A stretch of DNA of 37,822 nt, from positions 1 to 37,822 of the IMG/VR virus record IMGVR_UViG_3300042902_000356; one strand, given 5' to 3'. The notes below the pieces were generated by a model. That model was not told the DNA's origin. It saw only the letters and a list, made by a program, of their open reading frames with translations, and made no database searches. Positions 1 through 37,822 of this stretch are shown in pieces; the first letter of the stretch is position 1, and each line of letters opens with the position of its first letter. This DNA is from a virus. The translations under genes were made by a program, and so were the position numbers.

Positions 1-285
1 TTAGGGGTAATCCGGAATCTCCACCGTCTGCCCGGCCAGGGCGTGGGTGCAGTCGCCCAGGAACTGGATCTGACCGGCGCGGTTTTCGTACCACACCTTG
101 CTCGCCCTCTCCTCGCCATACGTCCAGGTTACCAGGATGGACGGCGTGAATGTCGGGCGCTCTGGGTTGTCGTTGTAGCCCCATTGCGGGCCGAGCCTGC
201 CGTCCGGCCGCGGGGCGACGTGGATGGCGTGCAGCGTCTTGCAGCCGGGGCACCAGAACGCTATGGCGCCAGCGGCCATCGTCAT
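1..285 (-). CDS. DUF6527-like small protein, last gene of tail operon
   Basis: A 94-residue protein ending exactly at the window edge with TAA. It has an N-terminal CPGC pair (about residues 12-15), a central NPERPTFTPSI segment and a C-terminal DCTHALAGQ segment. That combination of CxxC, PTFxPS and C-T-H-x-LAG matches my memory of the phage DUF6527 family, a probable small metal-binding fold of unknown function. Its start overlaps the stop of the upstream gene by 4 nt (ATGA), so it is translated from the tail operon. Its place after the fibre genes suggests an accessory or moron-like role rather than a core structural one. The family call is from pattern recognition only. Confidence 0.6.
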   Translation of the reverse strand: MTMAAGAIAFWCPGCKTLHAIHVAPRPDGRLGPQWGYNDNPERPTFTPSILVTWTYGEERASKVWYENRAGQIQFLGDCTHALAGQTVEIPDYP

Positions 286-704
286 GCCTCCTTCAGCAAC
301 GGGCTCAGCAGCAAATCCCGCGGGGTGATGCGCCAGGCGTCGGTGGTGCGCAGGAGGGGTTGCCCGGCCTCCTGGAACGCCCAGGCTACCAGCTCGCTGC
401 AGAACCAGCTGTCATCCTCCTGCCAGTCGCGGCGCAGGCCGACGCCCAGGGCTCCAGGCCAGTCGTAGAGTCGACCCCGCTGGCTGAGGGCGGCGCTCAG
501 GACGGTGGACGGGGCGTCGACCTGGTAGCGCTCGATGCGCAGGGCGGCGGGATCGTAGGGGCGGATGCCGACGCCGCCTGGGACTGCGCCGAGGAGGCGC
601 CCGTCGGGCAGGACGAAATCCACGTGGCTGTGCCGGCCCCACGTGCCCCAGCAGATGAGCCGGGACGCGGGGTGCGACGTGGTGCTGAACTGCAGGGTGA
701 TCAT
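282..704 (-). CDS. Permuted NlpC/P60 (papain-like) family protein
   Basis: This 140-residue protein has an early WGTWGRHSHVDFV segment and a late DDSWFCSELVAWAF segment. In circularly permuted NlpC/P60 (YiiX/YebB-like) enzymes the catalytic His comes first (here H26, followed by V-D) and the Cys nucleophile comes later in an F-C-S-E-L motif, so both catalytic positions look intact. Such enzymes cut amide or thioester bonds in peptidoglycan peptides or lipids. It lies after the fibre assembly gene and overlaps both neighbours, so it belongs to the late tail transcript. It could be a virion-associated wall hydrolase or a deamidase/acyltransferase; the sequence does not decide. No signal peptide is seen. 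Confidence 0.65.
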   Translation of the reverse strand: MITLQFSTTSHPASRLICWGTWGRHSHVDFVLPDGRLLGAVPGGVGIRPYDPAALRIERYQVDAPSTVLSAALSQRGRLYDWPGALGVGLRRDWQEDDSWFCSELVAWAFQEAGQPLLRTTDAWRITPRDLLLSPLLKEA

Positions 705-1267
705 CAGGGAATGATCGCCTCGATGGCGGCGCGGGCGTCGTCGTCGGTCACGTGGACGGGATCTTCGGCCGGCAGCGCGTTGGCGTCGAGGATGGCCTGC
801 AGCTGCCCCTTGAGCGCCTGGGTGTGAGCAAAGTTCGCAGCACCCTGGGCGACCATCGCGGCATAAAAACCCTTCCAGGCGGTAACGTCTGCGATGGGCA
901 GATAGCTGTTGTCCACCGCCTTCCAGGCGCCGGGGAAGGCGGGCGGCAGCGAACCGTACAGCGCGACATAACCGTTGACGCCGTCGATGTCCGAGCGGCT
1001 CAGCGCATCGCAGGCGATTATTTTGCCGCCGTGCGTGAACGTGCTCAGGTTCGCGGCTAGGCGCCAGGCATTGATTTCGGTATTTTTGGCTGCAGAAAAC
1101 TCGGCGATTGTGGTGCCCGGCGCCGCGGCAGCGACCAGAGTTGCAGGGACAGATAGCGGTTCGCCGTGCGCTGTCTTGAATGTGAGCTGCCCTCCCTGGT
1201 TTTCCACGACAACATCGTCATCGAACGCCCAAGGCTCGCCGGTTGCGCTGTTGATAAAGTGCTTCAT
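704..1267 (-). CDS. Tail fibre assembly-like protein with DUF4376-type C-terminal region
   Basis: A 187-residue protein directly after the fibre gene, with only two bases between the fibre stop and this ATG. The C-terminal half (about residues 55-160: INAWRLAANLSTFTHGGKII, then DIDGVNGYVAL and a Trp-containing IADVTAWKGFYAAMV segment) resembles the DUF4376 domain common in phage fibre-assembly proteins. The N-terminal 60 residues are a small beta-rich region. By position it corresponds to the Mu U/tfa slot and probably helps fold or attach the fibre. It starts at the ATG because the preceding gene ends there. There is no sign of an invertible G-type segment here. Confidence 0.65.
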   Translation of the reverse strand: MKHFINSATGEPWAFDDDVVVENQGGQLTFKTAHGEPLSVPATLVAAAAPGTTIAEFSAAKNTEINAWRLAANLSTFTHGGKIIACDALSRSDIDGVNGYVALYGSLPPAFPGAWKAVDNSYLPIADVTAWKGFYAAMVAQGAANFAHTQALKGQLQAILDANALPAEDPVHVTDDDARAAIEAIIP

Positions 1268-1269
1268 CG

Positions 1270-1896
1270 TTAATAACCCTCAGACCAGTTGGTGGTTGTT
1301 TTGGTGCCTGCACTCACGGCCACCACATAGGTTCCGCCTGGCGGAACCCACCCGCAGACCTTCGTGGCGTTGTTGGCCTGATTGATGGAGTTGGCATAGT
1401 CAGCCACCACGCCGTTTACCGTCAGGGTGGAGAAATTGGCCACGGTACTGGAGATGGTGGCAGACACAAACATCGGCTTGCCGGTCGTGTTTGTGTAGGT
1501 AGTCCCGGCGACGCGGCTGCCGGTTACGTTGACATAAGTCCCGATCAGGGCGTTCATTTGCCCCAGATTGACCGCCTCGTCGCTGGCGGTCGCAGCAGCA
1601 ACCAGGAAGGCCTGTGCGGCCGACCCAGCCAGGGCGGCGAAGCGCAGATCACCCACATCAGCGACGATGGCCTGAATAGCAAGCGCCACCTGATTCAATG
1701 TTTCGTCGTCAGGTGTCAGGCCGCCCAGCACAATGATTGCGCGTGCCTCCTCGCCGAATTTGTAAAACCAGAACGGCCCCGGCGTGGTCGGATCGCTGAC
1801 GCCGGGCACACCGGCCTGCGGGTATCCATTGCTCGGGGTTCCCGGCGCTGCAGGCGGTGTTGCGCCTGCGTTGGCCAAGTAGTTGCGTGGCTCCAT
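1270..1896 (-). CDS. Short tail fibre protein
   Basis: A 208-residue protein with a conserved N-terminal attachment region (PGTPSNGYPQAG, then PTTPGPFWFYKFGEE and a GGLTPDDETLNQ segment). Fibres of Mu-like phages use this region to dock on the baseplate. A short stalk carrying an AVNLGQM motif follows at about residues 108-114, then a Thr/Val/Ser-rich C-terminal domain that should form the receptor-binding tip. It is short for a Mu-type fibre, so the tip is minimal or other receptor-binding proteins lie outside the window. It sits between baseplate gp48 and the assembly protein, as expected. A GGAG-type ribosome site precedes the ATG. Confidence 0.75.
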   Translation of the reverse strand: MEPRNYLANAGATPPAAPGTPSNGYPQAGVPGVSDPTTPGPFWFYKFGEEARAIIVLGGLTPDDETLNQVALAIQAIVADVGDLRFAALAGSAAQAFLVAAATASDEAVNLGQMNALIGTYVNVTGSRVAGTTYTNTTGKPMFVSATISSTVANFSTLTVNGVVADYANSINQANNATKVCGWVPPGGTYVVAVSAGTKTTTNWSEGY

Positions 1897-1911
1897 TTTT
1901 GGCTCCTCCTC

Positions 1912-2499
1912 TTAGGTGTATTCGAACAGCGCGATGGTGTGCGCTGGCTTGTATTTGTTGATCGCGCATTCGAGGCGCGTGGTCGGCGCCTGTTCGCCCA
2001 GGCCCTCGGCCACGTTGCTTTCGACGTTGAACTGCACCACGTCCGGCGTCGCCACGGACAGCAACCAGGCGAAGCGCCAGTCGGTGCCGTAAATGGGCGC
2101 ATCGACGCTCATCTCCACGGTGTGCGGCTCGTACTCGGTGATCGTCGCGCCCGCGAATCCAAGCCGCTCGGCGAGGGCAACGAAATACGCGCGGCTCTGG
2201 CCGCCCTCAGCGGTGAGCGAGGCATGCAGGGCGTCGCGGCGCTGCTGCAGCGTTTCGCCCAGGCCGCTGCAGGTGTCCGGCAGCCCGGCCCAGGCTTCCC
2301 ACTCGGCGAGCAGCTCGGAGACGCTGCGCGGGTCCAGCTCGCGCAGGAGATCGTCGGCGCGGCCGTCGAGGCGGGCGAACTCATCGGCCAGGGCGAGCAG
2401 CAGCGCCTGGGCGGCTTCGTCATGGCGCAGAGACTCCAACAGCGCGCCGGGCGGCAGGAGCGCGTTGAGTTGCTGTTGATAGTCGGCGGCTTCGCGCAT
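1912..2499 (-). CDS. Baseplate wedge protein, Mu gp48-like (YmfQ/DUF2313)
   Basis: This 195-residue protein opens with the DYQQQLNALLPPGALLESLR segment. The LxxLLPPGxxW-like start and the later LLRELDPRSVSELLAEWEAW block are hallmarks of the YmfQ/DUF2313 family, which includes Mu gp48. The protein links baseplate wedges to the fibre network. The ELDPR...LLAEWE helix lies near residues 53-70, followed by a helix rich in Arg and Ala and a C-terminal beta region. It starts four bases after the gp47 stop, in canonical order (gp47, gp48, fibre), and is part of the leftward late operon. Confidence 0.88.
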   Translation of the reverse strand: MREAADYQQQLNALLPPGALLESLRHDEAAQALLLALADEFARLDGRADDLLRELDPRSVSELLAEWEAWAGLPDTCSGLGETLQQRRDALHASLTAEGGQSRAYFVALAERLGFAGATITEYEPHTVEMSVDAPIYGTDWRFAWLLSVATPDVVQFNVESNVAEGLGEQAPTTRLECAINKYKPAHTIALFEYT

Positions 2500-2502
2500 C
2501 GT

Positions 2503-3573
2503 TTAGAGCGCCTGATAGGTGATCGTGCCCAGCGTGGCGATCTCGCCGGGGCTGAGCGTCACGTCTGCCACCAGGTCGATGGCGTGATTGTTCTCGCCGG
2601 CGGCACGGCTGATGGCCTCGCGGATGTGCGTCAGCAGGACGGTGCCGCTGCCGGCGCCGTCTTCGACGTTCTGGCGGCGGAACAGGTCGGCCAGTTCGGC
2701 GGAGACCGCGGCCTGCACGGTGGCGTTGCTGGGGTTGAGGCTGATGGTCATGTCCACCGGCACGGCGGTGGGGGCGTAGACGGTGACGGCCGCGGTCACC
2801 GGGCGGCGCGCATCGATGTACACCTGCACGGCGGCGACCTCGCCGGCGTCGGGGATCGGGCTGGCGTCATCGTCACGGGTGAAAAACACGCCCACCGTGC
2901 CGAGGCCGAGCCAGAGCGGCATCACCCAGACGCGCGTGACGCCTTCCACTTCCAGCGCCCAGGTTTCGTAGTCGGCCAGGGCGCCGCCCTGGGGACGGTT
3001 CTGCACGCGCTGGCTCAGGCGCGCGCGCCAGGCATCGAGGGTCTCGATGTCGGAGCCGCCCACCAGGCCGCCGTCGGCGACGGTGGCGCTCGACTGCACG
3101 CCGGCGATGGGCGACACCAGCGTCAGCTTCTGGCCCGCCGTGGCGTTGGTGGCCTGGCCGCCGTCGACGGCGGTGACCGCGGCGGTGGCGCTGCCGCTGG
3201 CAATCGTCGCCTCGGCGTCGGTGGTGTACTGGGTGCCGTCGCTGCGCTGCAGCGTGGTGCCGGCGGGGATCACGCTGCCGTTCGTGCCGGTGAACGTGAC
3301 ATTGCCCTTTGCCTGTGCGGCCGCGTTGCGCGGCACATCCCACCAGCCGGCGTGCAGCGCGAATATCTCCTCATCGGTGCAGGTGCTCGGCAGCAGCTGG
3401 CGGGCGAGGTAATCCAGCACGCCGTACAGGCCGTGCGCGGTACCGGCATGGGCGCGGGCGAGGATGCCCAGCAGGCTCTGGCGCAGGCGCGGGTCGGTAC
3501 CGGGCAGGCGGGACTCGATGTCGGCCTGGATGCGGTCGAGGAGCTGCGGGAGCGTGGGACGGGTGAACGCCAT
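2503..3573 (-). CDS. Baseplate protein J-like, Mu gp47
   Basis: A 356-residue baseplate J family protein that builds the wedge ring of the contractile tail. Visible features are the N-terminal TRPTLPQLLDRIQADIESRL segment, a Val/Thr/Gly-rich beta region (about residues 90-180) and an RARLSQRVQN segment before the conserved acidic and aromatic core. The start is the ATG at 3573, which overlaps the preceding stop (TGATG) and has GGAGGT eleven bases upstream. An upstream in-frame ATG at 3606 would add 11 residues inside the neighbouring gene and is less likely. Length and place match Mu gp47. Confidence 0.92.
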   Translation of the reverse strand: MAFTRPTLPQLLDRIQADIESRLPGTDPRLRQSLLGILARAHAGTAHGLYGVLDYLARQLLPSTCTDEEIFALHAGWWDVPRNAAAQAKGNVTFTGTNGSVIPAGTTLQRSDGTQYTTDAEATIASGSATAAVTAVDGGQATNATAGQKLTLVSPIAGVQSSATVADGGLVGGSDIETLDAWRARLSQRVQNRPQGGALADYETWALEVEGVTRVWVMPLWLGLGTVGVFFTRDDDASPIPDAGEVAAVQVYIDARRPVTAAVTVYAPTAVPVDMTISLNPSNATVQAAVSAELADLFRRQNVEDGAGSGTVLLTHIREAISRAAGENNHAIDLVADVTLSPGEIATLGTITYQAL

Positions 3574-3788
3574 CAGGAGACCTCCACCATGCTGATCAAC
3601 TCGCATGATTTAACGACAGCTTTTTGCGGGTCCAAAAAGCCCTTGGAGCGTGCCCAATGCGGGTCATTGCGAAGCGCGGCTTTTGTCTTCTCGATGGCCT
3701 GCTCGACGTGGGCGGCAACGACGTGAACCGTCGCAATCAAGCGGCCATCGAGCAGGGTCAATTTATAGAGGGCGTGCTCGTAAATCAT
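3573..3788 (-). CDS. Small protein inserted between gp46 and gp47, function unknown
   Basis: A 71-residue protein whose start overlaps the gp46 stop (ATGA) and whose stop overlaps the gp47 start (TGATG), so it is fully coupled to the baseplate operon. Composition is mixed alpha/beta: an N-terminal YEHALYKLTLLDG strand pair, then a VEQAIEKTKAALR helix. There is no Cys motif, membrane segment or domain I recognise. Mu itself has no gene at this position, to my knowledge. The tight coupling argues it is a real structural or assembly accessory. Codon use is less GC-biased than in its neighbours. Confidence 0.6.
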   Translation of the reverse strand: MIYEHALYKLTLLDGRLIATVHVVAAHVEQAIEKTKAALRNDPHWARSKGFLDPQKAVVKSCELISMVEVS

Positions 3789-4219
3789 GCTTCCTCCAAA
3801 GTGCGGGTAAACATCTCTTCAAAGCGGCCGCCGGCGGCGCGCTCGATCACCACGCGCAGGCCCAGCATGCCGGTGCGTACCCATTCGGCGGTGACGGTGA
3901 CGGCGCGGGCGATGCCGTCCTCCACCAGCCAGGCCAGCGCCTCCTGGGCGTATTCGCGGGCGCGCTCCAGGGTGCGGGCGGTCTGCGTTTCGCGAACCAG
4001 CAGCCAGAGGCGCGAGCCCATGTCCGGATCGGCCCACCAGCCGCGGCGGTCGTCGCTGCCGTCCGGGATATCGTCGTCGGCCTCGGCGCGGGCGTCGGTT
4101 AACAGAGAGATCAGGACGGCCGTGCGCAGGCCGGCATCGCTGGCCAGGTCGTTGCCGGCGGCGTTGCGCTCCAGGCGGAACGTGCCGGTGATGGGGTCTT
4201 GAGTGATTGCGATATCCAT
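3785..4219 (-). CDS. Baseplate wedge protein, Mu gp46-like (GP46 family)
   Basis: A 144-residue GP46-family baseplate protein. The start (DIAITQDPITGTFRL) and the central DGSDDRRGWWADP segment are distinctive for the family. It is equivalent to the P2 W / T4 gp25 lysozyme-fold wedge component that primes sheath polymerisation. It sits between spike protein gp45 and the wedge gene gp47, as in Mu, and three bases separate it from gp45. The ATG at 4219 gives the full expected N-terminus. Confidence 0.9.
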   Translation of the reverse strand: MDIAITQDPITGTFRLERNAAGNDLASDAGLRTAVLISLLTDARAEADDDIPDGSDDRRGWWADPDMGSRLWLLVRETQTARTLERAREYAQEALAWLVEDGIARAVTVTAEWVRTGMLGLRVVIERAAGGRFEEMFTRTLEEA

Positions 4220-4222
4220 CGT

Positions 4223-4813
4223 CTACATCTGCTGGTTGGGTACGTCACTGGTGCCGGGCGCGGTGGGCACGTCGTGATCGTGAATGTTGTGCACGTCGCG
4301 CATGGCGCCCATCGTCCCGGTGGCGTCGGCGATCTCGGCGGCGCTGGTGATGTTGCCGTCGGCGTTGATGGTCCCACTCACCACCAGGTTGCCGTTGATC
4401 GTCACGTTGCCGTCGTGGGTGGTGATCGCCTGGATGTGGCAGCTCGGTGCGATCACCTCGACGTGGTCCACCGCGTTGATCAGGATGCGGTCGCGCTTGA
4501 ACAGGATCACGTTGCCCAGGTCGTCATAGAGGGCCTGCTCGCCGGCGGCGAGGTTGCGGACGCGGAACTGGCGGTGGGCCACGCTGAGCGCCACCAGGCG
4601 GCCGCGGCGGCCGAGCACGATGGCCTCGGCGCCGTCCGGCGCATGGGCGGTGCGGCCGTAGCCCTCGAAGTGCTCGACGCGGTCCAGCACCTCGCCGGGC
4701 AGACGCTCCACCTGCAGCTGCTGCATCAGCGTGGCCGGGTCGACCAGGCGCACCACGGCGCGGGAGATCATCATCTGCACGCGGCGGTAGAGTTTGTCGA
4801 GCGCGCTCATCAC
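4223..4813 (-). CDS. Baseplate assembly protein V / central spike, Mu gp45-like
   Basis: This 196-residue spike protein forms the trimeric needle under the baseplate. The N-terminal half (about residues 1-110) is the OB-like Mu gp45 domain, with RAVVRLVDPATLMQQLQVE and GYGRTAHAPDGAEAIVL. The C-terminal half carries regular beta-helix-type repeats (VTINGNLVVSGTINADG) and ends with a His-rich DVHNIHDHDVPTAPG stretch, a typical tip where metal may be bound. It overlaps the gp44 stop by 4 nt. Length and order match Mu gp45. Confidence 0.9.
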   Translation of the reverse strand: MMSALDKLYRRVQMMISRAVVRLVDPATLMQQLQVERLPGEVLDRVEHFEGYGRTAHAPDGAEAIVLGRRGRLVALSVAHRQFRVRNLAAGEQALYDDLGNVILFKRDRILINAVDHVEVIAPSCHIQAITTHDGNVTINGNLVVSGTINADGNITSAAEIADATGTMGAMRDVHNIHDHDVPTAPGTSDVPNQQM

Positions 4814-5859
4814 CAGGCCGCCTCTTTCGGATCAATGGGCAGCGGCACCAGGTCGAAGGCTTCCGGCGGCATCACCTCCAGCTCGGTGCGCCGGCCGCTC
4901 TTGTCGAAGACGTACCGGACGCCGGCAATCATCAGCCACTCGCCGTCGAAGCCCATCCAGTCGTCGAACACCTGCACCAGACGGTTCGGCTCCCACAGGC
5001 CGTCCGCATGGGCCCAGCCGGTGACCGTGTAGGTGGCGGCGCGGCTGCGGCCGTAGTTGACGTTGGCCTGCCATTGCGCGCGGCGGCTGGCGTTCTCCAG
5101 GGTGATGTTTTCTTCCAGGTGCAGCACCGTGGGGCGGTAGCGCGGCACCAGGGCATCCTTGGCGCTGCCGAAGATGTGGGCGGCTTGTGCTCCGCTCATT
5201 TCATCACTACCCCACGCCTGTCCAACGAAGCGGTACTCGCTGAATCTGTCGCGCAGCGAGAACTGGCCGCTGGCCGAGCGGATGTTCACGCCCAGCCGCA
5301 GGGCGGTGGAGAGCTGCACGGTCGACGCGCGGTAGATGACCAGGTTGCCGTCAACGTCGTCACCAAGAATCACGGCTTCCTGCCTGGCCAAACTTTCGAT
5401 GAATTCAAACACCCGATCTCCAGGCTCGAAAGTCGTCACAACCGAAGGCTTCATACCTCCCACCTGGTCGATGACCTTGAGGCCAAAGGGCTTGGCCAGG
5501 CGTTGGGCGATCTGCGCCAGGGTCAGTCCGGAGAACTGGCTGCGTTGCTCGGCAGACAGCGGCAGCGCGCAGTCGGCCAGGTCGGCGATGCGGGAGCGTC
5601 CGGCAAACGACAGGCTGCGCTTCTTGGCGTCGTAGGACACCGACACGTCATCCACGTGGCCGGTGATGATCTTCTTGTCGCCGATGAACACCTGGCAGGC
5701 CGCGCCCATGCGGATGGGCCGGCGCTCCGCGCTGCCGCCCCCCACGTCCGTCGCCTCCAGCTCGAATGCGTCGGCGCCCAGCTCCATCGAGCGGTGGACG
5801 TTGATTGAGGTCCAGCCGCCGTAGGTGTTGCCGTCGACCAGGAGCAGCATGTCATCCAT
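4810..5859 (-). CDS. Baseplate hub protein, Mu gp44 (P)-like
   Basis: A 349-residue hub protein of the gpD/gp44 type that joins tube to spike. The N-terminus (LLLVDGNTYGGWTSINVHRS) is the typical start of Mu P homologues. The middle holds GHVDDVSVSYDAKKRSL and FEFIESLARQEAVILGDD segments, the latter being the conserved hub helix. The C-terminal part (VTGWAHADGLWEPN, RTELEVMPPEAFDL) matches the closing domain. Its start lies 8 bases inside the gp43 reading frame, consistent with coupled translation. Confidence 0.9.
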   Translation of the reverse strand: MDDMLLLVDGNTYGGWTSINVHRSMELGADAFELEATDVGGGSAERRPIRMGAACQVFIGDKKIITGHVDDVSVSYDAKKRSLSFAGRSRIADLADCALPLSAEQRSQFSGLTLAQIAQRLAKPFGLKVIDQVGGMKPSVVTTFEPGDRVFEFIESLARQEAVILGDDVDGNLVIYRASTVQLSTALRLGVNIRSASGQFSLRDRFSEYRFVGQAWGSDEMSGAQAAHIFGSAKDALVPRYRPTVLHLEENITLENASRRAQWQANVNYGRSRAATYTVTGWAHADGLWEPNRLVQVFDDWMGFDGEWLMIAGVRYVFDKSGRRTELEVMPPEAFDLVPLPIDPKEAAW

Positions 5860-7039
5860 TGATCAGCACCTCGATGGCAGTCCCGCCCGGAACGAAGCCG
5901 GGATGCCGCACGTGGTTGCGCGCAATCAGTTCGGCGTCGCGGCTGGCGTCGCCGTGAATGCGGTAGGCCAGCACCAGCGCCGGCAGCGTGGCGCCGGGCG
6001 TCACGGTGCGCAGCTGCGGCAGCCGGGCGCCGCGGGTGCGCAGGTCTTCGGCGACGGCCGTGCGCAGATCGGCCAGTGCCTGATAGACCGCATCTTCATC
6101 GGCCCCATCCATTTGGATATCGAGCGCATCGAGCAGCTCGGCGCGGATGGCCAGGGCATCGTCCAGGCTGGCGTAGTCCATCGCCGCCGACTGCCGGCAG
6201 GCGGCGATCACGGCGCCGCGCTGGGTGATGGCATGCAGCGCATCGATGCCGGCCGCCTGCTGCCGGCGCGTGGTCGTGGTGGTGGGAACGGTGGGGCTGT
6301 CGTCGCCGGCGCCGAACAGTCCCTGGTACAGGCGCAGCGCCCGCAGCGGCTCGGTGACGGTGTCGGCCAGGCGGCTGAGGCTGCCGAGGATCAGGCCGCC
6401 CATGTTGTAGGGGGCGCGGATCTCGGCGCTGATGGCGCTGGTGACGCCGCTCACCGATTTCTCCAGTCCGGCCAGGGTGCGCGCCAGCTCCGTCTCGATC
6501 TCCACCAGGTGAAACTCCGGCAGGCCGTCGACGTTGAAGAGGGCGGCAAAGTCCGCCAGGGCCGAGGCATCGGCCGCATCGGCGGCGGCCTCGGTGCGCG
6601 CCGACCACTGCACGTCGACCGACGGGAAGGCCAGCTCTCCGGATTCGATGCAGGTCAGCGTGAAGGTGGCCCGGCCGCCCTCCCGATCGGACTCACGCAC
6701 GCGGGCATCGGTGATGCTGACCGTCAGCGTGCCGTACCAGGGATGCACCAGGGTACCGGGGCCGGACGTGTTCAGCGCGGCGATCAGTGCGTCGCGCGCC
6801 GTGATGTAGTTGCCGTCGGCCACCAGGCTGCCGTCGACGAACACCTCCAGGGGGAACTCGCCGGTGCGGCGGCCCAGGTCTTCGACGTAGGGAAGATCGC
6901 GGCCGGGATATTCGTGCACCTCGCCGCGGCGGCCGACCACGGCCTCGGCGGTCGGCACGATGAAGCGAGCGCCACGGAACGATCCGAGCAGCATGCGGCC
7001 ATCCACGGACCGCCCCCGAACATGATCCTGCCAGCTCAT
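5852..7039 (-). CDS. DNA circularisation N-terminal domain protein, Mu gp43 (N)-like
   Basis: A 395-residue tail/baseplate protein of the Mu N family, annotated as DNA circularisation from the N-terminal domain. Family markers are the start SWQDHVRGRS, the RRGEVHEYPGRDLPYVEDLG segment with its EFPLEVFVDG follow-up, and a long Ala/Leu-rich helical middle (about residues 190-330). The start chosen is the ATG at 7039, with GGAG nine bases upstream; a TTG at 7054 is in frame but poorer. Mu N acts in tail assembly despite the domain name. A 412-bp gap upstream is filled by an opposite-strand gene, which breaks the usual tape-measure/N adjacency. Confidence 0.88.
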   Translation of the reverse strand: MSWQDHVRGRSVDGRMLLGSFRGARFIVPTAEAVVGRRGEVHEYPGRDLPYVEDLGRRTGEFPLEVFVDGSLVADGNYITARDALIAALNTSGPGTLVHPWYGTLTVSITDARVRESDREGGRATFTLTCIESGELAFPSVDVQWSARTEAAADAADASALADFAALFNVDGLPEFHLVEIETELARTLAGLEKSVSGVTSAISAEIRAPYNMGGLILGSLSRLADTVTEPLRALRLYQGLFGAGDDSPTVPTTTTTRRQQAAGIDALHAITQRGAVIAACRQSAAMDYASLDDALAIRAELLDALDIQMDGADEDAVYQALADLRTAVAEDLRTRGARLPQLRTVTPGATLPALVLAYRIHGDASRDAELIARNHVRHPGFVPGGTAIEVLING

Positions 7040-7083
7040 CGCGCTATACTCCAAGGCCCGATCATCGACAAGGAACAGCCGTC

Positions 7084-7449
7084 ATGCGCAGCCTGATCAT
7101 CACCGCCCTTGTGTTCATTGCCGGCACGGCGATGGCCGAAGAGTGGGAGCCTAGAAGTCCGCACGGATGGGTTCTTGCCTACGAGTGCCGACAGATAGAC
7201 CCGAAGGAAGCTGGCTTCACTTGCGAGTTTGGCCCCAATGGAATGCACCTCCAGTGGCATGAAAAAGCGAAGGACATGCCGAAAAACAAAAAGTGGGAAT
7301 CGCAGTACACCTACGGACGGATTACATTGCGGCTCTTTGAACTCGGCGGCAGTCACTTCACTTTTGCTTACGATGACTGGCCGAGCGGAAAGCGTCATAC
7401 GTGTGTCAGGCTCAAGAATAAAACCTATCCGGATTACACTTGCAGCTAG
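7084..7449 (+). CDS. Secreted small protein, probable moron on the opposite strand
   Basis: A 121-residue protein read against the surrounding tail operon and filling almost all of the gap between tape measure and gp43. Residues 1-18 form a classical Sec signal peptide (MRSLIITALVFIAGTAMA, then EE), so the mature protein should be periplasmic or surface exposed. Four cysteines (35, 47, 107, 120) could make two disulfides. The ATG has an AAGGA ribosome site 9 bases upstream. A possible -10 (tatact, 7045-7050) lies 34 bases before the ATG, but I see no good -35. Its codons are visibly AT-richer than the flanking tail genes. I know no homologue. Position, strand, composition and export signal fit a lysogenic-conversion gene. 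Confidence 0.72.
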   Translation: MRSLIITALVFIAGTAMAEEWEPRSPHGWVLAYECRQIDPKEAGFTCEFGPNGMHLQWHEKAKDMPKNKKWESQYTYGRITLRLFELGGSHFTFAYDDWPSGKRHTCVRLKNKTYPDYTCS

Positions 7450-7451
7450 CA

Positions 7452-9155
7452 TCACCAAGACCCTCCGGCCATGCGCGCCGCCCGCTCCACTTCCGGCCGC
7501 AACCCACGGCCCCTGGCGCGCACGTCGGTGATCTCGCCATTCTGGCTGATCTCGATCGCGAGCTTGGCCTCCTGGTTGCCCAGCCAGGCCAGGCGGCGAG
7601 CGACTGCCTCGCCGATCTTGTCGCCTAAGTCGGTGCCCTCGATAAAAGTCTTGTTCAACCAGGAGCCGACTTCCCAGCCGGCGTAGCCTGCGGCGCCCAC
7701 CGCGCCGGCGCGGCCCAGCAGGCCCATGCCGGCGCGCTTGAGCATTCCCGCCTTTCCGGCCTTGCCGGCGGTACCGCCGGCGGGCGAGCCGCCCCAGGCG
7801 TCGGGCGTCAGGCTCATATGCTTGTTGACGACATAGACGGGCAGCGGCAGCGGCATGCCGCCCAGTCCGCCGGCGGCGGCGGCAGCGCCCGCCTTGCCGA
7901 GGCCGCCGATCCCCTTCTGCACCTTGCGCGCCAGTACGGCGCCGCCACCGACGATGGCCACCCACTTGCCGATCTGCATCCAGCGATCGACGGTGCCGGG
8001 CTCGACGCTGTTGAGCGCGTCGGCCAGCGACTGGATGGGGCCGGACAGCTCGCCGTCGGCAAACTTCTTCCAGGAGGTGTAGAGATTCTGCATGGCGGCG
8101 CCGGAGGTGGCGGCGGCACGGGCGGAGTCCTGCATGGTGGCTTTGCCGTCGGCCTGCACCTGCATGAACTTGGTCATGGTGTCCAGACGGCCGGTGCGCA
8201 TGAACTCGCCGCCGGCCTGGTTGAAGGCGCGCATGGCTTCTGCATCGAAGATCGCGCCCAGCTTGGTGCGGTCGCCCTTGGACTTCGCGACGATCTCCGT
8301 CATCAGTTCATTGATGGGCCGCAGCACCTTCTCGCCGGCGGCGAGCCGCTGCGGGTCGAACACCTGGATGCCGGCGACCTGCTGGAGCTTCTTGATCTTG
8401 TCCGGATCGGTGAGGGTGCGCAGCAGTGCCTCGAAGGCGGTGGCCGCCTGCTCCGAGCTGCCGGTGCCCATGCGGATCATCTGGAGGGCGGCGCCCATCT
8501 CGGTCAGCGCCTGGGTACCGGCGCGGCCGGTGGCGGTGTAGGCGGTGATCACGCGCGGGCCCAGGGCGGCCAGGTTCTGCAGAGTGAACGCGCCTTCCTT
8601 GCCCTGGACGTTCAGCAGGTCGATGGACTTGAGCACATCCGGGGCCTTGACGCCCATCTTCTGGAACTCGGCCAGGATCTCGCCGATGGCACCACCCTCG
8701 GCGCCGGTGGCCTGGATGGCCAGGCCGATGTTGGCAATGTTGTCGCGGGCGAACTGAAGGTCGCCGGTCTTCTCGACGATCGCCTCGATGGCGGCGGTGA
8801 TCTGCGAGGGGTCGACGCGAATCTCCGGCGCCTGCGCGGCCTCGAATATCTCGCGCTTCAAGCGGGCGATATTGTCCGCGCCGACGTTGGCCTGGATGCC
8901 GAGGCGCGTGAATCGGGTTTCCAGCGCCATCACCATCTTGGCGGAGCCGATGCCGGCGGCGCCGGTGAGCAGGCCCGTGTAGCGGTTGCCCATGCGGTCG
9001 AGCATTTGACCGGTCGACGCGGCGACCGACGACAGACGGCGCATATGCCGTGCACCCGTCTGCGAAAACCCGGCGAGGGCCTGCGTGTAGCGCTTTGCGT
9101 TACGTTGCAGGTTCCCCGTCAGGTTGACGATTACGCTTGTCTTGAGGTCAACCAT
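7452..9155 (-). CDS. Tail tape measure protein, Mu gp42-like
   Basis: A 567-residue tape measure that sets tail length and is ejected with the DNA. It begins with helical repeats (TQALAGFSQTGARHMRRLSS), has a TP901-type core (about residues 80-330: GLAIQATGAEGGAIGEILAE, then a long Ala-rich stretch with ALTEMGAALQMI) and a Gly/Ala-rich hydrophobic segment near residues 390-430 that may cross the membrane during ejection. It follows the tail chaperone frameshift region, as in other contractile-tail phages. Length agrees with a modest tail. It ends two bases before the opposite-strand moron ends. Confidence 0.9.
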   Translation of the reverse strand: MVDLKTSVIVNLTGNLQRNAKRYTQALAGFSQTGARHMRRLSSVAASTGQMLDRMGNRYTGLLTGAAGIGSAKMVMALETRFTRLGIQANVGADNIARLKREIFEAAQAPEIRVDPSQITAAIEAIVEKTGDLQFARDNIANIGLAIQATGAEGGAIGEILAEFQKMGVKAPDVLKSIDLLNVQGKEGAFTLQNLAALGPRVITAYTATGRAGTQALTEMGAALQMIRMGTGSSEQAATAFEALLRTLTDPDKIKKLQQVAGIQVFDPQRLAAGEKVLRPINELMTEIVAKSKGDRTKLGAIFDAEAMRAFNQAGGEFMRTGRLDTMTKFMQVQADGKATMQDSARAAATSGAAMQNLYTSWKKFADGELSGPIQSLADALNSVEPGTVDRWMQIGKWVAIVGGGAVLARKVQKGIGGLGKAGAAAAAGGLGGMPLPLPVYVVNKHMSLTPDAWGGSPAGGTAGKAGKAGMLKRAGMGLLGRAGAVGAAGYAGWEVGSWLNKTFIEGTDLGDKIGEAVARRLAWLGNQEAKLAIEISQNGEITDVRARGRGLRPEVERAARMAGGSW

Positions 9156-9641
9156 GTGCGGAGGTATCGATACAGTCGCCGTTTACTGAGTCGATGGACG
9201 GCATCAGCCGTCCAGTGGGTGCGATCGCCGATGTGCGGGATCAGGCTGTCAAACAGCCTCGCCTCCGCTATCAGATCGCCCCCGATGCGCCACCGCCTGG
9301 AGCGCTTCGATCTCTTCCACCTGCTCCAGCTTTTCGGCATCGTTCTGCAGCTGAGTCATGTCATCGGTGTGCAGGGTCTTCATTGCCACCAACGGGAGCG
9401 GGCCGGAAATCGGGCCGATGACTTTGACCTGGCGGCGCAACACATGGACGCCGACCATCGTGGGTGACGGCACGAACTGCGGCTCCATGCGGCCTTCAGC
9501 GTTGGGGAACACCACCAGCTTTTCGGATTCCTCGTTGGCCTCGATCACGTCGCCGGCGTTGGCCTCGCGCAGGACATAGTCGCGATACACCTCGTCGCCG
9601 ACCTTGTAACCGTGCTTCAACGTGCCTTTGATTTCAGCCAT
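9131..9641 (-). CDS. Frameshifted tail assembly chaperone (gp41 plus C-terminal extension)
   Basis: A second product is predicted when ribosomes shift by -2 at the G5 run (9279-9283) near the end of gp41. Reading continues through a second-frame stretch that stays open to 9131 and overlaps the tape measure start. The product has 121 residues of gp41 plus 49 new ones (GDLIAEARLFDSLIPHIGDR ... YRYLRTWLTSRQA), 170 in all. Long-tailed phages typically make a short and a frameshifted long chaperone just before the tape measure; Mu is reported to use a -2 shift at a G-run followed by CGA. The same G-run-CGA is present here, the frames fit -2, and the extension ends in a typical Leu/Trp helix. Confidence 0.75.
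9249..9641 (-). CDS. Tail assembly chaperone, Mu gp41-like
   Basis: This 130-residue protein sits between the tube and the tape measure, the invariable slot for tail chaperones that coat the tape measure during assembly. A strong AAGGAGGT lies before the ATG. The N-terminus (AEIKGTLKHGYKVGDEVYRD) is a beta region typical of gp41/gpE-type proteins. The C-terminal helix (MTQLQNDAEKLEQVEEIEAL) leads into the frameshift site. The unshifted protein ends with RGRSDSGGEAV. It should be the abundant short form. Confidence 0.82.
   Translation of the reverse strand: MAEIKGTLKHGYKVGDEVYRDYVLREANAGDVIEANEESEKLVVFPNAEGRMEPQFVPSPTMVGVHVLRRQVKVIGPISGPLPLVAMKTLHTDDMTQLQNDAEKLEQVEEIEALQAVAHRGRSDSGGEAV
9276..9284 (-). 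other. Programmed -2 frameshift site of the tail chaperone
   Basis: The minus-strand sequence is C-GGGGG-CGA, read in zero frame as CGG GGG CGA at gp41 codons 120-122. A tRNA-Gly on GGG (9281-9279) can re-pair two bases back on GGG (9283-9281), and the next codons become GGC GAT CTG, in frame with the 49-codon extension. The Mu site is reported as a G-run followed by CGA with the same -2 shift. A +1 shift would reach the same frame and cannot be excluded from sequence alone. Confidence 0.72.
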
Positions 9642-9644
9642 CGC

Positions 9645-9995
9645 TTATACCTCCTTCGCGTCTTCGAAAAGGAAGGTGGCGTCAGCCTGGCCGCCGTCGG
9701 AAACCTCCAGCGTTTCTTCCAGGGTGGCGCTGATGCAGATGTAGTGGTGGCCGAGATTGGTATACACATCGAGCGTGGCGCCGTCGATGGCATTAAGATC
9801 GCTAACCCGCGTGCCAGCCGTGATGAGCAGCTTGGTTTTTAGATAGCCGGGGTCTTCCTCCGACGTCCAGTAATTCTTTCCGCCGTGGCGCTCGGCGGAC
9901 TTCTTGTCGCCGGGCAGCTTGATCGAGCCTTTGTCGCTGGTGGCGAGGATCGTGCCGTCCTTGCGCACTTCGAGCTTGGAAACAAGAGCGGGCAT
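9645..9995 (-). CDS. Tail tube protein, Mu gpM-like
   Basis: A 116-residue tube subunit. The segments SKLEVRKDGTILATSDKGSI and LDVYTNLGHHYICISATLEE, with an FLFEDAKEV ending, fit the small tube proteins of Mu-like phages. They would polymerise inside the sheath to form the DNA channel. It directly follows the sheath gene and precedes gp41, the canonical order. No signal or membrane segment is seen. Confidence 0.85.
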   Translation of the reverse strand: MPALVSKLEVRKDGTILATSDKGSIKLPGDKKSAERHGGKNYWTSEEDPGYLKTKLLITAGTRVSDLNAIDGATLDVYTNLGHHYICISATLEETLEVSDGGQADATFLFEDAKEV

Positions 9996-10006
9996 GGGAT
10001 GCTCCT

Positions 10007-11485
10007 TTAGGTGTATGACTCAGTGCGAATCGCAATGATGCCGAGGGGATTGACGTGGCGCGGGCGGTCCTGCACGTTGAGGCGGGTACCGTTGTCCGGA
10101 TCGATGCCGACCAGCAGTTCGGCCTTGTAACCGTCGTAGTCCTGAACCCAGGCATCCGATTCCATCGCTGCATATTCACGCAACAGGATGCCGGTCGCTG
10201 TTTTCGGCTGCATGACCGGCTGGCCCACTCCCGGCTTGGCCTCATCCTCCGCCAACAGGTGACGGGGGTAGTTGGCGAAGGCGACAATTTTGCGGTAGCG
10301 GATACGTTCCTCCAGCTCAGGGGTGTTGATGAGCAGGCGCGATTCGTCGGCCAGTCCCTGGGCATTGGTCTGGTACATGGTGATCTGCCATTCCAGGTAG
10401 ACCGAGCCATCGGTGCCCACCGTGTAGGTGGAGATGCCGTCATAGAGGTGCAGGTTGCGCTCGGCAGGGTCCCACCGGTCGCTCAGTGCAGGCGCCAGGT
10501 AATAGCCCTCGACGTTCGGCAGATTGAGACCGCGCATCTGACGGGCCGGGTGGTTTACCAGCGCCGGCGCTGCGACGATGGCGTTCAGCGCCGCCCAGAT
10601 CCACGTCGGGGCCGGAGACAGGTTGGTGCCCAGGCAGGTGACGTGGGCGCTATTGCGGCTGCCGCCGAACGTGCTGGTGTCGGTGTGATTGCCGCGTCGC
10701 GCCACGAACGTGCGGAAGCCCTGCTGGGCCGGAGGCTGGAAGCGCAGGCCAGCCTCTGTCTCCAGGGCGGTCATGTTGGCCGCATCGGTGTAGGGCATGC
10801 ACACGTAGTTGAACCATTCAGAGCCCATGCCGGCGATGGCGTCGGCAATGTCGGGGTTCGTGGTGCCTCCCGCCATCGGAACGATGGTGATGCCGACACC
10901 GGACGGAACGGGCTCATCGAAGTAGCTGACGCGGATGTCGATGTTGTTGCCTTCCTCGCCCTTGTGGCGAGCGGTGAAATTCACCTTCGCCGTGTCAACA
11001 CCGTCGACCGCCGCCGTAATCGGCAAGCGAGTGTCCGCCGCCACGGCTGCCGCCAGTGCAGTGGCTATCTCGGCGGCAGTATCCGCGGCGATGACGCCAA
11101 CTTTGACCACGCGGCCGCCGGCGTACACCATCAGCGTGCCAGACCCCGTCGCCGGGCCGGCGAACGCCATGCTGCCGGTAGCGGCGACGGCTGCGGCATC
11201 ATCGTCCAGGCCAATGCCCCACACCTCGAAGAAGAGATTCACCTTCTTCATCACGCGGAACATCTCGGCGATCATGGAGCCGCGTCCCCAATACAGTTCG
11301 GCTTGCTCGGCGGACGTGACGCGGCGCGCCTCCCCGGCCGGGACGGTACCGGTCGCCAGGCGCTGTCCATAGACCACGCCCTTGAACTGTTGTGCGCCGG
11401 CGCCACCCAGGGTGTGCAGCTCGATCAGCGTGCCCGGCAGCCGCAGCTGGTCCGGGATGTAGTCAAACGTAATGTTAATGGGCAT
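10007..11485 (-). CDS. Tail sheath protein, Mu gpL-like
   Basis: A 492-residue contractile sheath protein. The start (PINITFDYIPDQLRLPGTLIE) is typical of Mu L. The middle contains a GIGLDDDAAAVAATGSM domain boundary and the conserved GTNLSPAPTWIWAALNAI helix. The C-terminus contains WQITMYQTNAQGLADESRLL followed by the LEERIRYRKI arm that interlocks neighbouring subunits. The ATG at 11485 has GAGGAG upstream; a GTG one codon earlier is also in frame. It lies between gp38 and the tube gene, as in Mu. Confidence 0.93.
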   Translation of the reverse strand: MPINITFDYIPDQLRLPGTLIELHTLGGAGAQQFKGVVYGQRLATGTVPAGEARRVTSAEQAELYWGRGSMIAEMFRVMKKVNLFFEVWGIGLDDDAAAVAATGSMAFAGPATGSGTLMVYAGGRVVKVGVIAADTAAEIATALAAAVAADTRLPITAAVDGVDTAKVNFTARHKGEEGNNIDIRVSYFDEPVPSGVGITIVPMAGGTTNPDIADAIAGMGSEWFNYVCMPYTDAANMTALETEAGLRFQPPAQQGFRTFVARRGNHTDTSTFGGSRNSAHVTCLGTNLSPAPTWIWAALNAIVAAPALVNHPARQMRGLNLPNVEGYYLAPALSDRWDPAERNLHLYDGISTYTVGTDGSVYLEWQITMYQTNAQGLADESRLLINTPELEERIRYRKIVAFANYPRHLLAEDEAKPGVGQPVMQPKTATGILLREYAAMESDAWVQDYDGYKAELLVGIDPDNGTRLNVQDRPRHVNPLGIIAIRTESYT

Positions 11486-11495
11486 CACTCACTCC

Positions 11496-11783
11496 TCACG
11501 CGTTGTTGGTGCCAGGGGCGCCTTTGTTGGCTTGTTTCTTCTGTGCCTTCACGGCCTCCTCGTGGGCTTTGCGGGCCTCCGCCTGAGCGGCGATCCGAAA
11601 ACCCTTCTCCCCCTGCTCGAATGCCTCGGCGGTCGTGGGCACCACAGAACCGTCGCGCAGGCGCTTGGCCCAGTACGGTGTCTTGTTCACCTTGGCGCCG
11701 TGCGGAGGCATGACGGCACCACCCCGCTCAGGCATGCGGACCGTTGACTTCGGATTCGTCGGCTTGAGGTACAACTCGCTCAT
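11496..11783 (-). CDS. DUF2635 protein, Mu gp38-like
   Basis: A 95-residue protein with the DUF2635 signature in its first 60 residues (YLKPTNPKSTVRMPERGG, then a YWAKRLRDGSVVP segment). In Mu this small gene lies just before the sheath gene, as here. The C-terminal third is a Lys/Ala/Gln-rich helix (EARKAHEEAVKAQKKQANK), possibly an extended assembly tail. Its exact role is not known. Confidence 0.82.
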   Translation of the reverse strand: MSELYLKPTNPKSTVRMPERGGAVMPPHGAKVNKTPYWAKRLRDGSVVPTTAEAFEQGEKGFRIAAQAEARKAHEEAVKAQKKQANKGAPGTNNA

Positions 11784-11787
11784 GGGC

Positions 11788-12315
11788 TCACTCCTGCGGA
11801 TAGTTGATTTCTATATTGAGGTCATCGGTATCTGCATCGCCGACCTGTTGGGTATTCGAGAACGTCAGGAACTCGTGATAATCAAGAGGCATGTCCGGGA
11901 CAGTGACGCTAGATTCCACTCTGAACACAGCCGCGGCTAGTCCGAGCTGGCGCCACGCAGCGTCGCGATCGAGTCGAACGCGGAGCGCCTTGTAACTATT
12001 TCTGGATCCCGGCCCGGCCAGTGCGGCGACGCTGCTCACGATCTCGTACAGGCCGATCGCGTCACCATCACCACGGCGTTGCGCCTGGTGGCCGCGCGAG
12101 TTCTTGGCCAGGCACAGAACGCTGAGTATCCCCCTGGCGCGGTGGCCATCGAACTCAACAGACTCAGCGACCACGTACACGGCAGGCGCTGTGCCCACCA
12201 GGTTGCGGATCGTCTCCGGCGTGATGTCCGGCATGGAGTCGACAGTGCGCAAATGCGCCTTGAGCGCGCTTCCGTTGACGACGTCAATCAGTCCCTGTTC
12301 GAGTTCAGTGAGCAT
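11788..12315 (-). CDS. DUF1834 tail completion-type protein, Mu gp37-like
   Basis: A 175-residue protein beginning LTELEQGLIDVVNGSALKAH, typical of DUF1834/gp37. The middle (GILSVLCLAKNSRGHQAQRR followed by GLYEIVSSVAAL) and the C-terminal LAAAVFRVESS with a beta closing region fit the family. It is thought to work at the head-tail or tail-terminator position. Its ATG overlaps the gp36 stop (TGATG), and gp38 follows four bases after its stop. Some codons are less GC-biased than in its neighbours. Confidence 0.82.
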   Translation of the reverse strand: MLTELEQGLIDVVNGSALKAHLRTVDSMPDITPETIRNLVGTAPAVYVVAESVEFDGHRARGILSVLCLAKNSRGHQAQRRGDGDAIGLYEIVSSVAALAGPGSRNSYKALRVRLDRDAAWRQLGLAAAVFRVESSVTVPDMPLDYHEFLTFSNTQQVGDADTDDLNIEINYPQE

Positions 12316-12806
12316 CAGTACTTATCCCACGCATGCCCGCTGACGCCGGTGCGCAGCACGGGGCGGCCGGTGGGCGTGGCGACGCCGGTATCCACCGGGC
12401 CGAGGCTGGCTTTGTTGTTGGAGATGTCGCGCAGCCAGGAGATGGTCCGGTCGTAGCGATCCTTGACTATGTCGGTAGCCGTGTCTTCCATCAGCAGGAA
12501 GCGGCTGATGTCCATGCACGCCTGGCCCAGTTCGCTGCCGGCGATGAGTTCAGCGGGCAGCGGCAGCGGATAGCGCGGCGCGAGGTAGCTGTCGATGCGC
12601 TTGCTGGCACGGTCGAGCACGCCCTCCAGGCGCAGCATGGCCGCATCGGCGGCGGCGATCTCTGCGGCCGTGTACGCGCTGCGGTCGCCGGCCTCGATGG
12701 TGAGGCGCAGCAGCTCGCCGGTGACGCGGTTATCCTCCGGCGCCGCGAGCTGGGACAGCTCGGCGGTGCCGAAGAACAACAGGTCGGTGGACGTGGCGTA
12801 GGGCAT
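12315..12806 (-). CDS. DUF1320 protein, Mu gp36-like
   Basis: A 163-residue DUF1320 family protein. It starts YATSTDLLFFGTAELSQLA, has a central ADAAMLRLEGVLDRASKRID helix followed by SYLAPRYPLPL, and ends with a short glycine/threonine-rich tail. The Y-L-A-x-RYPLPL motif is the strongest marker. In contractile phages this fold is usually a head-tail connector or adaptor. Position between gp35 and gp37 is canonical. Confidence 0.88.
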   Translation of the reverse strand: MPYATSTDLLFFGTAELSQLAAPEDNRVTGELLRLTIEAGDRSAYTAAEIAAADAAMLRLEGVLDRASKRIDSYLAPRYPLPLPAELIAGSELGQACMDISRFLLMEDTATDIVKDRYDRTISWLRDISNNKASLGPVDTGVATPTGRPVLRTGVSGHAWDKY

Positions 12807-12809
12807 GGG

Positions 12810-13202
12810 TTACTTCGCGCCCTTCTTCTTGCCGGCGGGCTGGGCAGCGGTCCCTGCTGCGGCGGGGGCACCAGCTCCTTCCGCCTTCTCTTCCTGGTCT
12901 CCAGCGGCCTGCGCTTCGCTCGCGGGGTTATTCTTTTGTTCGGCGGCCTTCTCAGCATCAGCCTTCTCAGCATCAGCCTTCTCAGCATCAGCCTTGTCAG
13001 CAGCGGCCTTCTCAGCAGCAGCCTTCTCAGCAGCAGCCTTCTCAGCAGCAGCCTTCGCGGCGGAGTCATCCACCAGCCGCAGCACACCAGGGCGCACCTT
13101 GGCCGCCTCCGCCTCGCTCATCTCCACGGTGTCGTTGTCGGTGCCGGGCTTGTAGCGCTTGCCGTTGTGACGCAGCGGATCGTTCACCTTGTATTTGGGC
13201 AT
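12810..13202 (-). CDS. Mu gp35-like small head protein with KAAAE repeat domain
   Basis: A 130-residue protein in two parts. Residues 1-45 (KYKVNDPLRHNGKRYKPGT, then DTVEMSEAEAAKVRPGVL) resemble the small beta-barrel of the Mu gp35 family. Residues 46-95 are seven near-perfect copies of a pentapeptide, K-A-(A/D)-A-(E/D), which should form one long charged helix, and the tail is Ala/Pro/Gly-rich. It lies between major capsid and gp36. The repeat is probably a recently expanded rod or linker. Confidence 0.75.
   Translation of the reverse strand: MPKYKVNDPLRHNGKRYKPGTDNDTVEMSEAEAAKVRPGVLRLVDDSAAKAAAEKAAAEKAAAEKAAADKADAEKADAEKADAEKAAEQKNNPASEAQAAGDQEEKAEGAGAPAAAGTAAQPAGKKKGAK
12946..13050. repeat. 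Seven tandem 15-bp units encoding KAAAE/KADAE
   Basis: On the plus strand the unit is gccttctcagcatca (three copies), then one diverged unit with gccttgtcagcagcg, then three copies ending cagcagca. Units are in register with the codons of the gp35-like gene and are nearly identical. That suggests recent slippage-type expansion, and copy number may vary between isolates. Confidence 0.85.
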
Positions 13203-13274
13203 GATCTACTCCTGAAAATTAGGGTGGCCGTCCGTGGCCTGTGCCGTCAGCACAATCCTGTCTTGGTGCAGTCG

Positions 13275-14390
13275 TTACGCGGTAGCGAGAACGTCGCTGA
13301 ACAGGAAGCCCGCGTGCATGCCGGTCAGCACCGCCTGGTATTCGTCCTTGGTCGGATAGACCCACACGTCGTGATCACGGTCCTGCCACGGCGCCTCCAC
13401 CAGCGGGTGGCCTTTGAGGTAGTAGGTGTAACCGAAGCTCGGCACTTCGATGTCGCCTTCGCCGTCCACGCTCGGCACGTAGGCCAGGATGGCGACGTTG
13501 CCCCAGACATCGGAGAATGCGTCGTCGTCGCCGGCGTTGGCCGCGAGGTACACGTCATCACCCACGGCGATCTTCTTGACACCGAAATAGGCGGCCAGCT
13601 GTTCACGGCTCACCATCTCCGGCTTGTTGGCGCTGCCGGCGAACACCTGGGCGATCACCTTGGCGTTGCGGCGGGTGGCGTTGTAGACGTTGGGACCGAG
13701 CACCAGGACATTGCCGCGCCGGCCGATGCGGGAGCGGATGACCATGTGGGCATCGTCCATCTGCTCGCCCGGCTTGGAGTCGGCATGATTCCACTGGTCG
13801 GTGCCGGACAGCGTGTCCTTGTTGTCGGTGGCGTAGTTCGCGGCGTTCTGGGCGCTCTGCGCGGCGCGGTACTCCTCCTCGCGAGCGATGATCTCCAGCG
13901 GCACGTTGAGTGCGCGGCGTCCCAGGTCGATGCCAGGCACCTCATTCGCCTCATCCATGTTCTCGAACGCCACCTGGCCGGACAGGGAATGCTGGTTGAG
14001 GCTCACGGTATCGGAGCTGTAGCCGACCGACACACGCTTGCGGGCCGCACCCGGTGCGCGCTCGGTGTTGTAGAGCCGGAACGCCTCCTTGCCGAATTTG
14101 ACGATCTTCGCGCCGCGCTGGTCGATGGGTGCACGCGGAAACAGGATGCGGCCGGCGCGCTCCACGTCGGGATTGCCGTAGCCGCGGGCATGGTTCGACA
14201 GGATCGGATCGATGACCCGCGCCTGACGCGGACTCATGATGCCGGCCATGCCGAGCATGGTCAGCTCCGTCATGCCCATGTCGGGCATGTGGACGGCCGC
14301 CACGGCGGTGGACGGCTCGACCGCGAAGGCCAGGGCGGCGACCACCAGGGCGGCGCCGAGCAGGGAGAAGAATACGGAACGCTGTTTCAT
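13275..14390 (-). CDS. Major capsid protein with hydrophobic N-terminal leader
   Basis: A 371-residue HK97-fold major capsid protein of the type common in Mu-like and related phages. Family markers are LSNHARGYGNPD, FGKEAFRLYNTERAPGAARK, VPGIDLGRRALNVP, NYATDNKDTLSGTDQW, GNVLVLGPNVYNA, and near the end EVPSFGYTYYLKGHPLVE. The ATG has GAGGA nine bases upstream, so the first 35 residues appear to be translated. They look like a Sec signal or membrane anchor (SVFFSLLGAALVVAALAFAV followed by an AVAAVHMPDM region), which is odd for a capsid subunit. The leader may be removed by the phage protease encoded two genes upstream. Confidence 0.88.
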   Translation of the reverse strand: MKQRSVFFSLLGAALVVAALAFAVEPSTAVAAVHMPDMGMTELTMLGMAGIMSPRQARVIDPILSNHARGYGNPDVERAGRILFPRAPIDQRGAKIVKFGKEAFRLYNTERAPGAARKRVSVGYSSDTVSLNQHSLSGQVAFENMDEANEVPGIDLGRRALNVPLEIIAREEEYRAAQSAQNAANYATDNKDTLSGTDQWNHADSKPGEQMDDAHMVIRSRIGRRGNVLVLGPNVYNATRRNAKVIAQVFAGSANKPEMVSREQLAAYFGVKKIAVGDDVYLAANAGDDDAFSDVWGNVAILAYVPSVDGEGDIEVPSFGYTYYLKGHPLVEAPWQDRDHDVWVYPTKDEYQAVLTGMHAGFLFSDVLATA

Positions 14391-14418
14391 CGGTTGTTAT
14401 CCTCTTGGTTGATTGCCG

Positions 14419-15108
14419 TTACACAGCGCTCAGGGTGACGCTGGTGTTCTCCACCACTTCCCACTCGGTGGCGCTCTTGTAGCCGAGCACCAGCTCATCG
14501 GCTGCCGCGTTGAAGGTGGCGGTGTTGTTGGTGCCGTCGTAAGTAACGCCGGCGGCGGTGGTCAGCACCACGGTTCCGCTGGTCAGCGTGTCCAGCTTGA
14601 TGCGCGCCTGGCAGCCGGGCTGCGGAGCGGCCAGCGTCAGGCCGGCGATGCCGGTGCCGCCATCGATGAGCGCGATACCGGAAATCGCCACGGCGCCATC
14701 GGCGTCATAGCGGGTGATGTCGTTGCTGGCCAACACCTGCGCCAGCTTCGCGCCATCGGCGATGGTGGACGGCGAGGCAATCACCAGCACCTCGATCAGC
14801 TGGCCGGCAGCGGTTGCGGCCTCCAGGGCACGCGCCACCACCGGGCCGTCGACCGCCGTGACCGCACGACCGATGGAATCAGATTGCAGGTTGGCATCGA
14901 CGGCGAACGCAGCGCCGGATTCGACGATGGCGGTACCCAGGACGGTCATGCCGACCTGGTCGCCGATTTCGGCGTCGGAAATGTAGATACCCTTGGCGTT
15001 GCCGTTGGCACCGCAGATGGTTCCGTTGGCCAGGGCGAAGCGGTGGGCAGTGATTGCGGCGGCAGCGGCCACCGACAGGGTGAGAACAGGAACGGCTTGG
15101 CGACTCAT
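14419..15108 (-). CDS. Capsid decoration/cement protein with DUF2190-like N-terminal domain
   Basis: A 229-residue protein between protease/scaffold and major capsid. Residues 1-100 carry a DUF2190-like pattern (ITAHRFALANGTI, a GDQVGMTVLGTAI core, and ESGAAFAVDANLQSDSIGRA), typical of small capsid cement proteins. Residues 110-229 are a second beta-rich domain with ALIDGGTGIAGLTLAAPQPG and TVVLTTAAGVTYDGTNN, possibly exposed on the capsid surface. The N-terminus is hydrophobic (VPVLTLSVAAAAAI). GAGGGA precedes the ATG. Confidence 0.75.
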   Translation of the reverse strand: MSRQAVPVLTLSVAAAAAITAHRFALANGTICGANGNAKGIYISDAEIGDQVGMTVLGTAIVESGAAFAVDANLQSDSIGRAVTAVDGPVVARALEAATAAGQLIEVLVIASPSTIADGAKLAQVLASNDITRYDADGAVAISGIALIDGGTGIAGLTLAAPQPGCQARIKLDTLTSGTVVLTTAAGVTYDGTNNTATFNAAADELVLGYKSATEWEVVENTSVTLSAV

Positions 15109-15138
15109 GACTGTATGTCCCTCGGTCTTTGGTTTTGG

Positions 15139-15657
15139 TTAACGCCCGGCGCTGACAGCGTCGACCGCATCCTTGTACGAACAGCTGTACTTCTGCTGAT
15201 ACGCGACGGCCTTGTTGTGCATCGCCATCGAGCCAGCGTCCACGACGTAACCTTCCGGCGCTGCGAACTCGGCAGCAGGAGCTTTATCCGCATCCTCGCC
15301 ACCCAGCACGCCGCCCAGGTCGATCTGTTTGGGCAGCGCGGCCATGAAGTCGCGGAACCAGGTGAGCGCCGGCTTCTTGATCGTGGCAGCCGTGTCGCCC
15401 TCGCCGGCGGAGAACTCGAACTCCATCGGCTCGCGCGACAGCTGCAGCATGAAGTCGACGGCACCCTCGGCCTGGGCCGGGGTCAGGCGGCCGGCGTCGA
15501 TGGCCTCGGTGATGTTGGCGCTGAACTCGGCGCGCAGGCGGCTCTCGCGTTCGGTCTGGAGCTGCTGCTGCAGCGTGGTCTGCTCGGCCGCAAACTCAGC
15601 CTTGGCCTCGGCACGCGCCTCTTCGCGGGCGCGCTTCAAATCTTCTTCGGTGAGCAT
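15139..15657 (-). CDS. Internal scaffold protein, Mu gpZ-like, from an in-frame start
   Basis: An ATG inside the protease gene at 15657 is preceded by GGGAG (15666-15670) with an 8-base spacer, an excellent ribosome site in the middle of a reading frame. It would give 172 residues beginning LTEEDLKRAREEARAEAKAEF, a strongly charged helical scaffold, then the C-terminal capsid-interaction region. In Mu, Z is made the same way from within I. The position of the site, exactly at the protease/scaffold domain boundary, supports it. Confidence 0.78.
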   Translation of the reverse strand: MLTEEDLKRAREEARAEAKAEFAAEQTTLQQQLQTERESRLRAEFSANITEAIDAGRLTPAQAEGAVDFMLQLSREPMEFEFSAGEGDTAATIKKPALTWFRDFMAALPKQIDLGGVLGGEDADKAPAAEFAAPEGYVVDAGSMAMHNKAVAYQQKYSCSYKDAVDAVSAGR

Positions 15658-16305
15658 GGATACGTCTCCCTGTTGGGTGGGTGCGGAGAAAGAAGGGGAA
15701 GCGGGAACATCTTCGGCGCGCTGCTCGGCGGCAGCGGTGACCAGGTCATCCACATCCCACTCGGGCATTACTCGGTCGGCCTCTTCAGCGCCGAACTTGG
15801 CGATCAGGAATTCACGCAGGCGGCGCATCATGCGCGCCAGGGTGGAGGTGGCGCGCCAGTCCACGGAGTAATCGTGCGCCTCGGTCTCTGCGCTGAACTG
15901 CACCGGCGCCAGGCCATCGACTGCCGGCGGCTCGGCGCCCAGCCAGGCTATGTGACCCAGCTTCCAGCCCTTCGGGCTCGGTACCAGGCGCACGCTGCGC
16001 TCGAACAGGCGGCCATCCTTGATCAGCTTCTCGAACTGCGGCTCGACGTTCTTGCTCTTGACGTAGAGCACATCGCCCTCGCGCTTCACCTCGGCCGACT
16101 GGCCGTAGGCGAAGGGCGAATAGAGTTCCTTGTGGGTGATGACGTGCGGCGCGGGGTGGTCCGCGCTGTGGTTGGCGACGACCTGATCCAGCTCATCGTG
16201 CGTCCAGACCTTTTCGCGGCCGAGAGAATCCTTCTGGGGGCCGGCCTTGAAGATCGGAACCCAGTCCTGAAGACCTTTGAAATCGTGCTGTGTGCGCTTG
16301 CTCAT
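15139..16305 (-). CDS. Prohead protease/scaffold fusion, Mu gpI-like
   Basis: A 388-residue Mu I protein. Residues 1-165 form the protease half: GLQDWVPIFKAGPQKDSLGR, VVANHSADHPAPHVITHKEL, VKSKNVEPQFEKLIKDGRLF, and the conserved SVRLVPSPKGWKLGHIAWLG with GAEPPAVDGL. Residues about 215-280 form a charged coiled-coil scaffold, and the C-terminal tail is typical of Mu I. It cleaves scaffold and probably capsid N-termini. This is the first gene of the leftward late operon. The ATG at 16305 has no Shine-Dalgarno sequence, and a GTG at 16314 is also in frame; see the promoter element at 16341-16360. Confidence 0.9.
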   Translation of the reverse strand: MSKRTQHDFKGLQDWVPIFKAGPQKDSLGREKVWTHDELDQVVANHSADHPAPHVITHKELYSPFAYGQSAEVKREGDVLYVKSKNVEPQFEKLIKDGRLFERSVRLVPSPKGWKLGHIAWLGAEPPAVDGLAPVQFSAETEAHDYSVDWRATSTLARMMRRLREFLIAKFGAEEADRVMPEWDVDDLVTAAAEQRAEDVPASPSFSAPTQQGDVSMLTEEDLKRAREEARAEAKAEFAAEQTTLQQQLQTERESRLRAEFSANITEAIDAGRLTPAQAEGAVDFMLQLSREPMEFEFSAGEGDTAATIKKPALTWFRDFMAALPKQIDLGGVLGGEDADKAPAAEFAAPEGYVVDAGSMAMHNKAVAYQQKYSCSYKDAVDAVSAGR

Positions 16306-16340
16306 GAAGCGCACTATGCGGGAGGGGGAGAAAAACGATC

Positions 16341-16360
16341 AGGGGGAAACGCTTCCCCCT
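16341..16360 (-). promoter_or_regulatory. Dyad element A, candidate late activator site before the leftward late operon
   Basis: Read on the minus strand the core (16342-16359) is GGGGGAAGCGTTTCCCCC, with arms GGGGGAA/TTCCCCC around GCGT. Exactly 36 nt separate it from the ATG of the protease gene. A sequence CGCATAGT lies further in, with its TAGT at 16316-16313, placing the dyad about 24 nt upstream of a -10-like hexamer, where Mor/C-type activators bind in Mu. The same core with identical spacing occurs before the rightward late operon (29929-29946). Regulatory function is inferred from this duplication. Confidence 0.65.
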
Positions 16361-16481
16361 TAGTGATTGCCGGTTCTTTTTATAGGCTGCCGGTGCAGCT
16401 TGTGCTTGTCAACAACAAGTGGAGACGACCCGAGGAGCCTGATCATGAAACGCTAACTGGAACATCATTGACATATTGCTA

Positions 16482-16512
16482 GCGCCTCAGCCTGACGATG
16501 CGGCTGAGGCGC
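16482..16512 (-). terminator. Terminator-like hairpin after the lysogeny cluster
   Basis: A perfect 11-bp stem, gcgcctcagcc (16482-16492) with ggctgaggcgc (16502-16512) and a 9-nt loop, begins 5 bases past the TAA of the last leftward lysogeny-cluster gene. There is no clear T-run on either side, so it may act with a factor or protect the transcript end. It separates the repressor transcript from the late operon promoter element. Confidence 0.6.
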
Positions 16513-16516
16513 TTCA

Positions 16517-16798
16517 TTATATGAATACCCTGCCATCGCTAACCTCAAGACCTCGCTTGACCAGATCACGTTCTGACAAATTGCGGAATCTGCATCGGCA
16601 GTCTCCATGCAATGGTGGGCGCTTCACTTTCCAAATAGGATCGTCGAAGCGAAAAACCTTTGCGTGCAACCTCCGGCATTCTTCGCAGGTGCATCCATCA
16701 ATAACGGAAAGCCACTGCCAGTAGGGTGCGCGGTGCGTTTCCTTCATGAACCTGGCAAACCGCTCATCCATATATCTGCGGTGCTCTTCGTCTGACAC
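16517..16798 (-). CDS. Stand-alone gpF/SPP1-gp7-like C-terminal domain protein
   Basis: A 93-residue protein that resembles the C-terminal domain of the phage head morphogenesis (Mu F/SPP1 gp7) family. It has CTCEECRRLHAKVF, then a DDPIW motif, then PPLHGDCRCRFR. Cys and His residues suggest a small metal-binding fold. The full-length gpF of this phage is at the far right and shares LHGKVF, DDPIW and NCRCR. Start GTG with AAGGTG eight bases upstream. It is the last gene of the repressor cluster, an unexpected place for a head domain. It may be a remnant or a domain reused for interference with head assembly of other phages. Confidence 0.65.
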   Translation of the reverse strand: MSDEEHRRYMDERFARFMKETHRAPYWQWLSVIDGCTCEECRRLHAKVFRFDDPIWKVKRPPLHGDCRCRFRNLSERDLVKRGLEVSDGRVFI

Positions 16799-16809
16799 GC
16801 TGACGCACC

Positions 16810-17052
16810 TTACGGCTCAGCGAGCCGCTTAATGCCACCGAGGTGCTTCAGGATTGACTTCAGATCATCGATGGCCAGCTTCACTGCATCGATATCGACG
16901 ATAACTCTCTCAGTCGTGTCGATGGGAGCATCCGGGTTTCGTCTGACAGGATTGGAGTATGGTCGTCCCTCTATTGTTGCTCGGAGGGCCTTATACCGCT
17001 CATCTAAAGCGGCGAGTTCTATCTCCATCTTGGCTTTCTTGAATATCGGCAT
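16810..17052 (-). CDS. Hypothetical small helical protein of the lysogeny cluster
   Basis: An 80-residue protein starting PIFKKAKMEIELAALDERYK with AGAGG eight bases before the ATG at 17052; a longer form up to 17139 is possible but overlaps the upstream gene. It is mostly helical, with IDTTERVIVDIDAVKLAIDD and LKSILKHLGGIKRLAEP segments. Codon use is less GC-biased than in the structural genes, like the rest of this cluster. I recognise no domain. Confidence 0.55.
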   Translation of the reverse strand: MPIFKKAKMEIELAALDERYKALRATIEGRPYSNPVRRNPDAPIDTTERVIVDIDAVKLAIDDLKSILKHLGGIKRLAEP

Positions 17053-17101
17053 CACACCATCCTCTATTACACCCGTCGCCCAACCCACACCACGACCATT
17101 C

Positions 17102-17491
17102 CTAAGCCCTGTCTTGAAGAATGAAGTCGATAAGATCAATTCGTTCCCGATAAATCGCTATCGCTTGCGCCTCTTTCCGGCGGGTTGCTTGCAACCAGTA
17201 GGACGGAAAAATGATGCCGCCAAAGGCAATGCCCCACAGGGTCCAATCTGGCGCCACGATCGACACGCGACCAGACAACAGTCCCCATATCATTAATGCC
17301 AGGCCGCCCAGCATCCATAACAAAGGGATATTAATAACGAATCGAATGCGTGACGCCCATAGCTTCTTGGCGCAGCGCGCGCGCTCAAAAATCAGATCAT
17401 CGGTCTGACAGTGCCACAACTTTTCCTCTGCCGCGTTGATGATGTCTCTCCCAGCAACTTGCTCCACTGGACCGTGAAACTCCTGGTTCAT
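17102..17491 (-). CDS. Two-TM membrane protein with AGRD motif, partner of repressor gene
   Basis: A 129-residue protein starting two bases after the repressor stop. The N-terminus QEFHGPVEQVAGRDIINAAE closely matches the C-terminus of the repressor (QNFHGKVGQAAGRDIVN). Two hydrophobic segments follow: FVINIPLLWMLGGLALMIWG (about residues 51-70) and WTLWGIAFGGIIFPSYWL (about 83-100). The C-terminal 30 residues are cytoplasmic-type and charged. The layout suggests an inner membrane protein that recognises, or is recognised by, the same partner as the repressor tail. A superinfection exclusion or signalling role is possible but not shown. Confidence 0.65.
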   Translation of the reverse strand: MNQEFHGPVEQVAGRDIINAAEEKLWHCQTDDLIFERARCAKKLWASRIRFVINIPLLWMLGGLALMIWGLLSGRVSIVAPDWTLWGIAFGGIIFPSYWLQATRRKEAQAIAIYRERIDLIDFILQDRA

Positions 17492-17493
17492 AA

Positions 17494-18009
17494 CTACTCC
17501 TTTTTATTGACGATATCCCTGCCTGCTGCTTGACCAACTTTACCGTGAAAATTCTGCTGCGAGCCGTCAAAGGATGAACTCTGATTTCCTGTTAGAGCTA
17601 GGGCAGCACGCACGAATGATTCGAGAGAATCCACTGATGGGGTGTGCTCGAAGGTATACCCGATCAGCGCCTGCAACTGATCAGGTGAAAACCTTGCCCC
17701 TATCCGCTCCTGCACAGCCAGCACTCGATCTAGGGCTGCCTTCGCCCGCTCTGGGCCGGACATCGCAGCCAGGGCGGCATCCTGCGGGCCGAACTGCCCC
17801 CACCTCACCCCGGTGATGACGTACTGGTAATCGAAGCCGGTTCCGGCTTCCACCAGGGCAGCCAACGCCTCGGCGGGAATTTTGACCCCCTTCTCCCAAG
17901 CAATCACAGACGTTTTTGCAACGCCGCAAATCTCTGCGATCCGCGCATGGCTCAGTTTTAGTCGCTGCCGCTCATCCCTAAATCGCTCGGTTGTTAAATC
18001 GATACCCAT
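17494..18009 (-). CDS. Phage repressor, XRE-type HTH, with C-terminal AGRD motif
   Basis: A 171-residue repressor candidate. Residues about 10-55 form a Cro/C1-type helix-turn-helix (FRDERQRLKLSHARIAEICG, then VAKTSVIAWEKGVKIPAEAL). It lacks the S24 peptidase Ser/Lys domain of lambda-type repressors, so induction would not be by RecA-driven self-cleavage. The middle is helical (AALDRVLAVQERIGARF). The tail carries QNFHGKVGQAAGRDIVN, shared with the next gene. It is transcribed leftward, divergent from the Ner-like gene, in the position of Mu c. The ATG at 18009 has no clear ribosome site, so the transcript may be near-leaderless. Confidence 0.78.
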   Translation of the reverse strand: MGIDLTTERFRDERQRLKLSHARIAEICGVAKTSVIAWEKGVKIPAEALAALVEAGTGFDYQYVITGVRWGQFGPQDAALAAMSGPERAKAALDRVLAVQERIGARFSPDQLQALIGYTFEHTPSVDSLESFVRAALALTGNQSSSFDGSQQNFHGKVGQAAGRDIVNKKE

Positions 18010-18014
18010 ACCTA

Positions 18015-18043
18015 TTGACAGGTAGCGTAAACGCTACCATACT
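18015..18043 (+). promoter_or_regulatory. Early rightward promoter (Pe-like)
   Basis: TTGACA at 18015-18020, a 17-base spacer and CATACT at 18038-18043 make a near-consensus sigma70 promoter pointing at the Ner-like and transposition genes. The spacer is almost entirely occupied by a perfect dyad, so binding there must block RNA polymerase. The leader to the first ATG (18130) contains two small GC hairpins around 18055-18115. Confidence 0.8.
18021..18038. promoter_or_regulatory. Operator dyad in the early promoter spacer
   Basis: GGTAGCGTAAACGCTACC is a perfect 18-base palindrome located between the -35 and -10 boxes and 11 bases upstream of the repressor ATG. This placement would let one dimer control both the early promoter and the leftward repressor transcript. 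I found no second full copy in the window. Binding by the repressor or the Ner-like protein is inferred. Confidence 0.75.
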
Positions 18044-18129
18044 CCCCTCATCCCGCCATTTGGCGGCCCGCGAAGCCAAAAAACGGCGGTCCTGCCAGAC
18101 CGCCACCGTTTTGAAACAGGAGGCCACCC

Positions 18130-18405
18130 ATGCAGTACACGCACTGGGCAGACCGAGCTGCCGCCCTATATAAGGCCGGCTCCTCGCCCTCGCAGGTAGC
18201 CCGCGACCTGGGGCTGAAACAGCCCAACTCGGTCAGCCAGGTGCTCCGCGAGGAAATCGCATCGTACAACATTGCGAGCCATGTGTCGGCCATCACCGGC
18301 ATCCCGCTCAGCCAGCTCTTCCCGTCCGGCCGCTACAACAAGCCGCCCAAGGAAAATATGCGGCGCGCCGCAGATTTACCCACCAAGGGGAGGGCCGTGG
18401 CATGA
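18130..18405 (+). CDS. ner: Ner-like winged/HTH DNA-binding protein
   Basis: A 91-residue protein of the Ner/Nlp family, which tunes early transcription after infection. The ADRAAALYKAGSSPSQVARD segment leads into the recognition helix with QPNSVSQVLR, and the GIPLSQLFPSGRYN ending is the family's conserved C-terminal motif. AGGAGG lies eight bases before the ATG. It is the first rightward gene after the operator, the same place as in Mu. The last 20 residues are a basic tail. Its stop overlaps the next start (ATGA). Confidence 0.85.
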   Translation: MQYTHWADRAAALYKAGSSPSQVARDLGLKQPNSVSQVLREEIASYNIASHVSAITGIPLSQLFPSGRYNKPPKENMRRAADLPTKGRAVA

Positions 18406-18653
18406 GCCCCGTCACCCTCACCCTGACCCAGTCCGAGGTCAGTCTGCTGCTGGACGCGCTGTACGACACATATGACAAGCGGCAGGGTTCCATCGCCCGG
18501 TTCACCGACGACAAGGGTGACATCCTGCCCTACGTCCAGGGCGACGACATCCACAACCTCATCGCCAAGAAGCGCGACGAGATGGCCGTTCTTCGCGGCC
18601 TGCACAACCGCCTGATCTCCGTCTGGCGCCCAAACCAGGAGAACGCCGCATGA
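18402..18653 (+). CDS. Hypothetical early protein
   Basis: An 83-residue protein overlapping its neighbours by 4 nt on both sides, thus part of the early operon. The N-terminal half is amphipathic (LTLTQSEVSLLLDALYDTYD), followed by a YVQGDDIHNLIAKKRDEMAV helix. No domain recognised. Small acidic proteins like this between ner and the transposase are common in Mu-like phages and often affect host physiology. Confidence 0.6.
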   Translation: MSPVTLTLTQSEVSLLLDALYDTYDKRQGSIARFTDDKGDILPYVQGDDIHNLIAKKRDEMAVLRGLHNRLISVWRPNQENAA

Positions 18654-18988
18654 GCCGCTCCAAGTCCGCAAAGGCCTTCTGCATCGACTGCATGGGCGCC
18701 GGCCACAACACCAACACGGCTGACCTCGTGCGCGAATGCCCATCGACCGCGTGCCCGCTCTACCTGGTGCGCCCCTATCAGACCGGAACCGGTCGCCGCT
18801 CCCTCGCCTCGGCCATTCAGGGGCGGTGCTTCATGTGCGTCGGTGGTGATGACGACCCGCGCCCGAGCCCGAAGGTGCGAGTTCGCGATTGCGAGTGCAA
18901 AACCTGCCCCCTGTACCCGGTTCGTCCCTGGCAAAACATCACTGGGCGCGGAAACAGCCGGACGGACATCGACCAGAGCGACACCTGA
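18650..18988 (+). CDS. Early Cys-rich protein with duplicated zinc-binding module
   Basis: A 112-residue protein made of two similar halves. The first has C11/C14, C30/C35 and the motif CPLYLVRPYQTGTG. The second has C60/C63, C81/C83/C86 and CPLYPVRPWQNITG. Each half looks like one four-Cys metal site followed by a conserved C-P-L-Y-x-V-R-P-x-Q-x-x-T-G tail. I know similar single-module phage proteins but no function. It overlaps the previous gene by 4 nt. Confidence 0.65.
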   Translation: MSRSKSAKAFCIDCMGAGHNTNTADLVRECPSTACPLYLVRPYQTGTGRRSLASAIQGRCFMCVGGDDDPRPSPKVRVRDCECKTCPLYPVRPWQNITGRGNSRTDIDQSDT

Positions 18989-19060
18989 CAACGAGGAACC
19001 CCCTTCAAAGTCTTTCAAAAGTTCTTTGACGCGGACAACCAACACCAAGGCAGCGGATCG

Positions 19061-19405
19061 ATGGACAAAACCAAGAATAGTGGCGATGAGCCCACGTTTC
19101 ACAACTACCTTCAGGAGGCGCGGCTGGCCGAGGCGGCAGCTACCCGCCGCACCGCCCTGGCGCGTCGTCATCAACAAACGGATCAGGCCCAGGGAACGGC
19201 CACTCGTCCGGGTCCTCTGAACACAAGTCCCAATACGCAAGCCCGGCCGCTGCCGCCGTGTCACGGTACGACATCCCTGGATGCAGCTCCGGCCGATCCA
19301 GCAGGCGCAGCAGCAGCTCCGCGTACTGAAGGTGCCGAATGGCCGCAAGGGCCAGACGCCCCCCGCGTTGTGGGCTCCTGCCAGTCCCGGCGCTTCGCGC
19401 GCTGA
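19061..19405 (+). CDS. Doubtful early reading frame opposite the frameshifted gene
   Basis: A 114-codon frame starting DKTKNSGDEPTFHNYLQEAR. The first 45 residues look like a plausible soluble helical protein, but from codon 28 on it lies antisense to the better-supported leftward gene at 19140-19590, and its later residues are low-complexity Pro/Ala/Arg. Its ATG has only a weak AAGG 12 bases upstream. Either the real gene ends early through a sequence difference or the frame is fortuitous. Confidence 0.3.
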   Translation: MDKTKNSGDEPTFHNYLQEARLAEAAATRRTALARRHQQTDQAQGTATRPGPLNTSPNTQARPLPPCHGTTSLDAAPADPAGAAAAPRTEGAEWPQGPDAPRVVGSCQSRRFAR

Positions 19406-19590
19406 GCGGGTGCGGCGGACACAAATGAAAGCACGTCATCTTCGTGCGCTGAGACCCACTCGACCCAGCCTCGCAGACCAAGCTGCCGCATGTCCGCCCG
19501 CAGGGCCTCTATCTCGCTGGTGGATAAAGTGGCTTTCACTTCATCCACGAATCCACGTGCTGCTGCTGCGTATTTACGCATGTCTTCCAC
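19140..19590 (-). pseudogene. Leftward gene split by a frame change at a G6 run
   Basis: A GTG start at 19590 is preceded by an excellent GGAGGT and opens a frame beginning EDMRKYAAAARGFVDEVKAT with a GLRGWVEWVSAHEDDVLSFV segment. After about 77 codons it reaches G6 (19359-19364), beyond which it turns into low-complexity sequence. The frame one base further on then becomes protein-like: LALAAIRHLQYAELLLRLLD, then SYRDTAAAAGLAYWDLCSED, ending DPFVDDDAPGRCGG. Joined, they give about 150 residues. The site resembles the tail -2 frameshift site (G-run then CG). It may be a programmed shift, a homopolymer mutation or a sequencing error. No domain recognised. Confidence 0.55.
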
Positions 19591-19689
19591 CGGACACCTC
19601 CAATAAGCAGTCCATCCGCTCCATGAAGCGGCGCCTGGATGAGCGCCGCCGTTCGAATGAAAGTGTAGCGAATCGAGGGGACTCGGTCA

Positions 19690-20160
19690 GTGGCTAAACG
19701 CGGACAAAATTTCTCCAGCATTCAGCCCGATCTTTTCCAGCGACTGGCAGAGCAGGACGCGCTGGAAGCCCTGAGCGCGCAGGACCTGGACATCGGCCCG
19801 GAGCTGATGGGCGCGTTGAACCTCGCCATCCGCGAGGCGAAGAAGCGCGGCCTGTCCCGCGAACGCATCGTCGAGCGGATGAACCTCTGCCTGCCGGATG
19901 CCGAGAAGCCGATCACCCTGCGCCAGCTCAACGCCTGGACGGCGCAATCGAAGGAGTACCACGAATTCCCCGCCCGCTATCTCCCGTCCATGTGCTGGGC
20001 GACGGGCTCCATCGTCCCGCTGCTGGTACTGGCGCAGGCCATCGGCCACGACCTGGTCGATGCCCGTGACCAGGCCGCCCTGGCCCTGGGCCAGAAGCTG
20101 GTGGCGCAGGCCCAACTTTCGCGCGAAGTCATCGCGCTCAAACGTACCCTGGAGGGTTAA
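19690..20160 (+). CDS. Early protein of transposable phages, function unknown
   Basis: A 156-residue protein upstream of the transposase genes. It begins with GTG preceded by GAGGGG nine bases away. Notable segments are FSSIQPDLFQRLAEQDALEA, an IREAKKRGLSRERIVERMNL helix, ITLRQLNAWTAQSKEYHEFP and a GSIVPLLVLAQAIG stretch. The LSRERIVERMN...ITLRQLNAWTA arrangement looks like a helix-turn-helix, so a DNA-binding role near the transposition genes is plausible. I recall similar proteins in B3/D3112-type phages without assigned function. Confidence 0.65.
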   Translation: MAKRGQNFSSIQPDLFQRLAEQDALEALSAQDLDIGPELMGALNLAIREAKKRGLSRERIVERMNLCLPDAEKPITLRQLNAWTAQSKEYHEFPARYLPSMCWATGSIVPLLVLAQAIGHDLVDARDQAALALGQKLVAQAQLSREVIALKRTLEG

Positions 20161-20164
20161 TCAA

Positions 20165-21304
20165 ATGGCCGTCAAGAAAACTGCTGCAAAGCCCGCTGTG
20201 AAGAAAGCCGCCCCGAAGAAGGCCGCGCCCAAGAAGGCGCCTGCCAAGAAGCCCGCGCCGAAGCCGGCCCCGGCAAAGAAGCCCGCCCAGCCGATCGTCG
20301 GCGAGCTGGTGACCGCCGCCAGCGCTACAACGCTGCCGGCAACCGTCGACAACACCATCCACGACGATGAGCTGCGCGTCATCGCGCAGCGCGTTCTCGC
20401 CATAAAGAACGATACCGATTGGGATATGCCGCTGTCTGATAACCGCCCGCTGAGCGGCAAGGAGTTAGATGCATGGCTCGACAAGAAGGACGACTTGGCC
20501 GCGGTCGGCATGATCGAGCGCGGCGTAGGATACATGCTCAAAAAACGAGAGCTTGGGCACGGCGCATTTGTTGGGTGGGCGAACGATACTGGGCGCAGCT
20601 ATAGGGCGATCGCTGAAACGATGAAGGTTGCGCAGATGTTTATACATCTGTCAGAACCAAACTGGCGCCGGGCCGCCAGTTTGCCCCAGAGGAAACAGGC
20701 GGCCTTAGCGAGCGCGCCCATTCAGTTGCTCAACGAGCTATTCGACTCTGGCGCTCTTGAGCACGCCGCGCAAATGAGTCGTGAAGAACTCCGCGAACTG
20801 ATCGCCCTGCGCAAGGAAGTGGAGAAACAGGACGAACGCGAGCACCACCTCAACGAGGTGATCCACAAACAGGACGAAGAGCTGCGCAAGCGCCGCGCCC
20901 TGCCCGAGGCGAACCAGCACGCCGCCGAACTGCGCCGCGCCGTCCTGGACGAAACCGAGGCGCTGCGCGCCAACGCCCACACCCTGCAGCTGGTGATGGA
21001 CAGGCTCGGCCTGCTGCCGGCGGACCTGCCGCAGGCCGAGCTGGATGCCATCGTGCATCCGCTGATGTATGCGCTCCAGGGCCTGCACGCCACCGCCGCC
21101 TCGCTGCTCGACTATGGCCACGAGCGCTGCGTCGGGTTCCATCGCGACGTGGGCATCTTGCCGCCGCAGCTCAGCGATGACGAAGTCCGGCGCGCCGTCG
21201 AGGTTCACGAGGACTTCATGGACGCCGCCACCACCCGCCGCAACAACCGCCAGATGGACCTGTCCGTCGCCAAGCACGCCCGTAAGACCAAGGCCGCGGC
21301 ATAA
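20165..21304 (+). CDS. DUF3102-like early protein with histone H1-like Lys/Ala/Pro tail
   Basis: A 379-residue protein. Residues 1-42 are almost only Lys, Ala and Pro in KKAAPKKAAPKKAP-type repeats, like bacterial histone H1/AlgP tails that bind DNA nonspecifically. Residues about 95-200 (GMIERGVGYMLKKRELGHGA, FVGWANDTGRSYRAIAETMK) look like a DUF3102-type domain. A long coiled coil follows (EELRELIALRKEVEKQDERE), then a helical C-terminal half ending in a basic tail. It lies directly before the transposase and could help condense or present phage DNA for transposition. That role is inferred. Confidence 0.68.
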   Translation: MAVKKTAAKPAVKKAAPKKAAPKKAPAKKPAPKPAPAKKPAQPIVGELVTAASATTLPATVDNTIHDDELRVIAQRVLAIKNDTDWDMPLSDNRPLSGKELDAWLDKKDDLAAVGMIERGVGYMLKKRELGHGAFVGWANDTGRSYRAIAETMKVAQMFIHLSEPNWRRAASLPQRKQAALASAPIQLLNELFDSGALEHAAQMSREELRELIALRKEVEKQDEREHHLNEVIHKQDEELRKRRALPEANQHAAELRRAVLDETEALRANAHTLQLVMDRLGLLPADLPQAELDAIVHPLMYALQGLHATAASLLDYGHERCVGFHRDVGILPPQLSDDEVRRAVEVHEDFMDAATTRRNNRQMDLSVAKHARKTKAAA

Positions 21305-21315
21305 GGAGCACGACG

Positions 21316-23025
21316 ATGGGACAGCAGCTCAAGCAAATAACCAAAGCGCTGGCACAGGCCGAGCCTGATGAGAACGCGGTGACCGGCCCCAAGAAGCGCA
21401 AGGTCGCCGCACTGGTGGCGGTGATGCGCTACGTGCGTAAGCTGCGCGTCGCGCTGGGCGGCGACAGCCTGGACCCGGCCATCGATATTTTTTCAAGACA
21501 GTTCGCTGACGGCCTGCTGCCGGGGGCCGTTGTCTCCGCCCTGACCGTGCTGCGCCCGAAGAAGGTGGACTGCCCGCACCGCGCGACGCTCTACCGCTGG
21601 GATGAGAAGTACGCCAAGCACCTGCAAGGGCGCGAGGCGGAGGCGGCGCCGCAGCACCAGGGACGGAAGCGCAAAGACTACGGCTGGGAGCTGCGCGCCC
21701 TGGCGCTGTACCACATCCCGAGCAAGCCGACCTCCGGCGCCGTGGCCGAGCAGCTGCGGGACGAAGGGTTCGACAGCGCCACCAACGACCGCGTGCGCCG
21801 CTTCCTTCAGACGATGCCGGCGACGCTCGGCCCGCAGAGCCCGCACCGGGTCGGCAAGCACTACCACGACCTCAACCGTGGCCGCTACGTGCGCCGCAAC
21901 ACCGACTGCCTGGATGTCGGCGAGGTCTACACAATGGACGGCCACACGGTGGACGTCTATCTGGCACACCCGATCTCCGGCGGCATCTGGCGGCCGGAGC
22001 TGACGGTAGTGGAGTGCGTGAAGTCGCGTTTCATACCCGGCTGGTACCTGTCAGAGGCGGAGTCCACGCATAGCTCCATGCTGGCGCTGTCGCACGCCAT
22101 GCTGGGACACGATCACGTCCCGGCCTGGATGCACGTCGACAACGGCTCCGGCTTCAAGGCCAAGGCCATGAGCGATGAGGCAGTCGGATTCTACGCCCGC
22201 TTCTCCATTCAGCCGATGTTCTCGATCCCCGGCAACTCGAAAGGCCGCGGCCACATCGAGCGCCTGTTCCGCACCATCCGTGACAAACACGACAAGCTAT
22301 TCATGGGCGGGATGTTCTACTGCGGCGACGACATGGCACCGGAGATCAACCGCCGCCTGCACGACCAGCTCAAGCAGGGCAAGCGCGCGCTGCCGACCCT
22401 GGCGCAGTACCGCGACTCTCTGGCGCGCTTCCTTGAGCGTTACTGCAACACCAAGCACAGCGCGCACGGGCGCACGCCGGCCGATGTGTGGGACGAGCTG
22501 GAGCGCGTTCCGCTGGAGGTTCCGGCCGACGCCACCGTGCGCGAACGCACCACCCGCACCATCCGCCGCGCCGCCATCGAGCTGCACAAACGCGTGTACA
22601 GCCACACCGACCTGGCGCTCTACAACGACCGTGTGCTGCCGGTGGAGTACTCGATCCACGACGACGCCCATGTGTACGTCTACGACGAACAGGATCGCCT
22701 GGTGTGCGTCGCCGAGCTGGTGACCAAGGCCGACTACCTGCCGGCCTCGCGCCTGGAAGAGCAGCGCCAGCGCCGCAAGGAAGGCCAGCTCAAGCGCCTG
22801 CAGAAGAAGGTGGCCGAGGTGGAGGCGCAGCACGGCAACGCCATCACCCACGACCAGCAGATGGAACAGATCGCCGCGCTCCTGGAGCCGGCGCGCCCGG
22901 CGCCTGCCCTGGAGCAGGCCGAAGGCGAAACCCTGGATTTGCTCTCGCCCCTGTTGCGGGGCCGGGCAAAAGAAAAGGGAGACAGCCCGCTACGGCTGTC
23001 CCCCTTGGATATCGACGGGGAGTAG
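21316..23025 (+). CDS. A: DDE transposase, MuA-like
   Basis: A 569-residue MuA-type transposase catalysing strand transfer for integration and replicative transposition. The N-terminal part contains DNA-end-binding helical domains (LGGDSLDPAIDIFSRQFADG, RATLYRWDEKYAKHL). The catalytic core has D208 in YTMDGHTVDVYL, D275 in WMHVDNGSGFKAK and E315 in GRGHIERLFRT; the 66-residue gap between the Asp residues equals that of MuA (D269/D336). A beta-barrel domain follows (DLALYNDRVLPVEYSIHD), then a Lys/Glu-rich coiled tail for MuB contact. It is shorter than MuA (663 residues), with no internal stop. Confidence 0.95.
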   Translation: MGQQLKQITKALAQAEPDENAVTGPKKRKVAALVAVMRYVRKLRVALGGDSLDPAIDIFSRQFADGLLPGAVVSALTVLRPKKVDCPHRATLYRWDEKYAKHLQGREAEAAPQHQGRKRKDYGWELRALALYHIPSKPTSGAVAEQLRDEGFDSATNDRVRRFLQTMPATLGPQSPHRVGKHYHDLNRGRYVRRNTDCLDVGEVYTMDGHTVDVYLAHPISGGIWRPELTVVECVKSRFIPGWYLSEAESTHSSMLALSHAMLGHDHVPAWMHVDNGSGFKAKAMSDEAVGFYARFSIQPMFSIPGNSKGRGHIERLFRTIRDKHDKLFMGGMFYCGDDMAPEINRRLHDQLKQGKRALPTLAQYRDSLARFLERYCNTKHSAHGRTPADVWDELERVPLEVPADATVRERTTRTIRRAAIELHKRVYSHTDLALYNDRVLPVEYSIHDDAHVYVYDEQDRLVCVAELVTKADYLPASRLEEQRQRRKEGQLKRLQKKVAEVEAQHGNAITHDQQMEQIAALLEPARPAPALEQAEGETLDLLSPLLRGRAKEKGDSPLRLSPLDIDGE

Positions 23026-23066
23026 AGGCCCCGCCTGAATCAATACAACGATAAGGAGTATAGCGC

Positions 23067-24137
23067 ATGAGCAAACCCGAAGGCATCAACCCGACCGGCG
23101 GCAAGGCCGTCGATCATCGTCTCGCCCTGATGGAGTACCCGACGACCTGGGCGCCGAACTATGACGACGACGACAAGGCCGCCGTGTGCCGCATCATCGA
23201 CTGGATCAACGCTGGCCAGTCCCATGCCCCCGGCTACGCCAACCAGCGCAACCAGACCAAGCTGGCCCGCGCCACCGGGATCGCCCAGGGCACCCTCAAC
23301 CCTATCCTGCTCGGCAAGTACGTCAGCCCGCCCAAGGCGCAGCTCGCCACGCTGCTCGACCACATCGGCCGCGAGGCGGCGCGCGCGTCCAACGTCAAGG
23401 TGCCGTTCGTGCCCACGTCGGTGCACCAGACCGTGGAGTTCGTTTGCAAGCGCGCGCACCAGTACCGCGACGTGGGTATCGTCTCCGGCGAGGTGGGCGT
23501 GGGCAAGACCACGGCGGTGAAACGCTACGCGGATAACACCCCCAACGTCATCCTGGTGGAAGGATCGCCGGATATGAACGCCATCGTTCTGCTGCGCGAG
23601 CTGGTGGACCTCACCGGCGCCGTGGTGCAGAAGTCGAACCGCTACGCCGTGGGCACCAAGTCCGAAATGTTTCGCGCCATCGTCAAGGCGCTGCGCGGCA
23701 CCGACAAGCTGCTGGTGCTCGACGAAGCCGACAAGGTCGCCGACTCCGCCCTGGAGTATGCGCGCCGCATTTCCGACATCGCCGAGATCGGCCTGGTGCT
23801 GGTCGGCACCGAGAAGCTGCGGCCGATGGTCGAAGACCCGCGCGGCAAGCACGGCCAGATCAGTTCCCGCGTCGGGTTCTGGCCGGCGGTGATCAAGTCC
23901 ATCAAGCGCACCGACGCCGTGCTGATCGTGCGCGGCGCCTTCGACGGCCGCGAAGCGCCGGATGAGGAAACCCTGGATGCATTCTGGCAGATGTGCGACG
24001 GCCGCGCCCGCGTACTCGCCAAGTTGGTGCGCAACGTCATCGAGCTGTGCCTCGACAAGGGCCACGACCTGACCCCGCGCCTGGTGTTTGAAGCCGGCCA
24101 GCAGCTCATGGGCCTCAAGCGCCCGAAGGGGGTGTGA
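23067..24137 (+). CDS. B: DNA transposition protein, MuB-like AAA+ ATPase
   Basis: A 356-residue MuB homologue that coats target DNA and activates the transposase. An N-terminal helix-turn-helix region (NQTKLARATGIAQGTLNPIL) is followed by Walker A GEVGVGKTT (K147, T148) and Walker B KLLVLDEAD (D219, E220). A VLVGTEKLRP sensor segment and a C-terminal helical domain complete it. AAGGAG lies nine bases before the ATG. It follows the transposase by 41 bases, the standard A-B order. Confidence 0.95.
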   Translation: MSKPEGINPTGGKAVDHRLALMEYPTTWAPNYDDDDKAAVCRIIDWINAGQSHAPGYANQRNQTKLARATGIAQGTLNPILLGKYVSPPKAQLATLLDHIGREAARASNVKVPFVPTSVHQTVEFVCKRAHQYRDVGIVSGEVGVGKTTAVKRYADNTPNVILVEGSPDMNAIVLLRELVDLTGAVVQKSNRYAVGTKSEMFRAIVKALRGTDKLLVLDEADKVADSALEYARRISDIAEIGLVLVGTEKLRPMVEDPRGKHGQISSRVGFWPAVIKSIKRTDAVLIVRGAFDGREAPDEETLDAFWQMCDGRARVLAKLVRNVIELCLDKGHDLTPRLVFEAGQQLMGLKRPKGV

Positions 24138-24138
24138 G

Positions 24139-24417
24139 ATGGACCTTGATTACGAAACTGCGGCGGCGTGTCCACAAAATCCTGAACTCTGGGATATGAC
24201 GGTTCGCGCATTGCGTTACGCGCTGGAGATCACTATCGCCTGGTACAACGAACAGGGTGACCTCACCGATACAACCGTTATCACTGCGATGGGTAAGCCG
24301 CATATCGCCTGGTATGACGCCTATCGCGTAGCGCGGAGCTTGGCACGCGGGCGACCGGTTCAGGTGAAGGAGAAGAGATATCAGCGCACGACCAACGGAA
24401 TTGAGGTGATCGCATGA
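24139..24417 (+). CDS. Hypothetical early protein
   Basis: A 92-residue protein one base after MuB. It contains LWDMTVRALRYALEITIAWY followed by TTVITAMGKPHIAWYDAYRV, and ends with a basic QVKEKRYQRTTNGIEVIA strand. Its codons are less GC-biased than those of MuB. No motif recognised. The next gene overlaps it by 4 nt. Confidence 0.6.
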   Translation: MDLDYETAAACPQNPELWDMTVRALRYALEITIAWYNEQGDLTDTTVITAMGKPHIAWYDAYRVARSLARGRPVQVKEKRYQRTTNGIEVIA

Positions 24418-24728
24418 CCACTTACGCTGACGAATACATCGAGCACTGGGGCGGCGTCTTCACCGCCCGCGACCTGTACCACCAGCACGGTGTCCGCTTC
24501 GACACGTTCCTGCTGGCGCCGCAGGAGATCCTGGACTCCATCGCCCAGCTGCCGCCGCGTGTGGCTCCGCTGCTGCCGGCGCAGGCCGCCGCCATGCACC
24601 GCGACCTGGAGGAAGCGCTGGTGCCGAATGGGGCCCAGATGCGCGAGCGCGGCTACGTGCAGCGCATGCGCCACCACGCCTATGCCGTGTCGACCCTGCA
24701 CCACAACAACCGGAGGGCGCAGGTATGA
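24414..24728 (+). CDS. Hypothetical early protein
   Basis: A 104-residue soluble protein beginning TTYADEYIEHWGGVFTARDL, with a long Ala/Pro-rich middle (RVAPLLPAQAAAMHRDLEEA) and a His/Arg-rich end. It overlaps its neighbours by 4 nt on both sides. No domain recognised; similar genes follow MuB in several B3-type phages. Confidence 0.6.
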   Translation: MTTYADEYIEHWGGVFTARDLYHQHGVRFDTFLLAPQEILDSIAQLPPRVAPLLPAQAAAMHRDLEEALVPNGAQMRERGYVQRMRHHAYAVSTLHHNNRRAQV

Positions 24729-24943
24729 ACGCTACCGGACTGTTGCCCGTGCTTTGTCAGCACACCCAGGAATCGCCCCTGTGTGATCCCAACACCGCCT
24801 GGCATTGCGTCGGTTACGGGCTGCCTCCATGCGAGGCGGCAGCCAAGCGCAAGGCCGACCTGGAATACAGGACGGCTCAGGGCGAGATCGTTCCGCTGGG
24901 CGTCGAGTCGGCACCTCCGGGGGTGGGTCATGGTGGCGACTGA
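24725..24943 (+). CDS. Small four-Cys early protein
   Basis: A 72-residue protein with cysteines at 11, 20, 28 and 36, plus His13 and His27, compatible with one metal site. The C-terminal half is a helix (CEAAAKRKADLEYRTAQGEI) and a glycine-rich end. It overlaps the previous gene by 4 nt and the next by 14 nt. Function unknown. Confidence 0.5.
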   Translation: MNATGLLPVLCQHTQESPLCDPNTAWHCVGYGLPPCEAAAKRKADLEYRTAQGEIVPLGVESAPPGVGHGGD

Positions 24944-25181
24944 TGTGCAGCTGCTGCACCACCTCGACGATGACCCGGCGCTGCTGGTGTTCCTTTCGCC
25001 GCGCCGCTTCGAGCTGATGACGCCTGCCGCTGCCTGCAAGCTGCGTGACCAGCTGCAGGCTGCTCTCGCATCCGTAGGATGGGTAGAGCGCGGCGAAACC
25101 CATCAATGCCAACCGGAGCAGCTCACGCTCATCGATGGCGACGGGGATCTGCCTTGGATATTGCAGAGGCAGATGTCATGA
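24930..25181 (+). CDS. Hypothetical early protein carrying an in-frame REP-like palindrome
   Basis: An 83-residue protein from the ATG at 24930, starting VATDVQLLHHLDDDPALLVF with a TPAAACKLRDQLQAALAS helix. Residues 49-58 (VGWVERGETH) are encoded by a REP-like palindrome, which suggests the last 35 residues arose by insertion of that element. The tail LTLIDGDGDLPWILQRQMS follows. Stop overlaps the next start (ATGA). No domain recognised. Confidence 0.55.
   Translation: MVATDVQLLHHLDDDPALLVFLSPRRFELMTPAAACKLRDQLQAALASVGWVERGETHQCQPEQLTLIDGDGDLPWILQRQMS
25074..25104 (+). repeat. REP-like palindrome, copy 1
   Basis: gtaggatgggt-agagcgcggcga-aacccatc: a GTAG head, a gatgggt/acccatc 7-bp stem (25078-25084 with 25098-25104) and a loop. 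This is the classic layout of repetitive palindromes in proteobacterial chromosomes. GTA is in frame with the host gene. Confidence 0.75.
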
Positions 25182-25402
25182 GGCCCGCACAGCGCACCCC
25201 TTCCGTCGCCTGGTGCTGGCGCGGCGTCGGCTTCAGCGTCGGCCTGGGCGGGCTCACCGGGCTGTGGGGCGAGCCCTCCGGCCTGTTCCGCGTCACGCAG
25301 TACCTGGTGTCGCTGCACCTCACCTCATCGTTGGGCTTCAACGCCGTAGTTCTGGTGCTCGGTCCGCTGCGCCTCTCGGTCGGCTGGAAGGTTCGTGCAT
25401 GA
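25178..25402 (+). CDS. Small probable membrane protein of the early region
   Basis: A 74-residue protein. VAWCWRGVGFSVGLGGLTGL and a later LGFNAVVLVLGPLRLSVGW are hydrophobic and could make one or two membrane segments, linked by a GEPSGLFRVTQYLVSLHL stretch. Coupled by 4-nt overlaps on both sides. Function unknown. Confidence 0.5.
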   Translation: MRPAQRTPSVAWCWRGVGFSVGLGGLTGLWGEPSGLFRVTQYLVSLHLTSSLGFNAVVLVLGPLRLSVGWKVRA

Positions 25403-25944
25403 GCGTGCATGGCGTCTGTCCCGAGTGCGGCGGTGTCCGCCCTATCGCCGAGTACCTGTCCGAGGCGCGGGCGCGCCAGGCGCTGCACGCGGCGCTGAAG
25501 CTCGACCCGCGCCTCGCCGATCCGGTGCTGGAGTATCTGGCGCTGTTCGCGCCGGCGGGCCGCAAGCTGGCCAGCAACAAGCTGGTGCGCGTGCTCTCCG
25601 AGCTGGGGGAGCTGGTGGCCTCCGGCCAGGTGGAACACAAGAAGGTGATCCACCCCGCGCCGGTGGACTACTGGCGCATGGGCCTGGAGGAAATGCTCGC
25701 CGCACGCGAGCGGCTGACGCTGCCGCTCAGCAACCACAACTACCTGCGTGCCGTCGTCGCCGGCATCGCCACCAAGGCCGGCGGCCGGCAGGAGCAGAAG
25801 CAGGAAGAGCAGCTGCGCAATCCATCGCGCCGCGTGGGTCACCAGGGCGGCCCGGTGCAGGTGTTGGAGAAGGCAAAGCCGGTAGCACCGCCGCCGGACT
25901 GGAAAAATCAGGCACTGAACGGAGGGAACAAAACCGATGCGTGA
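25399..25944 (+). CDS. Early protein with N-terminal CxxC and helical body
   Basis: A 181-residue protein. C7/C10 in VCPECGG begin a half zinc-ribbon, followed by EARARQALHAALKLDPRLAD and APAGRKLASNKLVRVLSELG helices, a VIHPAPVDYWRMGLEEML segment and a Gln/Glu-rich C-terminus. I recall homologues in B3/D3112-type phages at the same place without known function. It overlaps both neighbours. Confidence 0.62.
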   Translation: MSVHGVCPECGGVRPIAEYLSEARARQALHAALKLDPRLADPVLEYLALFAPAGRKLASNKLVRVLSELGELVASGQVEHKKVIHPAPVDYWRMGLEEMLAARERLTLPLSNHNYLRAVVAGIATKAGGRQEQKQEEQLRNPSRRVGHQGGPVQVLEKAKPVAPPPDWKNQALNGGNKTDA

Positions 25945-26332
25945 AATAGACCGGGCGGAATTCAAGGCGCGGGTGCGCGAAATCCTCGCGTGCCATGTCG
26001 GGCCGGATGAGTGCGTTTCGATGTACCGGCTCTATCAGGTCATCACCGGCCACCCGATCATCCCGATGCGCAAGGTCAACCAGACGCGTCTGATCCGTTC
26101 GGTCATCGCCGAGCTGCAGGAGGACGGCGAACCCATCGTCCACAAGTCCGGACAGGAGGGCGGCTACTACACCGCCGAAACGAAGGCGGAACTCGAACAG
26201 GAAGCCGCCTGGTTCCGCAAGCGAGCCCTGTCCGCCTTCCGCCGCGAAAAGATGCTGCGGCGAATCAGCGACGAAGAGCTGCTGCGCCAGTACGCCCTGG
26301 AACTCAATGTAGGTCGGGTTAGCGAAGCGTAA
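25937..26332 (+). CDS. Early protein whose stop codon comes from a REP-like palindrome
   Basis: A 131-residue protein with a winged-helix-looking first part (CVSMYRLYQVITGHPIIPMR, then LIRSVIAELQEDGEPIV and SGQEGGYYTAE) and a long basic helix (AAWFRKRALSAFRREKMLRR). The last residues, NVGRVSEA, and the TAA are encoded by a REP-like palindrome (26309-26339), so the original C-terminus was probably altered by it. DNA binding is plausible. Confidence 0.62.
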   Translation: MREIDRAEFKARVREILACHVGPDECVSMYRLYQVITGHPIIPMRKVNQTRLIRSVIAELQEDGEPIVHKSGQEGGYYTAETKAELEQEAAWFRKRALSAFRREKMLRRISDEELLRQYALELNVGRVSEA

Positions 26333-26339
26333 CCCGACG
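26309..26339 (+). repeat. REP-like palindrome, copy 2
   Basis: gtag-gtcgggtt-agcgaagcgt-aacccgac: GTAG head and an 8-bp stem (26313-26320 with 26331-26338). This form is a widespread chromosomal repeat in gamma- and betaproteobacteria. It supplies the final codons and stop of the upstream gene. Confidence 0.82.
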
Positions 26340-26363
26340 AATCAAACCGAGGAGAAGCACCCC

Positions 26364-26894
26364 ATGAACATGCAACAAATCGAACAACTCTCCGCCATCT
26401 ACGCCACCGAGCGCGATGCGCTCGCCGCCCTGGTGACGGACATGAACGACGCCATCGAGCAGGTCAAACGCGCCCGCCTGGCCGCCATCAAGACGGCTGT
26501 GCAGAAGGCCCGCCAAGCGCAGGCCGATCTCAAGGCCGCCATCGAGGACGGCAAGAGCCTGTTCGACAAGCCGCGCACCCGCGTGCTGCACGGCGTCAAG
26601 GTCGGCCTCACCAAGCAGCGCGGCTCCGTTGAATTCGACGACGAAGAAAAGGTCATCGCCCGTATCCGCGCCCAGCTCCCGGAAGACCAGGTGGAGCTGC
26701 TGGTGCGCGTCAAGGAATCGGTCTACAAGCAAGCCGTCTACGACCTCAAGGCCGCCGATCTCAAACGCCTCGGCATCCGCATCAGCGCCGACTGCGACGC
26801 TGTGGTGATCAAGTCCGTCGACAGCGAGGTGGACAAGCTGGTCAGCGCGCTGCTGGCCGAGGACGCCGAAGAGGCGATGGAGAACGCGGCATGA
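26364..26894 (+). CDS. gam: Host-nuclease inhibitor protein Gam-like
   Basis: A 176-residue Mu Gam homologue, a Ku-like dimer that shields DNA ends from exonucleases. An N-terminal coiled coil (IEQLSAIYATERDALAALVT, then EQVKRARLAAIKTAVQKARQ) is followed by the family beta core with RTRVLHGVKVGLTKQRGSVE and the ending DCDAVVIKSVDSEVDKLV. GAGGAG precedes the ATG. It lies between transposition genes and gemA, the usual place. Confidence 0.9.
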   Translation: MNMQQIEQLSAIYATERDALAALVTDMNDAIEQVKRARLAAIKTAVQKARQAQADLKAAIEDGKSLFDKPRTRVLHGVKVGLTKQRGSVEFDDEEKVIARIRAQLPEDQVELLVRVKESVYKQAVYDLKAADLKRLGIRISADCDAVVIKSVDSEVDKLVSALLAEDAEEAMENAA

Positions 26895-27274
26895 GTGGCG
26901 TCACCTGTCCGAAGCACCAGACCGGCGGCGGGCCGTGCTACTGCCAGCAGATGCACACCTGCCGCTGTGGCGCCACGGTGGAGCGCAGCAAGACGGTTGA
27001 GTACCGGACCAAGGGCTGGCAGCCGCGCCGCGTATGCAAGTCCTGCCACATCGAAGGCAATCTGCCGAAGAGCTGGAAATGTGTCGGAGAGGATGCAGTC
27101 TCCAACCCGTTCGTCAATATCGATGGCGTGGGCGCTGTGGACGGGGCCAGTCGCCTGATGATGGTGGATCGGTTCGACATAGACCAGTGCCGAGCAGGAC
27201 TGACTGTGGCCGGGCTGCAGAAGGCCGTTGAGAAGAAGCTCCTGTCACGCATCCGCAAGCTAGGTAGGGCGTAG
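26891..27274 (+). CDS. Cys-rich zinc-ribbon early protein
   Basis: A 127-residue protein with many cysteines: C6, C16, C18, then C24/C26 in CRCG paired with C49/C52 in RRVCKSCH, a likely zinc ribbon. The C-terminal half (LMMVDRFDIDQCRAGLTVAG, then a basic helix) has no recognisable motif. It overlaps gam by 4 nt. Function unknown. Confidence 0.58.
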   Translation: MSGVTCPKHQTGGGPCYCQQMHTCRCGATVERSKTVEYRTKGWQPRRVCKSCHIEGNLPKSWKCVGEDAVSNPFVNIDGVGAVDGASRLMMVDRFDIDQCRAGLTVAGLQKAVEKKLLSRIRKLGRA

Positions 27275-27277
27275 TTG

Positions 27278-27472
27278 ATGAAACTCCAGATCAACAGCAA
27301 TGGGGCCTGGCGCAACGTCCTCGACTATGTCCAGGAATACGACGTGGCCGTGCGAGTTCACGCCGCGAACCTCGCCGCGCTCTCCGGCGACAAGCTCCGA
27401 GTGTTGCATGACGACGGTAAGCCGGCCGCGTACTGGAAGAGGGAAACCGGCTGGGAAGAGTGGACACGCTGA
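27278..27472 (+). CDS. Hypothetical small early protein
   Basis: A 64-residue protein starting KLQINSNGAWRNVLDYVQEY, with DVAVRVHAANLAALSGDKLR and a C-terminal KPAAYWKRETGWEEWTR. It looks like a small beta/alpha domain. Stop overlaps the gemA ATG (TGATG). No family recognised. Confidence 0.55.
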   Translation: MKLQINSNGAWRNVLDYVQEYDVAVRVHAANLAALSGDKLRVLHDDGKPAAYWKRETGWEEWTR

Positions 27473-27933
27473 TGAAAGAAACCCCACGCCAGGACGCCTA
27501 CCGTCACCATCTCTACCGTGTGCTCATGGCGGGCAAGCGCTGCCTGAGCATGGAAGAGGAAGACTATCGGAAAATTCTGGAGCGCAACGGCGCGAGCCTG
27601 ATCGGCGACAAGTACTCCGCCACCACCATGACCATCGACGGCCTCAAGGCGGCCATCGACGAAATGCGCGCCAAGGGATTCACGCCCCAGGGCAAGACGC
27701 TCGCCACCGCCGCCGCCTGGCGCAAGCCGCGCATCGCCAAGATCACCGCCATCTGGTGCGCGCTGGCCGACGCCGGTGTGGTGAAGAACCGCGGCGAAGC
27801 GGCGATGGTGAAGTTCTGCGCGCGCATCACCGGCAAGGCCCGGCTGGAATGGGCGGAAAGCGAAGACCTCAACAACTGCATCCAGGCCCTGCGTGCCTGG
27901 GCCAAGAACACTGGCGTGAAGCTGGAAGAGTGA
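27472..27933 (+). CDS. gemA: GemA/Mu gp16-like regulatory protein
   Basis: A 153-residue GemA (DUF1018) protein, which in Mu alters host gene expression and DNA supercoiling. Family features are HHLYRVLMAGKRCLSMEEED, RKILERNGASLIGDKYSATT and QGKTLATAAAWRKPRIAKI. The ATG at 27472 overlaps the preceding stop; a GTG at 27460 is less likely. It directly precedes the Mor-like gene, the order seen in Mu (gp16, Mor). Confidence 0.88.
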   Translation: MKETPRQDAYRHHLYRVLMAGKRCLSMEEEDYRKILERNGASLIGDKYSATTMTIDGLKAAIDEMRAKGFTPQGKTLATAAAWRKPRIAKITAIWCALADAGVVKNRGEAAMVKFCARITGKARLEWAESEDLNNCIQALRAWAKNTGVKLEE

Positions 27934-28346
27934 TGACCGAGCCGGCCGCCGATCTCGACCTGGTGAACCCCGACCTGCTGCCACCGCAGGTCCGGGAGCT
28001 GGTGCGCCTGATCGGTCTGCCGCAGACCCTCGCCCTGCTCAAGGCCCGCGGCGGCCGCCCCCTGGCCGTCGCCGTCCACCCGGAACAATGCGTCACGTTG
28101 CGCGGCATCCTATCACGCGAAGCACTCGCCGCCCTCTGCGAGGAACACGGCGGCACCACCCTCGACCTGCCCAAGGCCGACAAGGTCAACCTGCAGCTGC
28201 GCAACCACTACATCGCCGAGGCCCGCGCCGCCGGCGCTAAGAGCGGCCGCCAGCTCGCCGCCGAGCTGGGCCTCACCTGGCGGCAGATAAAATACATCAG
28301 CGCCGAAGCGCGCAAGACAGACGACAACCAGGGAGACCTGTTCTGA
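27933..28346 (+). CDS. Mor-family transcription activator
   Basis: A 137-residue protein from an ATG overlapping the gemA stop (TGATG). LLPPQVRELVRLIGLPQTLA is the Mor/C-type dimerisation region, GILSREALAALCEEHGGTTL follows, and the C-terminus holds a helix-turn-helix (SGRQLAAELGLTWRQIKYI). Mor and C bind dyads just upstream of -10 elements that lack a -35. It is the only Mor/C-type protein in the window, so it is the prime candidate to act at the paired dyads at 16342 and 29929. Confidence 0.85.
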   Translation: MTEPAADLDLVNPDLLPPQVRELVRLIGLPQTLALLKARGGRPLAVAVHPEQCVTLRGILSREALAALCEEHGGTTLDLPKADKVNLQLRNHYIAEARAAGAKSGRQLAAELGLTWRQIKYISAEARKTDDNQGDLF

Positions 28347-28885
28347 TGACGCAAGACACCACACTCCAGGAACTGGCGACCCAGTGCCTTGACGAAGCCG
28401 GCGGCGACAGGTATCGCGCCGCAGAACAACTCTACCAGCGACTCGACGACAAGCAAAAGGCGGAGCTGCTGGAGCGCTACCTGGATAAGGCCATCTGGGA
28501 TTTGCTTCGCAGCCTGGGAAAGCGGTCGCAGCCGCGGCGCAGCGTCGACAATCCGGCGCCCGTAGCAGCCTCTTCGAGCGGCGGAAGTAACAATGCAAGC
28601 AAGGGTCCGGCGGCCCCGGTACTGGTGGTCGGCCTGATGCGCCTTGCCAGGGCCAACCTGGACAATTTGCTGGACGCCTTCCGCCTCAGCACAGGGGCTT
28701 TGCTGGGCGACGCCAGCCGCGTCGAGCTGCTCGAAGAGGCGACGCGCGAACACAGCCAGGCCGGGGCGCACATCGAGCGCTCTATGTTCCTGCGCGCCGT
28801 GGCCGCCCGCGTCGGCTCTGCCGCCAGGGCGCGCGTGGAGCTGCGCCGCCTGGCGATATCTACCATCAGCGAGGTGGCGGCATGA
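28346..28885 (+). CDS. Hypothetical helical early/middle protein
   Basis: A 179-residue protein starting TQDTTLQELATQCLDEAGGD, with a YLDKAIWDLLRSLGKRSQPR region, a low-complexity Ser/Ala/Gly linker (about residues 70-90) and helical repeats (LARANLDNLLDAFRLSTGAL). It overlaps the activator gene and the next gene. No domain recognised. Its partner may be the IS110-type-domain protein that follows. Confidence 0.58.
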   Translation: MTQDTTLQELATQCLDEAGGDRYRAAEQLYQRLDDKQKAELLERYLDKAIWDLLRSLGKRSQPRRSVDNPAPVAASSSGGSNNASKGPAAPVLVVGLMRLARANLDNLLDAFRLSTGALLGDASRVELLEEATREHSQAGAHIERSMFLRAVAARVGSAARARVELRRLAISTISEVAA

Positions 28886-29904
28886 GCCTGCAGCTGCTCC
28901 TGGCGGAAATCCGCGAGACCCACCGCATGCACCAGGATCTGCTGCGCGCCGAGCTGCGCCTCGGCCAGCAGATCGCTGCAATCGAACGTCGCATCGAGCG
29001 CGCCAATGAAGGGTTGATCCCCAGCGAAAGAAGTGCCGCTCACAGCGACCGCGAGGCCGAGGAAGTCGTGCTCCCCAATAGAAGTCTGCCTCGCGTTAAA
29101 CAGGAAGGCCGCGGCCTAAGAAGAACTGTCACCCAGTTGACGCCTGCTTCGACCTTCCCCCAATCAAGCTCCGACAAAGGCAGCGCCGATGCTGGAGCCC
29201 CTATTGATCTGCAAGGCCATTCAACGCCCGTCGACCAAAACATGATTGCCGAGCAGATCCCCACCCAAGCCCCCTGCGTCGCCCCGGATTTGACTGACGC
29301 CCAATGGAACTCTGGTGATGCAGGGGCATCTATCGGCGACGGAGACCAAGGCCAAAGTGGCGACCTAGGAAATGTTGTCTCCGCCGCCACCCTTCCGCTC
29401 CAGGAAGCCGCTGCCGGCATCCGCAAGCATCAGCTCGCGCTGCGCCGGCGGATGGAGAAGCTGGCAAAGCAGCTGCCCGTCACTCCGTTCATTGAAAGCA
29501 TCTGCGGCTTTGGCTGGTTCGGCGCGGCCCAGATCGTCGGCGAGACCGGCGACCTGGCGGCCTACGCCAACCCGGCCAAGGTGTGGAAGCGCATGGGTCT
29601 GGCCGTCATCGATGGCCGGTCGCAGCGCCGCGTCGCCGGCGCCGCCGCCCTGGATCACGGCTACGCGCCGCACCGCCGCACCATCATGCACGTCATCGGC
29701 GAGTCGCTGATCAAGAAGCAGAACGTCTACCGAGAGCTGTACGTGGCGCGCAAGGAGTACGAAACAACCAAGGCGCCGGACCTCACCAAAATGCAGTGGC
29801 ACCGCCGCGCGATGCGCTACGCCGAGAAGCGCCTGCTGCGCGACCTCTGGCGCGCCTGGCGTGACGCCACCCTTGACAGCGGCACCACGACACCCGCAAG
29901 CTAA
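28882..29904 (+). CDS. IS110-type transposase C-terminal (Tnp_20) domain protein without catalytic domain
   Basis: A 340-residue protein. Residues 1-45 are a coiled coil. Residues about 50-175 are a low-complexity Ser/Asp/Gly/Gln region with AGA codons unlike the neighbours. Residues 180-310 resemble the helix-hairpin-helix C-terminal domain of IS116/IS110/IS902 transposases: FIESICGFGWFGAAQIVGET, KVWKRMGLAVIDG, then a HGYAPHRRTIMHVIGESLIK segment. The RuvC-like DEDD domain of real IS110 enzymes is absent, so it is unlikely to transpose alone. Such domains occur in phages with unknown role; DNA-structure binding is the reasonable guess. It is the last gene before the late promoter element. 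Confidence 0.7.
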   Translation: MSLQLLLAEIRETHRMHQDLLRAELRLGQQIAAIERRIERANEGLIPSERSAAHSDREAEEVVLPNRSLPRVKQEGRGLRRTVTQLTPASTFPQSSSDKGSADAGAPIDLQGHSTPVDQNMIAEQIPTQAPCVAPDLTDAQWNSGDAGASIGDGDQGQSGDLGNVVSAATLPLQEAAAGIRKHQLALRRRMEKLAKQLPVTPFIESICGFGWFGAAQIVGETGDLAAYANPAKVWKRMGLAVIDGRSQRRVAGAAALDHGYAPHRRTIMHVIGESLIKKQNVYRELYVARKEYETTKAPDLTKMQWHRRAMRYAEKRLLRDLWRAWRDATLDSGTTTPAS

Positions 29905-29923
29905 TTCCGCCCACATCCTTGTC

Positions 29924-29951
29924 GGTCGGGGGGAAGCGTTTCCCCCTGACC
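29924..29951 (+). promoter_or_regulatory. Dyad element B, candidate late activator site before the lysis/packaging operon
   Basis: The core (29929-29946) is GGGGGAAGCGTTTCCCCC, identical to element A read in its own direction, and is extended here by GGTC/GACC outer arms. Again 36 nt separate the core from the first ATG (29983). A hexamer TAGTCT lies at 29971-29976, ending exactly 6 nt before the ATG, so a transcript from it would be leaderless. It also sits 24 nt after an early-operon stop, and the hairpin could end early transcription as well. Confidence 0.65.
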
Positions 29952-29982
29952 ACCTCACCCCCCGGCCGCCTAGTCTGGCGGC

Positions 29983-30234
29983 ATGTCCCAGACAGCACCC
30001 ACCGAAAAACGCCCCCGGCACTACGCCGCCGAAATCATCGCGCTCAAGTCGAGTGAGGGTCGCGCCTCTGCGCGCGCTCGCGTGCCGGCGGTCTTCCGCG
30101 CCTGGGTGGATGACCTGGTCGAGGATTACCACTGGCGCCGCAGCCAGCCGCCTGCCGCTGGTGTAGGGTGCGCACCGCGCACCAACAGCGCCGGCCATGC
30201 CGCTCTCGCAGGACTCAAGGAGGCGCTGGCATGA
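29983..30234 (+). CDS. First gene of rightward late operon, small basic protein
   Basis: An 83-residue protein: SQTAPTEKRPRHYAAEIIAL then SSEGRASARARVPAVFRAWV and DDLVEDYHWRRS. The HYAxEI...RxxARVPxxxRxWV pattern occurs in small proteins of several Mu-like phages, function unknown. The C-terminal 24 residues start in a REP-like palindrome (30163-30183), so the tail is probably acquired. The ATG has no Shine-Dalgarno; see element B. Its stop overlaps the amidase start by 4 nt. Confidence 0.6.
   Translation: MSQTAPTEKRPRHYAAEIIALKSSEGRASARARVPAVFRAWVDDLVEDYHWRRSQPPAAGVGCAPRTNSAGHAALAGLKEALA
30163..30183 (+). repeat. REP-like palindrome, copy 3
   Basis: gtag-ggtgcgc-acc-gcgcacc: GTAG head with a 7-bp stem (30167-30173 with 30177-30183) and a tight 3-nt loop. 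GTA is again the first base triplet of a codon in the surrounding gene, as in copies 1 and 2. Confidence 0.68.
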
Positions 30235-30725
30235 GCGCCGTTCCCGCCGACGTTTTCCCGGCCGCGCCCGCGCGCGGCATCCAGCTGCTGATCATCCACT
30301 GCGCCGCCACGCCCAACGGCAGCCCGTTCACCATCGAAGACATCGACCGCTGGCATGTCGCCAATGGCTGGGGCCGCCAGCCGTCCGCCCGCGCAGCGCA
30401 CCGGCCGCATTTGCTGGCCGTCGGTTACCACTACGTCATCGACATCGCCGGCATCCCTCACGAGGGCCGCGCCCTCTATGAGGTCGGCGCACACGCCGCC
30501 GGCCACAACGCGCACTCCATCGGCCTCTGCCTGATCGGCACCGACAAGTTCCTGCCGGCGCAGTGGGACAGCCTGCGCCAGTCAGTGCTGGGGCTGCGCA
30601 TGCCCTATCCGGCGCTCCAGGTCATCGGTCACCGCGACGTGAACCCCGGCAAGACCTGCCCCGGATTCGATGTGTCGGAATGGCTTGCCGGCGGCATGGC
30701 GCCGCTGGAGGGGCACGTCCTGTGA
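30231..30725 (+). CDS. Endolysin, N-acetylmuramoyl-L-alanine amidase (T7 lysozyme type)
   Basis: A 164-residue Amidase_2 enzyme that cuts between muramic acid and the stem peptide at lysis. Zinc ligands are H23 in LLIIHCAAT, H134 in VIGHRDVNPGK and C143 in KTCPGF; K141 fits the catalytic lysine. The central GYHYVIDIAGIPHEGR and a HNAHSIGLCLIG segment complete the fold. There is no signal peptide, so export needs the holin that follows. It is the first recognisable late gene of this operon. Confidence 0.93.
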   Translation: MSAVPADVFPAAPARGIQLLIIHCAATPNGSPFTIEDIDRWHVANGWGRQPSARAAHRPHLLAVGYHYVIDIAGIPHEGRALYEVGAHAAGHNAHSIGLCLIGTDKFLPAQWDSLRQSVLGLRMPYPALQVIGHRDVNPGKTCPGFDVSEWLAGGMAPLEGHVL

Positions 30726-30940
30726 TCGGCAAACACCCTAAGCGCAGCAAGACGCTAATCGTCAACGCCGTGGCCACGATGCTGGTAGTCCTGGAATTGA
30801 AGTGGACCCTGTTGCAGCCCTACCTGCCAGTCAACTTTTACGTTGCGATGTCCATAGGGCTACCACTCATCAATGGGGTCCTGCGGGTAATCACATCGCA
30901 GCCAATCACGTTCACGCGAGGCAGCGCCGATGCTGAATAA
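30722..30940 (+). CDS. Holin candidate, small membrane protein
   Basis: A 72-residue protein starting with GTG overlapping the amidase stop. After a basic N-terminus (GKHPKRSKT), two hydrophobic segments (LIVNAVATMLVVLEL and VAMSIGLPLINGVLRVIT) are separated by a short loop. The pattern SKT...N...INxxLRxxT resembles small phage holins (DUF7940 type). It sits between endolysin and spanins, exactly where a holin is expected. Confidence 0.68.
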   Translation: MIGKHPKRSKTLIVNAVATMLVVLELKWTLLQPYLPVNFYVAMSIGLPLINGVLRVITSQPITFTRGSADAE

Positions 30941-31187
30941 AACCCTCGCCATCCTCGCCGCCATCGCCGCCGCCCTGGCGGCGTTATTCGGCTTGCGTTC
31001 CCAGAAGCACCAGGCCGAGGCCGAACGCGACCGCCAGCGCGCCGAAACCGCCGAGGCTGCCAGCGCCACCCACCAGCGCATCGCCGAAGGCCGCACCGAA
31101 CTGGAGAAGCTGCACCGCGAACAGCAGGCCGACATCGAGCAGCGCCTCGACCAGGGCAAGCGCGATCACCTGGAGAAGCGTTGGTAA
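30930..31187 (+). CDS. i-spanin (Rz-like)
   Basis: An 85-residue type II membrane protein: TM at about residues 4-22 (TLAILAAIAAALAALFG), then a periplasmic coiled coil rich in Glu/Gln/Arg (EAERDRQRAETAEAASATHQ). This is the typical inner-membrane spanin subunit. It overlaps the holin candidate by 11 nt and the o-spanin by 3 nt (TAATG). Confidence 0.78.
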   Translation: MLNKTLAILAAIAAALAALFGLRSQKHQAEAERDRQRAETAEAASATHQRIAEGRTELEKLHREQQADIEQRLDQGKRDHLEKRW

Positions 31188-31489
31188 TGCAAGCCATGCG
31201 CTCCCGCAAGATCAACAAGACCGCCGCCGCTGTCATGGTGGGATGGTTCGCCTTCTGGTGCGTCATGGCGCTGATCGCGTTTTCGCTCTCGGGCTGCATG
31301 GCGGCCGCGCGCCAAGTGAGCCAGCCCCTGCCGCTGCCGGAGCCGCCGCTGCTGCCGCTGGTATACGAGGCGGAATTGTCATGCCTCAGCGCAGAGAGCT
31401 ACCGCCGTATCGTCGAGCGCGAACGCCTGCGCCGCGAATACGCCGAGACCCTCGAAACCATCATCCGCGCCACCCATCAGGAACAGTAA
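31187..31489 (+). CDS. o-spanin (Rz1-like lipoprotein)
   Basis: A 100-residue lipoprotein. A long hydrophobic signal ends in the lipobox LSGC with C37 as lipidation site, followed by a proline-rich PLPLPEPPLLPL segment typical of Rz1-type proteins. Unlike lambda it follows rather than lies within the i-spanin. The mature part is about 64 residues and has one more Cys. The two spanins join inner and outer membranes for final lysis. Confidence 0.75.
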   Translation: MQAMRSRKINKTAAAVMVGWFAFWCVMALIAFSLSGCMAAARQVSQPLPLPEPPLLPLVYEAELSCLSAESYRRIVERERLRREYAETLETIIRATHQEQ

Positions 31490-31722
31490 TGGACGATATC
31501 GACCGCGCCCAACAGCGTGAACAATTCGACCGCGACCAGGCCATCGCCGCCGCGGCCGCACAGGACCAGGCCATGCCGCTCTACATTGACGGCCTGCCGT
31601 GCTGCTACGAGTGCGGCTCGGTCATCCCGAAGGCGCGGCTTGATGCACTGCCCAGCGCGGCGCGCTGTATTGAGTGCCAGGGCCTATTCGACAAACAACA
31701 ACGGATGCGTGCAAGACGATGA
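31489..31722 (+). CDS. TraR/DksA-type zinc finger protein
   Basis: A 77-residue TraR/DksA-like protein with C39-x2-C42-x17-C60-x2-C63 in CYECGSVIPKARLDALPSAA and RCIECQG. The N-terminal helix carries an acidic start (DDIDRAQQREQFDRDQAIA). Such proteins bind the RNA polymerase secondary channel and mimic ppGpp/DksA. Start TAATG coupled to the spanin; commonly found in this position in Mu-like phages. Confidence 0.85.
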   Translation: MDDIDRAQQREQFDRDQAIAAAAAQDQAMPLYIDGLPCCYECGSVIPKARLDALPSAARCIECQGLFDKQQRMRARR

Positions 31723-32096
31723 TGGAGCAAATCCTCAAATACTGGCCGGTGCTGCTGTTCGTGATGAACTTCCTCGGCCTCTGGGTGGGCTGGTCTGTGC
31801 GCAAGGGCGTGGCGACACAGGAAGACCTCAAGGCCCACGCGACCGAAATGCGCGAAGAGCTGGATGAACACTCCGATAAAACGAACAGCATCATGCAGGA
31901 CGTTCAGCGGCGGCTCACCCACGTAGAGGCGAGCATCAAGCACGGCCCGTCGGATGATGACCTGAAGCGGCTGCACGAACGCCTCGACGACGTGTCCGGC
32001 GAAATGAAGACCTTGTCAGGTCAGTTCACCGGCGCGATCGAACAACTGCGCATGCTGAATCAGTTCCTGCTCGAAGGTGGGGGTAAAACAAAGTGA
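31719..32096 (+). CDS. DUF2730 membrane protein, Mu gp25-like
   Basis: A 125-residue protein with one N-terminal TM (KYWPVLLFVMNFLGLWVGW) followed by a coiled coil (THVEASIKHGPSDDDLKRLH, then ERLDDVSGEMKTLSGQF). This is the DUF2730 layout (Mu gp25), gene order TraR, gp25, gp26 as in Mu. Two adjacent ATG codons (31719, 31722) are possible starts; the first is coupled to the upstream stop. Confidence 0.8.
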   Translation: MMEQILKYWPVLLFVMNFLGLWVGWSVRKGVATQEDLKAHATEMREELDEHSDKTNSIMQDVQRRLTHVEASIKHGPSDDDLKRLHERLDDVSGEMKTLSGQFTGAIEQLRMLNQFLLEGGGKTK

Positions 32097-32431
32097 CCGA
32101 CTACCGCGAACGCCACGCCGCCATGATGCGTCGCATGCTGCTGGAGGCGCTGGAGAAGGAGCCGGGATACACGGCTCCTGATTTGCTTTTGCAGGCAGCC
32201 CTGGAGGCCCACGCGATGGTGGTCAGCCTCGACCGCGTGCGCACCGAACTGGTGTGGCTCGCCGAGCAGAACCTGGTGGAACACGTCATGGGCGCCACCG
32301 TCATCACCAGCCGCGGCCTCGACGTGGCCCTGGGCCGCGCCGACGTGCCCGGCGTCCAGCGCCGCCCGCCCGGCGGCATCATCGGCGTCGGCACCAGCCT
32401 GCTGGCGTCGCGGCTGCGGGGGGAAGGGTGA
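32093..32431 (+). CDS. Winged-helix small protein, Mu gp26-like
   Basis: A 112-residue protein starting with GTG: TDYRERHAAMMRRMLLEALE, then a winged-helix-like region (RTELVWLAEQNLVEHVMGAT, VITSRGLDVALGRADVPGVQ) and a basic C-terminus. The VITxRGxDVAxGRxxxPGVxRP ending is characteristic of the Mu gp26 family. Probably DNA binding, role unknown. Coupled by 4-nt overlap. Confidence 0.78.
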   Translation: MTDYRERHAAMMRRMLLEALEKEPGYTAPDLLLQAALEAHAMVVSLDRVRTELVWLAEQNLVEHVMGATVITSRGLDVALGRADVPGVQRRPPGGIIGVGTSLLASRLRGEG

Positions 32432-32667
32432 TGGATGACGTCGACATCGTTGGCGAGGCTCTGAACGGCCTCGACATGCACAGCGAACGCACCGCTGCGG
32501 CTGCACTTGCGCGGCTGGCACAGGACGCTGCCCGGTACCGCCACCTGCGCGGCAAAGACCTGGACACCATCCAGTGGGGCGGAGTGTTCGCCGGCATGAC
32601 GCCGGACAATTTCGTTCTGAACGGTGAAGACCTGGACCGCGAAGTGGATGCGGAAATGCGGAGGTAG
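32431..32667 (+). CDS. Hypothetical small acidic protein
   Basis: A 78-residue protein starting DDVDIVGEALNGLDMHSERT with ARYRHLRGKDLDTIQWGGVF and an acidic end. The ARYRxLR segment is often seen in small phage proteins of unknown function. Start overlaps the previous stop (TGATG). Confidence 0.58.
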   Translation: MDDVDIVGEALNGLDMHSERTAAAALARLAQDAARYRHLRGKDLDTIQWGGVFAGMTPDNFVLNGEDLDREVDAEMRR

Positions 32668-32672
32668 TTCTG

Positions 32673-32852
32673 ATGTTCATTCCGTCCTGGGCTCTGTGGG
32701 TGGTTTTCGTGATAGCCGTGGTCCTGCTCGCCAATCATGTCGGCAAACAAGAAAGCGACTATGACTTCGTGTCTCCATTCATGTTTGTTGTGGTGATATT
32801 TGTCGGCATAGCATTCGCTGTAGGCTATTGGCTCAACGCCTGGTTATCCTGA
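32673..32852 (+). CDS. 59-residue two-TM membrane protein
   Basis: A small gene starting at ATG 32673, encoding FIPSWALWVVFVIAVVLLAN, a polar loop (HVGKQESDYDFVS) and a second hydrophobic stretch (FMFVVVIFVGIAFAVGYW). Its codons are much AT-richer than those of the packaging genes around it. Its TGA overlaps the start of the terminase small subunit gene (TGATG), which supports translation. A holin-type or exclusion role is possible; it may be an antiholin or moron. Confidence 0.62.
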   Translation: MFIPSWALWVVFVIAVVLLANHVGKQESDYDFVSPFMFVVVIFVGIAFAVGYWLNAWLS

Positions 32853-33349
32853 TGGCTCACGCCCCCGAAGTCCGCGCAGCCGTCCGCCGCACCTACGTCG
32901 CCGAACGCCAGCCGCTGGAGGTTGCAGCAGAGCGTCACGGCGTCAGCTACAACACCGTCCGCCAGTGGAAGCGCGCCGCCAAGGATGCCGGCGACGACTG
33001 GGACCGCGCCCGCTCCGCCGCACGCATGGCCGCCGGCGGCCTCGGCGACCTCACCACCCAGGTGCTCGAAGAGTTCGCCCTGCTGTTCCAATCCACGATG
33101 GAGCAAATCGGCTCCAGCGAGTTCGACGGCATCCAGAAAGCCGAGGCCATGAGCCGCCTGGCCGACGCCTACACCAAGACCGTCAAGGCCGCCGGCGGCG
33201 GCGACAACCGGATTGCGAAGTTTGCGATCGCGATGCAGGTGATGGAGACACTGGCGAAGTTCATCAGCGAGAACTATCCCGCCGACCTTGAGCGATTCGC
33301 GGCCATCCTCGAACCGTTCGGCGAGCGGCTGAGTGAGGTGTTCGGGTGA
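32852..33349 (+). CDS. Terminase small subunit-type protein, DUF1804 (Mu gp27-like)
   Basis: A 165-residue DUF1804 protein. The N-terminal HTH (VRAAVRRTYVAERQPLEVAA, then ERHGVSYNTVRQWKR) is typical. The rest is helical (LTTQVLEEFALLFQSTMEQI), ending with FAAILEPFGERLSEVFG. It directly precedes the large terminase and probably recognises phage ends for headful packaging. Start ATG at 32852. Confidence 0.87.
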   Translation: MAHAPEVRAAVRRTYVAERQPLEVAAERHGVSYNTVRQWKRAAKDAGDDWDRARSAARMAAGGLGDLTTQVLEEFALLFQSTMEQIGSSEFDGIQKAEAMSRLADAYTKTVKAAGGGDNRIAKFAIAMQVMETLAKFISENYPADLERFAAILEPFGERLSEVFG

Positions 33350-35079
33350 GCAGCCTCACCGAGAAGCAATTCCTCGACGAACTGGCTGAACTGGCCAGTT
33401 CGCTGCGCAAGGACATCGAGGCCCACAAACTGGGCCTTGACGCTTCTCCGGCCGCCATCGCCGCACGTCGCCGGCGTGTGCTCCTGGATGGCGACTATGA
33501 TTTCTTCGCGTACACCTATTTCCCGCATCACATCCGCGGCGAGCCGTCGCTGTTTCAAGGCCATTTCACGAACCGATTTCCAAAGCTGCTGCGCCAGCCA
33601 GGTCGTGTACGCGAATGGTGGATCGCTCCGCGCGGCGAGGCCAAGTCGTCGTTGCTTACCAAGATTGGCCCCTGCTGGTGTGCAGTGCAGGGCCTGCTGG
33701 AGCGCGAGAAGATTAGGGCCGAAGTCGGCTGGCAGGGGCCGCCGCCGCCGTTCATCGACTACATCGTTCTTCTCGGCGCCGAGACCAAGCTGCCCACCAA
33801 GCTGCTCGAAGTGGTACGCACTGAACTGGAAGCAAACTCAATGCTTGCCCTCGACTTCCCCGAGGTTGCTGGCAAAGGGAAGACCTGGAAGGTCGGCGAG
33901 ATCATTACCCGCACCAACGTCAAGGTCGAACCGTTCGGCGCCGAGCAGGCAATCCGCGGCACGTTCCACGGCGCCAGCCGCCCGAAGCTGTTGCTCCCTG
34001 ACGACCTGATCACGGACAAGGAAGCCAAGAGCCCGACCGAGAGAGAAAACCGCTGGAACTGGCTGACCAAGTCCATCGACTACCTCGGGCCTCCTGATGG
34101 CTCCGTGAAGTGCATAGGTGTTGGCACTGTCCTCGACAAGGATGACCCGATATCTCGTGCCAAGCGCACGCCTGGGCACCTGGTGCACCACTTCAAGGCC
34201 ATTGCCAATCTTCCGGATAACATGGACCTCTGGGAGCAGTGCGAAGAACGCATGCGCAATGAGGATAGGCGCGTAGCGGAGGAACTGGCCGAGAGCGGCG
34301 AGGTGGCTACCCCTGAGCAGCTGCCTTCTTATCAGTTCTATCTGGCGAACAAGGCCGAGATGGACAAGGGTGCCGTGGTGTCGTGGCCGTCCGTCCGTCC
34401 GCTCTATGGGCTGATGCGTGATCGCGCCACCAACCCGCGTTCGTTCGGCACCGAAATGCAGGGCGAGCCGCGCAACGAAGAGGACAAGGTCTTCACGGGT
34501 ATTCAGTTCTGGGTGCAGAGGTTGCAGCACTGGATCATGTTCGGCGCCTGCGACCCGTCGATGGGTAAAGGCGAAACGTCTGACCCGAGCGCCATACTCG
34601 CCGGCGGCTACGATACCCGCGTGAACAAGTTGCACGTTGTCGAGGCGGTCATCAAGAGGCGCGTACCGTCCAAATTGAGCGCCGATCTCATCGCCGCCCA
34701 ACGGGAGTTCGGATGCCAGGGCTGGGCCTTCGAGAACAACAACGCCTATGAGCATATGCGTACCAGCTTCATTCGCGACGCGGCGGCGCAGGGTGTGGTG
34801 CTGCCGCTGCACGGCGTGACGGCCACAGTGCCTCCCGAGGTGCGCATCGACTCACTGGAGCCGTTCATCACCGGCATAGACCCGCGCATCATCTTTCACC
34901 CGGCCCTGCGCCAACTCCTGGAAGAGCTGGACACCTGGCCGGAAGCACAAAGCCACCACCACTATGACGGGCTGACAGCGCTCCATTTGCTGTGGGTGAT
35001 CTCCGTGACCCGCACTGTGGGCCTGCCACAGATTGTCACGCGCGGCCGCCGCGACGCTACTGACGCACAGAGGTACTGA
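33346..35079 (+). CDS. Terminase large subunit, Mu gp28-like
   Basis: A 577-residue packaging motor. Walker A-type APRGEAKSS (K100, S101) drives ATP hydrolysis, Walker B-type KLLLPDDL has D219/D220, and the RNase H-like nuclease domain starts with CDPSMGKGETSDP (D403). The C-terminal part includes a conserved FENNNAYEHM segment and HHHYDGLTALHLLW. Start GTG overlaps the small subunit stop. Length matches Mu-like homologues. Confidence 0.93.
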   Translation: MSSLTEKQFLDELAELASSLRKDIEAHKLGLDASPAAIAARRRRVLLDGDYDFFAYTYFPHHIRGEPSLFQGHFTNRFPKLLRQPGRVREWWIAPRGEAKSSLLTKIGPCWCAVQGLLEREKIRAEVGWQGPPPPFIDYIVLLGAETKLPTKLLEVVRTELEANSMLALDFPEVAGKGKTWKVGEIITRTNVKVEPFGAEQAIRGTFHGASRPKLLLPDDLITDKEAKSPTERENRWNWLTKSIDYLGPPDGSVKCIGVGTVLDKDDPISRAKRTPGHLVHHFKAIANLPDNMDLWEQCEERMRNEDRRVAEELAESGEVATPEQLPSYQFYLANKAEMDKGAVVSWPSVRPLYGLMRDRATNPRSFGTEMQGEPRNEEDKVFTGIQFWVQRLQHWIMFGACDPSMGKGETSDPSAILAGGYDTRVNKLHVVEAVIKRRVPSKLSADLIAAQREFGCQGWAFENNNAYEHMRTSFIRDAAAQGVVLPLHGVTATVPPEVRIDSLEPFITGIDPRIIFHPALRQLLEELDTWPEAQSHHHYDGLTALHLLWVISVTRTVGLPQIVTRGRRDATDAQRY

Positions 35080-35080
35080 C

Positions 35081-36562
35081 ATGGACACCGGCGACCTGAA
35101 GAAGGCCAGCAAGACCAACCTGGCGCGCGAGATCGCTACCCGCCACACCGACCCGAAGTTCTATTCTGCGCTGACGGTGCTGCCCAACCCGGACACCGTG
35201 CTGCGCAAGCTGGGCAAGAGCGATGAGGCTTTCGACGCGATCACCTCTGACGCCCATGTGATCGGTGAACTGCGTTCCGTGCGCTCGGCGCTGCTCGGCT
35301 TTGAGCGGCGCATCGTTGCCGGCGGTGAGTTGCCCGCGGACCTGCGCGCCCTGGAGCTGTGCGAGAAATTCATGGAGCAGCGCCCGGCACCTGGCCTGCG
35401 CTGGCCGGACGTGATCTGGAACATAGCGCAGGCCGTGTTCCGCGGCAACCAGGTGCACGAGGCGGTGTGGAAGCGCGAGGGCCAGTTCCTGGTTCCGGCC
35501 TCGGTGCTCGATCGCCCCAGCCGCCGCTTCGCCTGGGACACCGATAACGCGCTGCGTCTCATCACTCGCAACAACATGATGCCGGGCGAAGAACTCGGCC
35601 CCTACAAGTGGCTGGTGACCCGCCACATGCCGAGCCATGACAATCCCTATGGCGTGGCGCTGTTTTCCAGTTGCTTCTGGCCCAATGTGTTTAAACACAG
35701 CGGATTACGCTACTACGTGAAGTTCTGCGAGAAGTACGGCATCCCCTGGGCTGTGGGCAAGTACCCAGAAGGCACGCCAAAAGAACAGCAGGACGCGCTG
35801 GCCGACGCCCTGGCACGGATGATCGAAGACGCTGTGGCGGCGATTCCTGATAGCGGCAAGGTTGAGCTGATCGAGGCCTCCAGCAGCGGCGAGGTGGTGC
35901 ATGAGCGCCTGATCCACATCTGCAACACAGAAATGAGCAAAGCCCTCACCAGCCAGACCCTGGCCACCGAGATCCAGGGCCAGGGTAGCCGCGCCGCCGC
36001 CGAGACCCACCGCGGGCGTGAGATGGCCGTCAACGAATCCGACCGCGCCATCATCGAAGACACTATGAACGAACTGCTCGGCTGGATCACCGAGCTGAAC
36101 ATTCCCAACGCCAAGCCGCCGCGCTTCGAGTTCTACGATGAAGCACAGGCGCGGCAGGACTGGGTCGAGGTGCTGGACAAGGCGCGCGGCTTCGTCCAGG
36201 TGCCCACCTGGTTTGCCCACGAACGCCTGCAAATTCCGCAGCCACAGGAAGGCGAGGACGTGCTGCCCGCCGGCGGCGCCATGCCGATGGAGTTCGCCGC
36301 CCGCGAATCCGGCAGCGCGCTGCCGCCGCAGGATGAGCTGGACGTGGTGGCCGGTGATGACCCCGGCTGGGAGGCCATCATGACACCGATCCTCAAGCCG
36401 ATTTTTGAGGCGCTCGACCAGGGCATGACGCCGGAGGACATCCTGGCCAAGATGGACGAATGGTTCCCCGAAATGGACGGCGGCGACCTGGTGAAGCTGC
36501 TGGAACGCGGCATCGCCGCGGCCGAGACCGTGGGGCGTCTTGAGGCCAAGAACGATGGTTGA
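35081..36562 (+). CDS. Portal protein, DUF935 (Mu gp29-like)
   Basis: A 493-residue DUF935 portal through which DNA enters and leaves the head. Features: IATRHTDPKFYSALTVLPNP, ELRSVRSALLGFERRIV, a SSCFWPNVFKHSGLRYYVKF segment and a GIPWAVGKYPEGTPKEQQD loop, then the helical stem with IQGQGSRAAAETHRG. The C-terminal 100 residues are acidic. The start is ATG 35081, just after the terminase stop. Confidence 0.93.
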   Translation: MDTGDLKKASKTNLAREIATRHTDPKFYSALTVLPNPDTVLRKLGKSDEAFDAITSDAHVIGELRSVRSALLGFERRIVAGGELPADLRALELCEKFMEQRPAPGLRWPDVIWNIAQAVFRGNQVHEAVWKREGQFLVPASVLDRPSRRFAWDTDNALRLITRNNMMPGEELGPYKWLVTRHMPSHDNPYGVALFSSCFWPNVFKHSGLRYYVKFCEKYGIPWAVGKYPEGTPKEQQDALADALARMIEDAVAAIPDSGKVELIEASSSGEVVHERLIHICNTEMSKALTSQTLATEIQGQGSRAAAETHRGREMAVNESDRAIIEDTMNELLGWITELNIPNAKPPRFEFYDEAQARQDWVEVLDKARGFVQVPTWFAHERLQIPQPQEGEDVLPAGGAMPMEFAARESGSALPPQDELDVVAGDDPGWEAIMTPILKPIFEALDQGMTPEDILAKMDEWFPEMDGGDLVKLLERGIAAAETVGRLEAKNDG

Positions 36563-37349
36563 AACCCCGAGCCTGCGCGCCCTGGTGCAGCGCACGCCGG
36601 AACAAGCCCTGGCCTATCTACAGGCCAAGGGCAACCGCCTGTCCTGGAACTGGTGGGAGATGCAACGCGCCGCCCAGGCGCGCTCATTCACCGTCGCCAA
36701 GCTCGCCCGCCAGGACATCCTGGCCGACATCCGCAAGGCGGTTGAGAAGGCCCTGGCCGAAGGCAAGACCGAGCGCTGGTTCCGTGGCGAACTGGAGGAA
36801 GTGCTGCGCAAAAAGGGATGGTGGGGCAAGCAGGTGGACGTGGACCCGATCACCGGCGACGCCCAGCTCTACCAGGCCGGCAGCTACCGCCGCCTGGAAA
36901 CCATCTACCGAACCAACATGCAGACCGCCTACCAGGCCGGCCGTTGGAAGCAGTTCGAGGAGAATAGGGAGCGGGCGCCGTACCTACAGTATTTGGCTGT
37001 CCGGGACTCCAAAACCCGGCCGGCCCACGCCGCCCTGCACGGCAAGGTGTTCCACATCGATGACCCTATTTGGGACATCATCTATCCGCCGAACGGATTC
37101 AATTGCCGCTGCCGAGTTCGCGCTATGTCCCTCAAGGAAGTGCAGAAGCGAGGCCTCACGGTGATCACCGGCAGCGAGATCCACGAGCGCGACGCCCCCG
37201 GAAAGCCGCCGGTCGACAAGCGCACCGGCGAGACCGTCACCGACTGGAAGCAACGCGGCGTCTCCATTCCTGACCCGGCGATCCCGGGCGAGCGCCTCTA
37301 CCTCTGGGCAGACACCGGCTGGGACTACAACCCTGGGAAGGCCGCATGA
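36555..37349 (+). CDS. Head morphogenesis protein, Mu gpF-like
   Basis: A 264-residue minor head protein. An N-terminal helix-rich part (PSLRALVQRTPEQALAYLQA) leads into the SPP1 gp7-like domain: YRTNMQTAYQAGRWKQFEEN, LHGKVFHIDDPIW, YPPNGFNCRCRVRAMS, and a KRGL segment. It is probably injected or sits at the portal vertex. Its start overlaps the portal stop by 8 nt. A shorter paralogue of its C-terminal domain is found near the repressor (16517-16798). Confidence 0.92.
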   Translation: MVETPSLRALVQRTPEQALAYLQAKGNRLSWNWWEMQRAAQARSFTVAKLARQDILADIRKAVEKALAEGKTERWFRGELEEVLRKKGWWGKQVDVDPITGDAQLYQAGSYRRLETIYRTNMQTAYQAGRWKQFEENRERAPYLQYLAVRDSKTRPAHAALHGKVFHIDDPIWDIIYPPNGFNCRCRVRAMSLKEVQKRGLTVITGSEIHERDAPGKPPVDKRTGETVTDWKQRGVSIPDPAIPGERLYLWADTGWDYNPGKAA

Positions 37350-37822
37350 TCAAGTTCGAGATCAGCGACCGCCAGGTGATGGATGCCCTGGGCCGCCTAC
37401 TCGATGCCGGCCAGGATATGAGCGGCCCGATGGACGATATCCGGCGCCTGCTGGAGAACGCCACTGAGGATGCCTTCCAGAACCAGGCCGACCCGTGGGG
37501 CAATCCGTGGCAAGACCTCGCGGAGTCGACCAAGGCCGCGCGCGCCAAGAAGGGGCACTGGCCGGGCAGCATCCTCCAGGTCAGCGGCGGACTGATAGGC
37601 TCACTGAGTGGCGACTCTGGACCAGACTGGGCCGAGGCCGGATTCGGAAAGGTCTTTGCCGCCATCCAGAATCTGGGAGGGAAGGCCGGCCGCGGTGGAA
37701 AGACCACCATCCCGGCCCGCCGGTCGCTCCCGATCAATGAAGCCGGCGAGCTGCCTCCCGACCTGTCGAGCGACATCCTGGACGTTCTCCAGGACTATCT
37801 TGGGGACGCTTTGAAGGGGTAA
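37346..37822 (+). CDS. Virion morphogenesis protein, Mu gpG-like
   Basis: A 158-residue phage virion morphogenesis (gpG/tail completion) protein. It starts IKFEISDRQVMDALGRLLDA, has the conserved DPWGNPWQDLAESTKAAR motif, then ILQVSGGLIGSLS, and ends with TTIPARRSLPINEAGELP and a short helix. In Mu the next gene is I; here the stop is the last base of the window and I lies about 21 kb away on the other strand. Confidence 0.92.
   Translation: MIKFEISDRQVMDALGRLLDAGQDMSGPMDDIRRLLENATEDAFQNQADPWGNPWQDLAESTKAARAKKGHWPGSILQVSGGLIGSLSGDSGPDWAEAGFGKVFAAIQNLGGKAGRGGKTTIPARRSLPINEAGELPPDLSSDILDVLQDYLGDALKG

Follow-up and report, generated by a model that had tools for sequence, protein, structure and literature searches.

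The window, that is, the whole analyzed stretch of 37,822 nt of viral DNA, contains two late operons whose contents agree with the first-pass annotation: the leftward one encodes a protease, the major capsid protein, the tail sheath and the tape measure, and the rightward one an amidase, the terminase and the portal. The start of a Mor-family gene at 27933 was likewise confirmed. The relevant genes are the following:

13275–14390, minus strand: major head protein of the leftward late operon (phrog_1005, E 1.5e-87)
15139–16305, minus strand: Mu I-like head maturation protease, whose gene opens the leftward late operon (phrog_976, E 1.2e-72)
17494–18009: repressor with an HTH domain
18130–18405: Ner-like protein with an HTH domain
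27933–28346, plus strand: late transcription activator of the Mor/C family (137 aa) and proposed ligand of both dyads (phrog_836, E 5.6e-25)
29983–30234, plus strand: 83-aa ORF at the head of the lysis operon, with its ATG at the predicted +1 (weak phrog_3648 match, E 0.0021)
30231–30725, plus strand: amidase/endolysin of the lysis operon (phrog_822, E 6.7e-43; start codon chosen by eye)
33346–35079, plus strand: terminase large subunit of the rightward lysis/packaging operon (phrog_38, E 4.6e-91)
35033–36562, plus strand: portal protein of the rightward lysis/packaging operon (phrog_113, E 5.5e-107)

The 18-base core GGGGGAAGCGTTTCCCCC was found in the whole window in exactly two copies at 0 mismatches, upstream of both late operons as had been described, while 100 dinucleotide shuffles of the window gave a mean of 0.03 and at most 1 match at ≤3 mismatches. 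The core is a near-perfect dyad (2 of 18 positions differ from its own reverse complement, 16/18 being self-complementary), and a search of the window by geometry only ranked this pair first. The three shared bases beyond the core (TGA, next to it in both copies) and the gap of exactly 36 nt to the first ATG (at 16305 and 29983) were also as reported, whereas the CGC(A/C)TAGT block near the ATG stood only in part: it is present at both sites (CGCATAGT and CGCCTAGT), but in a register that is off by one base, with TAGT beginning 25 nt past the core of dyad 1 and 24 nt past that of dyad 2; taken as hexamers of the form xAxxxT, the blocks give CATAGT and TAGTCT. Elsewhere, the exact site sequence was found only in contigs of metagenome 3300044482 matching this phage and in four unrelated-looking contigs. 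The elements of the two sites are the following:

16303–16305, minus strand: protease ATG, predicted to lie no more than 1 nt from the inferred +1, without a Shine–Dalgarno (SD) sequence
16313–16318, minus strand: -10-like hexamer CATAGT, 32 nt from the centre of dyad 1 and 7 nt before the ATG
16342–16359, minus strand: dyad 1, candidate activator site for the leftward head/tail operon, corresponding to Mu PI
16341–16360, minus strand: full palindrome at dyad 1, AGGGGGAAGCGTTTCCCCCT
29929–29946, plus strand: dyad 2, candidate activator site for the rightward lysis/packaging operon, corresponding to Mu Plys
29971–29976, plus strand: -10-like hexamer TAGTCT, 33 nt from the centre of dyad 2 and 6 nt before the ATG

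On the minus strand, 16360–16341 resembles a terminator, with a stem and GATCGTTTTT, and the dyad could be read as an intrinsic terminator hairpin, for example, of the repressor operon reading toward 16342. Terminator-like sites numbered 16 in the scanned region, versus 11.8 in shuffles. A T-run is missing after the 29929 copy and directly after TJ1-type dyads, and the two copies agree in primary sequence and in their spacing from the ATG, neither of which a terminator needs; this explanation of the pair is thus extremely improbable, although the dyad at 16342 may double as a terminator.

A sigma70 consensus promoter was found at neither window dyad; the hexamers CATAGT and TAGTCT match TATAAT at 4/6 and 3/6 positions, respectively. 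The layout common to the related groups consists of the dyad centre, 31–33 nt, a weak -10 of the form xAxxxT (a pattern picked after examples had been seen), 5–7 nt and the ATG, and this geometry is retained with half-sites that vary by group (GGGGAA, CGGGAA, GGTGAA, CCGGC, CGGAA and CTGAA). Within a group, the gap from centre to hexamer is constant and that from hexamer to ATG ranges from 5 to 7 nt; therefore, the hexamer appears to be keyed to the dyad. By the hexamer rule and its inferred +1, the dyad centre is predicted at -43.5 to -45.5 overall and at -44.5 and -45.5 in the window; for the TJ1/KS10-type sites it lies at -43.5, equal to the position of Mu Mor, if 6 nt separate the hexamer from +1. 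When dyads were collected by sequence alone (≤1 mismatch to GGTGAARYRTTTCACC, 23 genomes or records searched), 38 were obtained from 11 of the 23, of which G008 nearly repeats TJ1, and in every one (38/38) one strand had xAxxxT at exactly 31 nt from the centre, accompanied by an ATG 5–7 nt past the hexamer in 29/38 and alone in 9/38.

A six-frame search of the window detected a single Mor/C protein. It scored below the curated cutoff of Pfam Mor (22.4 vs. 24.9 bits), and all four members of its alignment matched Pfam Mor at E ≤ 1 (best 2.4e-14). Against the PDB, the Mor profile matched two C proteins, 9vw8 and 9l0x, at 4e-4 and Mor itself (1rr7) at just 0.6; the top entry was an unrelated CAP repeat with no stretch passing. 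The AlphaFold monomer model (pLDDT 73, pTM 0.52) gave nothing in Foldseek at E ≤ 0.001, and its best 50 matches listed included many HTH proteins but neither Mor nor C. Searches with one protein, the protease or Mor, returned almost solely the same phage, or nothing, and the relatives were reached through the Mor alignment A1.

Phages with a related Mor were found to carry the paired site. In G001 (45% GC), whose aligned Mor is 39% identical, the same two operons are preceded by a pair of mutually identical 20-mers, and four sites are present in Curvibacter phage TJ1, where the aligned Mor is 35% identical; the half-sites of the relatives differ from those of the window, and their geometry is kept. 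Paired or multiple sites of the same geometry in close relatives thus lend support to the two-site late regulon suggested initially. A third site was present in L025, with its ATG at 40 nt. No convincing pair was found in G015 (13.8 kb), G017 or G019, and Burkholderia phage KS10 was missed by the pair search, its two sites being too degenerate and only one having an ATG. Mor was detectable in 8 of the 20 records retrieved by the site pattern, the other 12 being fragments of at most 16 kb. In viral_contigs, 98 GGTGAARYGTTTCACC stretches were counted (80 loci among the matches listed), many of which are probably due to chance, as roughly estimated from the collection size, and only coherent contigs were taken further. 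Exact GGTGAARYGTTTCACC occurred just 7 times in 399 genomes from the order of G002 (Pandoraea), so a cross-tabulation of Mor and site was not useful there.

The recovery of sites in phages retrieved through the Mor protein also bears on the possibility that the dyads are operators at which an HTH repressor, the Ner-like protein or a host protein silences the late operons in the lysogen. Palindromes are typical of operators, and the repressor and the Ner-like protein both have HTH domains; however, no further copy of GGGGGAAGCGTTTCCCCC exists at ≤3 mismatches anywhere in the window, and hence none at the early control region, and the position of the dyad relative to the -10 is that of Mu Mor. 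This role is considered very unlikely.

A held-out set of 31 prophage loci was then searched for pairs by geometry only, with 50 decoy offsets as the control. With the hexamer required and a similarity of 12/16 or better, a pair was found in 4/31 loci (decoys: mean 0.22, maximum 2); the genes at three of these four pairs encode an endolysin or amidase plus a head protease, and in the G159 pair the second start opens only a 15-aa ORF. The remaining 27/31 loci had no such pair; the rule does not cover every Mor-family phage. When only an ATG was sought, 3 of the 31 loci outscored all 25 decoys. The G265 pair, above all decoys in this ATG-only search, looks spurious and was rejected. Among the phage genomes, the ATG-only search covered 9 of 23.

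The SD tetramer was found in 0/45 dyad-linked starts, both window starts included, versus 64/98 control genes, whose starts were taken from annotation, which favours SD. A hexamer 6–7 nt before the ATG was present in 44/45 linked starts (the remaining one at 5) versus 7/98 control genes, the linked starts having been selected for an ATG at 42–47 nt and many coming from related phages. These 45 starts are what remains of 48 rows after removal of G007 8915 (+), G028 4533 (+) and G013 28486 (-), each being either a lysis site read on its other strand or a spurious short ORF. The protease N-terminus MSKRTQHDFKGLQDW is similar to those of relatives. Since the ATG sits at the predicted +1, a coincidence that the first-pass annotation had not noticed, and SD tetramers are missing, the late mRNAs of the window are probably leaderless, with the 5′ end at the ATG.

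Alternatively, the same activator promoters might produce a short untranslated leader, with weak or SD-independent initiation of translation. Mu offers a precedent, as its C-driven lys and I have SD-like leaders of roughly 20–30 nt (Mu hexamers picked by eye), and in TJ1-like and KS10-like phages the lysis promoters are not leaderless either, the leader showing SD-like stretches in most cases. Against this stand the lack of SD tetramers in all 45 linked starts and the -10-like hexamer, which lies 5–7 nt before the ATG in 45/45 of them and whose spacing from the dyad is almost constant; a short leader at the window sites is therefore regarded as rather unlikely.

The preferred reading, to which we assign a probability of roughly 0.72 from sequence evidence, is that the dyads are Mor-bound activator sites of two late promoters and that both mRNAs are leaderless. 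The Mor/C-family protein from the early gene block (27933) would bind each dyad as a dimer, centred ~44–45 bp upstream of the start, and replace the missing -35 element, thereby allowing the host sigma70 polymerase to use the weak -10 (CATAGT or TAGTCT). Transcription would begin at the first ATG or within a nucleotide of it, yielding two leaderless late mRNAs; one dyad would serve the capsid protease, as Mu PI does, and the other the lysis genes, as Mu Plys does.

It also seems likely that in some Mu-like phages the dyad, weak -10 and AUG form a rigid cassette in which one Mor-type activator sets the starts of both transcription and translation. The messages concerned would be those of the capsid protease, the tail genes and, in some phages, the endolysin. 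The operator sequence would diverge along with the activator, the cassette geometry remaining in place. For some Mu-like phages, the geometry rule can locate late promoters when the operator is not known beforehand, having given endolysin-plus-protease pairs in 3/31 held-out loci, and candidate natural activator/operator pairs are now supplied for work on Mor/C specificity. Start-codon corrections are suggested for KS10 gp28 and two genes of TJ1, whose annotated starts lie upstream of the predicted ones. We propose that the phage late programme depends on leaderless translation; if so, the phage messages could gain an advantage from lacking a leader when initiation factors or 30S subunits are in short supply late in infection.

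In bacterial leaderless promoters, the -10 precedes the ATG by a few nt. The window starts resemble them in the hexamer 6–7 nt before the ATG and the lack of SD and differ in being coupled to a candidate phage activator dyad on late operons. In the portion of the literature covered, 'leaderless' was joined with 'Mu-like' nowhere beyond a CRISPR-associated transposon regulator. According to the available text on Mu, C activates Plys and PI, as well as PP and Pmom, with non-consensus -10 boxes and an activator site that overlaps the -35 region or lies upstream of it (PMC4461284), and at Pm, Mor binds a 16-bp dyad centred at -43.5 with a sigma70 -10 and without a -35 (PMC4390567). As far as these texts extend, the window resembles Pm in having a dyad with inverted repeats (18-bp core), predicted to be centred near -43.5; Pm drives the middle operon, whereas the two window copies (TJ1 has four) belong to late operons for structural and lysis genes. 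As with Plys and PI, a single activator is proposed to act over the lysis and protease (I) operons, which are the targets of Mor/C-activated Mu-type promoters. The differences are that Mu possesses a C protein in addition to Mor, whereas one Mor/C protein was detected here, that the operator sequences are unlike, and that the Mu lys and I leaders bear SD. KS10 and TJ1 share with the window late operons that face outward from an early region in the middle, the Mor-like gene, and sites before the protease and lysis genes; they differ in the inversion of the early region relative to the late operons, the half-site GTGAA and the leader on the lysis promoter. The accessible part of the KS10 paper contains no mention of 'palindrom' and a single one of 'promoter'.

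By gene content, the 37,822-base IMG/VR virus record is a Mu-like phage. It encodes a Mu transposase C-terminal domain, an AAA transposition protein, GemA, Gam and a Mor/C-like activator, together with a head protease, major head protein, tail sheath, tape measure protein, terminase and portal. The early region is central, and both late operons are directed outward. The features concerned are as follows:

16342-16359 (-), dyad ahead of the leftward protease/head-tail operon
29929-29946 (+), dyad ahead of the rightward lysis/packaging operon
27933-28346 (+), Mor/C-family activator gene
16341-16360 (-), dyad plus T-run, which has a second possible role, scoring as an intrinsic terminator directed against the repressor operon
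16517-16798 (-), short ORF between the repressor and protease operons, similar to an interior segment of minor head/DNA pilot proteins (phrog_220)
18015-18043 (+), sigma70 promoter match (TTGACA, 17, CATACT) between the repressor and the Ner-like gene; a possible early promoter, which may be a chance match because shuffles yield 2.2 such matches per region
28882-29904 (+), ORF with an IS110/IS116-type transposase domain (Pfam Transposase_20, phrog_4285) between the activator gene and the lysis promoter

Both copies of the 18-base dyad were exact and were followed by an ATG 36 nt beyond, as claimed in the first-pass annotation. In a blind search, all dyads with at least 5/6 outer pairs and an ATG 43-47 nt from the centre were collected, and their pairs were ranked by similarity; the reported pair came first in the window (16/16; runner-up 13), and relative G001 likewise yielded its own pair (16/16; runner-up 11). 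When the ATG window (43-46) was moved to 25 decoy offsets in 9 of the 23 phage genomes, the top pair exceeded all decoys in the window, G001, Curvibacter phage TJ1, G010, G006 and G009, and was reached by 1/25 in G022; in Burkholderia phage KS10 and in G017, it was not distinct from decoys (reached by 23/25 and 24/25, respectively).

Divergent relatives retrieved via the activator carried different dyads at equivalent places. The exact core occurred in six stretches of viral_contigs, two of which were the matching contigs (metagenome 3300044482); of the remaining four, three shared one other common sequence and one was different again, and the dyad-to-ATG geometry was absent by eye from these four. 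The operators of the relatives were as follows:

G001: GGCGGGAAACATTTCCCGCC, two copies
TJ1: GGTGAA-N4-TTCACC, four copies (lysis, protease, tail assembly chaperone, baseplate wedge)
KS10, G011, G012, G013, G016: TGTGAAATGGTTCACC, ahead of the protease
G006/G009 and relatives: GGCCGGC-N4-GTCGGCC, ahead of endolysin and tape measure genes (families checked on G006); a third copy in L025, with the ATG at 40 nt

An activator match was found in 8 of the 20 records retrieved by the GGTGAA pattern, some of which may not be Mu-like; the other 12 were fragments of at most 16 kb.

Of 23 genomes or records, 11 contributed dyads found by sequence alone (38 in total, G008 being a near-repeat of TJ1), and all 38 had a hexamer xAxxxT on one strand, precisely 31 nt away from the centre. 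An ATG followed the hexamer by 5-7 nt at 29 of these dyads and was lacking at nine. Among 45 distinct linked starts (selection criterion: ATG at 42-47 nt), the hexamer-to-ATG gap was 6-7 nt in 44 and 5 nt in one; 7/98 control genes had the hexamer at this position before the ATG. The centre-to-hexamer gap was 31 in the TJ1/KS10 type, 32 in the G006 type and 32-33 in the window and G001. Since this gap is constant within a group and the ATG gap is variable, the hexamer is read as the putative -10 of a dyad-dependent promoter.

Assuming six nt from hexamer to +1, the A of the ATG would be +1 or +2, and -1 in the single 5-nt case, so that these starts are predicted to be leaderless. Shine–Dalgarno tetramers within -20 to -5 were found at 0/45 linked versus 64/98 control starts, the latter taken from annotation and thus biased toward such motifs. 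The median duplex energy was -1.7 versus -5.8 kcal/mol (p = 1.3 × 10−16, which overstates the evidence because linked starts in related phages are not independent). The annotated start of the KS10 protease, gp28, is TTG 18120, which precedes both the dyad (centre 18132) and the predicted leaderless ATG, 18177; this ATG, 44 nt past the centre, opens the N-terminus common to relatives. Similarly, TJ1 annotated starts 18593 and 25586 precede predicted ATGs 18620 and 25622, and the third predicted ATG, 31284, agrees with the annotation. A literature search covering few subscription journals found no paper that describes these operators or reports leaderless late genes for Mu-like phages.

At the lysis promoters of 11 TJ1-like and KS10-like genomes (TJ1 8202 (-), KS10 7607 (-) and nine IMG/VR relatives), the dyad and the hexamer (gap 31) were present, but so was a leader. 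Their predicted +1 lay within the rising arm of a strong hairpin, T-tailed in several; therefore, the hairpin would fold in transcripts reading through from the repressor operon (-18.8 to -26.0 kcal/mol) and not in late RNA (-0.3 to -7.0 kcal/mol). The hairpin is possibly a terminator bypassed by late transcripts.

The held-out source comprised 399 genomes of one order (Mor-profile match in 40), from which 31 loci around such genes were searched on geometry alone. A pair at 12/16 or better was found in four loci (50 decoy offsets: mean 0.22, maximum 2/31). In G270, G073 and G087b, it stood ahead of an endolysin or amidase gene and a head maturation protease gene, with operators CGGAA-N4-TTCCG or CTGAA-N4-TTCAG, neither supplied to the search; in G159, one start opened a 376-aa ORF and the other a 15-aa ORF. 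The geometry-only search gave no such pair in 27/31 loci, and the cassette is therefore limited to part of the family. Later inspection revealed one complete CGGAA-type site in G265.

One Mor-profile match was found in the window (six-frame scan, minimum ORF length 60 codons) and one per held-out locus. PHROG and profile matches suggest Mor/C membership of the window protein, whose Pfam Mor score was slightly below the cutoff and whose structure model gave no clear assignment. Position, gene content and co-occurrence lead us to infer that it binds the dyads. According to PMC4390567, Mu Mor binds a 16-bp element that comprises two 5-bp inverted repeats and has its centre at -43.5. Mu differs in that its lys and I genes have leaders bearing SD-like stretches. 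In KS10 and TJ1, as in the window, outward-pointing late operons flank the early region, which is however inverted, the activator gene lying on the lysis side in the window and on the protease side in KS10 and TJ1.

What the first reader, a model, noticed from the sequence alone, without database searches (positions are those of the whole stretch)
17430..17550. Repressor tail and adjacent membrane protein share an FHGxVxQxAGRDIxN motif
The repressor ends with QNFHGKVGQAAGRDIVN and the next gene starts with QEFHGPVEQVAGRDIIN. Finding the same motif at the C-terminus of a DNA-binding protein and the N-terminus of a two-TM protein, in adjacent genes, suggests a common binding partner or direct association. 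The repressor has no S24 self-cleavage domain, so this motif may be the input that ties lysogeny to a membrane or cytoplasmic signal. The motif resembles a short sequence I have seen in scattered phage and bacterial proteins without known function.
Basis: partly seen in the sequence, partly recalled or inferred. Interest (0 to 1): 0.68.

Follow-up and report, generated by a model that had tools for sequence, protein, structure and literature searches.

The report
Phage repressor–partner paired terminal motifs
In this Mu-like phage and many relatives, including the cultured phages B3 and KS10, the protein that keeps the virus dormant ends in a short motif that also opens the neighbouring gene's protein (here a membrane protein), and the two copies change together during evolution as if they bind each other, in a layout so far described for immune 'signalling amyloid' pairs.

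Summary
The repressor (17494-18009, -) ends QNFHGKVGQAAGRDIVN-KKE. The next gene (17102-17491, -, two predicted TM helices) starts MN-QEFHGPVEQVAGRDIIN. The copies are 65% identical in protein but saturated at synonymous sites (pS 0.76), so this is not a recent DNA duplication. In a motif-blind set of 37 non-redundant phage repressors picked by their HTH domain alone, 11 share a C-terminal/N-terminal motif with a downstream gene, and 11 of 29 immediate repressor/next-gene pairs do, against 0 of 123 control gene pairs (Fisher 2e-9). The motif differs between phages (AGRDI, VQVG, GQNIYGNI and others) but matches within each phage (own vs swapped partners, p<=5e-5). B3, Ps59, KS5, AP3 and KS10 have the same layout. 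Partners carry 2TM, ORF6C-like, ORF6C+TM or short domains. In phage Gregale the HTH and ORF6C parts are one protein. Best reading: a homotypic interaction tag coupling the immunity repressor to a partner, built like bacterial amyloid-signalling (BASS/RHIM-like) pairs but with no NLR. Amyloid nature and direction of signalling are untested. I found no report of this in the papers searched.

The parts
17494..18009 (-). Immunity (c-type) repressor, 171 aa: N-terminal HTH_3, no S24 domain, C-terminal motif
   Evidence: Pfam HTH_3 6.6e-5, PHROG transcriptional repressor families; divergent from a Ner-like gene at 18130
17506..17556 (-). Repressor C-terminal motif QNFHGKVGQAAGRDIVN (aa 152-168), followed by KKE-stop
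   Evidence: equivalent tails in L005, L006, L019, L022, L036, L042, L137
17102..17491 (-). Two-TM partner protein, 129 aa, N-terminal motif then helical membrane domain
   Evidence: phrog_17537 1.5e-9 over aa 22-128; AF2 helices 30-52, 55-73, 82-128; homologues L005, L006, L019, L022
17435..17485 (-). Partner N-terminal motif QEFHGPVEQVAGRDIIN (aa 3-19); AF2 residues 1-16 have pLDDT <50
17497..17502 (-). Shine-Dalgarno-like AAGGAG inside the repressor's last codons (translational coupling inferred)
   Evidence: sequence
17276..17344 (-). Predicted TM helix 1 of the partner (about aa 50-72; edges approximate)
   Evidence: hydropathy and AF2
17180..17248 (-). Predicted TM helix 2 of the partner (about aa 82-104; edges approximate)
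   Evidence: AF2 helix 82-128; hydropathy in homologues L005, L006
18130..18405 (+). Ner-like regulator, divergent from the repressor (context)
   Evidence: phrog_769 2.8e-8
21316..23025 (+). Mu-type transposase A (context: transposable phage)
   Evidence: phrog_310 1.5e-95, PF09299; nearest named phages Curvibacter TJ1, Burkholderia KS10
23067..24137 (+). MuB-like transposition protein (context)
   Evidence: phrog_296 3.2e-57

Best explanation
The motif is a short homotypic interaction tag. One copy sits on the unstructured C-terminal tail of the prophage immunity repressor, the other on the unstructured N-terminus of a partner encoded in the same operon, and the copies bind each other. In this phage the tag couples the repressor to a two-TM inner-membrane protein; in relatives it couples it to ORF6C-like helical domains, ORF6C+TM or small domains, and in D3112-like phages HTH and ORF6C are one protein. 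The tag appears where repressors lack the S24/oligomerisation domain, so it probably also lets the repressor self-assemble. The likely chemistry is beta-strand stacking of the RHIM/BASS (signalling-amyloid) type, giving switch-like, sequence-specific co-assembly. For the membrane version the output I think most likely is a lysogeny-expressed membrane effector (exclusion or abortive type) whose clustering is set by the state of the repressor. Shown here: sharing, terminal position, operon linkage, covariation, absence in control pairs, covalent HTH-ORF6C form. Inferred: physical binding, cross-beta structure, function of the membrane protein, direction of signalling.
For: Motif-blind test: 11 of 37 repressors chosen by HTH alone match a downstream gene N-terminus at p<0.01, expected 0.4. 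Controls: 11/29 immediate repressor pairs vs 0/123 other adjacent co-directional gene pairs, Fisher 2e-9. Covariation: 31 pairs, own 49.8 vs other 27.3, p<=5e-5 in the whole set and in each of two subsets; own > swapped also within motif families in 4 of 5 (p 0.0014-0.034), and with one pair per family p<=2.5e-4. Synonymous sites diverged (pooled pS 0.70), non-synonymous constrained (pN 0.30). Three-gene loci (L006, L019, L022, L040, L042) share the motif among repressor, ORF6C protein and TM protein. Phage Gregale CI = HTH + GGNFAGFVGTAQTGSTVHMIN linker + ORF6C domain in one chain; it is the phrog_17822 protein. Motif regions are low-confidence/disordered in AF2 while the domains fold. RHIM-type core [IV]Q[IVLC]G in 4/31 tails vs 0.23 in shuffles (p=0.001) and 0/24 motif-less tails. 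In L005 the next gene after the TM gene is a superinfection-immunity protein (PF14373, 1e-12).
Against: No physical interaction or amyloid formation has been measured. The window's own motif (AGRDI type) lacks the RHIM tetrad, and RHIM-type cores occur in a minority of tails. A profile of the VQVG-type motifs found no RHIM structure in the PDB. Resemblance to published BASS3 peptides is patchy (z>3 in 4 of 31 tails for one peptide). The TM protein matches no known defence family and no solved fold. Komp_PAO1_1 has a motif-like tail but no partner immediately downstream.
Confidence: 0.55

Rival explanations
1. Bipartite repressor without signalling: the motif simply joins two subunits of one repressor (HTH subunit plus an oligomerisation/co-repressor subunit), replacing the missing C-terminal domain; the TM variant just anchors the complex.
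For: HTH and ORF6C are one protein in the Gregale/D3112-like CI; partners co-directional and mostly coupled or overlapping with the repressor gene; the transposase relative TJ1 has an S24-type CI-like repressor and no partner.
Against: Does not explain why partners are so varied (2TM, ORF6C, ORF6C+TM, small domains) nor why two different partners share the tag in one phage.
Confidence: 0.25
2. Input reading of the first reader: the membrane protein senses an envelope signal and pulls the repressor off DNA through the motif (membrane sequestration, anti-repressor).
For: Membrane partner linked by the motif; the ORF6C-like domain of some partners also matches PHROG anti-repressor families weakly.
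Against: Partner is encoded in the same operon as the repressor, so it is expected in every stable lysogen; most partners elsewhere have no pure membrane domain.
Confidence: 0.12
3. Both motifs bind a common third protein, such as a host protease or adaptor; the Mu repressor has a C-terminal ClpX recognition signal (PMC10584840).
For: C-terminal tails of Mu-type repressors are known regulatory sites (PMC10584840).
Against: A common host target would select one motif; instead the motif differs between phages but matches within a phage.
Confidence: 0.06
4. Artefact of local DNA duplication or composition.
For: The two copies are adjacent.
Against: pS 0.76 vs pN 0.24 in the window; 31 pairs from different phages; 0/123 control pairs.
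Confidence: 0.02

Closest known systems
Bacterial amyloid signalling sequences (BASS 1-10; Dyrka et al. 2020 as described in PMC7889193 and PMC8086366)
   Same: 20-40 aa motif shared by proteins of adjacent or overlapping genes, C-terminus of one and N-terminus of the other, many sequence families, matched within a pair, partner often a helical membrane domain
   Different: Known pairs join an NLR (N-terminal motif) to a BELL, TIR or CHAT effector (C-terminal motif), mainly in multicellular bacteria and some archaea; here the C-terminal motif is on a phage repressor, no NLR is involved, and the phages are of Proteobacteria
RHIM / fungal PP motif
   Same: A minority of tails carry the [IV]Q[IVLC]G core with flanking G/N (L054, L115, L130, L151)
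   Different: The window motif has no such core; no detectable profile match to RHIM structures
D3112-like CI repressor (phrog_17822, Pseudomonas phage Gregale)
   Same: Same HTH and ORF6C-like parts with a G/N/V-rich linker
   Different: One chain instead of two genes
Mu c repressor with C-terminal ClpX determinant (PMC10584840)
   Same: Mu-type phage repressor without self-cleavage whose C-terminal end is regulatory
   Different: No paired motif in a neighbouring gene is described there
Lambda-type CI with S24 domain
   Same: HTH repressor divergent from a Cro/Ner gene
   Different: No S24 domain here; the motif tail stands in its place

Membership tests
BASS-type amyloid signalling pair | Same short motif at the C-terminus of one gene product and the N-terminus of the adjacent one | tested here: met
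BASS-type amyloid signalling pair | Motif matched within pairs, diverse between pairs | tested here: met
BASS-type amyloid signalling pair | One member is an NLR | tested here: not met
   Pfam and PHROG scans show HTH repressors and 2TM or ORF6C-like partners, no NACHT/NB-ARC
BASS-type amyloid signalling pair | Motif forms cross-beta amyloid and seeds its partner | not testable with these tools
   needs ThT, Congo red and seeding assays
RHIM | [IV]Q[IVLC]G core tetrad | tested here: not met
   absent from the window motif; present in 4/31 tails and 2/31 partner N-termini
RHIM | Detectable profile similarity to RHIM proteins of known structure | tested here: not met
S24 self-cleaving CI repressor | C-terminal S24 peptidase domain | tested here: not met
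Mu-like transposable phage | MuA-type transposase, MuB, divergent repressor/Ner, Mu I-like protease | tested here: met
Mu c repressor ClpXP degron | C-terminal sequence recognised by ClpX | not testable with these tools
   needs degradation assay
Known anti-phage defence protein | Match of the TM partner to a PADLOC model | tested here: not met
   no match at E<=0.1

The most novel reading that the evidence does not exclude
Temperate phages use signalling amyloids: the immunity repressor and its partner co-polymerise through matched RHIM/BASS-like motifs, so the lysogenic state, or a membrane death/exclusion response tied to it, is set by a self-templating, possibly heritable protein assembly. 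This would be amyloid signalling without an NLR, inside a virus.
Probability: 0.35. Interest if true: 0.93.

Novelty: new variant of a known kind. Interest (0 to 1): 0.77.

Why it matters
PMC7889193 lists as an open question whether signalling amyloids exist in bacteria outside NLR pathways. This finding gives concrete candidates, with matched motif pairs, in phages already in culture (B3 and Ps59 on P. aeruginosa; KS5, AP3 and KS10 on Burkholderia). It also offers an explanation for how phage repressors without an S24 domain may oligomerise and be regulated, and links a prophage's immunity repressor to membrane proteins of unknown function. Searches combining amyloid or prion-like terms with phage repressor terms listed no such report, so it appears undescribed in the held library; most subscription journals and preprints were not searched.

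Tried and rejected
Recent local DNA duplication: rejected by saturated synonymous differences. Chance: rejected by shuffles, cross-locus permutation and control gene pairs. RHIM family membership of the window motif: no core tetrad and no PDB profile match for the VQVG-type motifs. Known defence family for the TM protein: none in PADLOC. Fold of the TM protein: AF2 pLDDT 70, pTM 0.45, no PDB match better than E=0.6. Fold of the ORF6C-like partner: helical domain folds well, best PDB match weak (SaPI2 Stl complex, E=2.2). TM family or phrog_17537 in random Burkholderiales genomes: only the genome used as the centre, so it is rare there. A literature search with motif letters returned only unrelated words. 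tblastn of the window or L019 TM protein against cultured phages found no relative; the B3 partner was found through its repressor instead, and its 2TM domain is only weakly similar (hhalign E 2.4e-4, probability 44%).

Full report
The observation. The window is an IMG/VR virus record of 37,822 bases carrying a Mu-like transposable phage: MuA-type transposase 21316-23025, MuB-like protein 23067-24137, a Ner-like gene at 18130 divergent from the repressor, and a Mu I-type protease at 15139-16314. Its closest named transposase relatives are Curvibacter phage TJ1 and Burkholderia phage KS10. The repressor (17494-18009, -, 171 aa) has an HTH_3 domain and no S24 domain. It ends QNFHGKVGQAAGRDIVN-KKE. 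The next gene (17102-17491, -, 129 aa) begins MN-QEFHGPVEQVAGRDIIN. The genes are 2 nt apart, with AAGGAG inside the repressor's last codons. The shared stretch beats all of 20,000 shuffles, and 6 of its 12 identical residues use different codons.

Not a recent duplication. Over the aligned 20 codons pS is 0.76 and pN 0.24; pooled over 31 such pairs from different phages pS is 0.70 and pN 0.30. The DNA of the two copies has diverged to near saturation while the protein has been held.

Conservation near the window. Relatives of the TM protein (42-49% identical to the window's) occur in L005/L017 (a betaproteobacterium), L006, L019 (Burkholderia aenigmatica) and L022/L007 (Rhodocyclus tenuis). 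In every one the upstream repressor, although its body differs greatly, ends in the same kind of motif. L036 and L023 (Pandoraea) add a different 2TM partner and a coiled-coil/TM partner, again behind a motif-tailed repressor. In L006, L019, L022, L040 and L042 a third gene also begins with the motif; it encodes an ORF6C-like helical protein.

The HTH-ORF6C form. phrog_17822 aligns its first 70 or so residues to these repressors and its last 165 to the ORF6C-like partner. Its member, the CI-like repressor of Pseudomonas phage Gregale (OR683403), is a single 267-aa chain: HTH, a G/N/V-rich linker (SISGGNFAGFVGTAQTGSTVHMIN), then the ORF6C-like domain. Two proteins that share a motif in one phage are one chain in another, a classical sign that they act together.

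Cultured phages. B3 (B3ORF18 tail ISVTGDGNRTAGRDFHERKE; B3ORF20 start NIEVTGSNNIVAGRDFIEN, a 2TM protein), Ps59, KS5, Carl1, AP3 (partner motif + ORF6C-like + TM) and KS10 (GSGITQVGSRVRI / GFGIIQVAGDLSI) show the same layout with different motifs. Ps60, U11, JBD25, D14A, Fc22 and Fc02 have repressors without the tail and no motif partner. Curvibacter TJ1, a close transposase relative, has an S24-type CI-like repressor and no partner (the S24 call rests on my reading of its sequence, not a profile search). Komp_PAO1_1 has a motif-like tail but its next gene lacks the motif.

Motif-blind test. I aligned only the N-terminal 75 aa of twelve repressors (with and without motif) and scanned IMG/VR. 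The 80 best loci gave 37 non-redundant repressors. For each, the last 45 aa were compared with the first 60 aa of up to four downstream genes, and with those of every other locus as a null. Eleven reach p<0.01 (0.4 expected) and a twelfth p=0.03. Ten of the eleven matches are to the first downstream gene, one (L097) to the second gene listed. Under the immediate-neighbour rule, 11 of 29 repressor pairs reach a score of 38, against 0 of 123 other adjacent co-directional gene pairs in the same loci (Fisher 2e-9). The matched pairs have different motifs: GSGNVTAGRDV/GWGNVTAGRDV, INVSGNSNRVAGRNY/INVNGDNNRIAGRDY, IGQNIYGNI/VGQNVFGNI, GSVQVGHQSGGQVTV/GTVQAGRIDGSVTV, NNNVQVG/SGNMQVG, FHGRVAHQVIGDI/FHGDVENAVIGDV.

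Covariation. In 31 pairs the own-partner score averages 49.8 and the other-partner score 27.3; no permutation of 20,000 reached the observed mean, in the whole set or in the AGRD or non-AGRD subset. Within finer motif families own still exceeds swapped (p 0.020, 0.034, 0.0015, 0.0013; not significant in the family of three), and with one pair per family p is 1.5e-4 and 2.5e-4. Matching within and diversity between is what co-evolving homotypic interfaces, or repeatedly renewed copies, would give; a shared host target would not. Some pairs are evolutionarily related, so these p-values are not for fully independent events.

What the tag looks like. AF2 leaves the motif stretches unstructured while the rest folds: residues 1-16 of the window TM protein, residues 1-38 of the ORF6C partner. 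Tails are rich in G, N and V and poor in L and E compared with motif-less tails. Four of 31 tails carry the RHIM-type core [IV]Q[IVLC]G (0.23 expected in shuffles, p=0.001; 0 of 24 motif-less tails), and some resemble the published BASS3 amyloid peptide of Frankia (z up to 4.6; peptide from PMC8086366). The window's AGRDI motif has no such core, and a profile of the VQVG-type motifs does not hit RHIM structures. The amyloid assignment for the window is therefore an inference from layout and class, not a match.

How it most likely works. Shown: shared, terminal, operon-linked, co-varying motif on repressor and partner, and a covalent HTH-ORF6C form. Inferred: the motifs bind each other; the repressor, which has no S24 domain, uses the tag to self-assemble and to recruit its partner. 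In the membrane version the repressor would nucleate or hold a two-TM protein. Because the partner is encoded in the repressor operon and should be made in every lysogen, I favour an exclusion/abortive-type effector or membrane-anchored co-repressor over an anti-repressor. The gene following the TM gene in L005/L017 is a superinfection-immunity protein (PF14373), which fits but does not prove the effector reading. In the B3-like phage Fc02, whose repressor lacks the tail, the gene downstream of the repressor is transcribed with it in the lysogen (PMC9936078).

Comparison with what is known. The layout is that of bacterial amyloid signalling pairs (BASS): motif at the C-terminus of one protein and the N-terminus of its neighbour, many motif families, matched within pairs (PMC7889193; PMC8086366). 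It fails one defining feature, since no NLR is involved, and the amyloid property cannot be tested here, so I do not file it as a BASS pair; it works like one on present evidence. PMC7889193 explicitly asks whether bacterial signalling amyloids exist outside NLR pathways. Searches for amyloid or prion-like motifs together with phage repressors or lysogeny found no such report in the held library.

Limits. No binding or amyloid data. ORF calls are mechanical. The pair list mixes motif-blind and motif-selected loci; the unbiased figures are those. The window TM protein's own function is unknown: no Pfam or PADLOC match, and only a PHROG of unknown function.

Noticed in passing
L005:4684-5175 (and L017:6974-7465): Directly after the TM partner gene lies a superinfection immunity protein (PF14373, 1e-12; phrog_1039) with a zinc-ribbon tail, in the repressor operon.
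   Followed up: partly
L006:7337-7879 and L022:7105-7644: A further membrane protein (phrog_11791, no Pfam hit) of SLATT-like appearance lies downstream of the motif genes in two phages.
   Followed up: no
L019:2124-2759 aa 28-52 and homologues L040-L042, L022: The ORF6C partner has a second RHIM/BASS-like stretch just after the AGRDI motif (SIQIGAINGGQNIIGQTGDIHLQ), including an exact IQIG core.
   Followed up: partly
window 16517-16798, - strand: A 93-aa ORF holding only the C-terminal part of the Mu F-like domain (PF04233) sits between the repressor region and the protease gene; a full-length F protein is not next to it.
   Followed up: no
window 16810-17139, - strand: An ORF of about 109 aa (helical, no family) follows the TM gene and overlaps its 3' end; unknown function.
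   Followed up: no
repressor tails in L005, L006, L019, L040, L078, L081, L082, L089, L099: Many motif tails end in a short basic stretch after the motif (KGRK, GRRKK, GRKKKRES).
   Followed up: no
L080 (Pseudomonas phage Komp_PAO1_1) 1860-2393: Repressor tail SFHGPVGQAAQGDIKNG looks like the window motif but the next gene lacks it; the partner may be elsewhere or lost.
   Followed up: no
L115, L130, L142, L151 (and L054), partner C-termini: A small domain of about 45 aa (..RxxVLDFMxREFxTxxVIELxPxQLxRLRRYVEVVL) recurs behind the motif in several unrelated-looking partners.
   Followed up: no
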